Part shown: in pieces, positions 1-64,000 of the stretch
Layout of the letters: the number at the start of each line of letters is the position of its first letter
Position numbering within the stretch: the first letter of the stretch is position 1
Source of the DNA: Ideonella sp.
Lineage (GTDB): Bacteria; Pseudomonadota; Gammaproteobacteria; Burkholderiales; Burkholderiaceae_C
Direction: 5' to 3'
Assembly (NCBI GenBank): GCA_015075545.1
Contig: JABTUC010000004.1
Span: 1-64,000 of the forward strand
DNA: 64,000 bases
Notes under the pieces: model-generated
What the model saw: only the letters and a program-made list of their open reading frames with translations
Database searches by the model: none
What the model was told of the DNA's origin: nothing
Made by a program: the position numbers and the translations under genes

Positions 1-120
1 CGTGCAGCGCCGCGAACGGCGGTACCGCAGCCGCCCTCGTGGCGCGAGCATCGCAGCGAAGTCGGCGCGTAGCGCCGACCGCCACAGTAGGAGCCTCCAC
101 CGGGCACCGCCCACCGCGCC
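1..120 (-). repeat. Dispersed hairpin repeat, copy A (cut by left edge)
   Basis: Read on the minus strand, this is the same unit as 46305-46424, with about ten differences over 120 bases by eye. It holds a perfect 8-bp hairpin at 61-79 (arms GTCGGCGC and GCGCCGAC) and the palindrome GCGGTACCGC at 19-28. Its outer end (about 94-120) matches the terminal arm of the element at 46306-46542. The rest lies beyond the window. Bases 121-191, between the repeat and the hyfE stop, hold no recognisable gene; in particular no hyfF start follows hyfE. Confidence 0.8.
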
Positions 121-191
121 GCTGAAGCCACCGCCCACCGCACCGCACGGTGCACGCGCATCCATGAACAACTAAAGCAACCGGTGCCACC

Positions 192-851
192 CTAGTCCTC
201 CTTCAACCGCTCGAGGTGGCGGATGTCGAGGCTGTCGAACTGCTCGCGGATCTGGAACATGAAGACGCCGAGGATCAGCACGCCGATCAGCACGTCGAGC
301 GCGATGCCGAGTTCCACCACCATCGGCATGCCGTAGGTCGCCGAGGTGGCGGCGAAGAACAGGCCGTTCTCCATCGACAGGAAGCCCACCACCTGCGGAA
401 TCGCCCGCGTGCGGGTGATCATCATCATGAACGACAGCAGCACGCACGCCAGCGCGATGCCCAGCGTGCCGCGCGAGATGGTCGACGAGAAGCGCGCGAT
501 CGGCAGCCCCAGGTTGAAGGCGAAGATCACCAGCAGGATGCCCACCAGCATCGTGGTCGGGATGTTGATCAGCGGCTCGGTGTCCCAGCGCACCTCGAGG
601 CGGTCGATCACTCGGTGCAGCAGCTTCGGGATCAGCACCACCTTGAGCACCAGCGTCAGCGTGGCCGACACGAACAGGTGCGGCTGCCGCGTCGCATAAC
701 CCACCACCGCGGTGGCCACCACCAGCACCGCGCCCTGCAGCGTGAATAGGTTTACCAGCGACAGCACGCGCCGCTGCGACAGCATCGCGAACGCCAGCAT
801 CAGCAGCATCGCGCCGAGCAGGTTGATGAACTCGCCGACGAGCGGATTCAC
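192..851 (-). CDS. hyfE: Hydrogenase-4 component E (HyfE-like)
   Basis: A 219-residue protein made almost entirely of hydrophobic helices, of the HyfE type (a NuoK/MrpC-like membrane subunit of hydrogenase-4 and related complexes). The start is GTG at 849-851, directly abutting the TAG stop of the upstream hyfC-like gene, so the two are probably translationally coupled. Visible features are a hydrophobic N-terminus (MNPLVGEFINLLGAMLL) and a central EVRWDTEPLINIP loop. The stop is followed by a repeat instead of the usual hyfF, hyfG and hyfI, so the catalytic part of any complex is not visible. Family assignment is by sequence pattern and by order after hyfB and hyfC. Confidence 0.85.
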   Translation of the reverse strand: MNPLVGEFINLLGAMLLMLAFAMLSQRRVLSLVNLFTLQGAVLVVATAVVGYATRQPHLFVSATLTLVLKVVLIPKLLHRVIDRLEVRWDTEPLINIPTTMLVGILLVIFAFNLGLPIARFSSTISRGTLGIALACVLLSFMMMITRTRAIPQVVGFLSMENGLFFAATSATYGMPMVVELGIALDVLIGVLILGVFMFQIREQFDSLDIRHLERLKED

Positions 852-1802
852 CTACGCCCCCAGCAGGATGCGCACCAGCAGCCCGATCACCGCCAGCAGG
901 AACGCGGTGGCCAGGAACTCGGGCACGCGGAAGATCCGCATCTTGGCGCTGAAGGTCTCGAGCGCGGCGAGCGCCGCGCCGCCGATGGCCAGCTTGAGCA
1001 CCAGTGTGGGCAGCGCGAGCAGCATCTCGAGCGGCGAGCCGGCCTCGGCCACGCCCCACGGGAAGAACAGCGCCAGCCCGGCGCACGAATAGGCGAACAG
1101 CTTGAGGCTGGCGGCCCACTCCAGCAGCGCGAGGTGGCGCCCCGAGTACTCGAGGATCAGCGCCTCGTGGATCATCGTCAGCTCGAGGTGCGTGGCGGGG
1201 TTGTCCACCGGGATGCGCGCGTTCTCGGCCAGCGAGACAATGGTGAACGCCACCCCGGCCAGCGCCAGGCTCGGGTAGATCGCCAGCTCGCGGTGCGCCA
1301 GCGTCTCGACGATGGTGGCCAGCGAGGTCGAGGTCGAGATCAGCGAGGCGCAGAACAGCACCATCAGCAGCGCCGGCTCGGCCAGGAAGCCGATCAGCAT
1401 CTCGCGCCGTGCGCCCATGGTGCCGAACGCGGTGCCGACGTCCATCGCGGCCAGCGAGATGAACACGCGTGCCAGCGCGAACAGCCCCACCAGCGCGATC
1501 GCGTCGGCGGCCAGCGTGAGCGGCAGGTCGGTCGACAGCGTCGGGATGATCGAGCAGGCGAGCGTCATGCAGCCGAACACGATGTACGGCGTGCCGCGAA
1601 ACAGCGGCGACGCCCGATCGGCCACCACCGACTCCTTGTTGAACAGCTTGTGCAGCAGGAAGTACGGCTGCAGCAGCGGCGGCGCCGACTTGTTCTGCAG
1701 CCAGGCGCGGCACTGGTTGACCCAGCCGGTGAGCAGCGGCGCCAGCGCCAGCGCGAGCGCGATCTCGAGCAACTGCGACAACGCGCCGGTCCAGCCGGTC
1801 AT
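852..1802 (-). CDS. hyfC: HyfC/HycD-type membrane subunit (NuoH-like)
   Basis: A 316-residue NuoH-family subunit that anchors hydrogenase modules in the membrane. The family signature is clear around residues 196-222, where ARIPVDNPATHLELTMIHEA is followed by LILEYSGRH. A second conserved block at about 121-143 contains FGTMGARREM and the acidic FLAEPAL. Roughly eight membrane helices are expected. The ATG at 1800-1802 lies 19 bases after the hyfB stop. In the family this subunit links the membrane arm to the peripheral electron-transfer arm; that arm is not encoded in the visible sequence. Confidence 0.87.
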   Translation of the reverse strand: MTGWTGALSQLLEIALALALAPLLTGWVNQCRAWLQNKSAPPLLQPYFLLHKLFNKESVVADRASPLFRGTPYIVFGCMTLACSIIPTLSTDLPLTLAADAIALVGLFALARVFISLAAMDVGTAFGTMGARREMLIGFLAEPALLMVLFCASLISTSTSLATIVETLAHRELAIYPSLALAGVAFTIVSLAENARIPVDNPATHLELTMIHEALILEYSGRHLALLEWAASLKLFAYSCAGLALFFPWGVAEAGSPLEMLLALPTLVLKLAIGGAALAALETFSAKMRIFRVPEFLATAFLLAVIGLLVRILLGA

Positions 1803-1821
1803 CGCTCACCCCCGTGCCCGT

Positions 1822-3840
1822 TCATTGGCGCACCACCAGCAGCAGCGCGATCAGCGTGACGAAGCTGAACAGCAGGTAGACCGCGATGCGCCCCTGCTGC
1901 AGCAGGCCCACCAGCCGTGCCACGCGCGCGGCCGCGTCGGCGATCGGGCGGTACAACAGGTGCCAGAAGTGATCCTCCACCGTCACGTGGTAGCGCGGCG
2001 CGGCGTCCGACGGCGCCGGCAGTTCGCGCTGCATGCGGAAGAATGGCTCGAAGATCTGGCGGATCGGCTGGCCGAAGCCCTCGGCCGTGTCCTGCATGCG
2101 CGCGCCCTGCCACGGGAAGCCGCAATCCCACGGCGGCGCGCGACGGATGCGGCCGTGGTAGAGCCGGCGCACCAGCACGAAGGCGAGCCCGAAGCACGCC
2201 GCCACGCCGAGCAGGAAGAACACCGGCCCGTAGCTCGCGCGCTCGATCGCGGTGGGGGCGAGCAGCCAGCCGTGTTGCGCGACGGTGGGCCCGAGCCCCG
2301 CGCCGACCAGCGTGCGCGTCACCGGGTCGACCCACTGGATGAACTGGATCGGCAGCAGGCCGAGCAGCACGCTGCCCGCCAGCAGCCAGGCCATGCCGGC
2401 GCGCTGCCAGGCGTTGGCGTCGTGCGCCTTCAGCAGCGCCGGCTCGCGCGGCTGGCCGAGGAAGATGACGCCGAAGAACTTGACCATCGTGTAGCCGGCC
2501 AGCGCCGTCACCAGCGCGATCAGCGCGGCCACCACCGGGATCAGCATGTTCAGGAACGAGTCGGGCAGCCCCGGCGTGAACAGAAAGCTCTGCAGCAGCA
2601 GCCACTCCGAAACGAAGCCGCTGGTCGGCGGCAGGCCGGCGCTGGCCAGCGTGCCCGCCAGCGTGACCCACGCCACCCACGGCATCGCGCGCATCAGGCC
2701 GCCCAGGCGGCCGAGGCTGCGCTCGCCGGTGGCGTGCAGCACGCAGCCGGTGCCCAGGAACAGCAGGCTCTTGAACAGCGCGTGGCTGGCGACGTGGATC
2801 AGGCTCGCGGTGAGTGCCAGCGCGGCCAGCGGCTTCATCGCGTAGGCCGAGAACAGCAGCGCCAGGCCGATGCCGGTGGCGATCAGGCCGATGTTCTCGA
2901 TCGACGAATAGGCGAGCAGCCGCTTCATGTCGGTCTGCACCGCGGCGAACACCACGCCGAACAGCGCCGTGAGGAGGCCGAGCGCGAGCATCGCCACGCC
3001 CCACCACCACTGCTGCGCGGACAGCAGGTCGAACAGCACGCGCAGCAGGCCGTAGATCGCGGTCTTGAGCATCACCGCGCTCATCAGCGCCGACACCGGC
3101 GACGGCGCGGCCGGGTGCGCCTCGGGCAGCCAGATGTGCAGCGGCAGCAGTCCCGCCTTGGCGCCGAAGCCGAACAGCGCGAGCGCGAACGCGATCGACG
3201 CCCACAGCGGCGACAGGCTCTGCGCGCGCATGTTGGCGAAGCTGTAGTCGCCGGTGTTCGCCTGCAGTACGCCGAAGCACAGCAGGATGCCGATCGCGCC
3301 GACGTGTGCCACCAGCAGGTAGAGGTAGCCGGCGCGCCGGATCTCGGCCACCCGATGGTTGGAGGTGACGAGGAAGAACGACGACAGCGCCATCGTCTCC
3401 CACATCACCATGAAGGCGTAGGCGTCGTCGGCCAGCACCACGCCGGCCATGCTGGCGAGGAACAGGTGGTACTGCAGGCACATCAGCCCGGGCGGCGTGC
3501 CTTCGCCGTGGCGGAAGTAGCCGGCGGCGAAGACCGACACGCCGGCCGCGGTGGCGCCGATCACCAGCAGGAAGAACGCCGACAGCGCGTCGAGCCGCAG
3601 GTGAAACGGCAGCGTCGGCAGCCCGATCGCCAGCACCGCCACCTGCGGCGGCACGAACAGCGCCGCCAGCGCGAGCGCGGCCAGCAGCACGCCCACCGCG
3701 CCGCCGAGCGGGAACAGCACGTGCGACACGAACGCCAGCCGCCGCAGCGCCAGCGCGCCGGCCGCGCCGATGACGAGCCACGCGCCGAGCAGCACCATGG
3801 CCCAGTCGAGCAGCAACCACTGCGTGGGGTCGGTCTGCAT
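1822..3840 (-). CDS. hyfB: Hydrogenase-4 subunit B (antiporter-like, HyfB)
   Basis: A 672-residue ND2/ND4/ND5-type antiporter-like subunit. Residues expected for proton translocation are present: E148 in MWETMALSSFF, K228 in FGAKAGLLPLHIWLPEAH and K259 in MSAVMLKTAIYG. The start at 3838-3840 (MQTDPTQW) is chosen because the open frame further upstream, to 3951, lies inside a palindromic repeat element and encodes no family sequence. No clear Shine-Dalgarno precedes the ATG, and only nine bases separate it from the repeat, so expression signals may come from the element. It heads the hyfB-hyfC-hyfE run. HyfB could also belong to a non-hydrogenase complex I-like assembly. Confidence 0.85.
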   Translation of the reverse strand: MQTDPTQWLLLDWAMVLLGAWLVIGAAGALALRRLAFVSHVLFPLGGAVGVLLAALALAALFVPPQVAVLAIGLPTLPFHLRLDALSAFFLLVIGATAAGVSVFAAGYFRHGEGTPPGLMCLQYHLFLASMAGVVLADDAYAFMVMWETMALSSFFLVTSNHRVAEIRRAGYLYLLVAHVGAIGILLCFGVLQANTGDYSFANMRAQSLSPLWASIAFALALFGFGAKAGLLPLHIWLPEAHPAAPSPVSALMSAVMLKTAIYGLLRVLFDLLSAQQWWWGVAMLALGLLTALFGVVFAAVQTDMKRLLAYSSIENIGLIATGIGLALLFSAYAMKPLAALALTASLIHVASHALFKSLLFLGTGCVLHATGERSLGRLGGLMRAMPWVAWVTLAGTLASAGLPPTSGFVSEWLLLQSFLFTPGLPDSFLNMLIPVVAALIALVTALAGYTMVKFFGVIFLGQPREPALLKAHDANAWQRAGMAWLLAGSVLLGLLPIQFIQWVDPVTRTLVGAGLGPTVAQHGWLLAPTAIERASYGPVFFLLGVAACFGLAFVLVRRLYHGRIRRAPPWDCGFPWQGARMQDTAEGFGQPIRQIFEPFFRMQRELPAPSDAAPRYHVTVEDHFWHLLYRPIADAAARVARLVGLLQQGRIAVYLLFSFVTLIALLLVVRQ

Positions 3841-3849
3841 CGCGGCGTC

Positions 3850-4010
3850 AGAAGCTGTGAATGAACCCGGCGCGTCCGAGCGGGGCGTCCAGGCGGGTCC
3901 AATCAAGGCGCAAAGCGCAGCCGTAGCTCGAGCTACGGCGAGCATTTGCAACGACGAGCGGGCGCCCTCTGGCGTGACGAGCGGGTGTGGATGATTCGTT
4001 CACAGCTTCT
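3850..4010. repeat. 161-bp palindromic element with terminal inverted repeats
   Basis: The ends are AGAAGCTGTGAATGAA (3850-3865) and TTCGTTCACAGCTTCT (3995-4010), inverted copies with one mismatch in 16. The centre has a 16-bp perfect palindrome CGTAGCTCGAGCTACG at about 3930-3945. There is no coding capacity. One end touches the metalloprotease stop codon and the other lies nine bases upstream of hyfB, so the element fills the whole intergenic space. The arrangement resembles a MITE or a REP-type intergenic repeat. Similar repeats exist in Burkholderiales, by recollection only. Confidence 0.7.
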
Positions 4011-6775
4011 CAGGCCCCCTGACGGACCAGCGCCGCGCTCAGCGCCTGGCGCAACGTGTCGGCGCTATCGCGCAGGTGCGCCTGCGCCTCGGCGCTGAGG
4101 CCCTTGCGCGGCACCGCCGCCTGGATTCGCGCCAGCAGTTGCTGCGACTGCACGCGCACCAGCGAGCGCGCATCGGCGCGCGTCAGCGACCCCGGGCGCA
4201 GCAGCAGACCGGCCAGCCGGTTGACGTGCTCGCGCTGCAGCTCGCGTCGCAGCGCCGGGATGTCGCCCTCGCTGCGGCGCAACTCGCTCCAGATCTCGTC
4301 GGTCAGGCGCTGCAACAACTCCGACAGGTGCAGCGCGCCGTCGGCGGCGACCTTGCTCTGGCTGTCGAGCAGGCGCTGCGCGACGCCGTCGTTCATCAGC
4401 GCCCCGAGGAGCGCGCGCTGCATCTCGATCACCGTGTTGGCCAGCGAGTAGTCGGTGGCCACCGGACCGTCGCCGTCGGCGAGCGCGGCGCTGCGCTCGC
4501 CGTAGTCGGGCGCCATGCGCCGCTGCAGCGACGGCGACAGCACGAAGCTGTCGGCCGACAGCATGCCGCCGGCCAGCCACTCGAGCGCCTGCCGCTGCAC
4601 CGCCGCGCTCACCGGCAGCAGCGGGTCGCGGCCGCTGCCGGGGTAGTCGCGCAGCGTGCGCACGCCGCCGACTTGTCGCGCCAGGATGCCGGCAGCACGC
4701 GCGACGTCTCGCAGCGCGTAGCCGACCGAGCGACGCAACACCGAATAGTCTTCGTCGGGGTTCAGCGGCCGCGTTTCCTGGCGACGCAGCAGGTCGCGAG
4801 CGATGTCCAGGCGCTGCTTGGCGAATGCCACCGGGTCGTCGCCGAGGTCGAACAGCAGCGATTCGGGGTCGACGCCGAGGAAGTTGTCCTCGTCGGTGCC
4901 GAACGCGAGCTGCGGCTCGTTGCTGCGCGCCGCGATGCGCTGCAGCTCGGCCTCCTCCTGTGCGGGTGCGATCGGACGGTAGCCGTACTCGATGGCCCAG
5001 TAGTCGTAGGGCCCGAGCGTCAGCTGCCACGCCGGCACGGCCGGCTCGCCCGGGCGCGCGAGGTTGATCGGCGAGTACTCCATCACCGAGCCGGCCAGCC
5101 CGTGCTGGCGAACGAACTCGGGGTCGGCGAGCTGCGCCGCGGTGTACACGCGCGAGCTGCGGAAGTTGTGACGCAGCCCGAGCGTGTGCCCCACTTCGTG
5201 CAGCGTGGTGTCGGTGAGGTAGTCGAGCACGAATTGCTGCGCCTCGGGGCTTGCCGGGTCGAGTTCGCCGCGCGCCTCGAGCACATCGAGCGCGTAGTCG
5301 AGCTGCTCGGCGGCCATTTCGGCGTGCCGGCACGGCTCGGCGCCGTTGCCCGCATCGGACGCCGCTCGTGCGCTCGCCTGCGCCACGCGCTCGGGCGCAC
5401 CCGACTGCATCAGCGCCGGCCAGTCGGCGGCGACGTTGGCGGTCAGCACCTGTGCGCGCAGCGCGCGCACATGGCGCGAACTGAGGCTCTCGAACGCGAT
5501 GTCGGCGTCGAGGATCTCGCCCGAGCGCGGGTCGACCTGGCTCGGCCCGATGGCGCCGAACGTCGGCGACGCGTTGGTCATCCAGCGGATCGACGCCACC
5601 CCGACGTCGAGCGTATCGAAGGCGGCGTCGTCGGGCTGCACCTTGACGACGATCGCGTTCTCGAAGCCGATGCGCTCGAAGGCGGCGTTCCAGGCCAGGA
5701 TGCCGCGCGTGATGGCGTCGCGGTACTTGACGGGGATGGTGCGGTCGAGCCAGTAGGTGATCGGCTTCACCGGCTCGGACAGCGCGGCGGCCGGATCCTT
5801 CTTCTCCAGGCGCCAGCGGTTGATGAACTGCCGGCGCGGCGTGCGCGCCAGGTCGTCGCTGAAGTCCTGCACCGTGGTGCCGAAGTAGCCGACGCGCGGA
5901 TCCGACCGGCGCGGCGCCATCGGCTGCGCGGGCAGCCTGGCCAGCGAATACTGCAGCGTGAAGAACATGCTGCGCGCGTCGGGCAGCGCGGCGGGCAGCT
6001 TCGGCATCGGCCCGCTCGGGCCGCCGGGCACGGGCGTCGCCTGCGCCAGGTTGGCGCTCGCGTAGTGCGCCGTCACCTCGAACAGCACCTGGTCCGGCGT
6101 GTCGCGCACGGCGCTGATCGCCGAATTGCGACTGTCGAACGCGTAGCCCTGGCGATAGATGCGCTGCAGCTTGATGCCGATGCCCAGCAGGTCGCCGACG
6201 AACAGGCCGTTGGCGTCGACCAGCACCGCCTTGCTGTCGGGGTGTGGCTGGCTCGCCACCGCCGTGCCGGCCACCAGGCTCGGCGAGAACGCCGCCTGCA
6301 CCGCGCGACCTTCGGGCGTGCCGTCGTGCGCGCGGAACTCTGTGTTGCGCGCGATCAGCTGCACCTGGTTGTGCAGTCGGCGGAACTCGACGAGCTGCTG
6401 GCGGCCGAAGCGGCCCCAAGGGCCGACCATCGTGCCGCCGAACAGATTGGCTTCGCCGATGCCCTGCGCGATCTTCGGCGCGAACAGCAGCGGCCGGCCG
6501 AAGTCCGACGGCTTCAGCTCGATCCACAGCTTGTCGTCCTTCTGCCACAGCGCGAGCGCGCCGTCGATGCGACGCGCGTCCTTGATCACCTGGGCGAACG
6601 CGGGCGGCTGCCCGGGCTGCGGTGCGGCCGCGGCGCCAGAGGCCGGGCGTGAAGGAGCAACCGCGCCATGCGCCTGCGCCGCACTGCCTTGCGCGGGCGC
6701 TGCGCTCGGCCTGATCGATGCGCAGCCCGACAACAGAGCGGCCACGCACCACCAGCCGACCGAACGCCACGCCAT
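4010..6775 (-). CDS. Zinc-dependent metalloprotease lipoprotein (DUF5117/DUF4953 type)
   Basis: A large putative extracytoplasmic zinc peptidase of about 921 residues. With the start at 6775 the N-terminus MAWRSVGWWCVAALLSGCAS is a lipoprotein signal with lipobox LLSGC; ATG codons at 6778, 6784 and 6817 are alternatives. The active-site motif HEVGHTLGLRHNF is the extended HEXXHXXGXXH of metzincins, followed by a SVMEYSP turn containing the expected methionine. Order and length fit the DUF5118-DUF5117-DUF4953 family of met-zincin-like proteins. A Ser/Ala/Pro-rich linker follows the lipid attachment site. The substrate is unknown. It ends at the repeat element preceding hyfB and is probably its own transcription unit. 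Confidence 0.82.
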   Translation of the reverse strand: MAWRSVGWWCVAALLSGCASIRPSAAPAQGSAAQAHGAVAPSRPASGAAAAPQPGQPPAFAQVIKDARRIDGALALWQKDDKLWIELKPSDFGRPLLFAPKIAQGIGEANLFGGTMVGPWGRFGRQQLVEFRRLHNQVQLIARNTEFRAHDGTPEGRAVQAAFSPSLVAGTAVASQPHPDSKAVLVDANGLFVGDLLGIGIKLQRIYRQGYAFDSRNSAISAVRDTPDQVLFEVTAHYASANLAQATPVPGGPSGPMPKLPAALPDARSMFFTLQYSLARLPAQPMAPRRSDPRVGYFGTTVQDFSDDLARTPRRQFINRWRLEKKDPAAALSEPVKPITYWLDRTIPVKYRDAITRGILAWNAAFERIGFENAIVVKVQPDDAAFDTLDVGVASIRWMTNASPTFGAIGPSQVDPRSGEILDADIAFESLSSRHVRALRAQVLTANVAADWPALMQSGAPERVAQASARAASDAGNGAEPCRHAEMAAEQLDYALDVLEARGELDPASPEAQQFVLDYLTDTTLHEVGHTLGLRHNFRSSRVYTAAQLADPEFVRQHGLAGSVMEYSPINLARPGEPAVPAWQLTLGPYDYWAIEYGYRPIAPAQEEAELQRIAARSNEPQLAFGTDEDNFLGVDPESLLFDLGDDPVAFAKQRLDIARDLLRRQETRPLNPDEDYSVLRRSVGYALRDVARAAGILARQVGGVRTLRDYPGSGRDPLLPVSAAVQRQALEWLAGGMLSADSFVLSPSLQRRMAPDYGERSAALADGDGPVATDYSLANTVIEMQRALLGALMNDGVAQRLLDSQSKVAADGALHLSELLQRLTDEIWSELRRSEGDIPALRRELQREHVNRLAGLLLRPGSLTRADARSLVRVQSQQLLARIQAAVPRKGLSAEAQAHLRDSADTLRQALSAALVRQGA

Positions 6776-6939
6776 CATGCCCATCACGACCACCAACCCG
6801 CGATCGGCCGCGGCCACCTGCGCGCCAGCGCGCGCCGCCGATTGTGGGGCAACGGCCGCGGCGCCGCTGGCCTCGTTGGCCTCAGCCCGGCACCGCCGCG
6901 GTGGCCGTCACGCGGGAAGCAGCGCAATCCGAGCGCGGC

Positions 6940-8604
<1,665 letters not shown>

Positions 8605-8759
8605 GGCAACTTGCGAAAGAGTGGCGCCTGCGTGCAACCGGCATGCAGGCCAACCCCGTATTGTCGCCGCTCGTCGCATTGCGGCTTGAAAGGCCGCCAT
8701 GCCGACCCCAACATCGGATCCACGGGCGGCGCTGCCGCCGATCAATCGAAAGGCGCCCG

Positions 8760-9170
8760 ATGGACAGCTCAGTCACCACGATCGAGTCGAACCCGTCGCT
8801 GGTGCGCACCGCGCATCTGGTCTATGCGCTGCACGCGATCGGCCTGGTGGCAGGCGCCTTCGGAGCGGCCAGCGTGGTGGGCTCGTTCCTGTTCGGCTGG
8901 CCGTCGATCATCGCGGTCATCATCAACTACGTGAAGCGTGGTGCCGTGCGCGGCACCTGGCTCGATTCGCACTTCGGCTGGCAGATCCGCACCTTCTGGT
9001 ACGCGGCGCTGTGGGCCGTGATCGTGGCGCTGGTGTCGGCGCCGCTGACGCTGGTGATCGTCGGCTTCGGCACCTGGGCGGTCGGCATGTTCCTGCTCGG
9101 GGTGTGGGCGATCTACCGCATCGCACGCGGCTGGCTGCGGCTGAGCGACCACAAGCCGATGCCCGTGTAG
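8760..9170 (+). CDS. DUF4870-like small membrane protein
   Basis: A 136-residue protein with three to four hydrophobic helices. The N-terminal pattern [20 protein letters not shown] followed by [15 protein letters not shown] is typical of DUF4870-type proteins (YccF/TMEM-like, unknown role). ATG at 8760 is chosen because GAAAGG lies just upstream and the open frame before it has no family-like sequence. The C-terminus [21 protein letters not shown] is likely cytoplasmic. Divergent from ettA and upstream of rhlE, with no evidence of functional linkage to either. Confidence 0.75.
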
Positions 9171-9199
9171 AGCGCACGGTCTGCAGCGCCGGCACCCGC

Positions 9200-9205
9200 T
9201 ACAAT
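9200..9205 (+). promoter_or_regulatory. Possible sigma70 -10 element for rhlE
   Basis: TACAAT stands alone in the GC-rich 176-bp gap between the DUF4870 gene and rhlE, in the form GCTACAATCGACT often seen at betaproteobacterial promoters. No good -35 hexamer is seen at the right distance, so this is only a candidate. It would give a leader of about 135 bases for rhlE. Confidence 0.35.
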
Positions 9206-9346
9206 CGACTCCGCGCCGCGGCATCCAGTCTTCGCGGCGCGGTCGTTTCGACTCTTCTCAACGACTTCGCGCCTGGCGACTGGTGCGGCCGCCGCGAGCG
9301 GCCGACAGCAGGCTGCGATCCACGGCCCTCGAAGGGCCCTTCCTCG

Positions 9347-10771
<1,425 letters not shown>

Positions 10772-10773
10772 GC

Positions 10774-11835
10774 ATGATGAGCGCGGCCTCGCCCGAGCCA
10801 CGCCTGACTTCACTGTCGCACGGCGGCGGCTGCGGCTGCAAGATCGCGCCGGGCGTGCTGTCGCAGATCCTGAAGGGCTCGGTGCAGATGCCGCTGCCCA
10901 AGGCGCTGCTGGTCGGCATCGAGACGGCCGACGACGCGGCGGTGTACCAGCTCAACGACGAGCAGGCGCTGGTGGCGACCACCGACTTCTTCATGCCGAT
11001 CGTCGACGACCCGTACGACTTCGGCCGCATCGCCGCGACCAACGCGATCTCCGACGTCTATGCGATGGGCGGGCGGCCGATCCTCGCGCTGGCGCTGGTG
11101 GGCATGCCGATCAACGTGCTGTCGACCGCGACGATCGCGCGCATCCTGCAAGGCGGCGAGGCGGTGTGCCGCGAGGCCGGCATCCCGGTGGCCGGCGGCC
11201 ATACGATCGACTCGGTCGAGGCGATCTACGGCCTGGTCGCGCTCGGTCTGGTGCATCCCAGTCGCGTCAAGCGCAACGCCGACGCGAGGGTCGGTGACCG
11301 CCTGGTGCTCGGCAAGCCGATCGGCGTCGGCGTTCTCTCCGCGGCGCTCAAGAAACAACAACTCGACGCCGACGGCTATGCGCGCATGCTGGCCACCACG
11401 ACGCAGCTCAACACGCCGGGGCCGGAACTGGCCGCGATCGACGGCGTGCATGCGCTGACCGACGTCACCGGCTTCGGCCTCGCTGGCCACGCCCTGGAGC
11501 TGGCACGTGGCGCCGCTTGCCGCGTGACGATCGATTGGGCACGCGTGCCGTTGCTCGACCACGCGCGCGAGCTGGCGGCCAGCGGGCTCGTCACCGGCGC
11601 GTCGGCGCGCAACTGGGCGGGCTACGGCGCCGAGGTGTCGCTGCCGGACGAGTTCTCCGCGGTCGACCGCGCTCTGCTCACCGACCCGCAGACCAGCGGC
11701 GGGCTGCTGGTATCGTGCGCCGCCACGGCGGTGTCGGCGGTGCTCGAGCGGTTCCAGCGGCACGGCTTCGCGGCGGCTGCCGAGATCGGCGAGGTCGACG
11801 GCTACCGCGAAGGCGCGCGCCTGGTGGTGCGCTGA
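10774..11835 (+). CDS. selD: Selenide, water dikinase SelD
   Basis: A 353-residue AIR-synthase-fold enzyme making selenophosphate from selenide and ATP. The N-terminal glycine-rich motif SHGGGCGCKIAP carries the catalytic Cys and Lys, and Cys rather than selenocysteine is encoded. Further conserved parts are DDAAVYQ, TTDFFMPIVDDPYDFGRIAA, GGHTIDS, LTDVTGFGLAGH and LLTDPQTSGGLL. ATG ATG at 10774 follows rhlE directly. No selA, selB, tRNA-Sec, selenouridine synthase or selenoprotein gene is seen in the window, so the use of the selenophosphate cannot be deduced here. Confidence 0.95.
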   Translation: MMSAASPEPRLTSLSHGGGCGCKIAPGVLSQILKGSVQMPLPKALLVGIETADDAAVYQLNDEQALVATTDFFMPIVDDPYDFGRIAATNAISDVYAMGGRPILALALVGMPINVLSTATIARILQGGEAVCREAGIPVAGGHTIDSVEAIYGLVALGLVHPSRVKRNADARVGDRLVLGKPIGVGVLSAALKKQQLDADGYARMLATTTQLNTPGPELAAIDGVHALTDVTGFGLAGHALELARGAACRVTIDWARVPLLDHARELAASGLVTGASARNWAGYGAEVSLPDEFSAVDRALLTDPQTSGGLLVSCAATAVSAVLERFQRHGFAAAAEIGEVDGYREGARLVVR

Positions 11836-11976
11836 CCCGCGCGCCGCGGCCACCGCAACGACGGTCGACCGGCACCGCGCCATGGGCGGCGCGCTGCGAG
11901 CAAATCGGCTCGTCGCGGGTACGCTGCGTGGAACGCGGCCGTCCCGCGTCCTGCCGCGGTCGAGCACAATCGGACG

Positions 11977-12669
11977 ATGACACAGCCCGGATTCGCGATC
12001 GGCAAGCGGCGCCGCACCGCCATCGTCGCCGGCGCCACCGGCCTGGTGGGGCATGCGCTGGTCGAGGAGCTGCTGGCCGACAGCGGCATCGGCTCGGTCC
12101 ACGTGCTCGTGCGCTCGGCGCTGCCGCAGTGGGACCAGCGCAACGGCCTGACGCAGCACGAAGTGGACTATCGCGCCAGGTTGCCCGTGCTGCCGACAGT
12201 CGACGACGCGTATTGCTGCCTCGGCACGACGATCAAGGTTGCGGGCTCGCAGGAGGCATTTCGCGCCGTCGATCACGACGCCGCGCTCGCCTTCGCGCGC
12301 GCGGCGCAATCCGCGGGCGCGACACGGTTCGGGCTGGTGTCGGCGCTCGGCGCCGATGCGAAATCGGGCATCTTCTACAACCGCGTGAAAGGCGAGACCG
12401 AACAGGCGATCGCCGCACTCGGCTTCGAGAGCATGGTGATCGCACGGCCTTCGCTGCTGCTGGGCGACCGTGCTGCACTCGGCCAGCCCACGCGCCGCGG
12501 CGAGCGCATCGCGGCGGCGCTGAACGGTGCCTTCGGCTGGCTGCTGCCGCGCCGCGTGCGGCCGATCGAAGCCGCGACGGTGGCGCGCGCGCTGGCGCGC
12601 GGCGTGCGGCGCGGCGAACCGGGGCTGTTCGCGCTGTCGTCGGCGACCCTCTACCTGCTCGGCCGCTGA
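11977..12669 (+). CDS. NAD(P)H-binding oxidoreductase, atypical SDR (HTATIP2/YbjT-like)
   Basis: A 230-residue Rossmann protein. The nucleotide-binding motif VAGATGLVGHALV is at residues 16-28. YCCLGTTIKVAGSQEAF resembles the atypical short-chain dehydrogenases of the HTATIP2 group, and a NRVKGETE stretch sits where the catalytic Tyr/Lys pair would lie, so redox activity is uncertain. CACAAT just upstream (11965-11970) could be a -10 element but would leave almost no leader. It lies between selD and a beta-CASP hydrolase on the same strand, with 11 bases to the latter. Substrate unknown. Confidence 0.75.
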   Translation: MTQPGFAIGKRRRTAIVAGATGLVGHALVEELLADSGIGSVHVLVRSALPQWDQRNGLTQHEVDYRARLPVLPTVDDAYCCLGTTIKVAGSQEAFRAVDHDAALAFARAAQSAGATRFGLVSALGADAKSGIFYNRVKGETEQAIAALGFESMVIARPSLLLGDRAALGQPTRRGERIAAALNGAFGWLLPRRVRPIEAATVARALARGVRRGEPGLFALSSATLYLLGR

Positions 12670-12680
12670 CGTCCGCGGCG

Positions 12681-14036
12681 ATGCGAATCCATTTCCTCGG
12701 CGGCGCCGACACCGTCACCGGATCGAAACACCTGGTCGAAGTCGGCGGCCGCCGCATCCTGCTCGACTGCGGGTTGTTCCAGGGCTTCAAGCTGTTTCGC
12801 GAGCGCAACTGGTCGGCGTTGCCAATCGACGCGCGCAGCATCGACGCCGTGGTGCTCAGCCATGCCCATCTCGACCACAGCGGCTGGTTGCCGGTGCTGG
12901 TGCGGCGCGGCTTCAAGGGGCCGGTGATCGCCACCGCCGCGACGCGTGCGCTGGCCGAAGTGCTGCTGCTCGATGCGGCGCACCTGCAGGAAGAGGACGC
13001 GCGACGCGCCAACCGCCACCGCTATTCGCGCCACTCCCCGGCGCTGCCGCTGTACACGCGCGCCGACGTGCACCGGACGATGACGCGCTTCCGGCCGCTG
13101 GAGCCGCTGCGCGACCTGGCGCTGGGCGACTGCCGCGTGCGCCTGACGCCGGTGGGGCATCTGCTGGGTGCCTGCGCGGTCACCTTGACGCATCGGCGCT
13201 TCGCGCTCGCCTTTTCGGGCGATCTCGGCCGGCCGGACGATCTGCTGATGCCGCCGCCGCAGACGCTGGCGCGCGCCGACGCGATGCTGGTCGAATCCAC
13301 CTACGGCAACCGGCTGCATCCGCACACCGAAGCTCAGGCGCAACTCGGGCGCATCGTCCGCGAGACCGTGCAGCGAGGCGGATCGGTGCTGCTGCCGGCG
13401 TTCGCGGTCGGGCGCGCACAGGCGCTGTTGCTGCTGCTGCAGCGCTTGCGCGAGGCCGGCGCGATTGCCGCGCAGTTGCCGATCTTCCTCGACAGCCCGA
13501 TGGCGGTGCAGGCCACCGAGCTGTATCTGCGCTACCGCTCTGGGTTGCGCGTTTCTCCGCGCGAACTGCGTTCGTTGTGCGACGGCGTGCGGCTGGTGAC
13601 GACCGCTGCGCAGTCGATGCGCGTGGTCGGCTCGCGCATGCCGCGGGTGGTGATCTCCTCCAGCGGCATGGCCACCGGCGGTCGCGTGCTGCATCATCTG
13701 AAGGCGATGGCTCCCGACGAGCGCCACCACATCGTGATGGCCGGGTTCCAGGTCGGCGGCAGTCGCGGTGCGCATCTGCTGGCCGGCGCGCGCGAGGTCA
13801 AGATCCACGGCCAGTACGTGCCGGTGCGCGCGCAGGTGAGCGCGCTCGAAGGCGTGTCGGGGCACGCCGACGCCAACCAGGTGCTCGACTGGTTGCGCGC
13901 CTTGCGGCGGGCGCCGACGCAGACCTTCGTCGTCCACGGCGAGCCCGACGCGGCCGACACACTTCGCCTGCGCATCCAGGACGAACTGCACTGGTCGGCG
14001 CAAGTACCGCAGCACGGCTCGGCTGTCGACTTCTGA
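12681..14036 (+). CDS. MBL-fold beta-CASP RNA-metabolising hydrolase
   Basis: A 451-residue protein of the metallo-beta-lactamase beta-CASP group (COG1236-like exonuclease). The start MRIHFLGGADTVTGS is typical. Zinc ligands are in SHAHLDHSG (about residues 55-63) and in VGHLLGACAV and SGDLGR. The beta-CASP part has STYGNRLHP and LLPAFAVGRAQALL, followed by ISSSGMATGGRVLHHL and the C-terminal RMMBL-type GVSGHADANQVLDWL and FVVHGEPDAA. Members act as ribonucleases or 3'-end processing factors; the bacterial substrates are poorly known. Close spacing to the preceding gene suggests co-transcription. Confidence 0.9.
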   Translation: MRIHFLGGADTVTGSKHLVEVGGRRILLDCGLFQGFKLFRERNWSALPIDARSIDAVVLSHAHLDHSGWLPVLVRRGFKGPVIATAATRALAEVLLLDAAHLQEEDARRANRHRYSRHSPALPLYTRADVHRTMTRFRPLEPLRDLALGDCRVRLTPVGHLLGACAVTLTHRRFALAFSGDLGRPDDLLMPPPQTLARADAMLVESTYGNRLHPHTEAQAQLGRIVRETVQRGGSVLLPAFAVGRAQALLLLLQRLREAGAIAAQLPIFLDSPMAVQATELYLRYRSGLRVSPRELRSLCDGVRLVTTAAQSMRVVGSRMPRVVISSSGMATGGRVLHHLKAMAPDERHHIVMAGFQVGGSRGAHLLAGAREVKIHGQYVPVRAQVSALEGVSGHADANQVLDWLRALRRAPTQTFVVHGEPDAADTLRLRIQDELHWSAQVPQHGSAVDF

Positions 14037-14136
14037 GCCGTGCGTTTTTCACGCGCTCGGCCACTGTTGCACCCATAGTTGCAGCTCGTCGTCACTGGTC
14101 ACAGCGCCCGCGCGCGGGCACCGCTACCGTGCCCGC

Positions 14137-14631
14137 ATGAAGCCGTTGCTGCACACGCGCTGGCAGTCGATGGACCTGATCGTCGCACGCAACGGTCAGG
14201 AGATCGACCGCATCGGCGCGCGCGACATCGAGCGCGTGATCATCGTCTACAGCGCCCGCGGCGACACGCCGGGCGACCTCGCCTACGCCGTGCTGCAGTC
14301 GCGCGAGCACGACCTGCTGTTCCCGCCAGACAGCGGCATTGCCGGCCGCGTGCACTTCGAGCGCCAGCTCTTCTGGAACGAACGCCGCTGCGTCTACTGG
14401 ACGCCGCTGGCCAAGGCGCCGCTGCCGCGCTCGCTGTGCCCCGGGCTGTGGTTCCTGCGCCAGCCGACGCCCGCGTTCGCGCGCCTGCCGCGCGACGAGC
14501 TGCGCGAGACGATCGCGCGCTGGCCGCTCGAAGGCCCGCAGTCGTGGGACGAGCGCAAGGTGGCGCGCATCGCGCGCGCACGGCCGTTCGGCGCATTGCG
14601 CCCGCTGGCCCCGAGCCCCAGCAGGCTGTAG
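14137..14631 (+). CDS. Hypothetical protein, 164 aa
   Basis: Not recognised. It is a soluble protein with an N-terminal mixed region (MKPLLHTRWQSMDLIVARNG), a DIERVIIVYSARGDTPGDL stretch and several Trp/Arg-rich motifs (FWNERRCVYWTPL, WPLEGPQSWDERKVARIA). No signal peptide or membrane helix. The start follows an unremarkable leader 100 bases after the beta-CASP gene. It ends eight bases from the convergent AraC-type gene. Codon use matches its neighbours, so the frame is probably real. Function unknown. Confidence 0.6.
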   Translation: MKPLLHTRWQSMDLIVARNGQEIDRIGARDIERVIIVYSARGDTPGDLAYAVLQSREHDLLFPPDSGIAGRVHFERQLFWNERRCVYWTPLAKAPLPRSLCPGLWFLRQPTPAFARLPRDELRETIARWPLEGPQSWDERKVARIARARPFGALRPLAPSPSRL

Positions 14632-14639
14632 CGCAGCCA

Positions 14640-15638
14640 TCAGCGCCTGCGGCGCGCCGTCTCCGAAGGCAACTCGCCGAACTGCCGCCGGTAGGCGGCG
14701 GCGAGTTCGCCCATGTGCCAGAAGCCGCAACGTGCCGCCACGTCCTGCACCGCAGCGCCGGGCTGACGCAGCAGCTCGCGGCGCAGCACATTCAGCCGCG
14801 CCGCCCGCAGGTAGCGCGCCGGCGCGATGCCCAGCACGCTGCGAAAGCAGTACTCGAGCTTGCGCGGGCTGGCGCCGATGCGCCGGCACACCTCGAGGAT
14901 CGACAGCGGCGCGTCGGGGCTCGCGAGCATCGCCTCGCAGGCGCGGTCGACCACGCGCTTGCGCGCCTCGCCGCTGCCGAGGTCGTCGGTGAGCACCTGC
15001 GTGGGCAAGGCCTCGATCCATTCGACGAGCACGCTGTCGCGCAACTGCAATATCGCGCGCTCGTCGTGCAGCAGCGCGGGCGTCGCGGCCACCTCGCGCA
15101 TCGTGTTCAAGTGCATCGACTGCAGCGCGGCGGCCAGCGTCGGTCGCGCCCGCACCACCAGCTGGCGCTCGATCCACGGCGACAGCGGCTTGCGGTACAG
15201 CTCGCGCCACAGCGAATCGAGCAGTCCCCGCTCGACCACGATGCCCACCATGCGCGCGCCCGCCGGCAGGCACAGATCGAGCGCCTCGCTGCGGCCGATC
15301 ATGATCGACTCGCCGGCGATCGGCTGGCCGTTGAAGGCGGCGTGGCCCCCCAGGCCCAGCGGCATCGCGATGCCGACGTGGCCGGTGCCGAGCCCGCCGC
15401 GCTGGCGCACCGCGCAACTGGTGCGCTCGTGCACCAGCCGCAGCCCCGGCAACTGCACGTGCTCGAGCTCGCCGGCGAAGCGGCCGGCCGACAGCTGCTC
15501 GTAGCGCAGCGACCACTCGCGCTGCGCGGCAGCGAACTCGTCGATATTGTGGCTGCGCACCTCGTAGTGCCAGCCGCAGGCCCGCGGGGCCGCGACAGCA
15601 GGCGACGTGGTTTCGGGTGTCTGCACGGTAGCGCGCAT
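14640..15638 (-). CDS. AraC-family transcriptional regulator (EutR-like)
   Basis: A 332-residue regulator. The C-terminal 100 residues form the double helix-turn-helix: SILEVCRRIGASPRKLEYCF then FRSVLGIAPARYLRAARLN and VQDVAARCGFWHMGELAAAY. The N-terminal 220 residues look like the sensor region of AraC proteins that regulate amine or ethanolamine-type catabolism, where the HTH begins with SPRKLEYCFRSVLG. Transcribed divergently from the aldehyde dehydrogenase gene at 15809 across 170 bases, it is the obvious candidate regulator of the catabolic operon. The inducer is unknown. Confidence 0.88.
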   Translation of the reverse strand: MRATVQTPETTSPAVAAPRACGWHYEVRSHNIDEFAAAQREWSLRYEQLSAGRFAGELEHVQLPGLRLVHERTSCAVRQRGGLGTGHVGIAMPLGLGGHAAFNGQPIAGESIMIGRSEALDLCLPAGARMVGIVVERGLLDSLWRELYRKPLSPWIERQLVVRARPTLAAALQSMHLNTMREVAATPALLHDERAILQLRDSVLVEWIEALPTQVLTDDLGSGEARKRVVDRACEAMLASPDAPLSILEVCRRIGASPRKLEYCFRSVLGIAPARYLRAARLNVLRRELLRQPGAAVQDVAARCGFWHMGELAAAYRRQFGELPSETARRRR

Positions 15639-15808
15639 TGTCGAACCGGCGGCCGACCCGCGTCAGCGCCGACTCTTCGGGAAAGATTCAACCCCTAGGT
15701 ACTTGCCCTGATGCGCGGTTTGCGCGATCCCGATCACCGTACGCCAGGGGCTGCCGATATGGTCAGGCACGGCGGCGCTTGGCGCCCGCGTGCCAGGAAG
15801 ACGGTTCG
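15639..15808. promoter_or_regulatory. Divergent control region of the amine/amide operon
   Basis: This 170-bp gap separates the AraC-type regulator from its presumed target operon. It contains a short direct repeat TGCGCG-gtt-TGCGCG at about 15713-15727 that could be part of a binding site, and an AGGAAG ribosome site just before 15809. No convincing -35/-10 pair is seen. The regulatory role is inferred from gene arrangement only. Confidence 0.35.
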
Positions 15809-17260
15809 ATGCAAGCCCCCCGATACCCCCAGCCGGCGCTGCACATCGACGGCCGCTGGGTCACCCGCGCCAGCGGCGGCGAGCGCGCCGTGCTCAACCC
15901 GGCCGACGGCGGCGTGCTCGCCATGCTGCCGCTGGCCGGCGCCGACGAGATCCGCGCCGCCGCCGACGCCGCCGCGCGCGGCTGGCCGGCGTGGCGCGAC
16001 ACACTCGCCAACGAGCGCTGCAACATCGTGCGCCGCGCCGCCGAGGCGATGCGCCAGCGCAGCGAGGCGATCGCGCACACGCTGACGCTCGAGCAGGGCA
16101 AGCCGCTGGCCGAGGCCAAGCGCGAGGTGGGGCTGTCGGCCGACATCATCGACTTCCAGGCCGAGGAGGCCAAGCGACTGTATGGGCGCATCGTGCCGCC
16201 GCGCGTCGCGGGCATCCTGTCGCAGTCGGTGCTGCGCCAGCCGGTGGGGCCGGTGGCCGCATTCACGCCGTGGAACTTCCCGGCCAACCTGCCGGCGCGC
16301 AAGCTCGGCAGCGCGCTGGCCGCCGGCTGCAGCGTGGTGATCAAGCCGGCCGAGGAGACCCCGGGCACCTGCATGGCGATCGTGCAGTGCTTCCTCGACG
16401 CCGGCGTGCCGCCGCTGGCGCTCAACATGGTGTGCGGCGATCCGCCGCTGGTGTCGTCGACGCTGATCGCGCACGAGGCGATCCGCAAGGCGTCGTTCAC
16501 CGGCTCGGTGGCGGTGGGCAAGCAGCTCGGCGTGCTGTGTGCCGAGCGCGTCAAGCGCTTCACCGCCGAGCTCGGCGGCCACGCGCCGGTGATCGTCTGC
16601 GCCGATGCCGACCTGCCGTTCGCGCTCAAGGCGTCGCTGGCAGCCAAGTTCCGCAACGCCGGCCAGGTGTGCGCCTCGCCGATCCGCTTCTACGTGCATC
16701 GTTCGCTGCACGACGCGTGGGCCGAGCAGTTCACGCGCGGCGCGCAGGCGCTGCGTCTGGGGCCCGGGCTCGACGCGCAGACGCAGATGGGGCCGCTGGC
16801 GCACGAGCGCCGCCTGCACGAGATGGCGCGCTTCGTCGCCGATGCGCGCGACCAGGGCGCGCGCGTGCTGTGCGGCGGCGAGCGCGTGGCGCGCCCGGGC
16901 TTCTTCTTCGCGCCCACCGTGATCGCGCAGGCGCCACCCAGCGCGCTGGTGCAGCGCCTCGAGCCGTTCGGCCCGATCGCGCTGCTCGAGCCGTTCGACA
17001 CGCTCGACGAGGCGATCGCCAAGGCCAACGCCCTGCCCTACGCGCTGGGCGCGTACGCCTTCACGCGCGACCTGCAGACCGCGCACCGGCTCGGCCACGA
17101 GATCGAAGCCGGCATGGTGGGCATCAACCACTTCGGCGTCTCGCAGCCCGAGATGCCGTTCGGCGGCTGGAAGGAAAGCGGCATCGGCCACGAGATGGGC
17201 GCCGAGGGCCTGCTGCACTACACCGAGATCAAGACCATCACCGTGGGGGTGCCGCAATGA
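15809..17260 (+). CDS. NAD(P)-dependent aldehyde dehydrogenase (succinate-semialdehyde type)
   Basis: A 483-residue aldehyde dehydrogenase. Motifs: FTPWNFPAN (cofactor site), FTGSVAVGKQ, catalytic Glu in ELGGHAPVIV and catalytic Cys in GQVCASPIRFYV; the C-terminus contains PFGGWKESGIG. It is closest in pattern to succinate-semialdehyde dehydrogenases, though the substrate is not certain. The start at 15809 is set by AGGAAG upstream; the frame is open further left without family sequence. Its TGA overlaps the ATG of a 48-codon bridging ORF. As first gene of the operon it would oxidise the aldehyde produced by one of the downstream aminotransferases. Confidence 0.9.
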   Translation: MQAPRYPQPALHIDGRWVTRASGGERAVLNPADGGVLAMLPLAGADEIRAAADAAARGWPAWRDTLANERCNIVRRAAEAMRQRSEAIAHTLTLEQGKPLAEAKREVGLSADIIDFQAEEAKRLYGRIVPPRVAGILSQSVLRQPVGPVAAFTPWNFPANLPARKLGSALAAGCSVVIKPAEETPGTCMAIVQCFLDAGVPPLALNMVCGDPPLVSSTLIAHEAIRKASFTGSVAVGKQLGVLCAERVKRFTAELGGHAPVIVCADADLPFALKASLAAKFRNAGQVCASPIRFYVHRSLHDAWAEQFTRGAQALRLGPGLDAQTQMGPLAHERRLHEMARFVADARDQGARVLCGGERVARPGFFFAPTVIAQAPPSALVQRLEPFGPIALLEPFDTLDEAIAKANALPYALGAYAFTRDLQTAHRLGHEIEAGMVGINHFGVSQPEMPFGGWKESGIGHEMGAEGLLHYTEIKTITVGVPQ

Positions 17261-17368
17261 GCCGCCGCGCGGCCGCTCCGAAGGCGGCTCAGCCCCCGCT
17301 CGGGGGGGAGGCGCGAAGCGCCAGGGGTGCACTCATGAGCCGCCGCGCGGCCGCTCCGAAGGCGGCTC
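17257..17368 (+). repeat. Direct repeat, two 34-bp copies
   Basis: The sequence beginning ATGAGCCGCCGCGCGGCCGC occurs at 17257-17290 and again, identical over 34 bases, at 17335-17368, a spacing of 78. Between the copies lies CCCCCGCTCGGGGGGGAGG and GGCGCGAAGCGCC, which can form hairpins. It occupies the space between the aldehyde dehydrogenase and the first aminotransferase. Similar sequences between operon genes in Burkholderiales are recalled, not checked. Confidence 0.85.
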
Positions 17369-17403
17369 GCACCGCAAGGCGAAGCCCGGAGGTTTCCCGA
17401 TGA
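17257..17403 (+). CDS. Bridging mini-ORF, 48 aa, coupled at both ends
   Basis: An ATG at 17257 overlaps the aldehyde dehydrogenase stop (ATGA), and the TGA at 17401-17403 overlaps the ATG of the aminotransferase at 17400 (ATGA). The peptide is basic and repeats MSRRAAAPKAA twice because it is encoded by the 34-bp direct repeat. No family is recognised. It may only serve to carry ribosomes across the repeat by translational coupling. It could equally be a chance frame, although exact fit at both ends is striking. Confidence 0.4.
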   Translation: MSRRAAAPKAAQPPLGGEARSARGALMSRRAAAPKAARTARRSPEVSR

Positions 17404-18767
17404 CCACCAGCGTCGAGCAGCTCAAGCACGACAACGCGCAGTACCTGTTCCACCCGATGGCGCATCCGGCGGCGATGCGCAAGTCGCGCCCCGACATCAT
17501 CGCGCGCGGCGAAGGCTGCTGGGTGTGGGACGTCGACGGCCACAAGATGATCGACGGCGTCGCCGGCCTGTGGAGCAGCAACCTCGGCCACAGCAACCGC
17601 AAGGTGCGCGACGCGATCGTCGCGCAGCTCGACGAGCTGCCGTTCTACAACACCTTCCGCGGCACCACGCACCCGCGCGCGATCGAGCTGTCGGCGCGCG
17701 TCGTGCAGACGATGCAGCCCGACGACGTGGGCGCGGTGCTGTTCGGCAACGGCGGCTCCGACGCGGTTGAAGGCGCGCTCAAGCTGGCGCGCCAGTACTG
17801 GAAGCTGCGCGGCCAGAGCGAGCGCACCAAGTTCATCTCGCTGAAGCAGGGCTACCACGGCGTGCACTTCGGCGGCATGAGCGTCAACGGCCTCGCCAAC
17901 ATCCGCCGCGCCTACGAGCCGCTGATGCCCGGCTGCTTCCACGTCGATTCGCCCTGGCTCTATCACAACGCCTACACGCAGGACCCGGAGGAACTCGGCC
18001 GCGTCTGCGCCGGCCTGCTCGAGCGCGAGATCCAGTTCCAGGGCGCCGACACGGTGGCCGCGTTCATCGCCGAGCCGGTGCAGGGCTCGGGCGGCGTGAT
18101 CGTGCCGCCGCCCAACTTCTGGCCGCTGGTGCGCGAGGTGTGCAACCGCAACGACGTGCTGCTGATCGCCGACGAGGTGGTCACCGGCTTCGGTCGCACC
18201 GGCGCCTGGTTCGGCACCCGGCTGTGGGGCGTGAAGGCCGACCTGTGGTGCCTGGCCAAGGGCATCAGCTCGGGCTACGTGCCGCTGGGCGCCACCGCGC
18301 TCGGCCGCAAGGTGGCCGACGCGTTCTTCGCCGACGACGGTTCGCTCGGCACGGTGTCGCACGGCTACACCTACAGCGGCCACCCGGTGGCCGCCGCCGC
18401 GGCGCTGGCCACGCTCGACGAGCTCGAGCGGCTCGACGTGGTGGGCAACGCGGCGCGCGTCGGCGCGCATTTCCAGGCGCGCATGCGCGAGTTCGTTCAG
18501 CGCTACGGCATCGTCGGCGACGTGCGCGGCGTGGGCCTGATGTGCGCCCTCGAGATGGTGGCCGACAAGGCCAACCGCAAGCCGGTGCCGCGCAGCAGCG
18601 ACCTGCCGCTGCGGCTGGCGCGCGAGGCGTACCGGCGCGGCGCGATGGTGCGCGTGTCGGGGCCCAACATGATCCTGTCGCCGCCGCTGGTGATCACGCG
18701 CGAGGAGGTCGACCATCTGGTGGACATCCTGCACGCGACCTTCGACGCGCTGGACCGCGCGCCGTGA
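17400..18767 (+). CDS. Class-III PLP aminotransferase (beta-alanine/omega-amino acid type)
   Basis: A 455-residue class-III aminotransferase of the omega-amino acid:pyruvate type. PLP features: GNGGSDAVEGALKLAR, the Asp in LLIADEVVTGFGRTG and the Schiff-base Lys in CLAKGISSGYVPLGA. The length is normal. A GGAGG site lies before the ATG. The last base pairs overlap the GTG start of the next gene (GTGA). Between an aldehyde dehydrogenase and a second aminotransferase, the likely role is conversion of a primary amine or omega-amino acid to an aldehyde. The exact substrate is not deducible. Confidence 0.9.
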   Translation: MTTSVEQLKHDNAQYLFHPMAHPAAMRKSRPDIIARGEGCWVWDVDGHKMIDGVAGLWSSNLGHSNRKVRDAIVAQLDELPFYNTFRGTTHPRAIELSARVVQTMQPDDVGAVLFGNGGSDAVEGALKLARQYWKLRGQSERTKFISLKQGYHGVHFGGMSVNGLANIRRAYEPLMPGCFHVDSPWLYHNAYTQDPEELGRVCAGLLEREIQFQGADTVAAFIAEPVQGSGGVIVPPPNFWPLVREVCNRNDVLLIADEVVTGFGRTGAWFGTRLWGVKADLWCLAKGISSGYVPLGATALGRKVADAFFADDGSLGTVSHGYTYSGHPVAAAAALATLDELERLDVVGNAARVGAHFQARMREFVQRYGIVGDVRGVGLMCALEMVADKANRKPVPRSSDLPLRLAREAYRRGAMVRVSGPNMILSPPLVITREEVDHLVDILHATFDALDRAP

Positions 18768-20017
18768 CGGTGTCGCCCACCGTCCTGCTGATCGGCACGC
18801 TCGACACCAAGGGCGACGAGGCCGCATTCCTGCGCGACACCTTGCTCGCGCAAGAGGCGCGGCCGCTGCTGATGGACGTGGGCGTGCTGAGGCAAGGCGC
18901 GATCGCGCCCGACTTCTCCAGCCACGAAGTGGCCGCCGCCGCCGGCATGACGCTGCAGCAGGTGATCGACAGCGGCGACGAGAACAGCGCGATGCAGGCG
19001 ATGGCGCGCGGCGCCACGCTGCTGGCCACGCAACTGCAGGCGCAGCGGCGCATCGACGGCGTGCTGGCGTTCGGCGGCACGATGGGCACCGACCTCGCGC
19101 TCGACGTGACGCAGGCGCTGCCGCTGGGGTTCCCGAAGGTGCTGCTGTCGACCATCGCGCACTCGCCGCTGCTGTCGCCGCAGCGCATCGCGCCCGACCT
19201 CGTCACCGTGCTGTGGGCCGGCGGCCTGCACGGCCTGAACGGCCTGTGCCGATCGACCTTGGCGCAGGCGGCCGGCGCGGTGGTGGGTGCGTGCCGCGCG
19301 GCGGTGCCGCCGCGCGCGGATCGGCCGCTGGTGGGCATGACCTCGCTCGGCTCGAGCGCGCTGGCGTACATGAAGGCGCTGCAGCCCGAGCTCGAGCGCC
19401 GCGGCTACGAGCTGGCGGTGTTCCACACCACCGGCATGGGCGGGCGCGCCTTCGAGGCGCTGGCCGCGCAGCGGCGTTTCGCGGCGGTGATGGACTTCAG
19501 CCTGCAGGAGCTGGCCAACCACGTCGGCGACTCGTGCGTCAGCTCGGGGCCCGAGCGCCTGTGCGGCGCCGGCAGCGCCGGCGTGCCGCAGATCGTCGCA
19601 CCCGGCGCGACCGATATGGTCGACTACCCCGCCTGGCAGAGCGCACCCGCGCGCTTCGCCGAGCGGCCGATGCACGCCCACAACCGGCTGATCGCGTCGG
19701 TCGGCGTCGACGCGGAGCAGCGCCGCGCGGTCGCGCGCGCCATCTGCGAGCGGCTGGCGCGCGCGCGCGGCCCTACCGCACTGATCGTGCCGACGCAGGG
19801 CATCGAGGGCTGGGACCGGCCCGGGCAGCCGCTGCACGACCCGCCGGCGCTGGCCGCGCTGGTCGACGAACTGCTGCGCCGCGCCCCCGACAACGTCGAG
19901 CTGACGATGCTCGACGCCCACATCAACGACCGCGCGTTCGTCGACGCCGCGCTGGCGGTGTTCGACCGCTGGGTCGCCGCGGGGCTCATCGTGCGCGGCG
20001 CCAAGGAGGCGAAATGA
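18764..20017 (+). CDS. UPF0261 family protein (Tm-1-like ATP-binding domain)
   Basis: A 417-residue protein of UPF0261, related to the N-terminal ATP-binding domain of the tomato Tm-1 virus-resistance protein. The start VLLIGTLDTKGDEAAFLRD is diagnostic, with GVLAFGGTMGTDLALDVTQALPLG (quoted in part: FGGTMGTDLALDV), PKVLLSTIAHSP and MTSLGSSALAYM. The start is GTG 18764 within the previous stop (GTGA), or GTG 18770. UPF0261 genes are often next to a TIM-barrel phosphoenolpyruvate-hydrolase-like partner; none is seen here. It overlaps the HAD gene by ATGA. Enzymatic function unknown. Confidence 0.85.
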   Translation: MTVSPTVLLIGTLDTKGDEAAFLRDTLLAQEARPLLMDVGVLRQGAIAPDFSSHEVAAAAGMTLQQVIDSGDENSAMQAMARGATLLATQLQAQRRIDGVLAFGGTMGTDLALDVTQALPLGFPKVLLSTIAHSPLLSPQRIAPDLVTVLWAGGLHGLNGLCRSTLAQAAGAVVGACRAAVPPRADRPLVGMTSLGSSALAYMKALQPELERRGYELAVFHTTGMGGRAFEALAAQRRFAAVMDFSLQELANHVGDSCVSSGPERLCGAGSAGVPQIVAPGATDMVDYPAWQSAPARFAERPMHAHNRLIASVGVDAEQRRAVARAICERLARARGPTALIVPTQGIEGWDRPGQPLHDPPALAALVDELLRRAPDNVELTMLDAHINDRAFVDAALAVFDRWVAAGLIVRGAKEAK

Positions 20018-20688
20018 AACCCGGCGCGCTGGTGCTCGACTTCGGCGGCGTCGTCACGCGCACGCTGTTCGAGACGCATGCGCTGACCGAGCGCCGGCTC
20101 GGCCTGGCCCCGGGCACGCTCACCTGGCGCGGGCCGTTCGACCCGGCCAGCGACCCGCTGTGGCGCGACATGCAGGCCGACAAGATCAGTGAGCGCGACT
20201 ACTGGGTGGTGCGCACGCGCGAGGTCGGCGCGCTGGTGGGCGAGCAGTGGGACCGCATGGACACCTTCGTGCAGCGCGCCCGCGGCGACGACATGGACAA
20301 GACGATCCGGCCCGAGGCGGTGTCGGCGCTCGAGCGCGCCAAGGCCGCCGGCCACAAGCTCGCGGTGCTGTCCAACGAGCTCGACCTGTTCTACGGCACC
20401 GAGCTGCGCCACCGCCTGCCGGTGATGAAACTGCTCGACGTGGTGGTCGACGCCACCTACACCGGCATCCTCAAGCCCGACGCGCGCGCCTACGCGCTGT
20501 GCGCGCAGCAACTCGGCCTGCCGCCGGCCGCCTGCGTGTTCGTCGACGACCAGCTGCGCAACGTCGAAGGCGCGCAGCGCGCGGGCATGCAGGCGGTGCA
20601 CCTCGACGTGGCGCAGCCGGCCGCGGCGTTCGCACGAGCGCTGGCGCTGCTGGGCGTGCGCGACGATGCGGGAGCGCAGCCACGATGA
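20014..20688 (+). CDS. HAD-family hydrolase
   Basis: A 224-residue haloacid dehalogenase-like hydrolase. Motif I is VLDFGGVV with the nucleophile Asp (residue 9) and Gly at the usual second Asp position, as in the DFGGV subgroup. Motif II is VLSNE, motif III ILKPDARAY and motif IV VFVDDQLRNVEGAQ. The alpha-helical cap lies between about residues 20 and 100. ATG overlaps the UPF0261 stop and its own stop overlaps the next start (both ATGA). Likely a phosphatase or related hydrolase acting on an intermediate of the pathway; substrate unknown. Confidence 0.85.
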   Translation: MKPGALVLDFGGVVTRTLFETHALTERRLGLAPGTLTWRGPFDPASDPLWRDMQADKISERDYWVVRTREVGALVGEQWDRMDTFVQRARGDDMDKTIRPEAVSALERAKAAGHKLAVLSNELDLFYGTELRHRLPVMKLLDVVVDATYTGILKPDARAYALCAQQLGLPPAACVFVDDQLRNVEGAQRAGMQAVHLDVAQPAAAFARALALLGVRDDAGAQPR

Positions 20689-22064
20689 CCGCGCCGACAC
20701 CGCAGCGCGTGGCGCAGCTCATGCAGGCCGAGCAGGCGCGCTTCGAGCGCACGCATGCGCGCTCGGGCGAGCTATTCCAACAAGGCAAGCAGCATTGGCT
20801 CTACGGCGCGCCGTCGCACTGGATGCGGCGCTGGATGGGCGGCTGGCCGCTCACCATCGCCGACCGGCCGCACGACTACGGCATCCGTCTCGCCGACGTC
20901 GACGGCAACGAGCTGGTCGACTTCTGCCTCGGCGACAGCGGCGGCCTGTGCGGCCACGGCCACCCCGCGATCGTGCAAGCGATGGCGCACCAGGCGGGCA
21001 TCGGCACCTCGCTGATGCTGCCCGGCGGCGACGCCGCCTGGGTCGGCGCCGAGCTGCAGCGCCGCTTCGGCCTGTCGTACTGGAACCTCACCACCTCGGC
21101 CAGCGACGCCAACCGCGCCTGCATCCGCCTGGCGCGCATGATCACCGAGCGGCCGCGCGTGCTGGTGTTTTCGGGCGCCTACCACGGCAGCGTCGAGGAG
21201 GCGCACGTCGAGCTGGCGCCCGACGGCAGCGTGCGGCTGCGCAACGGCATCCACCCCAACGCGTTTCCGCACGACCGCCTGTCGCGCGTGGTCGAGTTCA
21301 ACGACACCGCGGCGTTGGAGCAGGCGCTGCGCGCCGGTGACGTGGCCTGCGTGCTGGCCGAGCCGGCGATGACCAACTACGGCATGGTCGAGCCGCAGCC
21401 GGGCTTTCACGACGCGCTGCGCCGCCTGACGCGCGAGACCGGCACCGTGCTGGTGATCGACGAGACGCACACCATCTCCAGCGGCCCCGGTGGCTACACG
21501 CGCGCGCACGGCCTGCAGCCCGACATGTTCGTGCTCGGCAAGGCGATTGCCGGCGGCATCCCGGCAGCGGTGTTCGGCCTCTCGCAGGCGATGGCCGAGC
21601 GCGTTTGGCAGGCGCTGCCGCCGTTGCCGCCCACCGCGCGGCAGAGCGCGCACGCCGGCTTCGGCGGCACGCTGGCCGGCAACGCGCTCACCGTGGCGGT
21701 GATGCGCGCGGTGCTGTCGCAGGTGCTGACCGAGCCGGCCTTTGCGCGCATGCTCGAGCTGGCCGCGCGCATGCAGCGCGGCGTCGACGACACCATCGCG
21801 CACCACCGCCTGCCGTGGCGCACGCTGCGCATCGGCGCGCGCATGGAAACGCTGTTCGCTCCCGAGGCGCCGCGCAACGCCGCCGACGTGCGGCGCACGC
21901 GCGACCACGCGCTGGAGGCGCTGCTGCACCTCTACCTGCTCAACCGTGGCGTGCTGATCACGCCGTTCCACAACATGACGCTGTGCTGCCCCGGCACCAC
22001 GGCGGCCGACGTGGACTGCCACGTCGCCGCGTTCGCCGAATTCGCGGCGCAGGTGAGCGCATGA
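20685..22064 (+). CDS. Class-III aminotransferase (glutamate-1-semialdehyde aminomutase-like)
   Basis: A 459-residue class-III PLP enzyme of the glutamate-1-semialdehyde aminotransferase group. PLP features: TSASDANRACIRLAR, FSGAYHGSVEEAHVEL, the Asp in LVIDETHTISSGPGG and Lys in VLGKAIAGGIPAAVFG, with FGGTLAGNAL near the C-terminus. It differs clearly from the first aminotransferase of the operon, so it is not a recent duplicate. It is coupled to the HAD gene upstream and to a 20-codon mini-ORF downstream. In this setting it is more likely catabolic than part of haem synthesis. Confidence 0.88.
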   Translation: MTAPTPQRVAQLMQAEQARFERTHARSGELFQQGKQHWLYGAPSHWMRRWMGGWPLTIADRPHDYGIRLADVDGNELVDFCLGDSGGLCGHGHPAIVQAMAHQAGIGTSLMLPGGDAAWVGAELQRRFGLSYWNLTTSASDANRACIRLARMITERPRVLVFSGAYHGSVEEAHVELAPDGSVRLRNGIHPNAFPHDRLSRVVEFNDTAALEQALRAGDVACVLAEPAMTNYGMVEPQPGFHDALRRLTRETGTVLVIDETHTISSGPGGYTRAHGLQPDMFVLGKAIAGGIPAAVFGLSQAMAERVWQALPPLPPTARQSAHAGFGGTLAGNALTVAVMRAVLSQVLTEPAFARMLELAARMQRGVDDTIAHHRLPWRTLRIGARMETLFAPEAPRNAADVRRTRDHALEALLHLYLLNRGVLITPFHNMTLCCPGTTAADVDCHVAAFAEFAAQVSA

Positions 22065-22123
22065 TGCAGCGGGCCGCGCTCGAACAGCGCACCGTGGTGC
22101 GGCGCGCGCGGCAGATGCCATGA
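22061..22123 (+). CDS. Bridging mini-ORF, 20 aa, coupled at both ends
   Basis: ATG ATG at 22061 overlaps the TGA of the aminotransferase, and the TGA at 22121-22123 overlaps the ATG of the following dehydrogenase at 22120. The peptide MMQRAALEQRTVVRRARQMP has no known family. It fills exactly the gap between two otherwise uncoupled genes, as the 48-codon ORF at 17257 does in the same operon. A role in translational coupling is inferred; it might be a remnant or a chance frame. Confidence 0.35.
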   Translation: MMQRAALEQRTVVRRARQMP

Positions 22124-22929
22124 GCGCGCCCGCGCAAGCCCCCTCGCCGTTCGGCCTCGCCGGCAAGGTGGCGCTGGTCACCGGCGGCGGGCGCGGCATC
22201 GGCGCGGCGATCGCACGGGTGTTCGCTCGTGCAGGGGCGCAGGTCTTGATCGCCAACCGCACCACTGCCGCCGGCGAGGCGGTGGCCGCGGCGCTGCGCG
22301 CCGAAGGCATCGCGGCGCAGGCCGTCGGCTGCGACGTCGCGCAGCGCGCCGACATCGATCGCGCGGTGGCGGCCGCGGTGCAGGCGTTCGGCGCGCTCGA
22401 CATCGTGGTGCACAACGCGGCGGTCAACCACTGGGCGCGCATCGAGGCGGCGACCGACGCCGACCTCGAGCACACGCTGGCGGTCAACCTGCAGGCGTGC
22501 TTCCGGCTCGCGCAAGCGGCGCTGCCGCACTGGCGGGCGCGCCGCGGCGGGCGCCTGCTGGTCACCTCGTCGGTCACCGGGCCGCGCGTGGCGATGCCCG
22601 GCGGCGCGGCCTACGCGGCCAGCAAGGCCGGGGTCAACGGCTTCATCCGCAGCGCGGCGCTCGAGCTGGCGCGCGATCGCGTCACGGTCAACGGCGTCGA
22701 GCCGGGCTTCATCGCCAAGCAAGGCGGCTCGCTGTTGTCGGACCCCGAGCGCGCCGCGCGCATCGCGCGCCACATTCCGCTGGGCGAACTGGGTCGCCCC
22801 GAAGACGTGGCGCACGCGATGTGCTTCCTCGCCAGCGACGCGGCGCGCTACGTCACCGGGCAGACGATCGTCGTCGACGGCGGCTCGACGCTGCCCGAGA
22901 GCCCGTTCTTCGCCGAGGACGCACCGTGA
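22120..22929 (+). CDS. Short-chain dehydrogenase/reductase
   Basis: A 269-residue classical SDR. Cofactor motif TGGGRGIG at about residues 21-28, NAAV, catalytic Ser in VTSSVTG and the YAASK catalytic Tyr/Lys pair, with C-terminal VTGQTIVVDGG. NADP or NAD preference is unclear. The end overlaps the GTG of a second SDR gene. The pairing of two SDRs suggests successive oxidoreductions of hydroxyl or keto groups on the pathway substrate. Confidence 0.88.
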   Translation: MSAPAQAPSPFGLAGKVALVTGGGRGIGAAIARVFARAGAQVLIANRTTAAGEAVAAALRAEGIAAQAVGCDVAQRADIDRAVAAAVQAFGALDIVVHNAAVNHWARIEAATDADLEHTLAVNLQACFRLAQAALPHWRARRGGRLLVTSSVTGPRVAMPGGAAYAASKAGVNGFIRSAALELARDRVTVNGVEPGFIAKQGGSLLSDPERAARIARHIPLGELGRPEDVAHAMCFLASDAARYVTGQTIVVDGGSTLPESPFFAEDAP

Positions 22930-23696
22930 AGCGCCTGCACGACCGCGTGGCCATCGTCACCGGCGCCGCCAGCGGCATCGGCGCGGCGGTGGTGCAGCGC
23001 TTCGTGCAAGAAGGCGCCTGGGTGCTGGCCTGCGGCGTGCCCGCGCCGCAGGACGTCGGCGATGCGGGACTCGCGCTGGCGTGCGACGTCACCGACGAGG
23101 CGCAGGTGCAAGCGGCGGTGCAGGCGGCGCTGGCGCGCCGCGGGCAGATCGACATCCTGGTCAACGCCGCCGGCGTGGTGGCCGCCGATGCCGCGGCGCA
23201 GATCGACGACGCCACCTGGCAGCGCCTGCACGACGTCAACCTGGGCGGCACGATGCGCACGATGCGCTCGGTGCTGCCGGGCATGCTGGCGCAGCGCCGC
23301 GGCAGCATCGTCAACATCGCGTCGGTGGCGGCCTTCAACGCCGGCGCCGACGCCGCCAGCTACGCGTCGAGCAAGGCCGCGGTGGTGGCGCTGACGCGCT
23401 CGGCCGCGCAGGCCTACGGCGCGCAGGGCGTGCGCGCCAACGCGCTGTGCCCGGGCTGGGTCGACACGCCGATGGCGGCGCGCGAGATGGCCGAGCTCGC
23501 GCAGGCCTGGGGCGTCGACGAGGCCGAGGCGCGGCGGCGCACCGAGGCGCGCATCGCGCTCGGGCGCATGGCACGGCCCGACGAGATCGCCGCGGTGTGT
23601 GCGTTCCTCGCCAGCGACGACGCCTCGTTCGTCACCGGGGCAGCGCTGGTGGCCGACGGTGGCATGCGGCTGCCGGCGGCGGCGCGCGGGGTTTGA
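22926..23696 (+). CDS. Short-chain dehydrogenase/reductase
   Basis: A 256-residue classical SDR with TGAASGIG, NAAG, Ser in IASVAAF and YASSK, and C-terminal FVTGAALVADGGM. GTG at 22926 within the previous TGA (GTGA) is the natural start, giving MKRLHDRVAIVTG. It differs widely from the preceding SDR. It is the last gene of the unbroken chain of overlapping frames; an 87-base gap follows before the next gene. Confidence 0.87.
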   Translation: MKRLHDRVAIVTGAASGIGAAVVQRFVQEGAWVLACGVPAPQDVGDAGLALACDVTDEAQVQAAVQAALARRGQIDILVNAAGVVAADAAAQIDDATWQRLHDVNLGGTMRTMRSVLPGMLAQRRGSIVNIASVAAFNAGADAASYASSKAAVVALTRSAAQAYGAQGVRANALCPGWVDTPMAAREMAELAQAWGVDEAEARRRTEARIALGRMARPDEIAAVCAFLASDDASFVTGAALVADGGMRLPAAARGV

Positions 23697-23726
23697 AGCC
23701 GTGACGCAGCGCCGCCCGCACCGAGC

Positions 23727-23755
23727 GTGACAACCCGACCGACTGACCCTATCGT
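23727..23755 (+). promoter_or_regulatory. Candidate internal promoter before the deacetylase-like gene
   Basis: GTGACA (23727-23732) and TATCGT (23750-23755) are separated by exactly 17 bases, in the only sizeable gap inside the operon's first half. The match to sigma70 hexamers is moderate. It could allow the deacetylase, amidase and transporter genes to be expressed apart from the upstream enzymes. Confidence 0.35.
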
Positions 23756-23783
23756 TGCACCCCGCCATCACCCGAGCCCTGCC

Positions 23784-24899
23784 ATGAAACCGACGGCCTT
23801 CTACTTCGACGAGCGAACCCTGTGGCACGTGCCGGGCGGACTGCACGCGCTGTATCTGCCGGTGGGCGGCTGGATCCAGCCGATGGCCGGCAGCGGCATG
23901 GCCGAGTCGCCCGATTCGAAACGGCGCATCAAGTCGCTGTTCGACGCCTCGGGGCTGAGCCAGCGGCTCGACCTGCGCAGCGCGCCACCGGCGAGCGAAG
24001 AGGACTTGCGGCGCGTCCACACAGCGGGCTATCTCGCCGAGTTCAAGCGCCTGAGCGACGCCGGCGGCGGCGAGCTCGGCGACACCGCGCCGTTCGGCCG
24101 CGGCAGCTACGAGATCGCGCAGGTGTCGACGGGTCTGGCGATCGCGGCGCTCGACAGCGTGCTGCGCGGCGAGCACGGCAACGCGTTCGCGATCACGCGC
24201 CCGCCCGGGCACCACTGCCTGCCCGATCGCGGCATGGGCTTCTGCCTGTTCAACAACATCGCGGTCGCCATCGAAACCGCCAAGGCGCGCCACCGCATCG
24301 AGCGCATCGCGGTGATCGACTGGGACGTGCACCACGGCAACGGCACGCAGCAGATCTTCTACGCGCGCAACGACGTGCTGACGCTGTCGCTGCACCAATG
24401 GGGTTGCTTTCCGCCGGGCTACTCGGGCGCCGAGGATCGCGGCGAAGGCAAGGGCGTCGGCTGCAACGTCAACATTCCGCTGCTGCCCGGCGGCGGGCAC
24501 GAGTCGTACCGCTACGCGTTCGAGCGCATCGTGGTGCCGGTGATCGACCGCTTCCGGCCCGAGCTGATCGTGGTCGCCAGCGGCCTCGACGCCAACGGCG
24601 TCGACCCGCTGGCGCGCATGCAGTTGCACCCGGAATCGTTTCGCATGATGTCACGCGAGGTGCTGCAACTGGCTGCGCACCACGCGCAGGGCCGGCTCGC
24701 GGTGGTGCACGAGGGCGGCTACTCGGAGGTCTGCGTGCCGTTCTGCGCGCTCGCGGTGGTCGAGGCGCTGTGCGGTCACCGTACCGAAGTGCCCGATCCG
24801 TTCAGCGAGTTCTTCGGCCTGCAGCAGCCGCCGGAGCGCTTCGATGCGCTGCAGCGCGAGCTGATCGACGAGATGGCGGCGCTGCATGGGCTGCGCTGA
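23784..24899 (+). CDS. Class II histone deacetylase-like amidohydrolase
   Basis: A 371-residue zinc amidohydrolase of the arginase/deacetylase fold, the length of bacterial class II HDAC-like amidohydrolases. Active-site parts are present: [16 protein letters not shown] with the tandem His, [11 protein letters not shown] with zinc ligands, Asp in [14 protein letters not shown] and the catalytic Tyr in HEGGYSE. Relatives deacetylate acetylpolyamines or other N-acyl amines. Here it sits between aminotransferase/dehydrogenase genes and an amidase plus importer, so it likely releases an amine from an imported N-acyl compound. The substrate is inferred, not shown. Confidence 0.9.
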
Positions 24900-24935
24900 G
24901 CAGCGCACCGGCCGCGCCAACCCGATGGAGGACAC

Positions 24936-26384
24936 ATGAACCTCTCCGAATACGCCGAACACGATGCGCTGGGCCTGGCCGAACTCGTGCGCCGGCGCGA
25001 CGTTGCGCCGCGCGAACTCGCCGCGCTCGCGCTGGCCGGCTGCGAGCGCGTCAATCCGAAGCTCAACGCGGTGATCGGCAAGGTCTCCGACTGGGAAGCG
25101 CAGTTCGACGCCCAGCCGGCCGGCGGTGCCTTCCACGGCGTGCCGTTCCTGATCAAGGACCTCGTGCTGCACGCCAAGGGCGTCGCCTGCGACATGGGCA
25201 GCCGGCTGGTGCACGGGCGCTTCGTCGCGCCCGGCGACACCGACCTGATGAGCCGCTTTCGCGCCAGCGGCGTCATGACGCTGGGGCGCACCAACACGCC
25301 GGAGTTCGGCTTCGCACCGGTGGCCGAACCCGTGCTGTACGGCCCGACCCGCAACCCCTGGGACACCACGCGCACCAGCGGCGGATCGAGCGGCGGCGCG
25401 GCCGCCGCGGTGGCCGCGGGCATCGTGCCGATCGCGCACGCCAACGACGGCGGCGGCTCGATCCGCATCCCGGCGTCGTGCTGCGGCCTGGTCGGGCTCA
25501 AGCCCACGCGCGGGCGCACGCCGGTCGGCCCCGTCGCCGGCGACCCGCTGCACGGCATGGGCATCGAGCACGTCGTCACGCGCAGCGTGCGCGACTGCGC
25601 GGCGATGCTCGACGCGATCGAAGGCCCGGCACCGGGCGACTACTTCGCGATCGCGCGGCCGCAGCGCTCCTACCTGCAGGAGGTGGCGGCGCCGCCGCGG
25701 CAACTGCGCATCGCGCTGGCGACGCGCGGCCTGCGCGGCGCCGTGATCGACCCGCAGTGCGAGCAGGCGGCGCGCGCCGCGGCCAGACTGTGCGAGTCGC
25801 TCGGCCACATCGTCGAGGAGGCCTCGCCCCAGTTCGACGAGGAGGCGTTCCACGCGGCCAATCTCGTCTACTGGTGTTCGTTCCTCGGCGGCGCGCTCGA
25901 GGCCTGCGCCGCGATGTTCGATCGCAAGCTCTCGCCGGCGCTGGTCGAGACGACGATCTGGGCGAGCTACCAGCACGCCCTCACGCTCACCGCGCTCGAC
26001 CTGGAACGCGCCGATGCAACGAAGAACATGGTGTGCCGCACGGTCGGCGCGTTCTTCACGCAATACGACCTGCTGCTGACGCCGACGATGGCGTCGCCGC
26101 CGGTGGCCGTCGGCACGATCGACGCCAACGCGCCAGGGGCCACCGCGAAGGGCTGGTACGACAGCGTATTCGCCTTCGCCCCGTTCACCGCGCTGTTCAA
26201 CATGACGGGCCAGCCCGCGATCAGCCTGCCGCTGGCCAGCAGCAGCGACGGGCTGCCGATCGGCGTGCAGTTCGTCGCGCCGTACGGCGACGAGGCGACG
26301 TTGTTCGCACTGGCCGGGCAGCTCGAGCGCGAGCGGCCGTGGCGGGGGCGACGACCGCCGGTGCATGTGGCGAACGCGGGCTGA
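24936..26384 (+). CDS. Amidase signature family hydrolase
   Basis: A 482-residue amidase-signature enzyme. The Ser-cisSer-Lys triad is visible: Lys in [10 protein letters not shown], Ser in [16 protein letters not shown] and nucleophile Ser in [28 protein letters not shown] precedes the ATG. The C-terminus ([26 protein letters not shown]) is complete. It would hydrolyse a carboxamide to acid plus amine or ammonia. It directly precedes the transporter genes, so its substrate may be what the importer brings in. Confidence 0.9.
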
Positions 26385-26451
26385 GGCAAGCACCCGGGTT
26401 CAACCGCATTTCCGTAGTGCCGTAGTGCAACACCACCAAGGAGACCGTGAG

Positions 26452-27636
26452 ATGAGCATGCGAACCAGAACCAAGTGGCTGTCGGCAGCGGTGGCGATCG
26501 GGCTGGCCGCCCTGTGCGGCCCGGCCCTCGCGAAACCGACCTGCGCCAACGGCGTGATCAAGGTCGGCGCCGTGTCGACGATCACCGGCCCGGCCGACTT
26601 CAGCGAGGTGCCCAAGGCGACCAAGGCCGAGTTCGACCAGATCAACGCCAAGGGCGGCATCGACGGCTGCAAGATCGACTACACGATCGCCGACGACAAG
26701 GCCGACCCGCAGGTGGCCGCGCAGGCGGCGCGCGACCTGATCGACAACAAGGGCGTGGTGGCGATGGTCGGCTCGGCGAGCCTGCTGGACTGCCAGGTCA
26801 ACGCGCAGACCTACCAGCGCAAGAACGTGCTGTCGGTGCAGGGGCTCGGGGTCGACTCGGCGTGCTTCAATTCGCCGAGCGTCTCGCCGGTCAACGTCGG
26901 CCCGTTCACGCTGTCGACCGCGATGGCCTACTACGCGTCGCAGACGCTGAAGGTGAAGAACCTGTGCGCGTTCTTCATCATCCTCGGCGGCACGCAGGAG
27001 GCGTACAAGAAGGCGCTCACCGACTGGGAGAAGATCACCGGCAAGAAGCTGCACATGCTCGACCTCACGGTGCCGATCCAGGGCGACCTGACGCCGTACC
27101 TGATCAAGGCGCGCGACGGCGGCTGCGATGCGGTGGTCAACAACGGCGTCGAGCCCAACGTCGTGCAGTGGGTGAAGACCGCCGATGCGCAGAAGATCAC
27201 CGGCATCAACTGGCTGTTCCTCGCGCCGGCCTACACGGTGCAGGTGGCCAAGGCGCTCGCCGAGTCGAACCAGCCGATCTACGCGGGCACCGAATGGGAG
27301 CCCTACACCGAGGCGGGTTCGCCCGCCAACAAGGACTGGATCGCGACCATGAAGGCCGCCGACCGGCCGCTGACCGCGTTCTCGCAGGGCGGGTATCTGG
27401 CGGCGCAGGTGTTCGTCGACGTGATCAAGAGCATCAACGGGCCGGTCACGCACGACAGCGTCGCCAAGGCCCTGCGCGGCATGCGCAAGGCGGTCAAGTA
27501 TCCGCTGGCCGGGTCGCCCTGGATCTTCGGCGACGCCAAGGCCCATACGCCGATGCGCTCGACCAAGATCATGAAGCTCGACCACGGCACGTGGAAGGTC
27601 GAGACACCGCAGTTCGTGACGCTGCCGCAGCCGTGA
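26452..27636 (+). CDS. ABC transporter periplasmic binding protein (Liv type)
   Basis: A 394-residue type I periplasmic binding protein. The signal peptide is MSMRTRTKWLSAAVAIGLAA ending at GPALA-KPTC. The mature N-terminus IKVGAVSTITGPADF is typical of branched-chain amino acid/amide binding proteins. Several Cys residues (in the CANG, DGCK, LDCQ and SACF segments) may form disulfides. AAGGAGACC precedes the start. It lies four bases before the permease gene. The ligand cannot be read from sequence; the family binds amino acids, amides and urea-like solutes. Confidence 0.9.
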   Translation: MSMRTRTKWLSAAVAIGLAALCGPALAKPTCANGVIKVGAVSTITGPADFSEVPKATKAEFDQINAKGGIDGCKIDYTIADDKADPQVAAQAARDLIDNKGVVAMVGSASLLDCQVNAQTYQRKNVLSVQGLGVDSACFNSPSVSPVNVGPFTLSTAMAYYASQTLKVKNLCAFFIILGGTQEAYKKALTDWEKITGKKLHMLDLTVPIQGDLTPYLIKARDGGCDAVVNNGVEPNVVQWVKTADAQKITGINWLFLAPAYTVQVAKALAESNQPIYAGTEWEPYTEAGSPANKDWIATMKAADRPLTAFSQGGYLAAQVFVDVIKSINGPVTHDSVAKALRGMRKAVKYPLAGSPWIFGDAKAHTPMRSTKIMKLDHGTWKVETPQFVTLPQP

Positions 27637-27639
27637 TGC

Positions 27640-28509
27640 ATGGGTGAAGCCCTGACCGCCGCCGTCGCCGGGCTCTCGGCGGGTGGCACCTACGCGCTGC
27701 TCGGCGTCTGCGCGGTGTTCACCTACCGTTTGGTGGCGGTGGTCAACTTCACCGGCGCTGCGATCGGCACCACCGGCACCTTCGTGATGGTGGTGCTGAA
27801 CCAGGCCGGCGTGCCGCTGGCGCTGGCCGTCGTCGCCGGGCTCGCGGCGGGCACGCTGACCGGCGTGGCGATCGGTTTCGTCACCACCACCTGGTTCGCC
27901 GAATCCGACGCGTCGAGCAAGGCGGCGGTCACCGTGGCGCTGTTCATCGGCATCGTCGCGGTCGGGTTGCGGCTGACCGGCGGCCAGCATCCGCACCCGT
28001 TCCCCGATCTGGTTCCGGGCTCGGCAGCGCGGGTCAGCGGCGTCGAACTCACCAACGCAGCCGTGGTGGCGATCGCGCTCGCGCTGGTGTTCACGCTGCT
28101 GGCCGACCTGTTCCTGCGCTATACGCGCACCGGCCTGCATTTGCGCGCGCTGTCGGAGCGGCCGATGGCGGCCGAGCTGGTGGGCGTGCGGGTGCGGCGG
28201 CTGTCGCTGCTGGTGTGGGGCGTCACCGGCGCCTTCACCACGCTGGCGCTGATGATCGTGGCGCCGCAGCGCTCGCCCGATTTCATGTCGCTGTCGCTGC
28301 TGGTCGTGCCGGCGCTCGCGGCGGCCTTGATCGGCTTCTTTCGCAACTTCTGGGCCACGCTCGCCGGCGGCCTGCTGATCGGCGTGCTCGAAGGCGTGGC
28401 CAGCCTGCTGGGCGGTACCAACCAGTACCGCGGTGCGCTGCCGTTCGTCGTGATTCTCGCGGTGCTGCTGTGGGCACAGCGCGGTGCGCGCTGGGACGAG
28501 GCGCGCTGA
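27640..28509 (+). CDS. Branched-chain amino acid-type ABC permease (LivH)
   Basis: A 289-residue LivH-family permease with about eight membrane helices. Family features are the N-terminal AAVAGLSAGGTYALLGVCAV and the cytoplasmic EAA-like loop with RALSERPMAAELVGVRVRRL (MAAELVGV). The ATG at 27640 lies three bases after the binding-protein stop. With the LivM-LivG fusion and LivF it completes an importer. Nothing appears truncated. Confidence 0.88.
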   Translation: MGEALTAAVAGLSAGGTYALLGVCAVFTYRLVAVVNFTGAAIGTTGTFVMVVLNQAGVPLALAVVAGLAAGTLTGVAIGFVTTTWFAESDASSKAAVTVALFIGIVAVGLRLTGGQHPHPFPDLVPGSAARVSGVELTNAAVVAIALALVFTLLADLFLRYTRTGLHLRALSERPMAAELVGVRVRRLSLLVWGVTGAFTTLALMIVAPQRSPDFMSLSLLVVPALAAALIGFFRNFWATLAGGLLIGVLEGVASLLGGTNQYRGALPFVVILAVLLWAQRGARWDEAR

Positions 28510-28522
28510 CGCTGCGATTTCG

Positions 28523-30397
28523 ATGCCGAGCCTGCCCAAGAACCCCGCGGCGCGCGCCGCGCTGACCGTCGTCGTGGGGGCTGTCGTCGCCGGCGTCGTC
28601 GTTGCCGGGGTGCTGCCGGCGTACTGGGTGTTCCTCGCGACCTCGCTGCTGGTGTCGGCGATCGCGCTGCAGAGCCTGGGCCTCGTCACCGGCCGCGCCG
28701 GCATGATCGCGCTGTGCCAGATGTCGTTCGCGGGCGTCGGCGCGTGGGTGGTCGGCGCGCTCAATGTCGCGCAGTTTCCGGGCGGGCTCGCGGTGTGGGT
28801 GTTGGCGGGCGGCATCGCCGCGGTGCCGTTCGGCGTCGCGATCGGGCTGCCCGCGCTGCGGCTGCGTGGCATCAACCTGGCGATCGTCACGCTGGGTTTC
28901 GCGGCCGCGTTCGACTCGGTGCTGTCGACGATCTCGTTTCCCGGGCAGACGAAGTTCCTCGCGGTGCCCAGGCCCGAGGCGTTCGACAGCGATGCCGGCT
29001 ATTTCGTGTTCGTGCTGATCTGGTACACGGCGATCGCGGTCGCGCTCGAGCTCATCGCCCGCTCGCGCCTCGGGGCCGGCTGGCTTGCGCTGCGGCACTC
29101 CGAGCGCGCCGCGGCTGCGCACGGCATCAGCATTCCGCGCGCCAAGCTGTCGGCGTTCGCGATCAGCGCGTTCGTCGCCGGGATATCCGGCGGTCTGCTG
29201 GCCGGCTTTCTGGGCACGCTGGTGTCGGACAACTTCAACATGATCCAGTCGATGGTGCTGTTCGCCGTGGCCACGATGGCCGGCGCGCAGTTCGCCGAGG
29301 GCGCGCTGATCGGCGGCCTGCTGATCGTGATCTTCCCCGAGATCCTGCGCCGCCTCGGCCTCGCGCAGGACATCGGCAACGTGGTCTTCGCGATCGGCGC
29401 GACGCAGGCGTTGAGCACCGGCGAGAGCATGAGCGAAGCGTTGCGCCGCAACCTGCGCAAGCTGGTGTCGCGCCGTGCGCGCGCGAGCGGCGCACGGGCG
29501 ACGACACTGGCGGCGCCGCGCAGCCCGCGCCCTGATGCTGCCGCCGCCCCGGCGCGCGCTGCCGGGCGGAGCGCGGAGCCGGCGCCGGTCACCGGTCAGG
29601 CCGCGGCGCCGGCTGGCGTTGCCGATCGCAGCAGCGAGCCGGCGCTCGCGATCGACAAGCTCACCGTGCGCTACGGCAGCGTGGTCGCGCTCAGCGACGT
29701 GCAACTGCGCGTGCCGGCGCGATCGGTGGTCGGGCTGATCGGGCCCAACGGCGCGGGCAAGTCGACGTTCATCGATGCGGTGGCCGGTTTTCTGGCGTCG
29801 TACGGCGGCGAGATCCGTCTCGGCGGTCGCCCGCTCGACGGCGCGCCGGCGCATCTTCGCGCGCGTGCCGGCGTGCGGCGCACCTGGCAGACGACGCGCA
29901 TTGCGCCCGAGCTGACCGTCGGCGCCTACGTCCGCCTGGCCGCCGGGCCGCTGCCCGACGACGAACTGCGCGACCTGCTGCGCTGGCTCGACTGCCCCGA
30001 TGCCGGCCAGCCGATCGCCAGCGTCGATGCCGGCACGCGCCGCCTGCTCGACGTGGCGGGCGTGGTCGCGGCGCGGCCCGCGGTCGCACTGCTCGACGAG
30101 CCCGCTGCCGGGCAGTCGTACGACACCACGATGCGGCTCGGCGAGCGCATTGCCGAGATCCCCGAGCGCTTCGGCACCACCGTGCTGCTGGTCGAGCACG
30201 ACATGGACCTGGTGCGCGCCGCGTGCAGCGCGGTGACCGTGCTCGATTTCGGCTGCGTGATCGCCAGCGGGGCGACCGCGCTGGTGCTCGACAGCGCGGC
30301 GGTGCGCAAGGCCTACCTCGGCGTCGGCGATCACGCCGACGGCAGCCCTTCGGATGCGCAGGCAACCGCGGGCGCCGCCGCAGGAGCGCCCTCGTGA
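28523..30397 (+). CDS. LivM-LivG fusion: ABC permease plus ATPase
   Basis: A 624-residue fusion. Residues 1-310 are a LivM permease (LVTGRAGMIALCQMSFAGVG, LRHSERAAAAHGI), then an Ala/Pro/Arg-rich linker of about 70 residues, then a LivG ATPase with Walker A GLIGPNGAGKST, Q-loop RRTWQTTR, Walker B ALLDEPAAG and H-loop VEHDMDL. Odd point: the ABC signature, normally LSYGQ-like, reads VDAGT (SVDAGTRRLLDVAG), so ATP-site function may depend on LivF. Some Burkholderiales have such fusions. ATG 28523 is chosen by family alignment; the stop overlaps the livF GTG. Confidence 0.88.
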   Translation: MPSLPKNPAARAALTVVVGAVVAGVVVAGVLPAYWVFLATSLLVSAIALQSLGLVTGRAGMIALCQMSFAGVGAWVVGALNVAQFPGGLAVWVLAGGIAAVPFGVAIGLPALRLRGINLAIVTLGFAAAFDSVLSTISFPGQTKFLAVPRPEAFDSDAGYFVFVLIWYTAIAVALELIARSRLGAGWLALRHSERAAAAHGISIPRAKLSAFAISAFVAGISGGLLAGFLGTLVSDNFNMIQSMVLFAVATMAGAQFAEGALIGGLLIVIFPEILRRLGLAQDIGNVVFAIGATQALSTGESMSEALRRNLRKLVSRRARASGARATTLAAPRSPRPDAAAAPARAAGRSAEPAPVTGQAAAPAGVADRSSEPALAIDKLTVRYGSVVALSDVQLRVPARSVVGLIGPNGAGKSTFIDAVAGFLASYGGEIRLGGRPLDGAPAHLRARAGVRRTWQTTRIAPELTVGAYVRLAAGPLPDDELRDLLRWLDCPDAGQPIASVDAGTRRLLDVAGVVAARPAVALLDEPAAGQSYDTTMRLGERIAEIPERFGTTVLLVEHDMDLVRAACSAVTVLDFGCVIASGATALVLDSAAVRKAYLGVGDHADGSPSDAQATAGAAAGAPS

Positions 30398-31167
30398 CGG
30401 GCACCGCCGCGCCGATCCAACGCGCGAAGGCGCCCGACGAGAGTGACGCGGCGGCGCCGGGCAGCGCCGCCCGCCTCGTCGTCGAGAAGCTGTCGGTGAA
30501 CCGCGCGCACCTTCCGGTCGTGCGCGAGGTCGACCTGGTCGTCGACCGCGGCAGCATCAGCGTGCTTCTGGGCTCCAACGGCGCGGGCAAGACCACCTTT
30601 CTCGAAGGCTTGTCGGGGGTGATCCCGGTCGCCGGAGGCCGTGTCGCGCTCGACGGGCTCGAGCTGCAGAAGGCGCGTCCGGGTGTGCGCGCACGCGCCG
30701 GCATCGCCCACGTGGAGCAGGGGCGCACGGTGTTCCGCCATCTGACGACCGACGAGAACCTGCGGGTCGGGGCCGACGTTGCCTCGTCGCTCGACTGGGT
30801 CTACGAGCTGTTTCCCGAACTGCTGCAGCGACGCCACGTGCGCGCGGGCCTGTTGTCGGGAGGCGAACAGCAGATGCTGGTGATCGCGCGGGCCCTGTTG
30901 TGCAAGCCCAAGGTGCTGCTGGTCGACGAGATGTCGGCAGGGTTGGCGCCGATCGTCGTGACCAAGCTGATGAAGACCGTGCGCGAGCTTGCCGATCGCG
31001 GCCTCGCGGTGCTGCTGGTCGAGCAGTTCGCGGCGCTCGCGCTGTCGATCGGCGATCGCGCCTACGTGCTGCGCCGCGGGCGCATGGTGTTCGCCGGGGG
31101 TTGCGCCGAGCTGCGTGGCGACAACCAACGGCTACACCAGCTCTACCTGGGGACGGGAGCCGGCTGA
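30394..31167 (+). CDS. ABC transporter ATPase (LivF)
   Basis: A 257-residue LivF ATPase. Walker A GSNGAGKTT, Q-loop VEQGRTVFRHLT, intact signature LSGGEQQMLVIARALL, Walker B VLLVDEMSAGLAP (Met replaces the usual Pro) and switch VLLVEQFAALAL. A low-complexity N-terminal stretch of about 30 residues precedes the domain. GTG at 30394 overlaps the LivMG stop (GTGA). It ends the operon; about 80 bases later the convergent oxygenase gene ends, and GCCGGT-CA-ACCGGC in that gap may form a short hairpin. Confidence 0.88.
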   Translation: MTGTAAPIQRAKAPDESDAAAPGSAARLVVEKLSVNRAHLPVVREVDLVVDRGSISVLLGSNGAGKTTFLEGLSGVIPVAGGRVALDGLELQKARPGVRARAGIAHVEQGRTVFRHLTTDENLRVGADVASSLDWVYELFPELLQRRHVRAGLLSGGEQQMLVIARALLCKPKVLLVDEMSAGLAPIVVTKLMKTVRELADRGLAVLLVEQFAALALSIGDRAYVLRRGRMVFAGGCAELRGDNQRLHQLYLGTGAG

Positions 31168-31249
31168 GGTCACCTCGCCGGTCAACCGGCCGCGACCATC
31201 GCACGACGCGTGCCGCCACGGCACCGCCGAGCGCGACCTCAGACGCGCG

Positions 31250-32104
31250 CTACCGGAACTCGCGCTCGCGCAGCCACTTGGTGGCGACCCACTTCTCGCC
31301 CTCGATCACCGGCAGCCCGGCGTGCAGCGTGCGCGTGACGGCGTGCGGGCGGTCGTAGCTGAAGAACACGGCGTTGCCTCGCATCGCGCCGACCTCGACG
31401 CCGGCGTCGGGGAACGCGGTGCCGCCGCCGCGCGCCGGCGTGTTGAGGTACATCACCAGCGTGCCGACGCGCTGGCCGCCACGCTGCACGATGGTGGGCG
31501 TGCCCGGCTGCGCAGGGTCGAAGTAGTCGTGGTGCGGCTTGTACTGCGCGCCCGGCCGGTAGTGCAGCACCTGCAGGCCCTCGCCGTTGACGAGCGGCCA
31601 GTTCAGCAGCGCGGCGATGCGCCGCTCGATGCGCTCGATCAGCGGCTGCTCGCCGCGCTCGAAGAACATGCCGTCGCTGGTGCGCGACTCGTGCACCTCG
31701 GAGCCGCCGCTCGGGTTGTGCACGGTCTCCGATCGCATCAGGCGTGGCCGCGCGAGCGCGATCATCTGCTCGCACTCGTCGTCGGACAGCAGGCCGCCGA
31801 ACACGACCAGCCGCGGGCTGCGCATCGCCATCAGCACCGCGACTTCGCGATCCGGTGTCCGCAGCACGCTCGCATTGGAGGCCAGATCGGGCTCGGGCAC
31901 CGGCACCGCAGCGGGCAGCGCCGCCTGGCTCGCCTGGTGTGCTGCGAGATGGTCGCGCAGCGTGGTCTCCAGCGCATCGAGCGCGGTCTCCTCGTCCCAG
32001 CCGCTGCTGCGCATCGATTGCAGCACGTCTTCGGGCTGGCACCCCGCTCTGGCCTGCGCGACGATCCACTCGCGCAATTCGCTGGTGATCGCCTGGCCGC
32101 TCAT
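31250..32104 (-). CDS. 2OG-Fe(II) oxygenase, prolyl 4-hydroxylase-like
   Basis: A 284-residue protein with a C-terminal prolyl-4-hydroxylase alpha domain. Iron ligands are in KPHHDYFDP (HxD) and the distal His in PHAVTRTLHAG; the 2-oxoglutarate Lys is in GEKWVATKWLRER. RTSDGMFFERGEQPLIERIE is typical of the family. The N-terminal 70 residues are helical and acidic (REWIVAQARAGCQPEDVLQ) and resemble a small helical bundle seen in related bacterial P4H proteins. Expected reaction: hydroxylation of a peptide substrate with decarboxylation of 2-oxoglutarate. Monocistronic by context. Confidence 0.9.
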   Translation of the reverse strand: MSGQAITSELREWIVAQARAGCQPEDVLQSMRSSGWDEETALDALETTLRDHLAAHQASQAALPAAVPVPEPDLASNASVLRTPDREVAVLMAMRSPRLVVFGGLLSDDECEQMIALARPRLMRSETVHNPSGGSEVHESRTSDGMFFERGEQPLIERIERRIAALLNWPLVNGEGLQVLHYRPGAQYKPHHDYFDPAQPGTPTIVQRGGQRVGTLVMYLNTPARGGGTAFPDAGVEVGAMRGNAVFFSYDRPHAVTRTLHAGLPVIEGEKWVATKWLREREFR

Positions 32105-32345
32105 GGTGACGATTGTGGCAGTTCGCTGCGGCGCGCTCGGCGCGCCAATCTTTGCCAGATGTGTCGCCCCGCGGGCCGACAGCCCGTCCGCTTGTCACGG
32201 ACGAGCGGCAGCGCACCCGCGCGAGCAACAAACCTTCACGCGGCGTTGACCTTCGCGCGGTCAACATGCGCTCGCCGCGGGCGTTGATCGAAGGCGGCCG
32301 CGAAGGTGGCCCACCGCAACCCCCAATCAAGCCAAGGAGTCGACC

Positions 32346-32924
32346 ATGACCCGCACCCATCTTCTGGCGTGCCTGCTGCTGGGCAGCAGCGCCGCGTTCG
32401 CCCAGACGCCTGCGAACACGGTGCAGCGCGACGTCAACCAACAGCAACGCATCGAGCAGGGCCTGCAAAGCGGTGCCCTCAGCACCCAGGAAGCCGCGAG
32501 GCTCGAGCGCCAGGAGTCGCGCGTCGACCAGATGCAGACCCGTGCGCTGAAAGACGGCACGCTGACATCGACCGAGCAGGCCAGGCTTGGTCGCGCACAG
32601 AACAAGGTGAGCCGCGATATCCACGGCGCCAAGCACAACGGCATCACCGGCAACCCGCAGTCGGCGTCGTCGCAGCGCATGCAGGCCGACGTGCAGCGCA
32701 ACGTCAACCAGGAGCAGCGCATCGCCAACGGCATGAGCAGCGGCGCACTCACCAACCATGAAGCAGCCCGGCTCGAACGCGGCCAGTCGAAGGTGGCCCA
32801 GGCGCAGGCGCGCGCCGGCCGCGACGGCCACGTCGGCGCCCACGAGCAGGCGCACGTGCAGCGCGCCGAGAATCACCAGAGCCGGCGCATCTTTCGCCAG
32901 AAGCACGACGCGCAGCACAACTGA
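32346..32924 (+). CDS. Secreted protein with duplicated helical repeats
   Basis: A 192-residue protein with signal peptide (MTRTHLLACLLLGSSAAFA-QTP). The mature part is two similar halves: residues about 25-98 and 114-189. Each begins VQRxVNQxQRI, then GxxSGALxxxEAARLERxxSxV, then DGxxxxxEQAxxxRAxNxxSRxI and ends near KH. Sequence is charged, helical and rich in Gln, Arg and His. AAGGAG lies before the ATG. It resembles a widespread, uncharacterised set of periplasmic repeat proteins in Burkholderiales (recollection). Function unknown. Confidence 0.78.
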   Translation: MTRTHLLACLLLGSSAAFAQTPANTVQRDVNQQQRIEQGLQSGALSTQEAARLERQESRVDQMQTRALKDGTLTSTEQARLGRAQNKVSRDIHGAKHNGITGNPQSASSQRMQADVQRNVNQEQRIANGMSSGALTNHEAARLERGQSKVAQAQARAGRDGHVGAHEQAHVQRAENHQSRRIFRQKHDAQHN

Positions 32925-32947
32925 CCCGGCTTGCGCCCGCCGTGCAA

Positions 32948-32968
32948 CGGCCCGCACTGCGCGGGCCG
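32948..32968. terminator. Hairpin between convergent genes
   Basis: CGGCCCGC (32948-32955) and GCGGGCCG (32961-32968) form a perfect 8-bp stem with a 5-base loop, between the stop codons of the secreted repeat protein and dnaE2. There is no T run, so it may be a weak or bidirectional terminator only. Confidence 0.45.
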
Positions 32969-32989
32969 CTGCGCTCCAGGGTCACGGGC

Positions 32990-35900
32990 TCAGCGGAAGT
33001 CGCGACTCCTGGCGCTCAGGCCCTGCAGCAGCGCCGTGTGGTCGATCAGCTTGCGCGCGATCAGGTGGCGCACTTCGCCCTCGCACTGCCACACGCCGTA
33101 CACGGTGAGCAGCGTCGCGGCCAGCAGCGGCTTGCGCTGAGCCTGCGCCACCTGCGGCCAGACGATCACGTTGACCGCACCGGTCTCGTCTTCCAGCGTC
33201 ACGAAGATCACGCCGTTGGCGGTTTCGGGCCGCTGGCGGTGCGTGACCAGGCCGCTGGCGCGCGCGAGTTGGCCGTTGCGGCAGCCGGCGAGCACGCACG
33301 CCGGCTGCACCCGCAGCGCCGCCAGCTGCTCGCGCAGCAGCGCCAGCGGATGGTTCTTCAGCGACAGCGCGGCGCTGCGGTAGTCGGCCAGCAGATCTTC
33401 GCCGGCGCTGGGCGCACGCAGCGCGGCGCCCGCCTCGTGCGTGCGCGTGGCCGCCAGCATGCGCGGCGCGCGCGTGTCGACGCCGGCGCTGGCCCACGCC
33501 GCCTGGTGGCGGTGGCCGGTGAGCGGCGCCAGCGCATCGCCTTGCGACAGCAACTGCAGCGCGCGCGCGTCGAGCGCGGCGCGGCGCGCCAGATCCTCGA
33601 CGCTGTCGAAGCGGCGCTCGTCGCGCGCGCGCACCAGACGCTCGGCCGCCTCCTGCTGAAACCCGAGCAGGCGGCCGAAGCCCAGCCGCACCGGCCACGA
33701 AACATCGCCGCGCGCAGCGGGTTCGCCCGCATCGCCGGGCTCGAGCGTGCTGTCCCATCGGCTCGCCAGCACGTCGACCGGCAGCACCTGCACGCCGTGC
33801 GCGCGCGCGTCGCGCACCAACTGCGCCGGCGCGTAGAAGCCCATCGGCTGGCTGTTCAGCAGCGCGGCGAGAAACGCATCGGGATGGTGGCGCTTGATCC
33901 ACGCGCTCACGTACACCAGCAGCGCGAAGCTCGCGGCGTGGCTCTCGGGGAAGCCGTATTCGCCGAAGCCCTCGATCTGCGCGAAGATGCGCTCGGCATA
34001 CTCGCGCGTGTAGCCCTTCTCGACCATGCGGCCCACCAGCCGCGCGTGGAACGGCCCGAGGCCGCCCTTGCGCTTCCACGCCGCCATCGCGCGGCGCAGC
34101 GCATCGGCCTCGCCGGGCGTGAAGTCGGCCGCCAGGATCGCGAGCTGCATCACCTGCTCCTGGAAGATCGGCACGCCGAGCGTGCGCTGCAGCGCCTGCT
34201 TCACCTCGGCGCTCGGGTAGTCGACCGGCTCCTCGCCGCTGCGTCGTCGCAGGTACGGATGCACCATGCCGCCCTGGATCGGCCCGGGGCGCACGATCGC
34301 CACCTCGATCACCAGGTCGTAGAAGCTGCGCGGCTTCAACCGCGGCAGCATGCTCATCTGCGCGCGGCTCTCGACCTGGAACACGCCCACCGAGTCGCCG
34401 GCGGCGAGCATGTCGTACACCGCCTTGTCCTCGGCCATGACGCCGTCCGGGTAGAGCACGTCCTGCAGGCGGAACTCGGGCAGATTTTTCTTCTGCGCGA
34501 TGAACGCGAGCGCGCGCTTGATCGCGCTCAGCATGCCGAGCGCCAGCACGTCGACCTTGATGAGGCCGAGCGTGTCGAGGTCGTCCTTGTCCCACTGGAT
34601 CACGGTGCGGTCGGCCATCGCGGCGTTCTCTACCGGCACGAGGCGCGACACGTCGTCGCGCGCGATCACGAAGCCGCCCGGGTGCTGGCTGAGGTGGCGC
34701 GGAAAGCCGATCAGCGTGCGCGTCAGCTCGACCCATAACCGGCACACCGGTGCATCGGGGTCGAAGCCGTTCTCGCGCAGATGCTCGTCCGTGATGCGCC
34801 GCGCGCGGCCGGGCCGGCTCGCGCCGGGTGACACCGCATCGGACGGCGCCGGCGCCGCGTCGCTCCACCACTGCTGCCCGCGCGCCACCGCGGCGATGCG
34901 GTCGAGGTCGATGCCCAGTGCGCGGCCGATGTCGCGCAGCGCCGAGCGCGGCCGGTAGCTGATCACCACCGCGGTCAGCGCGGCGCGGTGGCGGCCGTAC
35001 TTGCGGTAGATGTACTGGATCACCTCCTCGCGGCGCTGGTGCTCGAAGTCGACGTCGATGTCGGGCGGCTCGTTGCGCTCGGCGCTGACGAAGCGCTCGA
35101 ACAGCAGCTCGCTGCGCGCCGGATCGACCTCGGTGATGCCCAGGCAGTAGCAGACCGCCGAGTTGGCCGCGCTGCCGCGGCCCTGGCACAGAATGCCCTG
35201 CCCGCGTGCCCAGCTCACCACGTCGGCCACGGTGAGGAAGTACGGCTCGTAGCGCAGGCGCGCGATCAGCGCCAGCTCGTGCTCGAGGCTGCCGCGCACC
35301 TTGGGCGGCACGCCGTCGGCGAAGCGCTTGCGCGCGCCGGCCTCGGTGAGCGCGCGCAGCCAGCTCGCGGGGGTGTGGCCCTCGGGCACGATCTCTTCGG
35401 GGTATTCGTAGCGCAGTTCGTCGAGCGAGAACGCGCAGCTCGCGGCGATGCGCACCGTGGCCGCCAGCCAGTCGGCCGGGTACAGCGCCGCCAGCCGCTG
35501 GCGCGATCGCAGGTGCGCCTCGGCGTTGGGCTCGAGCGCGAAGCCGCACTCGGCCACCGGTTTGTCGAGCCGCGTCGCGGTGAGCGCATCCTGCAGCGGC
35601 TTGCGCGCGCGCACGTGCATCAGCACGTCGCCGGCGGCCACCAGCGGCAGGCCGGTGAGCGCGTTGAGCCGCTCGGCGACCTCGACGCGCTGCGCGTCGT
35701 GCGCGCGGTGCAGCAGCTCGACCGCGAGCGCCGCCCGCTGCAGGCCGAACCAGGTCTTGAGCCACATCGCGTGTGCGAACTGCGCCTCGAACGGCAGCGC
35801 CGGGTCGACCACCATCAGCGCGAAGCAATCGGGCAGCCCCGCCAGGTACGGCGCATGCGGCACGCGGCCTTCGACGTCGCTGGCCCACGCGGTGTAGCTG

Positions 35901-36274
35901 CCCTTGCCGGCGCGGCGACGCGCCACGGTGATCCACTGCGCGAGGTTGCCGTAGCCGCGGCGCGACTGCGCCAGCAGCACCAGCCGCGGCCCCGGCCGAG
36001 CACCGGCCACCGCCGGCGCCAGCCGCATCTCGGCGCCGACGATCAGGTGCAGCGCGAGCCGCCTGGCCTCGCCGTGCGCGCGCACCACGCCGGCGAGCGA
36101 GCATTCGTCGGTGATCGCCAGCGCGGTGTAGCCCAGAGCGTGCGCGCGCGCCACCAGCTCCTGCGGGTGCGAAGCCCCGGTGAGGAAGCTGAAGTTGCTG
36201 CGGCAATGCAACTCGGCATAGGCGGGCAGGCGCTCGACGCGCGCGCCTGCCTCGCCGCCGGCGGCGCCGGGCAT
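32990..36274 (-). CDS. dnaE2: Error-prone DNA polymerase DnaE2 (ImuC)
   Basis: A 1094-residue C-family polymerase of the DnaE2 type. The PHP domain starts at YAELHCRSNFSFLTGASHP (residues 19-37). The palm has GRGSAANS (365-372), catalytic Asp pair in PDIDVDFEHQRREE (404-417) and DKDDLDTLGLIKVDVLALG. The tail has the OB-fold part (NGVIFVTLEDETGAVNVIVW). In other bacteria it performs translesion synthesis with ImuA and ImuB; neither gene is nearby. A LexA box lies 21 bases before the start, indicating SOS control. Length is normal and the frame intact. Confidence 0.95.
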   Translation of the reverse strand: MPGAAGGEAGARVERLPAYAELHCRSNFSFLTGASHPQELVARAHALGYTALAITDECSLAGVVRAHGEARRLALHLIVGAEMRLAPAVAGARPGPRLVLLAQSRRGYGNLAQWITVARRRAGKGSYTAWASDVEGRVPHAPYLAGLPDCFALMVVDPALPFEAQFAHAMWLKTWFGLQRAALAVELLHRAHDAQRVEVAERLNALTGLPLVAAGDVLMHVRARKPLQDALTATRLDKPVAECGFALEPNAEAHLRSRQRLAALYPADWLAATVRIAASCAFSLDELRYEYPEEIVPEGHTPASWLRALTEAGARKRFADGVPPKVRGSLEHELALIARLRYEPYFLTVADVVSWARGQGILCQGRGSAANSAVCYCLGITEVDPARSELLFERFVSAERNEPPDIDVDFEHQRREEVIQYIYRKYGRHRAALTAVVISYRPRSALRDIGRALGIDLDRIAAVARGQQWWSDAAPAPSDAVSPGASRPGRARRITDEHLRENGFDPDAPVCRLWVELTRTLIGFPRHLSQHPGGFVIARDDVSRLVPVENAAMADRTVIQWDKDDLDTLGLIKVDVLALGMLSAIKRALAFIAQKKNLPEFRLQDVLYPDGVMAEDKAVYDMLAAGDSVGVFQVESRAQMSMLPRLKPRSFYDLVIEVAIVRPGPIQGGMVHPYLRRRSGEEPVDYPSAEVKQALQRTLGVPIFQEQVMQLAILAADFTPGEADALRRAMAAWKRKGGLGPFHARLVGRMVEKGYTREYAERIFAQIEGFGEYGFPESHAASFALLVYVSAWIKRHHPDAFLAALLNSQPMGFYAPAQLVRDARAHGVQVLPVDVLASRWDSTLEPGDAGEPAARGDVSWPVRLGFGRLLGFQQEAAERLVRARDERRFDSVEDLARRAALDARALQLLSQGDALAPLTGHRHQAAWASAGVDTRAPRMLAATRTHEAGAALRAPSAGEDLLADYRSAALSLKNHPLALLREQLAALRVQPACVLAGCRNGQLARASGLVTHRQRPETANGVIFVTLEDETGAVNVIVWPQVAQAQRKPLLAATLLTVYGVWQCEGEVRHLIARKLIDHTALLQGLSARSRDFR

Positions 36275-36295
36275 AGTGAAATGGGCCGATCAAAA

Positions 36296-36311
36296 CTGTA
36301 TGTTCATACAG
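36296..36311 (-). promoter_or_regulatory. LexA (SOS) box upstream of dnaE2
   Basis: CTGTATGTTCATACAG is a perfect CTGT-N8-ACAG palindrome, and the flanking AA and TA extend the match to the known LexA site. It lies 21 bases upstream of the dnaE2 ATG, so LexA bound here would block transcription. On its other side, 36312-36470 holds no recognisable gene, so it probably serves dnaE2 only. Confidence 0.9.
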
Positions 36312-36470
36312 TATCGACCCATGCGATCAGGATCGTCAAGGCCGTCGGCACACCATTGCCACCGTCGGTGGCGGCGTGGCGCCCCATTGCGCGCGCTGAA
36401 GACGCCTCGGCGCCGCGCGCCAGCGCAAACTGCTGTGGCGCGTGGCGCAATGCCGCGTCGGCGCGAAAGC

Positions 36471-37139
36471 CTACGAACTGCTGACCAGCAGGCTCGCCGA
36501 GCGTCCGCCCAGTGCGGTGCCGCCCAGCAGAATCGCGACGCCGATCGCGAGCAGCGCGACCAGGCTGAGCACCGGGGTGCCCACGCCGACCAAGGCCAGG
36601 ATTCCCAGCACGACCGCTGCGAGACCGATGAGCATCTGCGCGCCCTCGGATCCGATCACTGCGCGGCGGGCGATCCGGCGCGCAGTGAGATGCTGGCCGT
36701 TCGCGACATCGAGCGCATTGATGCGATTCATGGCACCGCATTCGAGGATCAGGGCAGCGCCGATCACGATCGCCGAGATCGCGACCAGGGCGTCCGAGCC
36801 GATGCCCAGCAGCGCCAGTATCCCGAGCACGATCGCCACGCCACCGGCAACGGCTTCGGAACTGACCCCGCCCTCGAACTCGAGCTTCCGGGCTCCGGAA
36901 AGGTGCTCGCGCGATTCGATCTCGCGTGCTCTAGCCGCGATGAAGCTCGCCTGCGCGAGCAACGCCGCGCCGACCACGATCGCGGCGACCGCCGACACGT
37001 ACTCGGGGGCGATTCCGGCGAGCCCGACGATGGCCAGCACCACGGCGGCCGCGCCGCCCAGCGCTTCCACTGCCGATCCCGCTGTCATCGTTTTGAAAAG
37101 ACGCCTGTCTTGCAGCGACGATTCCATGGAGGTTTCCAT
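36471..37139 (-). CDS. Membrane protein with three repeated two-helix units
   Basis: A 222-residue protein of six helices in three similar units, each of the form LGIxALxGIxxxxLxxIxxIVIGAALLxE or close to it. Examples are AAVVLAIVGLAGIAPEYVS, VAIVLGILALLGIGSDALV and AAVVLGILALVGVGTPVLS. Units are joined by charged loops (AAREIESRE-like, NRINAL). No known family is recognised with confidence, though general resemblance to DUF308-type acid-resistance membrane proteins is possible. Preceded by GGAGGTTTCC-like sequence around a second ATG (METSMESS). The 274 bases to the upstream MFS stop (37140-37413) show no gene. Confidence 0.7.
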   Translation of the reverse strand: METSMESSLQDRRLFKTMTAGSAVEALGGAAAVVLAIVGLAGIAPEYVSAVAAIVVGAALLAQASFIAARAREIESREHLSGARKLEFEGGVSSEAVAGGVAIVLGILALLGIGSDALVAISAIVIGAALILECGAMNRINALDVANGQHLTARRIARRAVIGSEGAQMLIGLAAVVLGILALVGVGTPVLSLVALLAIGVAILLGGTALGGRSASLLVSSS

Positions 37140-37413
37140 CTTTCAACTCCTTCCGCAGGCTTGCCGACCCGCCACGCGGACCGGCGTCTGTACTCAGTTT
37201 GACGACGCTTTGCCGCGCGAGTTCGCACTTCCGCTGTCAGGCACGGAGGAATAGTCCGCAGGCAGAGGGAATGCACAATCGACGTAGGGACATCGTGACG
37301 CCGGACGAATCCCAGCCCGTCGTGAGCCAGCCGGCCTCTCGGCGGCGCTGGCTGGTCAGACCTCCGCCAGTCGCATCATGTCGGGGCTCGCCCGCGCACG
37401 CCCCGAAGCGGCC

Positions 37414-38607
37414 TCAGCGACGTGCCGCGATACCGCGCCAGAACGACAGCACCGCCACCACGCCGGCCGCGGCCAGCAGCAGCAGCAGTTCGCGGTAGCC
37501 ACCGAGCGCGAGCAGCAAGGCGGCGGTGCTCACCGGCGCCGCGGCGCGCGCGAGCAAGCCGATGCCGGTCATCGCGCCGCCGATGCGCCCGACTTGCGCG
37601 CGGCCGAAGACCTCGGGGATCAGACCGCCGCGCACGATCGTGATCAACCCGTTGACCGCTCCGAACAGCGCGGCGAACAGCCACAGCACCCAAGGCGATT
37701 GCGCCAGCGCGAACAGCGCGAGCGCGATCGGCAGCCCCGCCAGCACCACGGCACCGAGCAGCCGCATCGACCACGCGCGCCCGAGCCCTGCATACACCAG
37801 CCGCCCGGCCACCTGCGCCGGCCCCACCCACACCACCACCGCGAGCGCCTCGCCCTGGCTCAGGCCCTTGGAGGCGAGCGCCGGCATCATGTGCGCCCAC
37901 AGCGCGCCGTTGGTGAAGAAGTACAGCGTGAACGCCAGCGTCAGCAGCCAGAACGTGCGCTGGTGCAGCGCCTCGCGCAAGGTGTTGTCGCCACCGGCGC
38001 GCTGCTGTGCAACGGCCACGGCGCTGCCGTCGTCGCCGCGCAAGGCCCACAGATGCAGCGGCAGCACGATCGCGAGCATCGTCGCGGCCATCGCCAGCAG
38101 CGTGCCGCGCCAGCCGAGCAGCGGCATCAGCCACGCCACCGCCGGAAACGACAGCGTGCTGGCGAAGCCGGCAACCAGCGTCAGCGCGGTGATGCCCTGG
38201 CGATAGCGCTGCGGGTAGCGCTTGGTCAGCACGACGAACGCCGGGTCGTACAGCAGCATCGCCATCGCCACGCCGAGCACCACCCACACGGCGTAGAACT
38301 GCCACGGCTCGCGCACCAGCGCCCAGCCGCACAACGCCACGGCGGCGAGCAGCGTGCCGCCGGCGAGCACCGCGCGGCCGCGCCCGCGGTCGATCGCCGC
38401 ACCCACCGCGTACGAGGCGCCGCTCCACGCCAGCAGCCCGACGCTGAAGGCGGCCATCAGCGTGGCCTCGCTCCAGCGCAGATCGTCGCGCATCGGCAGC
38501 ACGAACGACGAGAAGCCGTAATAAAGCGCCGCCCACACCAGCAACTGGCCGGCCGACAGCGCGACCACCACCGCGGCGAAGCCCGGCTGGCGCGGCGCGT
38601 CGTCCAT
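37414..38607 (-). CDS. Major facilitator superfamily transporter
   Basis: A 397-residue MFS protein with twelve predicted helices. The first cytoplasmic loop is AAIDRGRGRAVLAGG, a variant of the MFS motif A, and there are long hydrophobic stretches to the end. The start at 38605-38607 (MDDAPRQPGF) is chosen because the frame left open upstream, to 39438, has no transporter sequence and runs antisense to a real dehydrogenase gene. Monocarboxylate-type MFS proteins of this length are common in Burkholderiales. Divergent from the acyl-CoA dehydrogenase pair; substrate unknown. Confidence 0.85.
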   Translation of the reverse strand: MDDAPRQPGFAAVVVALSAGQLLVWAALYYGFSSFVLPMRDDLRWSEATLMAAFSVGLLAWSGASYAVGAAIDRGRGRAVLAGGTLLAAVALCGWALVREPWQFYAVWVVLGVAMAMLLYDPAFVVLTKRYPQRYRQGITALTLVAGFASTLSFPAVAWLMPLLGWRGTLLAMAATMLAIVLPLHLWALRGDDGSAVAVAQQRAGGDNTLREALHQRTFWLLTLAFTLYFFTNGALWAHMMPALASKGLSQGEALAVVVWVGPAQVAGRLVYAGLGRAWSMRLLGAVVLAGLPIALALFALAQSPWVLWLFAALFGAVNGLITIVRGGLIPEVFGRAQVGRIGGAMTGIGLLARAAAPVSTAALLLALGGYRELLLLLAAAGVVAVLSFWRGIAARR

Positions 38608-38709
38608 CGCGACGATTGTCGCCGCCGGTTGTCGCCGCAGGGACAAACGCCCGCGCCGCGCACGTGCTAAAACTGCCGGCTCCAATCCGCCGCCAGGAGG
38701 CCCGCGACC

Positions 38710-39891
38710 ATGGACCTGAACTTCACCGCCGACGAGCTCGCGTTCCGGCAAGAGGTGCGGCAATGGGTGGCCGACAACCTGCCCGAGGACATCAGCCACA
38801 AGGTGCACCACGCGCTGCGCCTGTCGCGCGACGACCTGCAGCGCTGGGCCAAGATCCTCGGCAAGAAAGGCTGGCTGGCATCGGGCTGGCCCAGGCAGTT
38901 CGGCGGCCCGGGCTGGAGCGCGGTGCAGAAGCACCTGTTCGAAGAAGAGTGCGCGCGTGCCGGCTCGCCGCGCGTGGTGCCGTTCGGCCCGGTGATGGTG
39001 GCGCCGGTGATCATGAGTTTCGGCTCGCCCGAGCAGCAGAAGCGCTTCCTGCCCGGCATCGCCTCGGGCGAGGTGTGGTGGAGCCAGGGCTACAGCGAGC
39101 CAGGCGCCGGCTCCGACCTGGCGAGCCTGAAGACGCGCGCCGAGCGCCGCGGCGACAAGTACGTCGTCAATGGCCAGAAGACCTGGACCACGCTCGGCCA
39201 GTACGGCGAGTGGATCTTCTGCCTCGTGCGCACCAGCAGCGAAGGCAAGCCGCAGACCGGCATCAGCTTTCTGCTGATCGACATGAAGTCCAAGGGCATC
39301 ACGGTGCGCCCGATCGTGCTGCTCGACGGCGAGCCCGAGGTCAACGAGGTGTTCTTCGACAACGTCGAGGTGCCCGCCGAGAACCTGATCGGCGAGGAGA
39401 ACAAGGGCTGGACCTACGCCAAGCACCTGCTCGCGCACGAGCGAACCAACATCGCCGACGTCAACCGCGCAAAGCGCGAGATCGAGCGCCTGAAGCGCAT
39501 CGCCAGGGCCGAAGGCGTGTACGAAGACCAGCGCCTGCGCGACCAGATCGCGCTGCTCGAGGTCGACATCGTCGCCCTCGAGATGCTGGTGCTGCGCGTG
39601 CTCAGCGCGGAGAAGAGCGGCAAGCAGAGCCTCGACATCGCCGGCCTGCTGAAGATCAAGGGCAGCGAGATCCAGCAGCGCTACACCGAGCTGATGATGC
39701 TCGCCGCCGGCCCGTTCGCGATGCCGTTCGTTCGCGAGGCGATGGAAGCCGGCTGGCAGGGCGACTGGTTCGCGCGCTTCGGCGATTGCGCGCCGCTGGC
39801 GTCGAACTACTTCAACTACCGCAAGACCACGATCTACGGCGGCAGCAACGAAGTGCAGCGCAACATCGTCGCCCAGACCGTGCTGGGCTAA
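38710..39891 (+). CDS. Acyl-CoA dehydrogenase (large partner)
   Basis: A 393-residue flavin acyl-CoA dehydrogenase. Features: WSQGYSEPGAGSDLASLKT (FAD/substrate region), VVNGQKTWTTLGQYGEW, and a C-terminal YRKTTIYGGSNEVQRNIVA. AGGAGG precedes the ATG. It is followed after about 100 bases by a second, dissimilar acyl-CoA dehydrogenase. Such pairs, as in pimeloyl-CoA dehydrogenase PimC/PimD and actinobacterial FadE pairs, usually form heteromers. Substrate unknown; dicarboxyl- or ring-derived acyl-CoA is possible. Confidence 0.88.
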   Translation: MDLNFTADELAFRQEVRQWVADNLPEDISHKVHHALRLSRDDLQRWAKILGKKGWLASGWPRQFGGPGWSAVQKHLFEEECARAGSPRVVPFGPVMVAPVIMSFGSPEQQKRFLPGIASGEVWWSQGYSEPGAGSDLASLKTRAERRGDKYVVNGQKTWTTLGQYGEWIFCLVRTSSEGKPQTGISFLLIDMKSKGITVRPIVLLDGEPEVNEVFFDNVEVPAENLIGEENKGWTYAKHLLAHERTNIADVNRAKREIERLKRIARAEGVYEDQRLRDQIALLEVDIVALEMLVLRVLSAEKSGKQSLDIAGLLKIKGSEIQQRYTELMMLAAGPFAMPFVREAMEAGWQGDWFARFGDCAPLASNYFNYRKTTIYGGSNEVQRNIVAQTVLG

Positions 39892-39993
39892 CTTCCGGCA
39901 CGGCCCGCGAGCAGCGCCGAACGCGCGACTGCCCTCACCGGCCCCTCCCGTCCGAGCAGAGAGGGGCTCCAGTCAGACAGACGAGGAACTGGC

Positions 39994-41127
39994 ATGGACT
40001 TCGACTTCACCGACGACCAACTCTCGCTGCGCGACGCCGTCGCGCGCTGGGTCGACAAGGGCTTCTCGTTCGAGCGCCGCCACGCCATCGCCAAGGGCGG
40101 CGGCCGAACGCGCGACGTCTACGGCGAGCTGGCCGGACTCGGCCTCACGGGCATCACGGTGAGCGACGCGCACGGCGGCATGGGCTTCGGCGCCATCGAG
40201 GCGATGGTGGTGATGGAAGAGCTCGGCCGCGGCCTGGTCAACGCGCCGTTCGCGGCCGGCGCGCTGGTGGCGCCGGCGCTGCTGGCGCACGCGCCGGCAG
40301 CGCTGCAGTCGGCATGGCTGCCGCGCATCGCCGCGGGCAAGGCGCTGGTCGTGCTGGCGCAGCAGGAGCGCGCGTCGCGCTATCGCCTGAATCAAGTGGC
40401 CACCACCGCGCGCCGCGCCGGCAACGGCTGGCAGCTCAGCGGCCACAAGAGCGTGGTGCCGGCGGCCGACGAGGCCGATGCGTTCATCGTTCCGGCGCGC
40501 TTGTCGGGGACGGAAACCGACACCGCTGGGATCGGCCTGTTCCTGGTCGAGAAAGGCGCCAAGGCGTCGCAGATCCAGCCCTACCCCACGCAGGACGGCG
40601 CGCGCGCCGGCGAGTTGAAGCTGGCCGACACACCGGCCACGCTGGTCCAGGAGAACGGCCTGATCACGCTCGAGCGGGCCGTCGACGCGGGCATCGCCGC
40701 GGCCTGCGCCGAAGGCGTCGGCGTGATGGACAAGCTGGTCGCGCTGACCGTCGAGTACATGAACACACGCAAGCAGTTCGGCACCACGCTGGCCACCTTC
40801 CAGGCGCTGCGCCACCGCATCGCCGACGTCAAGATGCAGCTCGAACTCGGCCGCTCGATGAGCTACTTCGCCAGCCTGAAGCTCGGCGAGCCTACGGCCG
40901 CCCGGCGCCGCGCGCTGTCGCAGGCCAAGGTGCAGCTCGGCCAATCGATGCGCTTCGTCGGCCAGCAGTGCACGCAGTTGCACGGCGGCATCGGCGTCAC
41001 CGACGAATACATCGGCAGCCACTACTTCAAGCGCCTGACGATGCTCGAGCTGACCTTCGGCGACACCATGCACCACCTGGGCGAGGTGTCCGCGCGCATG
41101 ACCGACTCCACCGGCGTCTTCGCCTGA
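39994..41127 (+). CDS. Acyl-CoA dehydrogenase (small partner)
   Basis: A 377-residue acyl-CoA dehydrogenase homologue, dissimilar to its neighbour. It has MDFDFTDDQLSLRDAVARWV, LHGGIGVTDEYIGSHYFKRL and a central degenerate region (SHKSVV-like GHKSVVPAADEADAF) typical of the smaller partner. GAGGAACTGG precedes ATG. With the upstream gene it forms a likely alpha/beta heteromer. It is separated by 50 bases from a P1-peptidase gene. Confidence 0.87.
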   Translation: MDFDFTDDQLSLRDAVARWVDKGFSFERRHAIAKGGGRTRDVYGELAGLGLTGITVSDAHGGMGFGAIEAMVVMEELGRGLVNAPFAAGALVAPALLAHAPAALQSAWLPRIAAGKALVVLAQQERASRYRLNQVATTARRAGNGWQLSGHKSVVPAADEADAFIVPARLSGTETDTAGIGLFLVEKGAKASQIQPYPTQDGARAGELKLADTPATLVQENGLITLERAVDAGIAAACAEGVGVMDKLVALTVEYMNTRKQFGTTLATFQALRHRIADVKMQLELGRSMSYFASLKLGEPTAARRRALSQAKVQLGQSMRFVGQQCTQLHGGIGVTDEYIGSHYFKRLTMLELTFGDTMHHLGEVSARMTDSTGVFA

Positions 41128-41177
41128 CGCCGCGGCGGCGCCGCGGGCACGGCGTCGGATCGGGTAGGCTGTCGCGC

Positions 41178-42170
41178 ATGGCGCTGTTCCCCGGCTCGAT
41201 CACCGACATCCAAGGCCTTCGGGTCGGCCACCACACCGACGCGCGCCGGCCCACCGGCTGCACGGTGGTGCTGTGCGAGCCCGCGGCGGCGTGCGGCGTC
41301 GACGTGCGCGGCGCCGCCCCCGGCACGCGCGAGACCGATCTGCTCGCGCCGGGCAACCTGGTCGACAAGGTGCACGCCATCGTGCTCGCCGGCGGCAGCG
41401 CATTCGGGCTCGACGCCGCGAGCGGCGTGATGCGCTGGCTCGACGAGCACGGTCGCGGCTTCACCGTCGGCCCGGCGCGCGTGCCGATCGTTCCGGCGGC
41501 GGTGCTGTTCGACCTCTGGCTCGGCGACTCGCGCATCCGGCCCGACGCCGCGGCCGGCTACGCGGCCTGCGAGGCGGCGGGCGAACTCGCGCCGGCGCAA
41601 GGCAGCGTCGGCGCCGGCGCGGGAGCGACCGTGGGCAAGCTGTTCGGCATCGGGCACGCGATGAAAGGCGGCATCGGCAGCGCCAGCATTGAAGTGCACG
41701 GCGTGCGCGTCGCGGCGCTGGTGGCGGTCAACGCGGTCGGCGATGTCATCGACCCGGCCACCACGCGCGTCGTCGCCGGCAGCCGCCAGAGCGACGGCCG
41801 CACGCCGCGGCGCGTCACCGCAGCGCTGGCGCGCGGCCTGATGCCGCCCGACATCGTGGCCGGCAGCAACACCACGATCGGCATCGTCGCCACCGACGCC
41901 ACGCTCGACAAGGCGCAGTGCACGCGCCTGGCGACGGCGGCGCACGACGGCCTGGCACGCTGCATCGACCCGGTGCACACCGCCAGCGACGGCGACACTC
42001 TGTTCGCCCTCGCCACAGGAAGCGCCACGGGCGGCCGCTCGCTGCCGCTCACCGTGCTCGGTGCCCTGGCCGCCGAGGTGGCGACGCGCGCAGTGCTCAA
42101 CGCGGTGCGCGCCGCTACCGGCGTGCGCGAGCCGCCGCTGCCGAGCGCGCACGACGTCGGCTGGGCGTGA
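41178..42170 (+). CDS. P1 family peptidase (DmpA/NylC-like Ntn hydrolase)
   Basis: A 330-residue self-processing hydrolase of the DmpA/NylC family. The autocleavage region is VAGSNTTIGIVATDA, where cleavage between Asn and Thr would expose Thr as nucleophile as in NylC-type enzymes. N-terminal ITDIQGLRVGHHTDARRPTG and VLAGGSAFGLDAASGVMRW are diagnostic. ATG 41178 fits the family start. Members cleave N-terminal residues of peptides or amide oligomers. Between the dehydrogenase pair and ribF, so no functional link is evident. Confidence 0.88.
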   Translation: MALFPGSITDIQGLRVGHHTDARRPTGCTVVLCEPAAACGVDVRGAAPGTRETDLLAPGNLVDKVHAIVLAGGSAFGLDAASGVMRWLDEHGRGFTVGPARVPIVPAAVLFDLWLGDSRIRPDAAAGYAACEAAGELAPAQGSVGAGAGATVGKLFGIGHAMKGGIGSASIEVHGVRVAALVAVNAVGDVIDPATTRVVAGSRQSDGRTPRRVTAALARGLMPPDIVAGSNTTIGIVATDATLDKAQCTRLATAAHDGLARCIDPVHTASDGDTLFALATGSATGGRSLPLTVLGALAAEVATRAVLNAVRAATGVREPPLPSAHDVGWA

Positions 42171-42194
42171 GCGATTGAGCGGACCGCATCACCC

Positions 42195-43157
42195 ATGAAG
42201 GTCTTCGGCGGTTTCCGCCACCCCGATCTGGCGGCGCAGTGCGCGCTGACGATCGGCAACTTCGACGGCGTGCACCGCGGCCACCAGGCGATGCTGGCGC
42301 TGCTCACCAACGAGGCGCGCCACCGCGGCCTGGCCTCGTGCGTGATGACCTTCGAGCCGCATCCGCGCGACTACTTCGCAGCGCTGGCGAAGAAGCAAGA
42401 AGCTTCTCCCAGGCGCATCGCGCTGCTGCGCGACAAGCTCTCCGAACTCGAACGCTGCGGCGTCGAGCAGGTGATCGTGCTGCGCTTCGGCAAGCAACTG
42501 TCGAGCCTGTCGCCGCAGGCGTTCATCGACGACGTGCTGGTGCGCGGCGTGCACGCGCGCTACGTTCTGGTGGGCGACGACTTCCGCTTCGGCGCCAGGC
42601 GCGCCGGCGACTACGCGATGCTCGACGCCGCCGGCGTCGAAGCCGGCTTCGACGTCGCGCGCATGATGAGCTACGAAGTGCACGGCACCCGCGTATCGAG
42701 CTCGGCCGTGCGCGCCGCGCTCGCCGAAGGCGACATGGACCTTGCCGCCGCGCTGCTCGGCCGGCCCTACGCCATCAGCGGCCACGTGCAGCACGGGCAG
42801 AAGCTCGGTCGCACGCTCGGCTTCCCGACCATGAACCTGCGCTTCCCGCATCCGCGGCCGGCGGCCACCGGCATCTTCGTCGTGCGCGTGCAGGGGCTCG
42901 ACGCGGTGCCGCTGCCTGGCGTGGCCAACCTCGGCACGCGCCCCACGGTCGACGGCGCCGGCCGCGTGCTGCTCGAGGTGCACTGCCTGCACTGGCCGGC
43001 GCACCTCGCCGGCGACGCCGCCTACGGCCGCCTGGTGCGCGTGGACCTGCTGGCCAAGCTGCACGACGAGCTGCGCTATCCGTCGCTCGACGCGCTGCGC
43101 GACGGCATCGCCGCCGACGTCGAGGCGGCGCGGCGCTGGTTCGCCGGGCGGCCGTAA
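42195..43157 (+). CDS. ribF: Bifunctional riboflavin kinase/FAD synthetase RibF
   Basis: A 320-residue RibF. The N-terminal FAD synthetase has IGNFDGVHRGHQAML with the HxGH signature and RVSSSAVRAAL; the C-terminal flavokinase has HGQKLGRTLGFPTMNLRFP and PGVANLGTRPTVDG. It makes FMN and then FAD. The ribF-ileS-lspA order is the usual one in Proteobacteria and fixes the identity of the two broken genes that follow. The last gene before the region of frequent frameshifts. Confidence 0.96.
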   Translation: MKVFGGFRHPDLAAQCALTIGNFDGVHRGHQAMLALLTNEARHRGLASCVMTFEPHPRDYFAALAKKQEASPRRIALLRDKLSELERCGVEQVIVLRFGKQLSSLSPQAFIDDVLVRGVHARYVLVGDDFRFGARRAGDYAMLDAAGVEAGFDVARMMSYEVHGTRVSSSAVRAALAEGDMDLAAALLGRPYAISGHVQHGQKLGRTLGFPTMNLRFPHPRPAATGIFVVRVQGLDAVPLPGVANLGTRPTVDGAGRVLLEVHCLHWPAHLAGDAAYGRLVRVDLLAKLHDELRYPSLDALRDGIAADVEAARRWFAGRP

Positions 43158-43182
43158 CCACTGGCGTGCGGCGCCCGCTCGG

Positions 43183-43188
43183 TAGAAT
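43183..43188 (+). promoter_or_regulatory. Possible -10 element upstream of ileS
   Basis: TAGAAT lies in a form (GGTAGAATCGG) common at betaproteobacterial promoters, in the 211-bp gap between ribF and ileS. CTGGCG 16 bases upstream is a poor -35. Weak evidence. Confidence 0.3.
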
Positions 43189-43368
43189 CGGCGCCATGCC
43201 TTCCTGCATGGCCCGCCTCGAACCGCCGCGCGTGCATGCGGCCACGCGGCGGCAGACCACGCGCGATCGAATTCGCGCTGGCTCGCGCTGACCCATTGCC
43301 CGCCGCCCGCCCGCAGGCGGCGCCGTAGCAGCACCCAAGTCGCGCGCCGTTCGCGCCTCCGAATTGCC

Positions 43369-46262
<2,894 letters not shown>

Positions 46263-46305
46263 AGATGGTGGGCGCGCCACATCGTTCCTTGGCTGGTTCT
46301 GCGCG

Positions 46306-46542
46306 GCGCGGTGGGCGATACCCGATGGGGGCTCCTACTGTGGCGGTCGGCCCTGCGGGCCGACTGCGCTGCGATGCTCGCGCCACGAGGGCGGCTGCGG
46401 TACCGCCGTCCGCGGCGCTGAACGCGCCGCGAACTTCACGGCGTCCTCGCCGGTCCGTCGCCTGCGGCGCCGGACTCCCCCTCCTGTCGCTGCGCTTCTC
46501 GCCGCCCCACAAGTCGCCCCCACCGGGCACCGCCCACCGCGC
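46306..46542 (+). repeat. 237-bp MITE-like hairpin element, copy B
   Basis: Bounded by near-perfect inverted arms at 46306-46332 and 46516-46542, 24 of 27 positions pairing (arm begins GCGCGGTGGGCG). The left half matches window bases 1-120 in reverse orientation. Within it, 46346-46364 is an 8-bp hairpin GTCGGCCC-TGC-GGGCCGAC, and GCGGTACCGC is at 46397-46406. There is no open frame of interest. It lies between ileS and lspA, which normally abut. Confidence 0.78.
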
Positions 46543-46898
46543 AGAGACGCTCGTGGTGCGGGTCGACGCATACCACGGTGGTGCTGGCAAAGCCGTGGTC
46601 GGGTGTGCGCCGGCAGCGACATTGCGCGGCGCTGAGGAGCGCAGGGCCGAGGCGGGCGCGCGCGCAGCGCGCGCATCCATCTCTGACTCGCCGCGATTGT
46701 CCGAGCGGAACGACCGCAGGGAGTGCAGCGAGTTTCGCGGCGCCGCCTCGGATCGAGCACCGGAAGGGATCCTCCGCGAAGCGGAGGACGCCGTGCACGA
46801 GCGCCGGCGCATACCCGGCCGCGGCTTTGCCTCGCTCAGATTGCCCAATGCGAGGGCCAACACCTCCCCGCCACCGCAACGACGCACACCCCGCTGAC
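46543..46898. other. Gene-free spacer between ileS and lspA
   Basis: No gene is recognised. The stretch contains further hairpins, such as TCCTCCGC-GAA-GCGGAGGA at 46770-46788 and a GCGCGCGC-AGC-GCGCGC run near 46662-46680, so it may be additional repeat material. With copy B it makes a gap of about 636 bases where the two genes usually overlap or nearly touch. Confidence 0.6.
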
Positions 46899-47411
46899 AT
46901 GCCAACCTCCTCCTCCGCCCGCTCGAACCTCTGGCTGTGGCTCGGGCTGGCGCTGCTCGTCATCGTGGCCGATCAGATCAGCCAAGGCGCTGATCGTCGG
47001 CAGCTTCGCGCTGCACGAGGGCGTCACCGTGACCTCGTTCTTCAACATCGTGCGCGCGCACAACACCGGCGCGGCGTTCTCGTTCCTCGCGGGGGCGGCG
47101 GGGTGGCAGCGCTGGTTCTTCATCGCGCTCGGCATCGCGGCGTCGGTGTTCATCGTGTGGATGCTGCGCCGGCATCCGAGCAGACGCTGTTCTGCTTCGC
47201 GGTCAGCCTGATCCTCGGCGGCGCACTGGGCAACGTGGTCGATCGGCTGCTGCACGGCCACGTGGTCGACTTTCTCGACTTCCACTTCGCGTTCCTGGCG
47301 CCGCTGTTCCCGCAGGGGCACTTCCCGAGCTTCAACGTCGCCGACAGCGCGATCACCGTCGGCGCGGTGTGCCTGATCCTCGACGAGCTGCGGCGCGTGC
47401 GGCGAGCCTGA
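46899..47411 (+). CDS. lspA: Lipoprotein signal peptidase (two frameshifts)
   Basis: Prolipoprotein signal peptidase II, about 170 residues, four membrane helices. Catalytic Asp motifs [15 protein letters not shown] and [11 protein letters not shown] are present, with [12 protein letters not shown]. Frame breaks: an extra C at 46982-46983 (VADQISKALIVG restored) and a second shift near 47172-47178, either one missing base or two extra, just before [18 protein letters not shown]. It cleaves diacylglyceryl-prolipoproteins at the inner membrane. Position after ileS supports the call. Confidence 0.92.
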
Positions 47412-47726
47412 GGCGTATCGAGTCCGCGGTATGTCCGGTCGCTCGCCAGAGCCTGCGCCTCAACCCGCCCGATCTGCCGCGACGAAGCTCTCTGATGACG
47501 CGCCGGCCAAACCGCCGCTTCGGACTTAGGGACTTGCGGTGCGACGGTGGAGTGCGCAAGCTTTGCCAAGAGTGGCGTGCGGACGCATCCCCAGGGTACC
47601 TCGGAATCAGGGTGTGCGGGCTTGAAGGCCAGGCCCGGCGCGATCGCGTGGTTTCGCTCTTTGGACTCGGCGCCGAGAGCCAGCTCATTTGGTGATCGAG
47701 TACGGTTGGTCCAAGGAGCCAAGACC
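47412..47726. other. Spacer without a recognised gene
   Basis: The 315 bases between lspA and the next gene show no family sequence. Base composition is slightly less GC-rich than around it. AAGGAG just before 47727 belongs to the following gene. Confidence 0.5.
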
Positions 47727-48591
47727 ATGGCGATCGCGTTCGTCGACACAGGTGCTCATAGGGCTGCGGTGAGTTGGTACTCGTCTGGGTGCCCGGAGCC
47801 CGCTGGAACCGCCTCCGCCCTCATCGTGACCCGGTCGATCGGGATCGACGATATCTCGCTAGGCAAGCTGCTCGACCGCATTCTGAGTTCCGCCTCGCAA
47901 GGAACTGACCTTATCGTCGTGGGACACGGACGGGAGACGGGGCTGTCGATGAGATTGCTCCCGACGTCACAGGTGCGCGCCGCGCGGACGTGATCAGCCA
48001 GCTGGCGGCCGACCGACCGAGGCCCGACTCGCTGTTCGGAAGCACACCGGCCGTTTCGCCGGCCGCGCGCTGCAGCCATCTGCATGGCGACAGAGCACCA
48101 GGTGGAGGAGTTGCGAGAGAAGATGAACCGGGTGCGCGCCCTGACCCTGACCCATGTCGCCTTTCGGGCCTGCAAGATGGGACAGCGGCCCGACATCCTG
48201 CTTGCGTACAAGCGGTTCTTTGGTTGCAAGCTCGTCAGTGCGCCGGACCTGCGAGACACTTACGGCGTCATCAGTCCAGGCGCCGCCACTGCAGAACATG
48301 ACCCTGTGGATCGAGAGGCACTCGAACCACCGGCACATGTCTGTCTACGGCGCACGCAATCGCATCGCCATCTCGACCGCCGGCGGTCAGTCTGACGATC
48401 ACAGCTACACCTTGGACTTCGCGTACGAGAGCACGCAGGCCCTGACGAACTGGACCAGACAATACCTGGGCAGGCCCGTCGCGGCCGCCTTCCCGTATCA
48501 CGGCCAGTGGGTCACAAATCCCGGCCCGAATGACCCGCAGATCGTGTTCGTAGGCGACGCACGCTACAACGCGCACATCCGTGTCGTGTGA
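47727..48591 (+). CDS. Hypothetical protein, broken frame (about 288 aa)
   Basis: Not recognised. A good ribosome site (AAGGAG) precedes ATG 47727. The first part (MAIAFVDTGAHRAAVSWYSS to LIVVGHGRETGLSM) is in one frame. The middle (MATEHQVEELREKMNRVRAL, GQRPDILLAYKRFFG) lies from 48084, and the end (LQNMTLWIERHSNHRHMSVY to ARYNAHIRVV) is shifted once more near 48288, where one extra A would explain it. The segment around 47945-48083 cannot be assigned to one frame with confidence. The gene is less GC-rich at third positions than its neighbours, hinting at transfer. Confidence 0.5.
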
Positions 48592-48702
48592 GCATCCGCG
48601 CGACCAAGGCGGTCTGCCGCGGAGTCGATTCCGGCGGTCATTTGCGCAGGCGGCGGAAGGGGTCGCTCGGCAGATGGCGACACCGGCTTGCTGGCGCCCC
48701 GT

Positions 48703-49326
48703 TCAACCCGCGCCGAACGCCTCTCGCCTGAACCTGCGCACGATGCCGATCAGCAGGATCGGCAGCAGCGCGAGCATGTTGTAGCCCGGTACCACGAACG
48801 CCAGGCCGATGGCCGCGACGGTACATGCCAGCGTCGTGAAGGCCTGGGTTCCGGCTTCGGTGCTCGACGTTCGATCGGGCCACGACACCACGGCGGGATG
48901 CCGCTGCAGGTACATGTGCCGCAAGCTCTGCGCAGCCGCCAGCAGGGAAAGGTGCGCCGCATAGATCGCCGCGGCCGGCGCGCGATCGCCGTGCTCGCCC
49001 ATGAACGCGGTCGAGAACGGCAGCAGGCTCACCAGCGCCAGACGCAGCAGCCCCATGCGCAGCAGCGCGCGATCCAGCAAGGTGATGGTTGTCAGCGCCC
49101 GTGCATCGCCGAGCCAGAAGATCGCCAGCACCCAGAACGACAGCAGCCAGGTCAGCAGCTTGGGCCACAGCGCGACGAGCGCGGCCCATAGCGCGGCGTC
49201 GCTCACGTGCTCGCCGAGCGCAGGCAGCTTCAGCTCGAGCACCAGCAGCGTCATCGCGATGCCGTACACGCCGTCCTGCAGGCCGGCCAGCCGGTGCTTG
49301 TCGACCGTGGGAAGCGGCGTGCTCAT
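48703..49326 (-). CDS. TMEM175/DUF1211-like membrane protein
   Basis: A 207-residue protein with about six helices. The N-terminal LQDGVYGIAMTLLVLELKLP matches the pattern of bacterial TMEM175 (DUF1211) potassium-channel-like proteins, though the hallmark FSD reads LQD. The ATG overlaps the stop of the upstream metalloprotease-like gene (ATGA). It is the last gene of a long minus-strand run. Ion conduction is inferred from the family only. Confidence 0.75.
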   Translation of the reverse strand: MSTPLPTVDKHRLAGLQDGVYGIAMTLLVLELKLPALGEHVSDAALWAALVALWPKLLTWLLSFWVLAIFWLGDARALTTITLLDRALLRMGLLRLALVSLLPFSTAFMGEHGDRAPAAAIYAAHLSLLAAAQSLRHMYLQRHPAVVSWPDRTSSTEAGTQAFTTLACTVAAIGLAFVVPGYNMLALLPILLIGIVRRFRREAFGAG

Positions 49327-50065
49327 CGGGCTTCGCCTCGCGCCCGGGCGACGCTCGACGGGCCGCGGAGCTCGAGCGCCGAGTGCCGCGACGCGGCTGC
49401 CGGCGCGCCGGGCGGCTTCGGAAAGCCGGCGCCCGTGAAGATCTCGTTCGCGTAGGCAGCGATGGTCCCGTGCGCGGCCGCGACCTGGTAGTCGAGCGTC
49501 GCGAACCTGCCGTGATACGACGTGCGCAGGCGCGAGCCGACATCGTGCCGCCAGAGGTTCTGCATGAAGGTGGCGCGACGCTCGCGCACCGTGTAGTCGC
49601 GGTTGTAGCGGCCGCTGGCGAGGTCGAGCGCGTGCACCAGTTCGTGCACCAGCAAGCCGCTGCGCCAGCGCGGGCTGCCGACCTCGAGCGCCGCCGGCGG
49701 ACGAACACCGTCGCGTCGGTCGGCGCGCTGCGCCCCTCGCGCTTGGGGCGGCCGTCGTCCGGCTCGGTATGGCCGCGCTGCGGGTCGCCGTCGCTGCTCC
49801 AGGTGGCCGGGTCGTCCGTCATCTCGCGGAAGCGGATCGCGCCGGGCGCGGCCGCGGCCGCGTCGTGGAGGCGCCGGATGACGGGGTCGCTCGATTGCGC
49901 GAGCGAGTCGAGCATCGCGCTCAGGTTCCGGTAGAAGAGCGCGTCGGGCGCACCGGCGGGAGCGGTCACGACCAGCGTGGCGCCGGCGCGCCCGGCCGCC
50001 AGCGCGAGCAGCAGCGCCAGCGCGTTGCGCAATGCCTGCTTCTGGTCGCTGCGGCGCGGCCGCAA
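49323..50065 (-). CDS. Putative secreted HExxH metallopeptidase (one frameshift)
   Basis: About 247 residues. A signal-like N-terminus (ALRNALALLLALAAGRAGA) is followed by a domain with HELVHALDLASGRYNRD, a zinc HExxH, and a C-terminal part ending in an Ala/Pro-rich tail. The pattern resembles M91-type (NleD-like) zinc peptidases, with moderate certainty. One shift near 49695, probably a missing base in a GCC/CGG run, separates the N-terminal two fifths (ending ATVFVR) from ALEVGSPRWRSG. The upstream YdhR-like gene ends four bases before. Confidence 0.65.
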
Positions 50066-50068
50066 CCC

Positions 50069-50398
50069 TCACGCTCGCGCCTCGGCAGGCGCCTCGATCG
50101 TCTGACCCAATGCGTTGTCGACCACCACCGGCGTGTCGAAGTAGCGAATCACGGGGTCGCTGCCGTAGCGCGCGCGCACGCCCTGGCGCCAGGCCTGGTC
50201 GTGCGCACGCTCGGCGGCCTGCCGGTTCTTCCAGAGGTAGAACGCGCCGGCCTGGTTGGCGGCGGGGTCGAAGACGAAGGTCTTGCGAATCAGATCCTTC
50301 TCGGCACGCCAGCGCGGCGCGACGTCGCGCATGCCCTGCACGACCTCGTCGCGCGTGATGCCCGCGGGCAATCCGAAGAGCACGTACTCGGTGATCAT
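50069..50398 (-). CDS. YdhR-like monooxygenase-fold protein
   Basis: A 109-residue protein of the YdhR/antibiotic-biosynthesis-monooxygenase dimeric alpha-beta barrel type: MITEYVLFGLPAGITRDEVV, RKTFVFDPAANQAGAFYLWKN (quoted as KTFVFDPAANQAGAFYLW), RYGSDPVIRYFDTPVVVDN. AAGGAGCCCC precedes the ATG. No cofactor residue is evident. Function unknown; small YdhR proteins are thought to be oxygenases or stress proteins. Confidence 0.75.
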   Translation of the reverse strand: MITEYVLFGLPAGITRDEVVQGMRDVAPRWRAEKDLIRKTFVFDPAANQAGAFYLWKNRQAAERAHDQAWRQGVRARYGSDPVIRYFDTPVVVDNALGQTIEAPAEARA

Positions 50399-50484
50399 CT
50401 GGGGCTCCTTGCCGCGCGGCGGCTGGCGGTCGAGGCCGCTAGTCTGCCTCAGCCGGCGCGCAGTGGCGGGCCCGGGGGCCCGCG

Positions 50485-50667
50485 TCAGAAGACCGTGACC
50501 AGCGCGAGCGCGAGGCCGGCGTAGATCGCGACGACGACCCAGAAGTACTCGGGCGATTCCGCGCGCGACACCGTTCGGCCCCAGGCACCGGCCTTGGCGA
50601 ACACCTCGCCGGTCACCGCGGCATACAGGGCGTACGCGCCGACGATCCACCCCAGCGCCTCGAACAT
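50485..50667 (-). CDS. Small membrane protein, 60 aa
   Basis: Two hydrophobic helices (residues 4-22 and 41-59) separated by a charged loop (AWGRTVSRAESPEYFW). Codon use fits the neighbours and spacing to the genes on both sides is short. No family recognised. Confidence 0.55.
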   Translation of the reverse strand: MFEALGWIVGAYALYAAVTGEVFAKAGAWGRTVSRAESPEYFWVVVAIYAGLALALVTVF

Positions 50668-50670
50668 GGA

Positions 50671-50915
50671 TCAGCCCCTGCCCCGTGTGAAGTGCTCGAC
50701 CAGCATCTTGATGACGCGCCCACACCCGCCACCACCGCGACCACAGGCACGGTAACCACGGCCAGCAGGCCGAGGGCCGATGGGGTTGCCATCGGACGGG
50801 CCGAAGGCGATGTAGAGCAGCAGCGGCCCCACCCCTGCGGCCCCGAGCACCACGCTCGCCAGCACGATCTGCAACCCGGGAAGCGACGCAGCAGCCTTTC
50901 TTCGATGCGGCTCAT
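50671..50915 (-). CDS. Small membrane protein, about 80 aa (three frameshifts)
   Basis: ATG 50915 overlaps the stop of the methyltransferase gene (ATGA). Reading MSRIEERLLRRFPG, then LQIVLASVVLGAAGVGPLLL..GPSDGNPIG, then LGLLAVVTVPVVAVVAG, then RVIKMLVEHFTRGRG requires shifts near 50875, 50787 and 50722. The result is a coherent two-helix protein, which supports the reconstruction. No family recognised. Confidence 0.5.
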
Positions 50916-51688
50916 CGGCTATCGCTTTCGTCGAGTTCCGTCGGCGCGTCGCTCCAGGCCGCGGCCGGTTTGGTGGCCGTCACGAGATGGGTGGCGGCCC
51001 AGGCCCGCCCCACCAGAAGCGCCACCCCAGCCCGCGACGGGCAACGTCCAGCATGCCGAGCGCGGCCAGTCGATCCTGGTAGCGCCGGGTGGCGCGGATG
51101 TCGGCGAGCATCAGCCGCCCGCCGGGCCGCAGCACGCGCACCGCCTCGGCGATCGCCTGGTCTCGCCCGGCTGGTGTGCCGATATTGTGAACGGCCAGGC
51201 TGGAGACGACGACATCGAAGCTTCGGTCGTCGAACGGCAGCGCGGTCATGTCGCCCGTGTGCAGGTCGATGCGATCGGCCACGCCCTCGGTGGCCGCGTT
51301 GCGCTGCGTGGCTTCGATCGAGTTGCCCGACTGATCGACGCTGCGCCACAGGTCCACGCCCACCGCGCGGCCCGTGCTCAGGTGCTTTGCGGCCAGCAGC
51401 AGCAGCGGCCCCGCGGCCGCAGCCCAGGTCGAGGATGCGCTCGTCGCCGCGAAGCTTCGCCCGTGCCAGCAGCCCGGCCCACACCACATGCTTGCCTCGC
51501 AGGGTGGTGTAGAGGTACGAGCCGAGAACAGCCAGCATGAACGCCATGGACACGAGCATCCCCGGGTTGTGGGCAACGATCGCCAGGACAGCAGCGAAGA
51601 CGACGATGATCGCGGCGATGACGGCCGGCGCATAGGGTGCGTCGATGCCGTACGAGCCCCGCCGTGGAAGGTTCACGCGTTCGCTCAA
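50912..51688 (-). CDS. SAM-dependent methyltransferase with membrane N-terminus (two frameshifts)
   Basis: About 258 residues. Two hydrophobic helices at residues 20-60 precede a class I methyltransferase domain: ILDLGCGRGPLLLLAAKHL (motif I), GVDLWRS, DLHTGDMTALPFDDRSFDVV and AVRVLRPGGRLMLADI. Shifts: an extra G near 51414-51418 in GCGRGP, and a missing base near 51008 before WAATHLVTATKP. The start is TTG 51688 or GTG 51676, neither with a strong ribosome site. Methyl acceptor unknown. Confidence 0.82.
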   Translation of the reverse strand: MSERVNLPRRGSYGIDAPYAPAVIAAIIVVFAAVLAIVAHNPGMLVSMAFMLAVLGSYLYTTLRGKHVVWAGLLARAKLRGDERILDLGCGRGAAAAAGRKAPEHGPRGGRGPVAQRRSVGQLDRSHAAQRGHRGRGRSHRPAHGRHDRAAVRRPKLRCRRLQPGRSQYRHTSRARPGDRRGGARAAARRAADARRHPRHPALPGSTGRARHAGRCPSRAGVALLVGRAWAATHLVTATKPAAAWSDAPTELDESDSR

Positions 51689-51698
51689 TCGCGATCCC

Positions 51699-52675
51699 TC
51701 AAGGCACCAGCACGATCTTGCCGGCCAGCGGCGCGCGCTCTTCGATCAGCCGGTGTGCGACGGCGGCTTGCGCCAGCGGCAGCACGCGGTCGGTGCGCAC
51801 CGCGAGCCTGCCTTGCACGAACCAGCGGTTGATCTCGTCGGCTGCGGCGCGCGCCTCGTCGTCGCTGGCATAGGTGACGGCGAAGCCGTGCATCGAGGCG
51901 TGCTTGACGTAGAACGCGCCGACGGGAACGGCGGCCGCGCCGCGTAGCCGCTCATCACGACGATGCGGCCGCGCCGCGCGATGCGCGCCACCGCACGGTC
52001 GAAGTCAGGTTGGCCCGAGGCGTCCCAGTGAACGTCGACTCCTGCGGGCGCGAACTCGGCCAGCGCCCGATCGACGCCGCCGACGTCGTGGTAGTCGGCC
52101 ACCTGCTCGGCGCCGAGCGTGCGGCACCAGGCGAGGCCTGCGGCGCTGCCGGCCGTGGCGAAGACGCGAGCGCCGCGCGAACGCGCCAGCTGCACGACGG
52201 CCGAGCCGACGTTGCCCGCGCCGCCGTTGACGAACAGCGATTCGCCGCGCTGCAGCGCCACCTGCTGCAGGCCGAGCACCGCGGTGAGGCCCGAGTGCAC
52301 GAAGGCCACGCATTGCTGGTCGTCGACACCGGGCGGCAGCCGGTAGAGCAGGTCTTCGCGCACCGCGAGCATCTCGGCGAACGTGCCCTGCCGGCCGTGA
52401 TGGCCCTGGTTGTTGCACCACACGCGATCGCCCGGCGCGAAGCGGGTGACCGATGAGCCCACGGCCCGCACGACGCCGGTCATGTCGCGCCCGACGATGA
52501 ACGGAAACGGCAGCTTCTCGGCCAACTGCCCGCTGCGGATCAACGTGTCAACCGGGTTTACGCAGACCGCAGTGGTCGCGACGAGCACGTCGGCGGGGCC
52601 GATCGCCGGCGCGGGCAGATCGCCGAAGCGGATGCACTCAGGCGGGCCCACGCTTTCGATGTAGGCGGCTTTCAC
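51699..52675 (-). CDS. Zinc-type alcohol dehydrogenase/quinone oxidoreductase (one frameshift)
   Basis: About 325 residues of the MDR superfamily. GroES-like part: VCVNPVDTLIRSG, VGRDMTGVV, APGDRVW; Rossmann part: VNGGAGNVGSAVVQLARSRG, ATAGSAAGLAWCRTLGAEQV. No catalytic zinc ligands are visible, so it is of the quinone-oxidoreductase type. One shift near 51936-51942 (a missing base in a GGCC run) separates it from the C-terminal FAVTYASDDEARAAADEINR part. Twelve bases from the nitronate monooxygenase gene. Confidence 0.85.
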
Positions 52676-52687
52676 GGCAACGCACCG

Positions 52688-53659
52688 TCACGCTCGAGCG
52701 CGGCTCTCCAGGCATGCCGCCGCCTGCGCGACGATGCGCTCGACGATCGCGGCCGCGGGCTCGATCGAGTGGATCAGCCCGGCGGCCTCGCCGAACCAGA
52801 CGCCGGTGTGGTCAGGGTCGCCGTCGGCGAACGCCTGGCGGTAGCGCGGGCCCTCGATCGCGACGTTTTTCTCCAGTTCGTCCTCGCGCCCGTGCCAGCG
52901 GTCGGTGAAGGCGTTGCGGCGAATGCGCGCGGTGAACTGCGAGGGCCACTGGAGCTGGCGCGCGATGTCGGCCACGCGGGTGCGCAGGGTGCCGTCGCCG
53001 TCGGTGTCGACGATCGCCTCGTGATGCCGCGCAGCGACGAGCGCCTCGCTCGTTGCCCACAGACGCGTTCCCACCAGCACGCCATCGGCACCGAGCATCA
53101 GCGCGGCGGCCAGGCCGCGGCCATCGGCGATGCCACCGGCGGCCAGCAGCAGCGTGTCGGGCGCATGGGCCGCAAGATAGTCGGCCGCCTCGGGCACGAA
53201 AGTGAACGTGCCGCGCAACGCGCCGTGCCCGCCGGCCTCCGCCCCTTGCGCGACGACGACGTCGGCGCCGACGTCGACGGCATCCATCACGTGCGCCAGG
53301 TCCTGGCACTGGCAGATCAGCTTCGCGCCGGCGGCACGGATCTCGTCGACGAACGGCCGCGGATCGCCGAACGACAGCATCACCGCCACCGGCTTGTGCT
53401 TCAGCACATCGGTCAGCAGCGAGGGCGACTTGCGCAACGACCAGGTGATGAAGCCGACGCCCACCGCCTGCCCTCGCGCCGCCGCGAACTGCTGCTGCAG
53501 CCACGCCGGGTCGCCGTAACCGCCGCCGATCAGCCCCAGCGCGCCGCAGCCGCTCACGGCGGCGGCCAGCCTACCGCCGGCGGCAAAGGCCATCGGCGCC
53601 GAGACGATCGGGTGTGCGAGGTTCCACGACCGCGTCAAGCGAGTGGCCAAGGTCTTCAT
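52688..53659 (-). CDS. Nitronate monooxygenase-like flavoprotein
   Basis: A 323-residue 2-nitropropane dioxygenase family TIM barrel. Features: HPIVSAPMAFAAGGRLAAAV, GALGLIGGGYG, GADVVVAQGAEAGGHGALRG with the flavin-binding GGH, LLLAAGGIADGRGLAAAL and LGADGVLVGTRLWAT. Frame intact, complete length. It would oxidise nitronates or related compounds with FMN. In a minus-strand run with an acyl-CoA dehydrogenase, an oxidoreductase and small membrane genes; no pathway is evident. Confidence 0.9.
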   Translation of the reverse strand: MKTLATRLTRSWNLAHPIVSAPMAFAAGGRLAAAVSGCGALGLIGGGYGDPAWLQQQFAAARGQAVGVGFITWSLRKSPSLLTDVLKHKPVAVMLSFGDPRPFVDEIRAAGAKLICQCQDLAHVMDAVDVGADVVVAQGAEAGGHGALRGTFTFVPEAADYLAAHAPDTLLLAAGGIADGRGLAAALMLGADGVLVGTRLWATSEALVAARHHEAIVDTDGDGTLRTRVADIARQLQWPSQFTARIRRNAFTDRWHGREDELEKNVAIEGPRYRQAFADGDPDHTGVWFGEAAGLIHSIEPAAAIVERIVAQAAACLESRARA

Positions 53660-53692
53660 GGTATCGAGGTTCTCATTGCAGCCTGGCGTCGC

Positions 53693-53932
53693 TCAGAGCC
53701 GCACGACGAAGGGCAACGCCGCCAGCACCACACCGGTGGCGATGAGCGCGGCGACGTTCGTGATGAGGTACGGCAGCGCGATCAGCGCCAGCCCGGCGAG
53801 AAACGGCACCAGCGCCTGCTGACGCCGACCGTACACGCAATAGCCCAGTCCGAGCGAACCGAAGAGCACACCCAGCAGGAGGAGCGTGCTGCTCACGATG
53901 CGGGCGACCGGCGAGGCTCGCCGGCCGTTCAC
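53693..53932 (-). CDS. Small membrane protein, 79 aa
   Basis: GTG 53932 overlaps the TGA of the preceding small gene (GTGA), which favours this start. Sequence: a first helix (STLLLLGVLFGSLGLGYCVY), a GRRQQ loop, then two hydrophobic stretches to the end. No family recognised. Confidence 0.55.
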   Translation of the reverse strand: MNGRRASPVARIVSSTLLLLGVLFGSLGLGYCVYGRRQQALVPFLAGLALIALPYLITNVAALIATGVVLAALPFVVRL

Positions 53933-54159
53933 TTGCGCCAGTAGCCGTTGGCGGCAGCCACCGTCTGGAAGTTGATCGCGACGACCTGCGATGCTGCGGT
54001 CAGCGCGTCGGCCGAGTTGGCGTACTCGGGGCGAAGCTGCTTCAGCACGTCGACGTCGGGCTGCGTGTACTTGACGCCGCGGCGGCTGAGCGTGATCGCC
54101 AGCTCGAAGCCCTCTTGCGGGGTGTCGGTGATCAGGGTGGTGAGCCACTTGTCGGCCAT
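53929..54159 (-). CDS. Hypothetical protein, 76 aa
   Basis: A soluble small protein, MADKWLTTLITDTPQEGFEL to QTVAAANGYWRK, with a GGAGCAACC ribosome site before ATG 54159. The ORF is open further left to 54192 but the site favours 54159. It is coupled by GTGA to the following membrane gene. No family recognised. Confidence 0.6.
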   Translation of the reverse strand: MADKWLTTLITDTPQEGFELAITLSRRGVKYTQPDVDVLKQLRPEYANSADALTAASQVVAINFQTVAAANGYWRK

Positions 54160-54284
54160 GGGGTTGCTCCTTCGTCGAGGTTCGAGACGCACGGGGTGAA
54201 GGCCGCGAGCTTAGGGCTTCTCGAATGCCGGCCCCTCAGGCGGGGCGATCGGCCGCACCCGAAGCGCTTGCCAGTCGAGCCGCA

Positions 54285-55454
54285 CTACACGCCGAACTGG
54301 CGCGCCGCGAGATCCTTCATGATCTCCTCGGAGCCGCCGCCGATCATCATCACCTTGGCCTCGCGGTACAGCCGCTCGCTCTTCGTGCCGCGCATGAAGC
54401 CCATGCCGCCCATGATCTGCACCGCCTGGTCGGCGCAGAACTGCATCGCCTGCGTCGCCAGCACCTTGGCCAGGCAGGTGCGCGCCACCAGATCGGTGCG
54501 CGCGCCGAGGCCGTGCTGCTCGCGGTAGGCGAGGTCGTACACCAGCGCGCGCGCCGCCTCGACGCGCGCGGCCATGTCGACCAGCTTGTGGCGGATCACC
54601 TGCCGCTGCGCCAGCGGCTCGCCGAAGGTCTTGCGCTGGCGCGCCCAGGCGAGCGCCTCTTCGGTGCACGCCTGGCCGTAGCTGCACGCCATCGCGGCCA
54701 TCGTCAGCCGCTCGCCGTTGAAGTTGTGCATGATCGCCTTGAAGCCTTCGCCTTCGGCACCGACCAGGTTGGCCACCGGCACGCGGCAGCGGTCGAAGCG
54801 CAGGTGTGCGGTGTCGCTGCACCACCAGCCCATCTTCTTGAGCTCGCTGCGTGCGAGGCCCGGCGTATCGCCATCGATCACCAGCAGCGAGATGCCGCCT
54901 GCGCCCTTGTTGGCCGGGTCGGTGCGCACGGCCACGGTGAGAAAGTCGGCGCGCATGCCCGAGGTGATGAAGGTCTTCTCGCCGTCGACGACGTAGTGGT
55001 CGCCGTCGCGCACCGCGCTGGTCTTCAGTGCCGCCACGTCCGACCCGCCACCGGGTTCGGTGATGCAAAGCGCCGCGATCTTCTCGCCGGCCAGCACCGG
55101 CGGCACGACGCGACGCTGCAGCGCCGCGCTACCGTGCGCGACGATCGGCGGCAGCGCGATGCCGTGCGAGCCGAGCCCCGCCTGCACGCCGCCGCAGCCG
55201 GCGCGCGCGATCTCCTCGGCCGCCGCGATGCCGTAGAACAGGTCGGCCGGCGTGCCGCCGAGTGCCTCGGGGTAACCGATGGCGAGCAGACCGACCGCCG
55301 CCGCCTTGCGATACAGCTCGCGGGGGAAGCCGCCTGCTTCGTCCCAGGCGGCGACATGCGGAGTGATCTCGCTCGCGACGAAGCGGCGCACGCCGGCGCG
55401 AAACGCCTCGTGGTCGGCGCTGAAGTACTCGGGGCGAGGCGGCAGTCGAAACAT
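54285..55454 (-). CDS. Acyl-CoA dehydrogenase
   Basis: A 389-residue acyl-CoA dehydrogenase with intact frame. Features: [77 protein letters not shown] (partly quoted), and the C-terminal [15 protein letters not shown]. The base catalytic Glu, expected in the EEIMKD region, is present. It heads the minus-strand run; upstream lies the serC start, divergent, 92 bases away. Confidence 0.92.
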
Positions 55455-55546
55455 CGGTGGAGCCAGGGCCTTCGGGGCCCGTTCGGCGGGTTGGTATTCT
55501 TGCTCTCTTTGGAGCGCCGCCTGCAGCAGCCACAGGAGTCGAAACG

Positions 55547-56632
55547 ATGACGCGTGTGTTCAACTTCAGCGCCGGGCCCGCGGCGCTGCCCGAGCCGGTG
55601 CTGCGCCAGGCCGCCGAGGAGATGCTCGCTCGACTGGCACGGCTCGGGCATGTCGGTGATGGAGATGAGCCACCGCGGCAAGGAGTTCATCTCGATCCAT
55701 GCCAAGGCCGAGGCCCTGCTGCGCAAGCTGCTGGCGGTGCCCGCGAACTACAAGGTGCTGTTCATGCAGGGCGGCGCGATCGGCGAGAACGCGATCGTGC
55801 CGCTGAACCTGCTGCGCGGCAAGACCAAGGCCGACTACGTCGACAGCGGCGAGTGGAGCAAGAAGTCGATCAAGGAGGCGCAGAAGTACTGCAGCGTCAA
55901 CGTCGTCGCCTCCGGCAAGGACAGCAGCTACACGCGCATCCCGCCGCGCGCGAGCTGGAAACTCGACCCCGACGCCGCCTACGTGCACATGTGCTCCAAC
56001 GAGACGATCGGCGGCGTGCAGTACCACTGGACGCCCGAGGTCGGCGCCGTGCCGCTGGTGGCCGACATGAGCAGCGACATCCTGTCGCGCCCGGTCGACG
56101 TGTCGAAGTTCGGGCTCATCTACGGCGGCGCGCAGAAGAACGTCGGCCCCTCGGGGTGACGATCGTGATCGTGCGCGACGACCTGATCGGGCAAGCCTCG
56201 CCGCACTGCCCGTCGGCCTTCGACTACAAGCTCGTCGCCGACAACGACTCGATGTACAACACGCCGCCCACTTACGCGATCTACATCGCCGGGCTGGTGC
56301 TCGAGTGGATCGAGGCGCAGGGCGGCCTGCCGGCGATGGAGGCGCACAACAAGAAGAAGGCCGCGGTGCTGTACGACTTTCTCGACGGCACGACGTTCTA
56401 CAAATGCCCGGTGGCCAGGGAAGACCGCTCGCTGATGAACGTGGCGTTCCGCCTGCCCGACGAGAAACTCGACGCAGCGTTCCTCGAGGGCGCCAAGGAG
56501 CGTCACATGGTGCAGCTCAAGGGCCACCGCTCGGTGGGCGGCATGCGCGCGTCGATCTACAACGCGATGCCGATCGAAGGCGTGCGCGCGCTGGTGGCGT
56601 ACATGAAGGAGTTCGAGGCGCGGCACGGCTGA
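55547..56632 (+). CDS. serC: Phosphoserine aminotransferase (two frameshifts)
   Basis: SerC, about 360 residues. [20 protein letters not shown] starts the gene, then after a 4-base tandem duplication (GCTC twice, about 55624-55631) [20 protein letters not shown] continues. The PLP Lys is in [14 protein letters not shown], directly before a second shift near 56155, where one missing base turns GGCGTG into GGGTG and creates a stop. The remainder [12 protein letters not shown] to EARHG is complete. The enzyme transaminates 3-phosphohydroxypyruvate in serine synthesis; the next gene is serA-like. Confidence 0.93.
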
Positions 56633-56669
56633 CGCGCACGAGTACCGATCTCAACCTGGGCTGTTTCAC

Positions 56670-57866
56670 ATGCAACCGATCCTCGTCCTGAACCAGATCT
56701 CACCGCTCGGCCTCGCCCGCCTGCCGGCCGAGCACTACAAGGTGGGCAAGGACGTCGCCGACCCGGTGGCGATCCTGGTGCGCTCGGCCGACCTGCACAA
56801 GGCCACCATCGCGCCGAGCGTGCTGGCGATCGCGCGCGCCGGCGCGGGCACCAACAACATCCCGGTCGACGCGATGAGCGCGCGCGGCGTGCCGGTGTTC
56901 AACGCGCCGGGCGCCAACGCCAACGCGGTGAAGGAACTGGTGCCGCCGCCGGCATGCTGATGGCCGCGCGCCACCTCGCGCCGGCGCTGCGCTTCGTCGA
57001 CGCGCTCGACCCCCAAGGCCGCCGACCTCGACGCGCGAGTGGAAGACGGCAAGAAGCAGTTCGCCGGCAGCGAGCTGGCGGGCCGCACGCTGGGCGTGAT
57101 CGGCCTGGGCAAGATCGGCTGCCTGGTGGCCGACGCCGGCGTCAGGCTCGGCATGCAGGTGCTCGGCTTCGACCCCGAGATCACGGTCGACGCCGCCTGG
57201 AGCCTGCCATCGCAGGTCAAGCGCGCCGGCAGCGTGGCCGAGGTGCTGAAGGCATCGCACTACGTGACGCTGCACGTGCCGCTGGTGGCCGCCACGCGCG
57301 GCCTGGTGAGCGCTTCGAACCTGCCGCTCGCGCAGCGCGACGCGGTGCTGCTCAACTTCTCGCGCGACGGCGTGGTCGACGAGGCCGCGGTACGCGAGGC
57401 GCTCGACGGCAAACGGCTGGCGGCCTACGTCACCGACTTCCCCGGCGCGACGCTGCTGCGCCACGCGGGCGTCATCGCGCTGCCGCACCTGGGCGCCAGC
57501 ACGCGCGAGGCCGAAGACAACTGCGCGGTGATGGTGGTCGACCAGCTACGCGACTATCTGGAGCACGGCAACGTCGTCAACGCGGTCAACTTCCCCAGCG
57601 TGACGATGGCGCGCGAGTCGGCGTACCGGGTGGCGATCGCCAACGCCAACGTGCCCAACATGCTGGGCCAGATCTCCACCGCGATGGCGCGCGCCGGCCT
57701 CAACATCCACACCATGGTCAACAAGTCGCGCGGCGAGATGGCCTACACGCTGGTCGACGTCGACAGCGCGGCGAGCGCCGCGGTGCTGGCCGACATCGCG
57801 CGCATCCAGGGCGTGCTGGCGGTGCGTTATCTGCCGGCGAATGGGCCCACCCCCGGGGCGGCCTAG
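56670..57866 (+). CDS. serA: D-3-phosphoglycerate dehydrogenase with ACT domain (two frameshifts)
   Basis: About 390 residues, the short SerA form. ARAGAGTNNIPVDAMSARGV, NAD site LGVIGLGKIG, LLNFSRDGVVDEAAVREAL and catalytic His in IALPHLGASTREAEDN. The C-terminal ACT domain is at about residues 320-395 (GLNIHTMVNKSRGEMAYTL). Shifts: two extra bases near 56940-56950 (ELVAAGMLMAARH restored) and one extra C in the CCCC run at 57011-57014 (DALDPKAADLDARVED restored). Its C-terminal residues and stop codon lie inside repeat copy 57844-57992. First step of serine synthesis, next to serC. Confidence 0.9.
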
Positions 57867-57992
57867 CGGCCCTCGCTGGCGGCGAACAGTCCCCGGACTG
57901 TTCGCGTCCCGCTCGGCCCCCTTGCAACGCCAGCGATGGCAAAGCCAGATCCGCGGCGTATGGGGGCGCGCCACTGGAGTGGCGCGAACTGC
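57844..57992 (+). repeat. 3'-end palindromic repeat, copy 1
   Basis: Shares with 61622-61852 the blocks CGGCCCTCGCTGGCGGC, GTTCGCGTCC, GGCAAAGCC, TCCGCGGCG and GCGCCACTGGAGTGGC, in the same order and orientation. It holds inverted repeats GAACAGTCC-CC-GGACTGTTC and CGCCACT-GG-AGTGGCG. It supplies the stop codon of the serA-like gene. It may act in 3'-end formation or mRNA stability; inference. Confidence 0.75.
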
Positions 57993-57997
57993 GGCGC

Positions 57998-58037
57998 TTG
58001 AATCTGATCGTCCTGGTATGTACGATTCACGCATACC
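57998..58037 (+). promoter_or_regulatory. Promoter with operator for vapBC
   Basis: TTGAAT (57998-58003) and TACGAT (58021-58026) are exactly 17 bases apart. An inverted repeat GGTATG (58015-58020) / CATACC (58032-58037) straddles the -10 element. This is the expected layout for an autoregulated toxin-antitoxin promoter repressed by the VapB-VapC complex. Confidence 0.7.
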
Positions 58038-58053
58038 AAACCGTGCATGTGCC

Positions 58054-58332
58054 ATGGAAGCCACCGTCGCCGAACGCGGCCAGATCACGCTGCCCAAGGC
58101 GGTGCGCGACGCGCTCGGGCTGACCAAGGGCATGAAGCTCAAGGTCGAGCTCGAAGGCGGGCGCATCATCCTGCGCAAGGACGTGAGCGACGCGCTGTCG
58201 CGGCTGCGCGGCCTGATCAAGCTGCCGCCGGGCAAGACCACCGACGACGTGATGCGCGAGCTGCGCGGCCGCGCCCCTGGCGACCCGTACCCGCCGCCCG
58301 GCAAGACGCGCCGAAACCCGAAGGCCAAGTGA
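58054..58332 (+). CDS. vapB: AbrB/SpoVT-type antitoxin (VapB)
   Basis: A 92-residue antitoxin. The N-terminal swapped-hairpin domain reads MEATVAERGQITLPKAVRDA then LGLTKGMKLKVELEGGRII; the C-terminal half (PPGKTTDDVMRELRG) would wrap the toxin. ATG 58054 follows an operator-bearing promoter. Its TGA overlaps the GTG of the toxin gene. Confidence 0.88.
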   Translation: MEATVAERGQITLPKAVRDALGLTKGMKLKVELEGGRIILRKDVSDALSRLRGLIKLPPGKTTDDVMRELRGRAPGDPYPPPGKTRRNPKAK

Positions 58333-58750
58333 TCGCCATCGACAGCTCCGTGCTGATCGACCTGATCGGCGGCGACGCGCGCGCCGGCGCCGCCGAAGAC
58401 GCGGTGCGCGCGGCGCTGACCCAGGGCCCGGTGGTCGCCTGCGACGTCGTGATCGGCGAGGTCGTCGCCGCGCTGGGCAGCGGCTCGGTCCTGATGGACG
58501 CGCTCGACGACTCGGGCATCGGCTTCGCGCCGCTCGACCTGCGCTCCGCGGTGCGCGCCGGCGAGATGCAGCGCCGCTACAGGGGAGCGGGCTGCGCGTC
58601 TCGAAGGTCGCCGAGGTGCCGCGCTCGGTGCCCGATTTCCTGATCGGCGCGCATGCGCTGATGCAGTGCCGTGCGCTCATCACCCGCGACGCCGGCTTCT
58701 TCCGCGACTACTTCAAGGGGCTCAAGCTCATCGTGCCGAAGGCACCCTGA
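58329..58750 (+). CDS. vapC: PIN-domain toxin (VapC), one frameshift
   Basis: A PIN ribonuclease of about 140 residues. MIAIDSSVLIDLIGG carries the first acidic residue, VACDVVIGEVVAALG the second, and the C-terminal part SVPDFLIGAHALMQCRALIT with RDAGFFRDYF the remaining acidic pair. One missing base near 58581-58585 (after MQRRYR) shifts the frame; continuing in the next frame gives complete PIN sequence to KAP at 58750. GTG 58329 overlaps the antitoxin stop. Role: RNA cleavage under release from VapB. Confidence 0.85.
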
Positions 58751-58797
58751 GTCCGGCCCCTTTTTCCGCCACCCCAACACCCGAAGCAGGTTCTCTC

Positions 58798-61621
<2,824 letters not shown>

Positions 61622-61852
61622 TGACCCACCCCGAGCGGCCTGGCGGCCCTCGCTGGCGGCGGCCCCGCTGTTCGCGTCCGCCTGGCGCCCCTCGAGGGGC
61701 GAGCCCGGACACGAAAGGTCCGGTGGATCTTTCGTGCCTGGCGAGCGGTCGGGCCGCAAGGCTCGACGCGGCCTGCAAGGCACGCCGGCGGCCCGGCAAA
61801 GCCGGTTCCGCGGCGGCCGCTTGGGGACGCGCCACTGGAGTGGCACGACTGC
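61622..61852 (+). repeat. 3'-end palindromic repeat, copy 2
   Basis: Begins directly after the acnA stop and shares several blocks with 57844-57992. A longer middle carries CGCCCCTCGAGGGGCG (16-bp palindrome at about 61688-61703) and CACGAAAG...CTTTCGTG inverted arms. Ends with GCGCCACTGGAGTGGC before the next gene. A short third piece (CCGCCTGGCGGCCCT, about 63050-63064) follows the next gene's stop. Confidence 0.75.
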
Positions 61853-61871
61853 ACCGCGACACGTCGTCCTG

Positions 61872-63047
61872 ATGCGCATTGCGATCATCGGCGGCGGCGC
61901 GCTCGGCAGCGCGTGCGCCCTCTTCCTGCGCCGGCTCGACGCGGGCGTGGCCGTCGACGTGATCGAGCCCGACCCGGGGCTGCGGCTGGCGTCGTCGGCG
62001 CGATCGGCGGCGTCGATCCGGCAGCAGTTCTCCACCGAGGTCAACGTCAAGCTGTCGCGATTCGGTCTCGAGCTGCTGCGCAACCCCGATGAGTGGCTCG
62101 CCGTCGACGGCGACGCGGTCGACCTGGGCTTCGTCGAATCGGGTTATCTCTTCATCGCCACCGGCGAGGCCGGCGCGCAGGCGCTGCGCGACTCGAACGC
62201 GGTGCAGCGCGCGGCCGGCGCCGCGGTCAGCCTGCTGTCGCCGCGCGAACTGGCGCAGCGCGTGCCGTGGCTGCGCCACGACGACGTACAGCTCGCCAGC
62301 CTCGGCGAGCGCGGCGAAGGCTGGTTCGACGGCTACGCGTTCGCGCGTGCGCTGGCGCGCAAGGCGCGTGCCATGCCGGTGCGGTGTGGCACGCCAGCGC
62401 GGTGGTTGGCTTCGAGCAGCGCGCCGAGCGCTTGCACGCGGTGCGCCTGGCCGACGGCAGCCGCGTCGAGGCCGACGCGTTCGTGCTCGCCGCCGCGCGT
62501 GGTCGCGCGCGGTCGGCGCGCTGGCCGGCGTCGACGTGCCGGTGTTCGCGCGCCGGCGCACGGTGTTCGTCTTCAACGCGCCCGCGCCGCTGCCCGCGCA
62601 CGCCGCTGGTCGTCGACCCGTCGGGCGTCTGGTTCCGCAGCGAGGGCAGCGGCTTCATCGGCGGCTGGTCGCCGGGCGCGCGCGACGCCGATCCCGACGA
62701 CCCGCCGCTCGACCAACCCGACCTCGACCAGTTCGACGCGCGGCGTGTGGCCGGCGCTCGCGCACCGCGTGCCGGTGTTCGCCGCGCTGCGCCGCACGCG
62801 CGCGCGGGACGGCTACTACGAGGTGCACCCACTCGACCACAACGCGCTGGTCGGCCCGCACCCGGCGTGCCCCAACCTGCTGCTGGCGTGCGGCTTCTCG
62901 GGCCATGGGCTGCAGCACGCTGCGGGCGTCGGCCGCGGCATCGCCGAGTGGCTGCTGCGCGGACGCTACGTCAGCCTCGATCTCTCGCCGTTGTCGCCGC
63001 AGCGCATCGCGCTGGGCCGACCGCTGGTCGAACGTGCGGTGATTTGA
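61872..63047 (+). CDS. FAD-dependent oxidoreductase, DAO family (four frameshifts)
   Basis: About 390 residues. N-terminal FAD site MRIAIIGGGALGSACALFLR; then SARSAASIRQQFSTEVNVKL, typical of FOXRED1/sarcosine-oxidase-like proteins. C-terminal DGYYEVHPLDHNALVGPHP and LLACGFSGHGLQHAAGVGRG complete the FAD fold. Shifts lie near 62388, 62493 (missing G), 62603 and 62738; corrected sequence includes WHASAVVGFEQRAERLHAVR and GSGFIGGWSPGARDADP. It likely oxidises an amino or N-methyl amino acid. Follows repeat copy 2. Confidence 0.82.
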   Translation: MRIAIIGGGALGSACALFLRRLDAGVAVDVIEPDPGLRLASSARSAASIRQQFSTEVNVKLSRFGLELLRNPDEWLAVDGDAVDLGFVESGYLFIATGEAGAQALRDSNAVQRAAGAAVSLLSPRELAQRVPWLRHDDVQLASLGERGEGWFDGYAFARALARKARAMPVRCGTPARWLASSSAPSACTRCAWPTAAASRPTRSCSPPRVVARGRRAGRRRRAGVRAPAHGVRLQRARAAARARRWSSTRRASGSAARAAASSAAGRRARATPIPTTRRSTNPTSTSSTRGVWPALAHRVPVFAALRRTRARDGYYEVHPLDHNALVGPHPACPNLLLACGFSGHGLQHAAGVGRGIAEWLLRGRYVSLDLSPLSPQRIALGRPLVERAVI

Positions 63048-63069
63048 AGCCGCCTGGCGGCCCTGCGCG

Positions 63070-64000
63070 TCACTGCCGCGGCAGCCATTCGTCGAGCAGG
63101 CCGAACAGCGGTGGCTCGCCGCGCCTGAACTCGGGCAGCAGGTTCATGTCGGTGATCACCGTCGGCGCGTAGCGCGCCGAGGCGCGCAGATACTCGGCGG
63201 CAGGCTCCAGCGGCGCCCGCGCCAACCGATCGCCGACGCGGCCGCGTTCGAACAAGTCGTCAGCGAAGGCTGGCTCGTCGCCGATGCGGCAGCGGCGCAG
63301 CACCGCCTCGGCATCCGCACGCTTGACCAGCGGCTGCTGGCTCATGTAGGCGAAGCTCGCGTAACGCGCGACGTGCGGAAAGACCTCGAGTGCGGTGCGA
63401 TACGCATCGGCGCTGCCGGTCGTGTTGACCGCGAGAATGCCGCCTGGCGCGAGCAGCCGCGCAGTCAGCCGCAGGTACTCCTCGGACAGCAGCATCGTCG
63501 AGTAGGCGCGCCAGTGAAAGGTGGTGTTCTGGAAGATCAGGTCGTAGCGCCGGTCGATGTGCGCGCGCATCCAGCGTCGGCCGTCGTCGACGTGAATTCG
63601 CACCCTCGGGTCGGACAGGATCGGGGCCACCGCCGGATAGCGTTCGATCAGATCGACGTAGCCGGGTTGATTTCCACGGCGTCGACGCGCTCGACGCCGG
63701 GCATGCCCAGGACGACCCGTGTCCACGCACCGGTGCTGAGCCCGATCACCAGCACGCGGCGCGGCGCGGGATGCATCGTGGCCATCAGGTAGGCCCGATC
63801 GAGGCCGTTCATATTGGTTCGCAAATCGGTGCTGATCGCGCCGTCGTAGACGTTGCCGCCGAACGTGGTATCCCCGAATCTTCCGTCGCCGGCCAGAACA
63901 TGGATGATTCCGTGCTTGTTCTGTATGACGTGACGCAACGACCCGCCTTCTTCACGGGCCATTGCCAGCGTCTCGATGATCTGCGGCGGCTGCAGCACGC
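63070..64000 (-). CDS. Spermidine synthase-like protein, partial (one frameshift)
   Basis: Runs off the right edge, so the N-terminus is missing. Visible: NVYDGAISTDLRTNMNGLDR, VLVIGLSTGAWTRVVL (SAM-type binding), VDAVEINPGYVDLIERYPAV, RVRIHVDDGRRWMRA and YDLIFQNTTFHWRAYSTMLL. One missing base near 63662-63665 truncates the first part after INP; the other frame continues to the stop at 63070. The pattern is that of long spermidine-synthase-like proteins, often fused to membrane domains. Polyamine synthesis is not assured. Confidence 0.78.

What the first reader, a model, noticed from the sequence alone, without database searches (positions are those of the whole stretch)
15809..31167. Uncharacterised 15-kb uptake and catabolism operon for an amide- or acetyl-linked amine
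One strand carries an aldehyde dehydrogenase, two unrelated class-III aminotransferases, a UPF0261 protein, a HAD hydrolase, two SDRs, a class II deacetylase-like amidohydrolase, an amidase and a full Liv-type importer, facing a divergent AraC-type regulator. The families are recognised; the pathway is not. A plausible logic is import of an N-acyl or amide amine, hydrolysis by amidase or deacetylase, transamination and oxidation of the aldehyde. This combination matches no catabolic pathway I can name.
Basis: partly seen in the sequence, partly recalled or inferred. Interest (0 to 1): 0.75.

Follow-up and report, generated by a model that had tools for sequence, protein, structure and literature searches.

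The report
Probable aromatic-amine uptake and breakdown operon
A bacterium carries a 13-gene operon whose relatives in other bacteria sit beside genes for breaking down tyramine-like aromatic amines, so it probably imports such amines, perhaps in acylated form, and converts them to aryl-acetic acids for food.

Summary
In detail: 13 co-directional genes (15809-31167) face a divergent AraC-type gene, and every family named is present. The set is not unique. A core of ALDH, aminotransferase AT1, UPF0261 and HAD recurs in beta- and alphaproteobacteria, and all the enzyme classes recur together in a Variovorax replicon and an Ideonella-labelled MAG.

The clue is where the parts sit elsewhere. The core lies beside homoprotocatechuate (hpa) genes in 13 of 80 named loci, all alphaproteobacterial. 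The AT2-SDR1 pair lies beside hpaBC on a Pseudomonas plasmid. The class II deacetylase lies beside hpa genes in Pantoea and Agrobacterium, and beside monoamine-regulon genes in Klebsiella. Rhizobial versions add a kinase and a phospholyase-family enzyme; Shinella adds a DOPA-decarboxylase relative.

I propose uptake and catabolism of phenylethylamine-type amines (tyramine, dopamine, octopamine class), possibly N-acylated, to arylacetate. No substrate was shown. The roles of UPF0261, HAD, AT2 and the SDRs are guesses. Against this, 17 of 80 named loci carry malonate-type genes after HAD, and no hpaB, nor hpaD above cut-off, was found in this 85%-complete genome; paaA and hmgA were.

The parts
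14640..15638 (-). AraC-type regulator, divergent from the operon
   Evidence: HTH_18 E 6e-23; best NCBIfam model EutR, 111.7 bits against a cut-off of 319, so not a member
15639..15808 (.). 170-base region between the divergent starts, expected promoter region
   Evidence: coordinates only; no promoter was tested
15809..17260 (+). aldehyde dehydrogenase; closest model SSADH, below its cut-off
17400..18767 (+). class III aminotransferase AT1 (PRK07481 subfamily)
   Evidence: 694.6 bits, cut-off 575; closest solved chain 5lh9, omega-transaminase
18764..20017 (+). UPF0261 / Tm-1-like protein (NF002676)
   Evidence: 571.1 bits, cut-off 556; solved relatives 9mpy and Tm-1 3wry
20014..20688 (+). HAD-IA hydrolase
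20685..22064 (+). class III aminotransferase AT2 (PRK07046 subfamily, GSAM-like)
   Evidence: 615.5 bits, cut-off 425; closest solved chain 5ykr
22120..22929 (+). SDR1; orthologue of the SDR beside AT2 on a P. aeruginosa plasmid
   Evidence: 57% identity, inside the SDR1 clade
22926..23696 (+). SDR2; groups with MoaE of the Klebsiella monoamine region
   Evidence: 40% identity, clade support 0.919
23784..24899 (+). class II deacetylase-like amidohydrolase (HdaH type)
   Evidence: PA3774-type chains 5li3/5g0x, E 4e-166; catalytic motifs at residues 139, 179, 266, 309
24936..26384 (+). amidase-signature hydrolase
   Evidence: closest solved chain 3a2p, 6-aminohexanoate cyclic dimer hydrolase
26452..27636 (+). 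substrate-binding protein of a Liv-type importer
   Evidence: Peripla_BP_6; only remote solved relatives
27640..28509 (+). LivH-type permease
28523..30397 (+). fused LivM permease and LivG ATPase
   Evidence: BPD_transp_2 and ABC_tran in one ORF
30394..31167 (+). LivF-type ATPase, last gene of the operon

Best explanation
An operon for uptake and catabolism of aromatic monoamines of the phenylethylamine type (tyramine, dopamine, octopamine or synephrine class), probably including N-acylated forms. Proposed steps, all inferred: the Liv-type importer brings the compound in; the HdaH-type amidohydrolase and the amidase remove an acyl group; AT1 transaminates the free amine to an arylacetaldehyde; the ALDH oxidises it to the arylacetate, which enters the phenylacetate or homogentisate pathway encoded elsewhere in this genome. 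AT2-SDR1-SDR2 is proposed to handle a modified, for example beta-hydroxylated, amine, in the place that a kinase plus phospholyase-family enzyme holds in rhizobial versions. UPF0261 and HAD are constant partners of unknown chemistry. Shown here: gene content, layout, synteny and homology. Not shown: any substrate or reaction.
For: (1) Core beside hpa genes in 13 of 80 named loci (13 of the 33 alphaproteobacterial ones) with varying gene orders, and in 4 of the 10 plasmid loci counted. (2) Core beside homogentisate genes in S. fredii NXT3 and an HmgA match in L171. (3) Rhizobial and some betaproteobacterial clusters add an APH kinase and an aminotransferase-family protein closest to phospholyases 5g4i and 6tor (both present in 22 of 80); Shinella clusters add a decarboxylase closest to DOPA decarboxylase 7xin, within the hpa operon in L188. 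(4) AT2 and SDR1 have 55% and 57% identical counterparts beside moaF and hpaBC on a P. aeruginosa plasmid. (5) The deacetylase is 60% identical to one beside moaR, moaE, moaF and atsBA in a Klebsiella record, and relatives lie beside hpa genes in Pantoea and Agrobacterium. (6) The permease of AT2-SDR1 clusters in Ramlibacter and Curvibacter is 60% identical to the permease of that Klebsiella locus. (7) This genome has PaaA and HmgA.
Against: No hpa gene near any of the 47 non-alphaproteobacterial named loci. In this 85%-complete genome HpaB was not found and HpaD only at 24 bits or less, far below cut-off. HpaD over cut-off in 0 of 32 family genomes, core-bearing or not. 17 of 80 named loci carry malonate-type genes after HAD (8 with malonyl-CoA decarboxylase, 9 with the AMP-binding ligase only), and 15 of those 17 a P450 and a glutamine-synthetase-like gene, which does not follow from an aromatic amine. 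PaaA in 13 of 14 core-bearing against 12 of 18 other family genomes is not significant (p 0.10). The window's own importer has close relatives near the core in only 5 of 80 loci and the deacetylase in 2 of 80. LivK gives no ligand hint. Synteny shows association, not reaction. A published deletion of PA4089, which I recall (not shown here) to be the chromosomal counterpart of the Pseudomonas SDR, did not affect the carbon sources tested (passages of PMC6558427).
Confidence: 0.5

Rival explanations
1. The core acts on a small aliphatic amine such as beta-alanine, 3-aminopropanol or 1,3-diaminopropane: AT1 makes malonate semialdehyde or a similar aldehyde, the ALDH makes malonate, and malonate is activated and decarboxylated.
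For: Malonate-type genes follow HAD in 17 of 80 named loci; the ALDH is closest to the SSADH model; AT1 belongs to the family of omega-transaminases.
Against: The 17 loci are Burkholderiales by title (one is titled Akkermansia), i.e. a narrow group; aromatic ring-cleavage genes accompany the core in several alphaproteobacterial genera and in S. fredii; AT2, SDR1 and the deacetylase have independent aromatic neighbours.
Confidence: 0.2
2. A general or other amine operon (amino alcohols, amino amides, xenobiotic amides) whose aromatic neighbours reflect clustering of catabolic genes on plasmids rather than shared substrate.
For: Modules are exchanged between loci; other hydrolases and importers take the same place (Amidohydro_3, TctA/TctC, APC permease); the nearest regulator model is EutR, below cut-off.
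Against: Three separate parts of the operon find arylacetate or monoamine genes as neighbours in unrelated genomes, and gene orders differ.
Confidence: 0.2
3. Acetylated polyamine catabolism: the deacetylase releases putrescine or cadaverine, which AT1, AT2 and the ALDH break down.
For: The deacetylase superfamily includes acetylpolyamine amidohydrolases (one search lists 9gkz), and polyamine transaminases are among the solved relatives of AT1.
Against: The deacetylase matches PA3774-type HdaH at E 4e-166 and the acetylpolyamine amidohydrolase 9gkz only at 5e-35; PA3774 does not use acetylpolyamines (passages of PMC8556138).
Confidence: 0.05

Closest known systems
Klebsiella aerogenes monoamine-regulon region (moaR, moaE, moaF, atsBA, feaB-like ALDH, hdaH; locus L199)
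   Same: 60% identical deacetylase; MoaE groups with SDR2; 60% identical permease shared with sister clusters of the window operon
   Different: no AT1, AT2, UPF0261 or Liv importer matched in the 21 kb read; the window operon has no arylsulfatase or MoaF
Rhizobial UPF0261-HAD-aminotransferase-phospholyase-kinase clusters beside hpa genes (e.g. L181, L184, L188)
   Same: core genes, AT1 counterpart 54% identical to the Shinella protein, UPF0261 56-58%; Liv relatives at 62-70% in L154, L156, L159 and L161
   Different: kinase and phospholyase-family enzyme instead of AT2-SDR1-SDR2; IclR instead of AraC in many; hpa genes adjacent
Pseudomonas AT2-SDR pair beside moaF and hpaBC (L189)
   Same: AT2 55% and SDR1 57% identical
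   Different: no core, no importer, no deacetylase in the 19 kb read
HdaH / PA3774 / KpHdaH, PrpH, DmhA deacylases (cluster 1b of PMC11532494, passages read)
   Same: sequence family and catalytic motifs
   Different: the passages read treat them as lysine deacetylases or pesticide amidases; here the gene lies in an amine operon

Membership tests
Core amine cluster (ALDH, AT1/PRK07481, UPF0261 NF002676, HAD) | the four genes adjacent and co-directional | tested here: met
   all of UPF0261, AT1 and HAD in 68 of 80 named loci
hpa-linked aromatic-amine clusters | hpa genes adjacent or in the genome | tested here: not met
   HpaB no match, HpaD none over cut-off; genome 85% complete, so absence is not proven
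Kinase plus phospholyase route | APH kinase and phospholyase-family aminotransferase in the cluster or genome | tested here: not met
   neither among the operon's families; best genome match to the phospholyase-type protein 37%; kinase not searched genome-wide
Monoamine regulon (Klebsiella) | moaR, moaE, moaF, atsBA with an amine oxidase | tested here: not met
   the operon families include no arylsulfatase, MoaF or amine oxidase; only SDR2 groups with MoaE
HdaH-type class II deacylase | zinc-site and catalytic residues (His143, His144, Asn186, Tyr313 in PA3774 numbering) | tested here: met
   motifs at the same residue numbers (PA3774 numbers from passages of PMC8556138)
HdaH-type class II deacylase | amide hydrolysis activity | not testable with these tools
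   needs enzyme assay
Acetylpolyamine amidohydrolase | closest sequence similarity to that group | tested here: not met
   9gkz E 5e-35 against 4e-166 for PA3774-type
Liv/HAAT-type ABC importer | binding protein, two permease domains, two ATPase domains | tested here: met
   one permease and one ATPase are fused

The most novel reading that the evidence does not exclude
This operon type defines an undescribed bacterial route for N-acylated aromatic monoamines, in which HdaH-type bacterial 'histone deacetylases' are really N-acyl-monoamine deacylases, UPF0261 is an unrecognised enzyme of amine breakdown, and AT2-SDR1-SDR2 replaces a kinase-phospholyase step for beta-hydroxylated amines such as octopamine.
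Probability: 0.25. Interest if true: 0.65.

Novelty: new variant of a known kind. Interest (0 to 1): 0.45.

Why it matters
If right, it gives a concrete candidate role to three protein groups of unclear function: UPF0261/Tm-1-like proteins, bacterial class II HdaH deacylases, and the PRK07481 and PRK07046 aminotransferases, and makes each testable with a short list of amines. It would also supply gene candidates for octopamine- and synephrine-type catabolism (the enzyme names octopamine dehydratase and synephrine dehydratase are recalled; whether genes are known for them was not established here).

Tried and rejected
AT2 as a marker found mostly paralogues without the operon. In the class sample 7 of 321 genomes matched at E <= 1e-60, one of them this genome; the six others show no operon. 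In the order sample 30 of 399 matched at E <= 1e-100, one of them this genome; 18 of the relatives were read and one (G107) already, none with the operon; the other 10 were not read. The UPF0261 marker worked (16 of 299, this genome included; 14 of the 15 relatives read).

Literature. UPF0261 + aminotransferase + operon: 1 paper, a Brucella virulence database announcement, listing only. 'Tm-1-like ATP-binding': 0; with aminotransferase or phosphotransferase: 1,291 holding two terms, 20 listed, none with the Tm-1 term. Phospholyase + octopamine: 0. Octopamine + homoprotocatechuate: 0. Synephrine/octopamine degradation: 9 listed, none on such a cluster by title or abstract start. Monoamine regulon terms: 12 of 52 listed, none on such a cluster by title or abstract start. 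PA4088/PA4089: 9 listed, passages of two read. PA3774: 3 listed, passages of one read. Dimethoate/propanil hydrolase: 2 listed, passages of one read. Within these searches I found no description of the cluster; most subscription papers are not in the library, including older work on biogenic amines in P. aeruginosa that I only recall.

Mutual exclusion of AT2 and the phospholyase-type protein: 0 of 80 with both, 16 and 22 singly, chance of no overlap 0.003; but 0.013 within the 33 alphaproteobacterial and 0.33 within the 47 other loci, and relatedness is ignored. The hpa association has no formal background model; the 18 AT2-paralogue loci L080-L097 show no hpa match of 50% or more, and chance proximity in a multi-megabase genome would be about 1% (my estimate, no call).

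Rows dropped: alignment A2 left out L055 (in-frame stop) and L065 (33% identical). In the SDR tree seven unnamed loci that I took as duplicates of named ones were left out (L069 not verified as such), and some genes appear twice. For some searches, 18 of the 20 listed non-matching genomes served as controls; G724 and G725 (65% and 89% complete) were left out.

Full report
What is there. The window is contig C8:1-64000 of a 3.69 Mb, 13-contig, 85%-complete genome. A genome counted in the same genus, G808, gave locus L066 on a contig of 1,060,489 bases, the same length as the contig of a MAG titled Ideonella sp. H5_PRO6 (L103). The finding is confirmed: thirteen + strand genes from 15809 to 31167, five 4-base overlaps and seven gaps of 3 to 139 bases, all the named families, and a divergent AraC-type gene at 14640-15638. 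The operon stops before an opposite-strand 2OG-Fe(II) oxygenase (31250-32104) and a DnaE-type polymerase (32990-36274).

Sub-families. AT1 passes the cut-off of NCBIfam PRK07481, AT2 that of PRK07046 and UPF0261 that of NF002676; the ALDH and the amidase pass none of the models shown, and the deacetylase matched none. Nearest solved chains: omega-transaminase 5lh9 for AT1; 'probable aminotransferase' 5ykr for AT2; PA3774-type HdaH for the deacetylase, then KpHdaH 9glb (names in PMC11532494 passages); 6-aminohexanoate cyclic dimer hydrolase 3a2p for the amidase; 9mpy and Tm-1 for UPF0261.

Conservation. In 299 genomes of the same family 16, this one included, carry this UPF0261 at E <= 1e-60. 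Of 14 relatives' neighbourhoods read, 14 have HAD, 13 AT1 and 14 an ALDH. In those 80, AT1 type occurs in 73, HAD in 70, both in 68, an ALDH of either type in 68, AT2 in 16 (15 with SDR1), and the phospholyase-type aminotransferase in 22, each with the kinase. 57 of the 80 loci are at least 20 kb long, so absences in the rest may be contig ends. Variovorax paradoxus VAI-C (L178) and L103 carry all the enzyme classes. Their importers differ: the Variovorax Liv genes match at only 33-39% and L103 shows only a 32% LivMG match and SsuA-like genes. The window's own importer type recurs near the core in 5 of 80 loci, all alphaproteobacterial. So the operon is a conserved system with exchangeable parts.

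Links to aromatic amines. (a) Core with hpa genes: 13 of 80 named loci, all among the 33 alphaproteobacterial ones, and 4 of the 10 plasmid loci counted (L181, L184, L186, L188). Gene orders differ. (b) Core with homogentisate genes: S. fredii NXT3, beside a protein with DAO and GCV_T domains, one with Oxidored_FMN and pyridine-nucleotide domains, and a flavin monooxygenase; L171 has an HmgA match and a 56% match to the second of these. L152 carries relatives of the first two with the kinase, the phospholyase-type protein and UPF0261, which would suit an N-methylated amine (inference). (c) Shinella: a decarboxylase nearest to DOPA decarboxylase 7xin, within the hpa operon in L188; a relative also in L144. 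(d) AT2-SDR1: counterparts next to moaF and hpaBC on a P. aeruginosa plasmid, the SDR falling inside the SDR1 clade. I recall that this is the PA4088-PA4092 arrangement; that was not checked. (e) Deacetylase: of 11 plasmid records matched at E <= 1e-100, one is the Variovorax cluster, one the Klebsiella monoamine region and two lie beside hpa genes (Pantoea, Agrobacterium). Ruegeria and Martelella have it directly after a Liv-type importer, Novosphingobium after an amidohydrolase, Leisingera beside an ABC importer and a ring-hydroxylating dioxygenase. Three are unannotated; of these L198 has ALDH and HAD matches. (f) The permease inside AT2-SDR1 clusters of Ramlibacter and Curvibacter is 60% identical to the permease of the Klebsiella locus. 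(g) MoaE orthologues lie in L125 and L159 with the core and hpa genes, and the MoaE group joins SDR2 (support 0.919, which also takes in two other SDRs).

Results against. No hpa gene is near any of the 47 other named loci. In this genome HpaB was not found and HpaD not above cut-off; PaaA and HmgA are present. PaaA is in 13 of 14 core-bearing and 12 of 18 other family genomes, p 0.10. HpaD over cut-off is in 0 of 32. In 17 of 80 named loci malonate-type genes follow HAD: malonyl-CoA decarboxylase in 8, only the AMP-binding ligase in 9; 15 of the 17 also have a P450 and a glutamine-synthetase-like gene (the name malonyl-CoA synthetase for the ligase is my inference). L177, an alphaproteobacterium, shares the P450 and the synthetase. 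This keeps an aliphatic-amine rival alive. A published PA4089 deletion had no effect on the carbon sources tested there (passages of PMC6558427).

How it most likely works. Import by the Liv system; deacylation by the HdaH-type hydrolase or the amidase; transamination by AT1; oxidation by the ALDH; ring degradation elsewhere. Of these only the genes are shown. AT2-SDR1-SDR2 and the kinase-phospholyase pair never occur together in the 80 loci at the thresholds used, which suggests alternative solutions to one chemical problem. A beta-hydroxyl next to the amine, as in octopamine, would suit both a kinase-phospholyase pair and a dehydrogenase-aminotransferase pair. That is inference, and the exclusion is weak once lineage is considered.

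Deacetylase. PA3774 does not act on acetylpolyamines and its physiological substrate is unsettled (passages of PMC8556138). A 2024 survey places KpHdaH, PrpH and DmhA in cluster 1b and describes the latter two as small-molecule amidohydrolases (passages of PMC11532494). The terms 'genomic context' and 'gene cluster' do not occur in its main text. The neighbourhoods found here suggest N-acyl monoamines as natural substrates for at least some members.

Verdict. A real, conserved, uncharacterised catabolic operon of a known general kind, most likely for aromatic monoamines (confidence 0.5), with three poorly understood protein groups whose roles become testable.

Noticed in passing
window 17246-17290 and 17324-17368: A 45-base direct repeat (91% identical, 78 bases apart) with GC-rich palindromes fills much of the only large gap in the operon, between ALDH and AT1.
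   Followed up: partly
window 28523-30397: LivM permease and LivG ATPase are fused in one ORF; a record of Agrobacterium leguminum also annotates a fused ATP-binding/permease protein.
   Followed up: no
L110 4223-16812 and similar Burkholderiales loci: In Limnohabitans-type loci the core is followed by malonate-type genes and, in most, lies downstream of a P450 and a glutamine-synthetase-like gene; unexplained by the aromatic-amine reading.
   Followed up: partly
L134: A MAG contig titled Akkermansia muciniphila carries the Limnohabitans-type core and neighbours, so the bin or its title is probably wrong.
   Followed up: no
L152 and L185: DAO/GCV_T and Oxidored_FMN proteins, as in N-demethylation of methylamines, accompany UPF0261 in two alphaproteobacteria.
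   Followed up: partly
window 4010-6817 (-): Met-zincin-type protein with DUF4953 and DUF5117 domains, unrelated to the operon.
   Followed up: no
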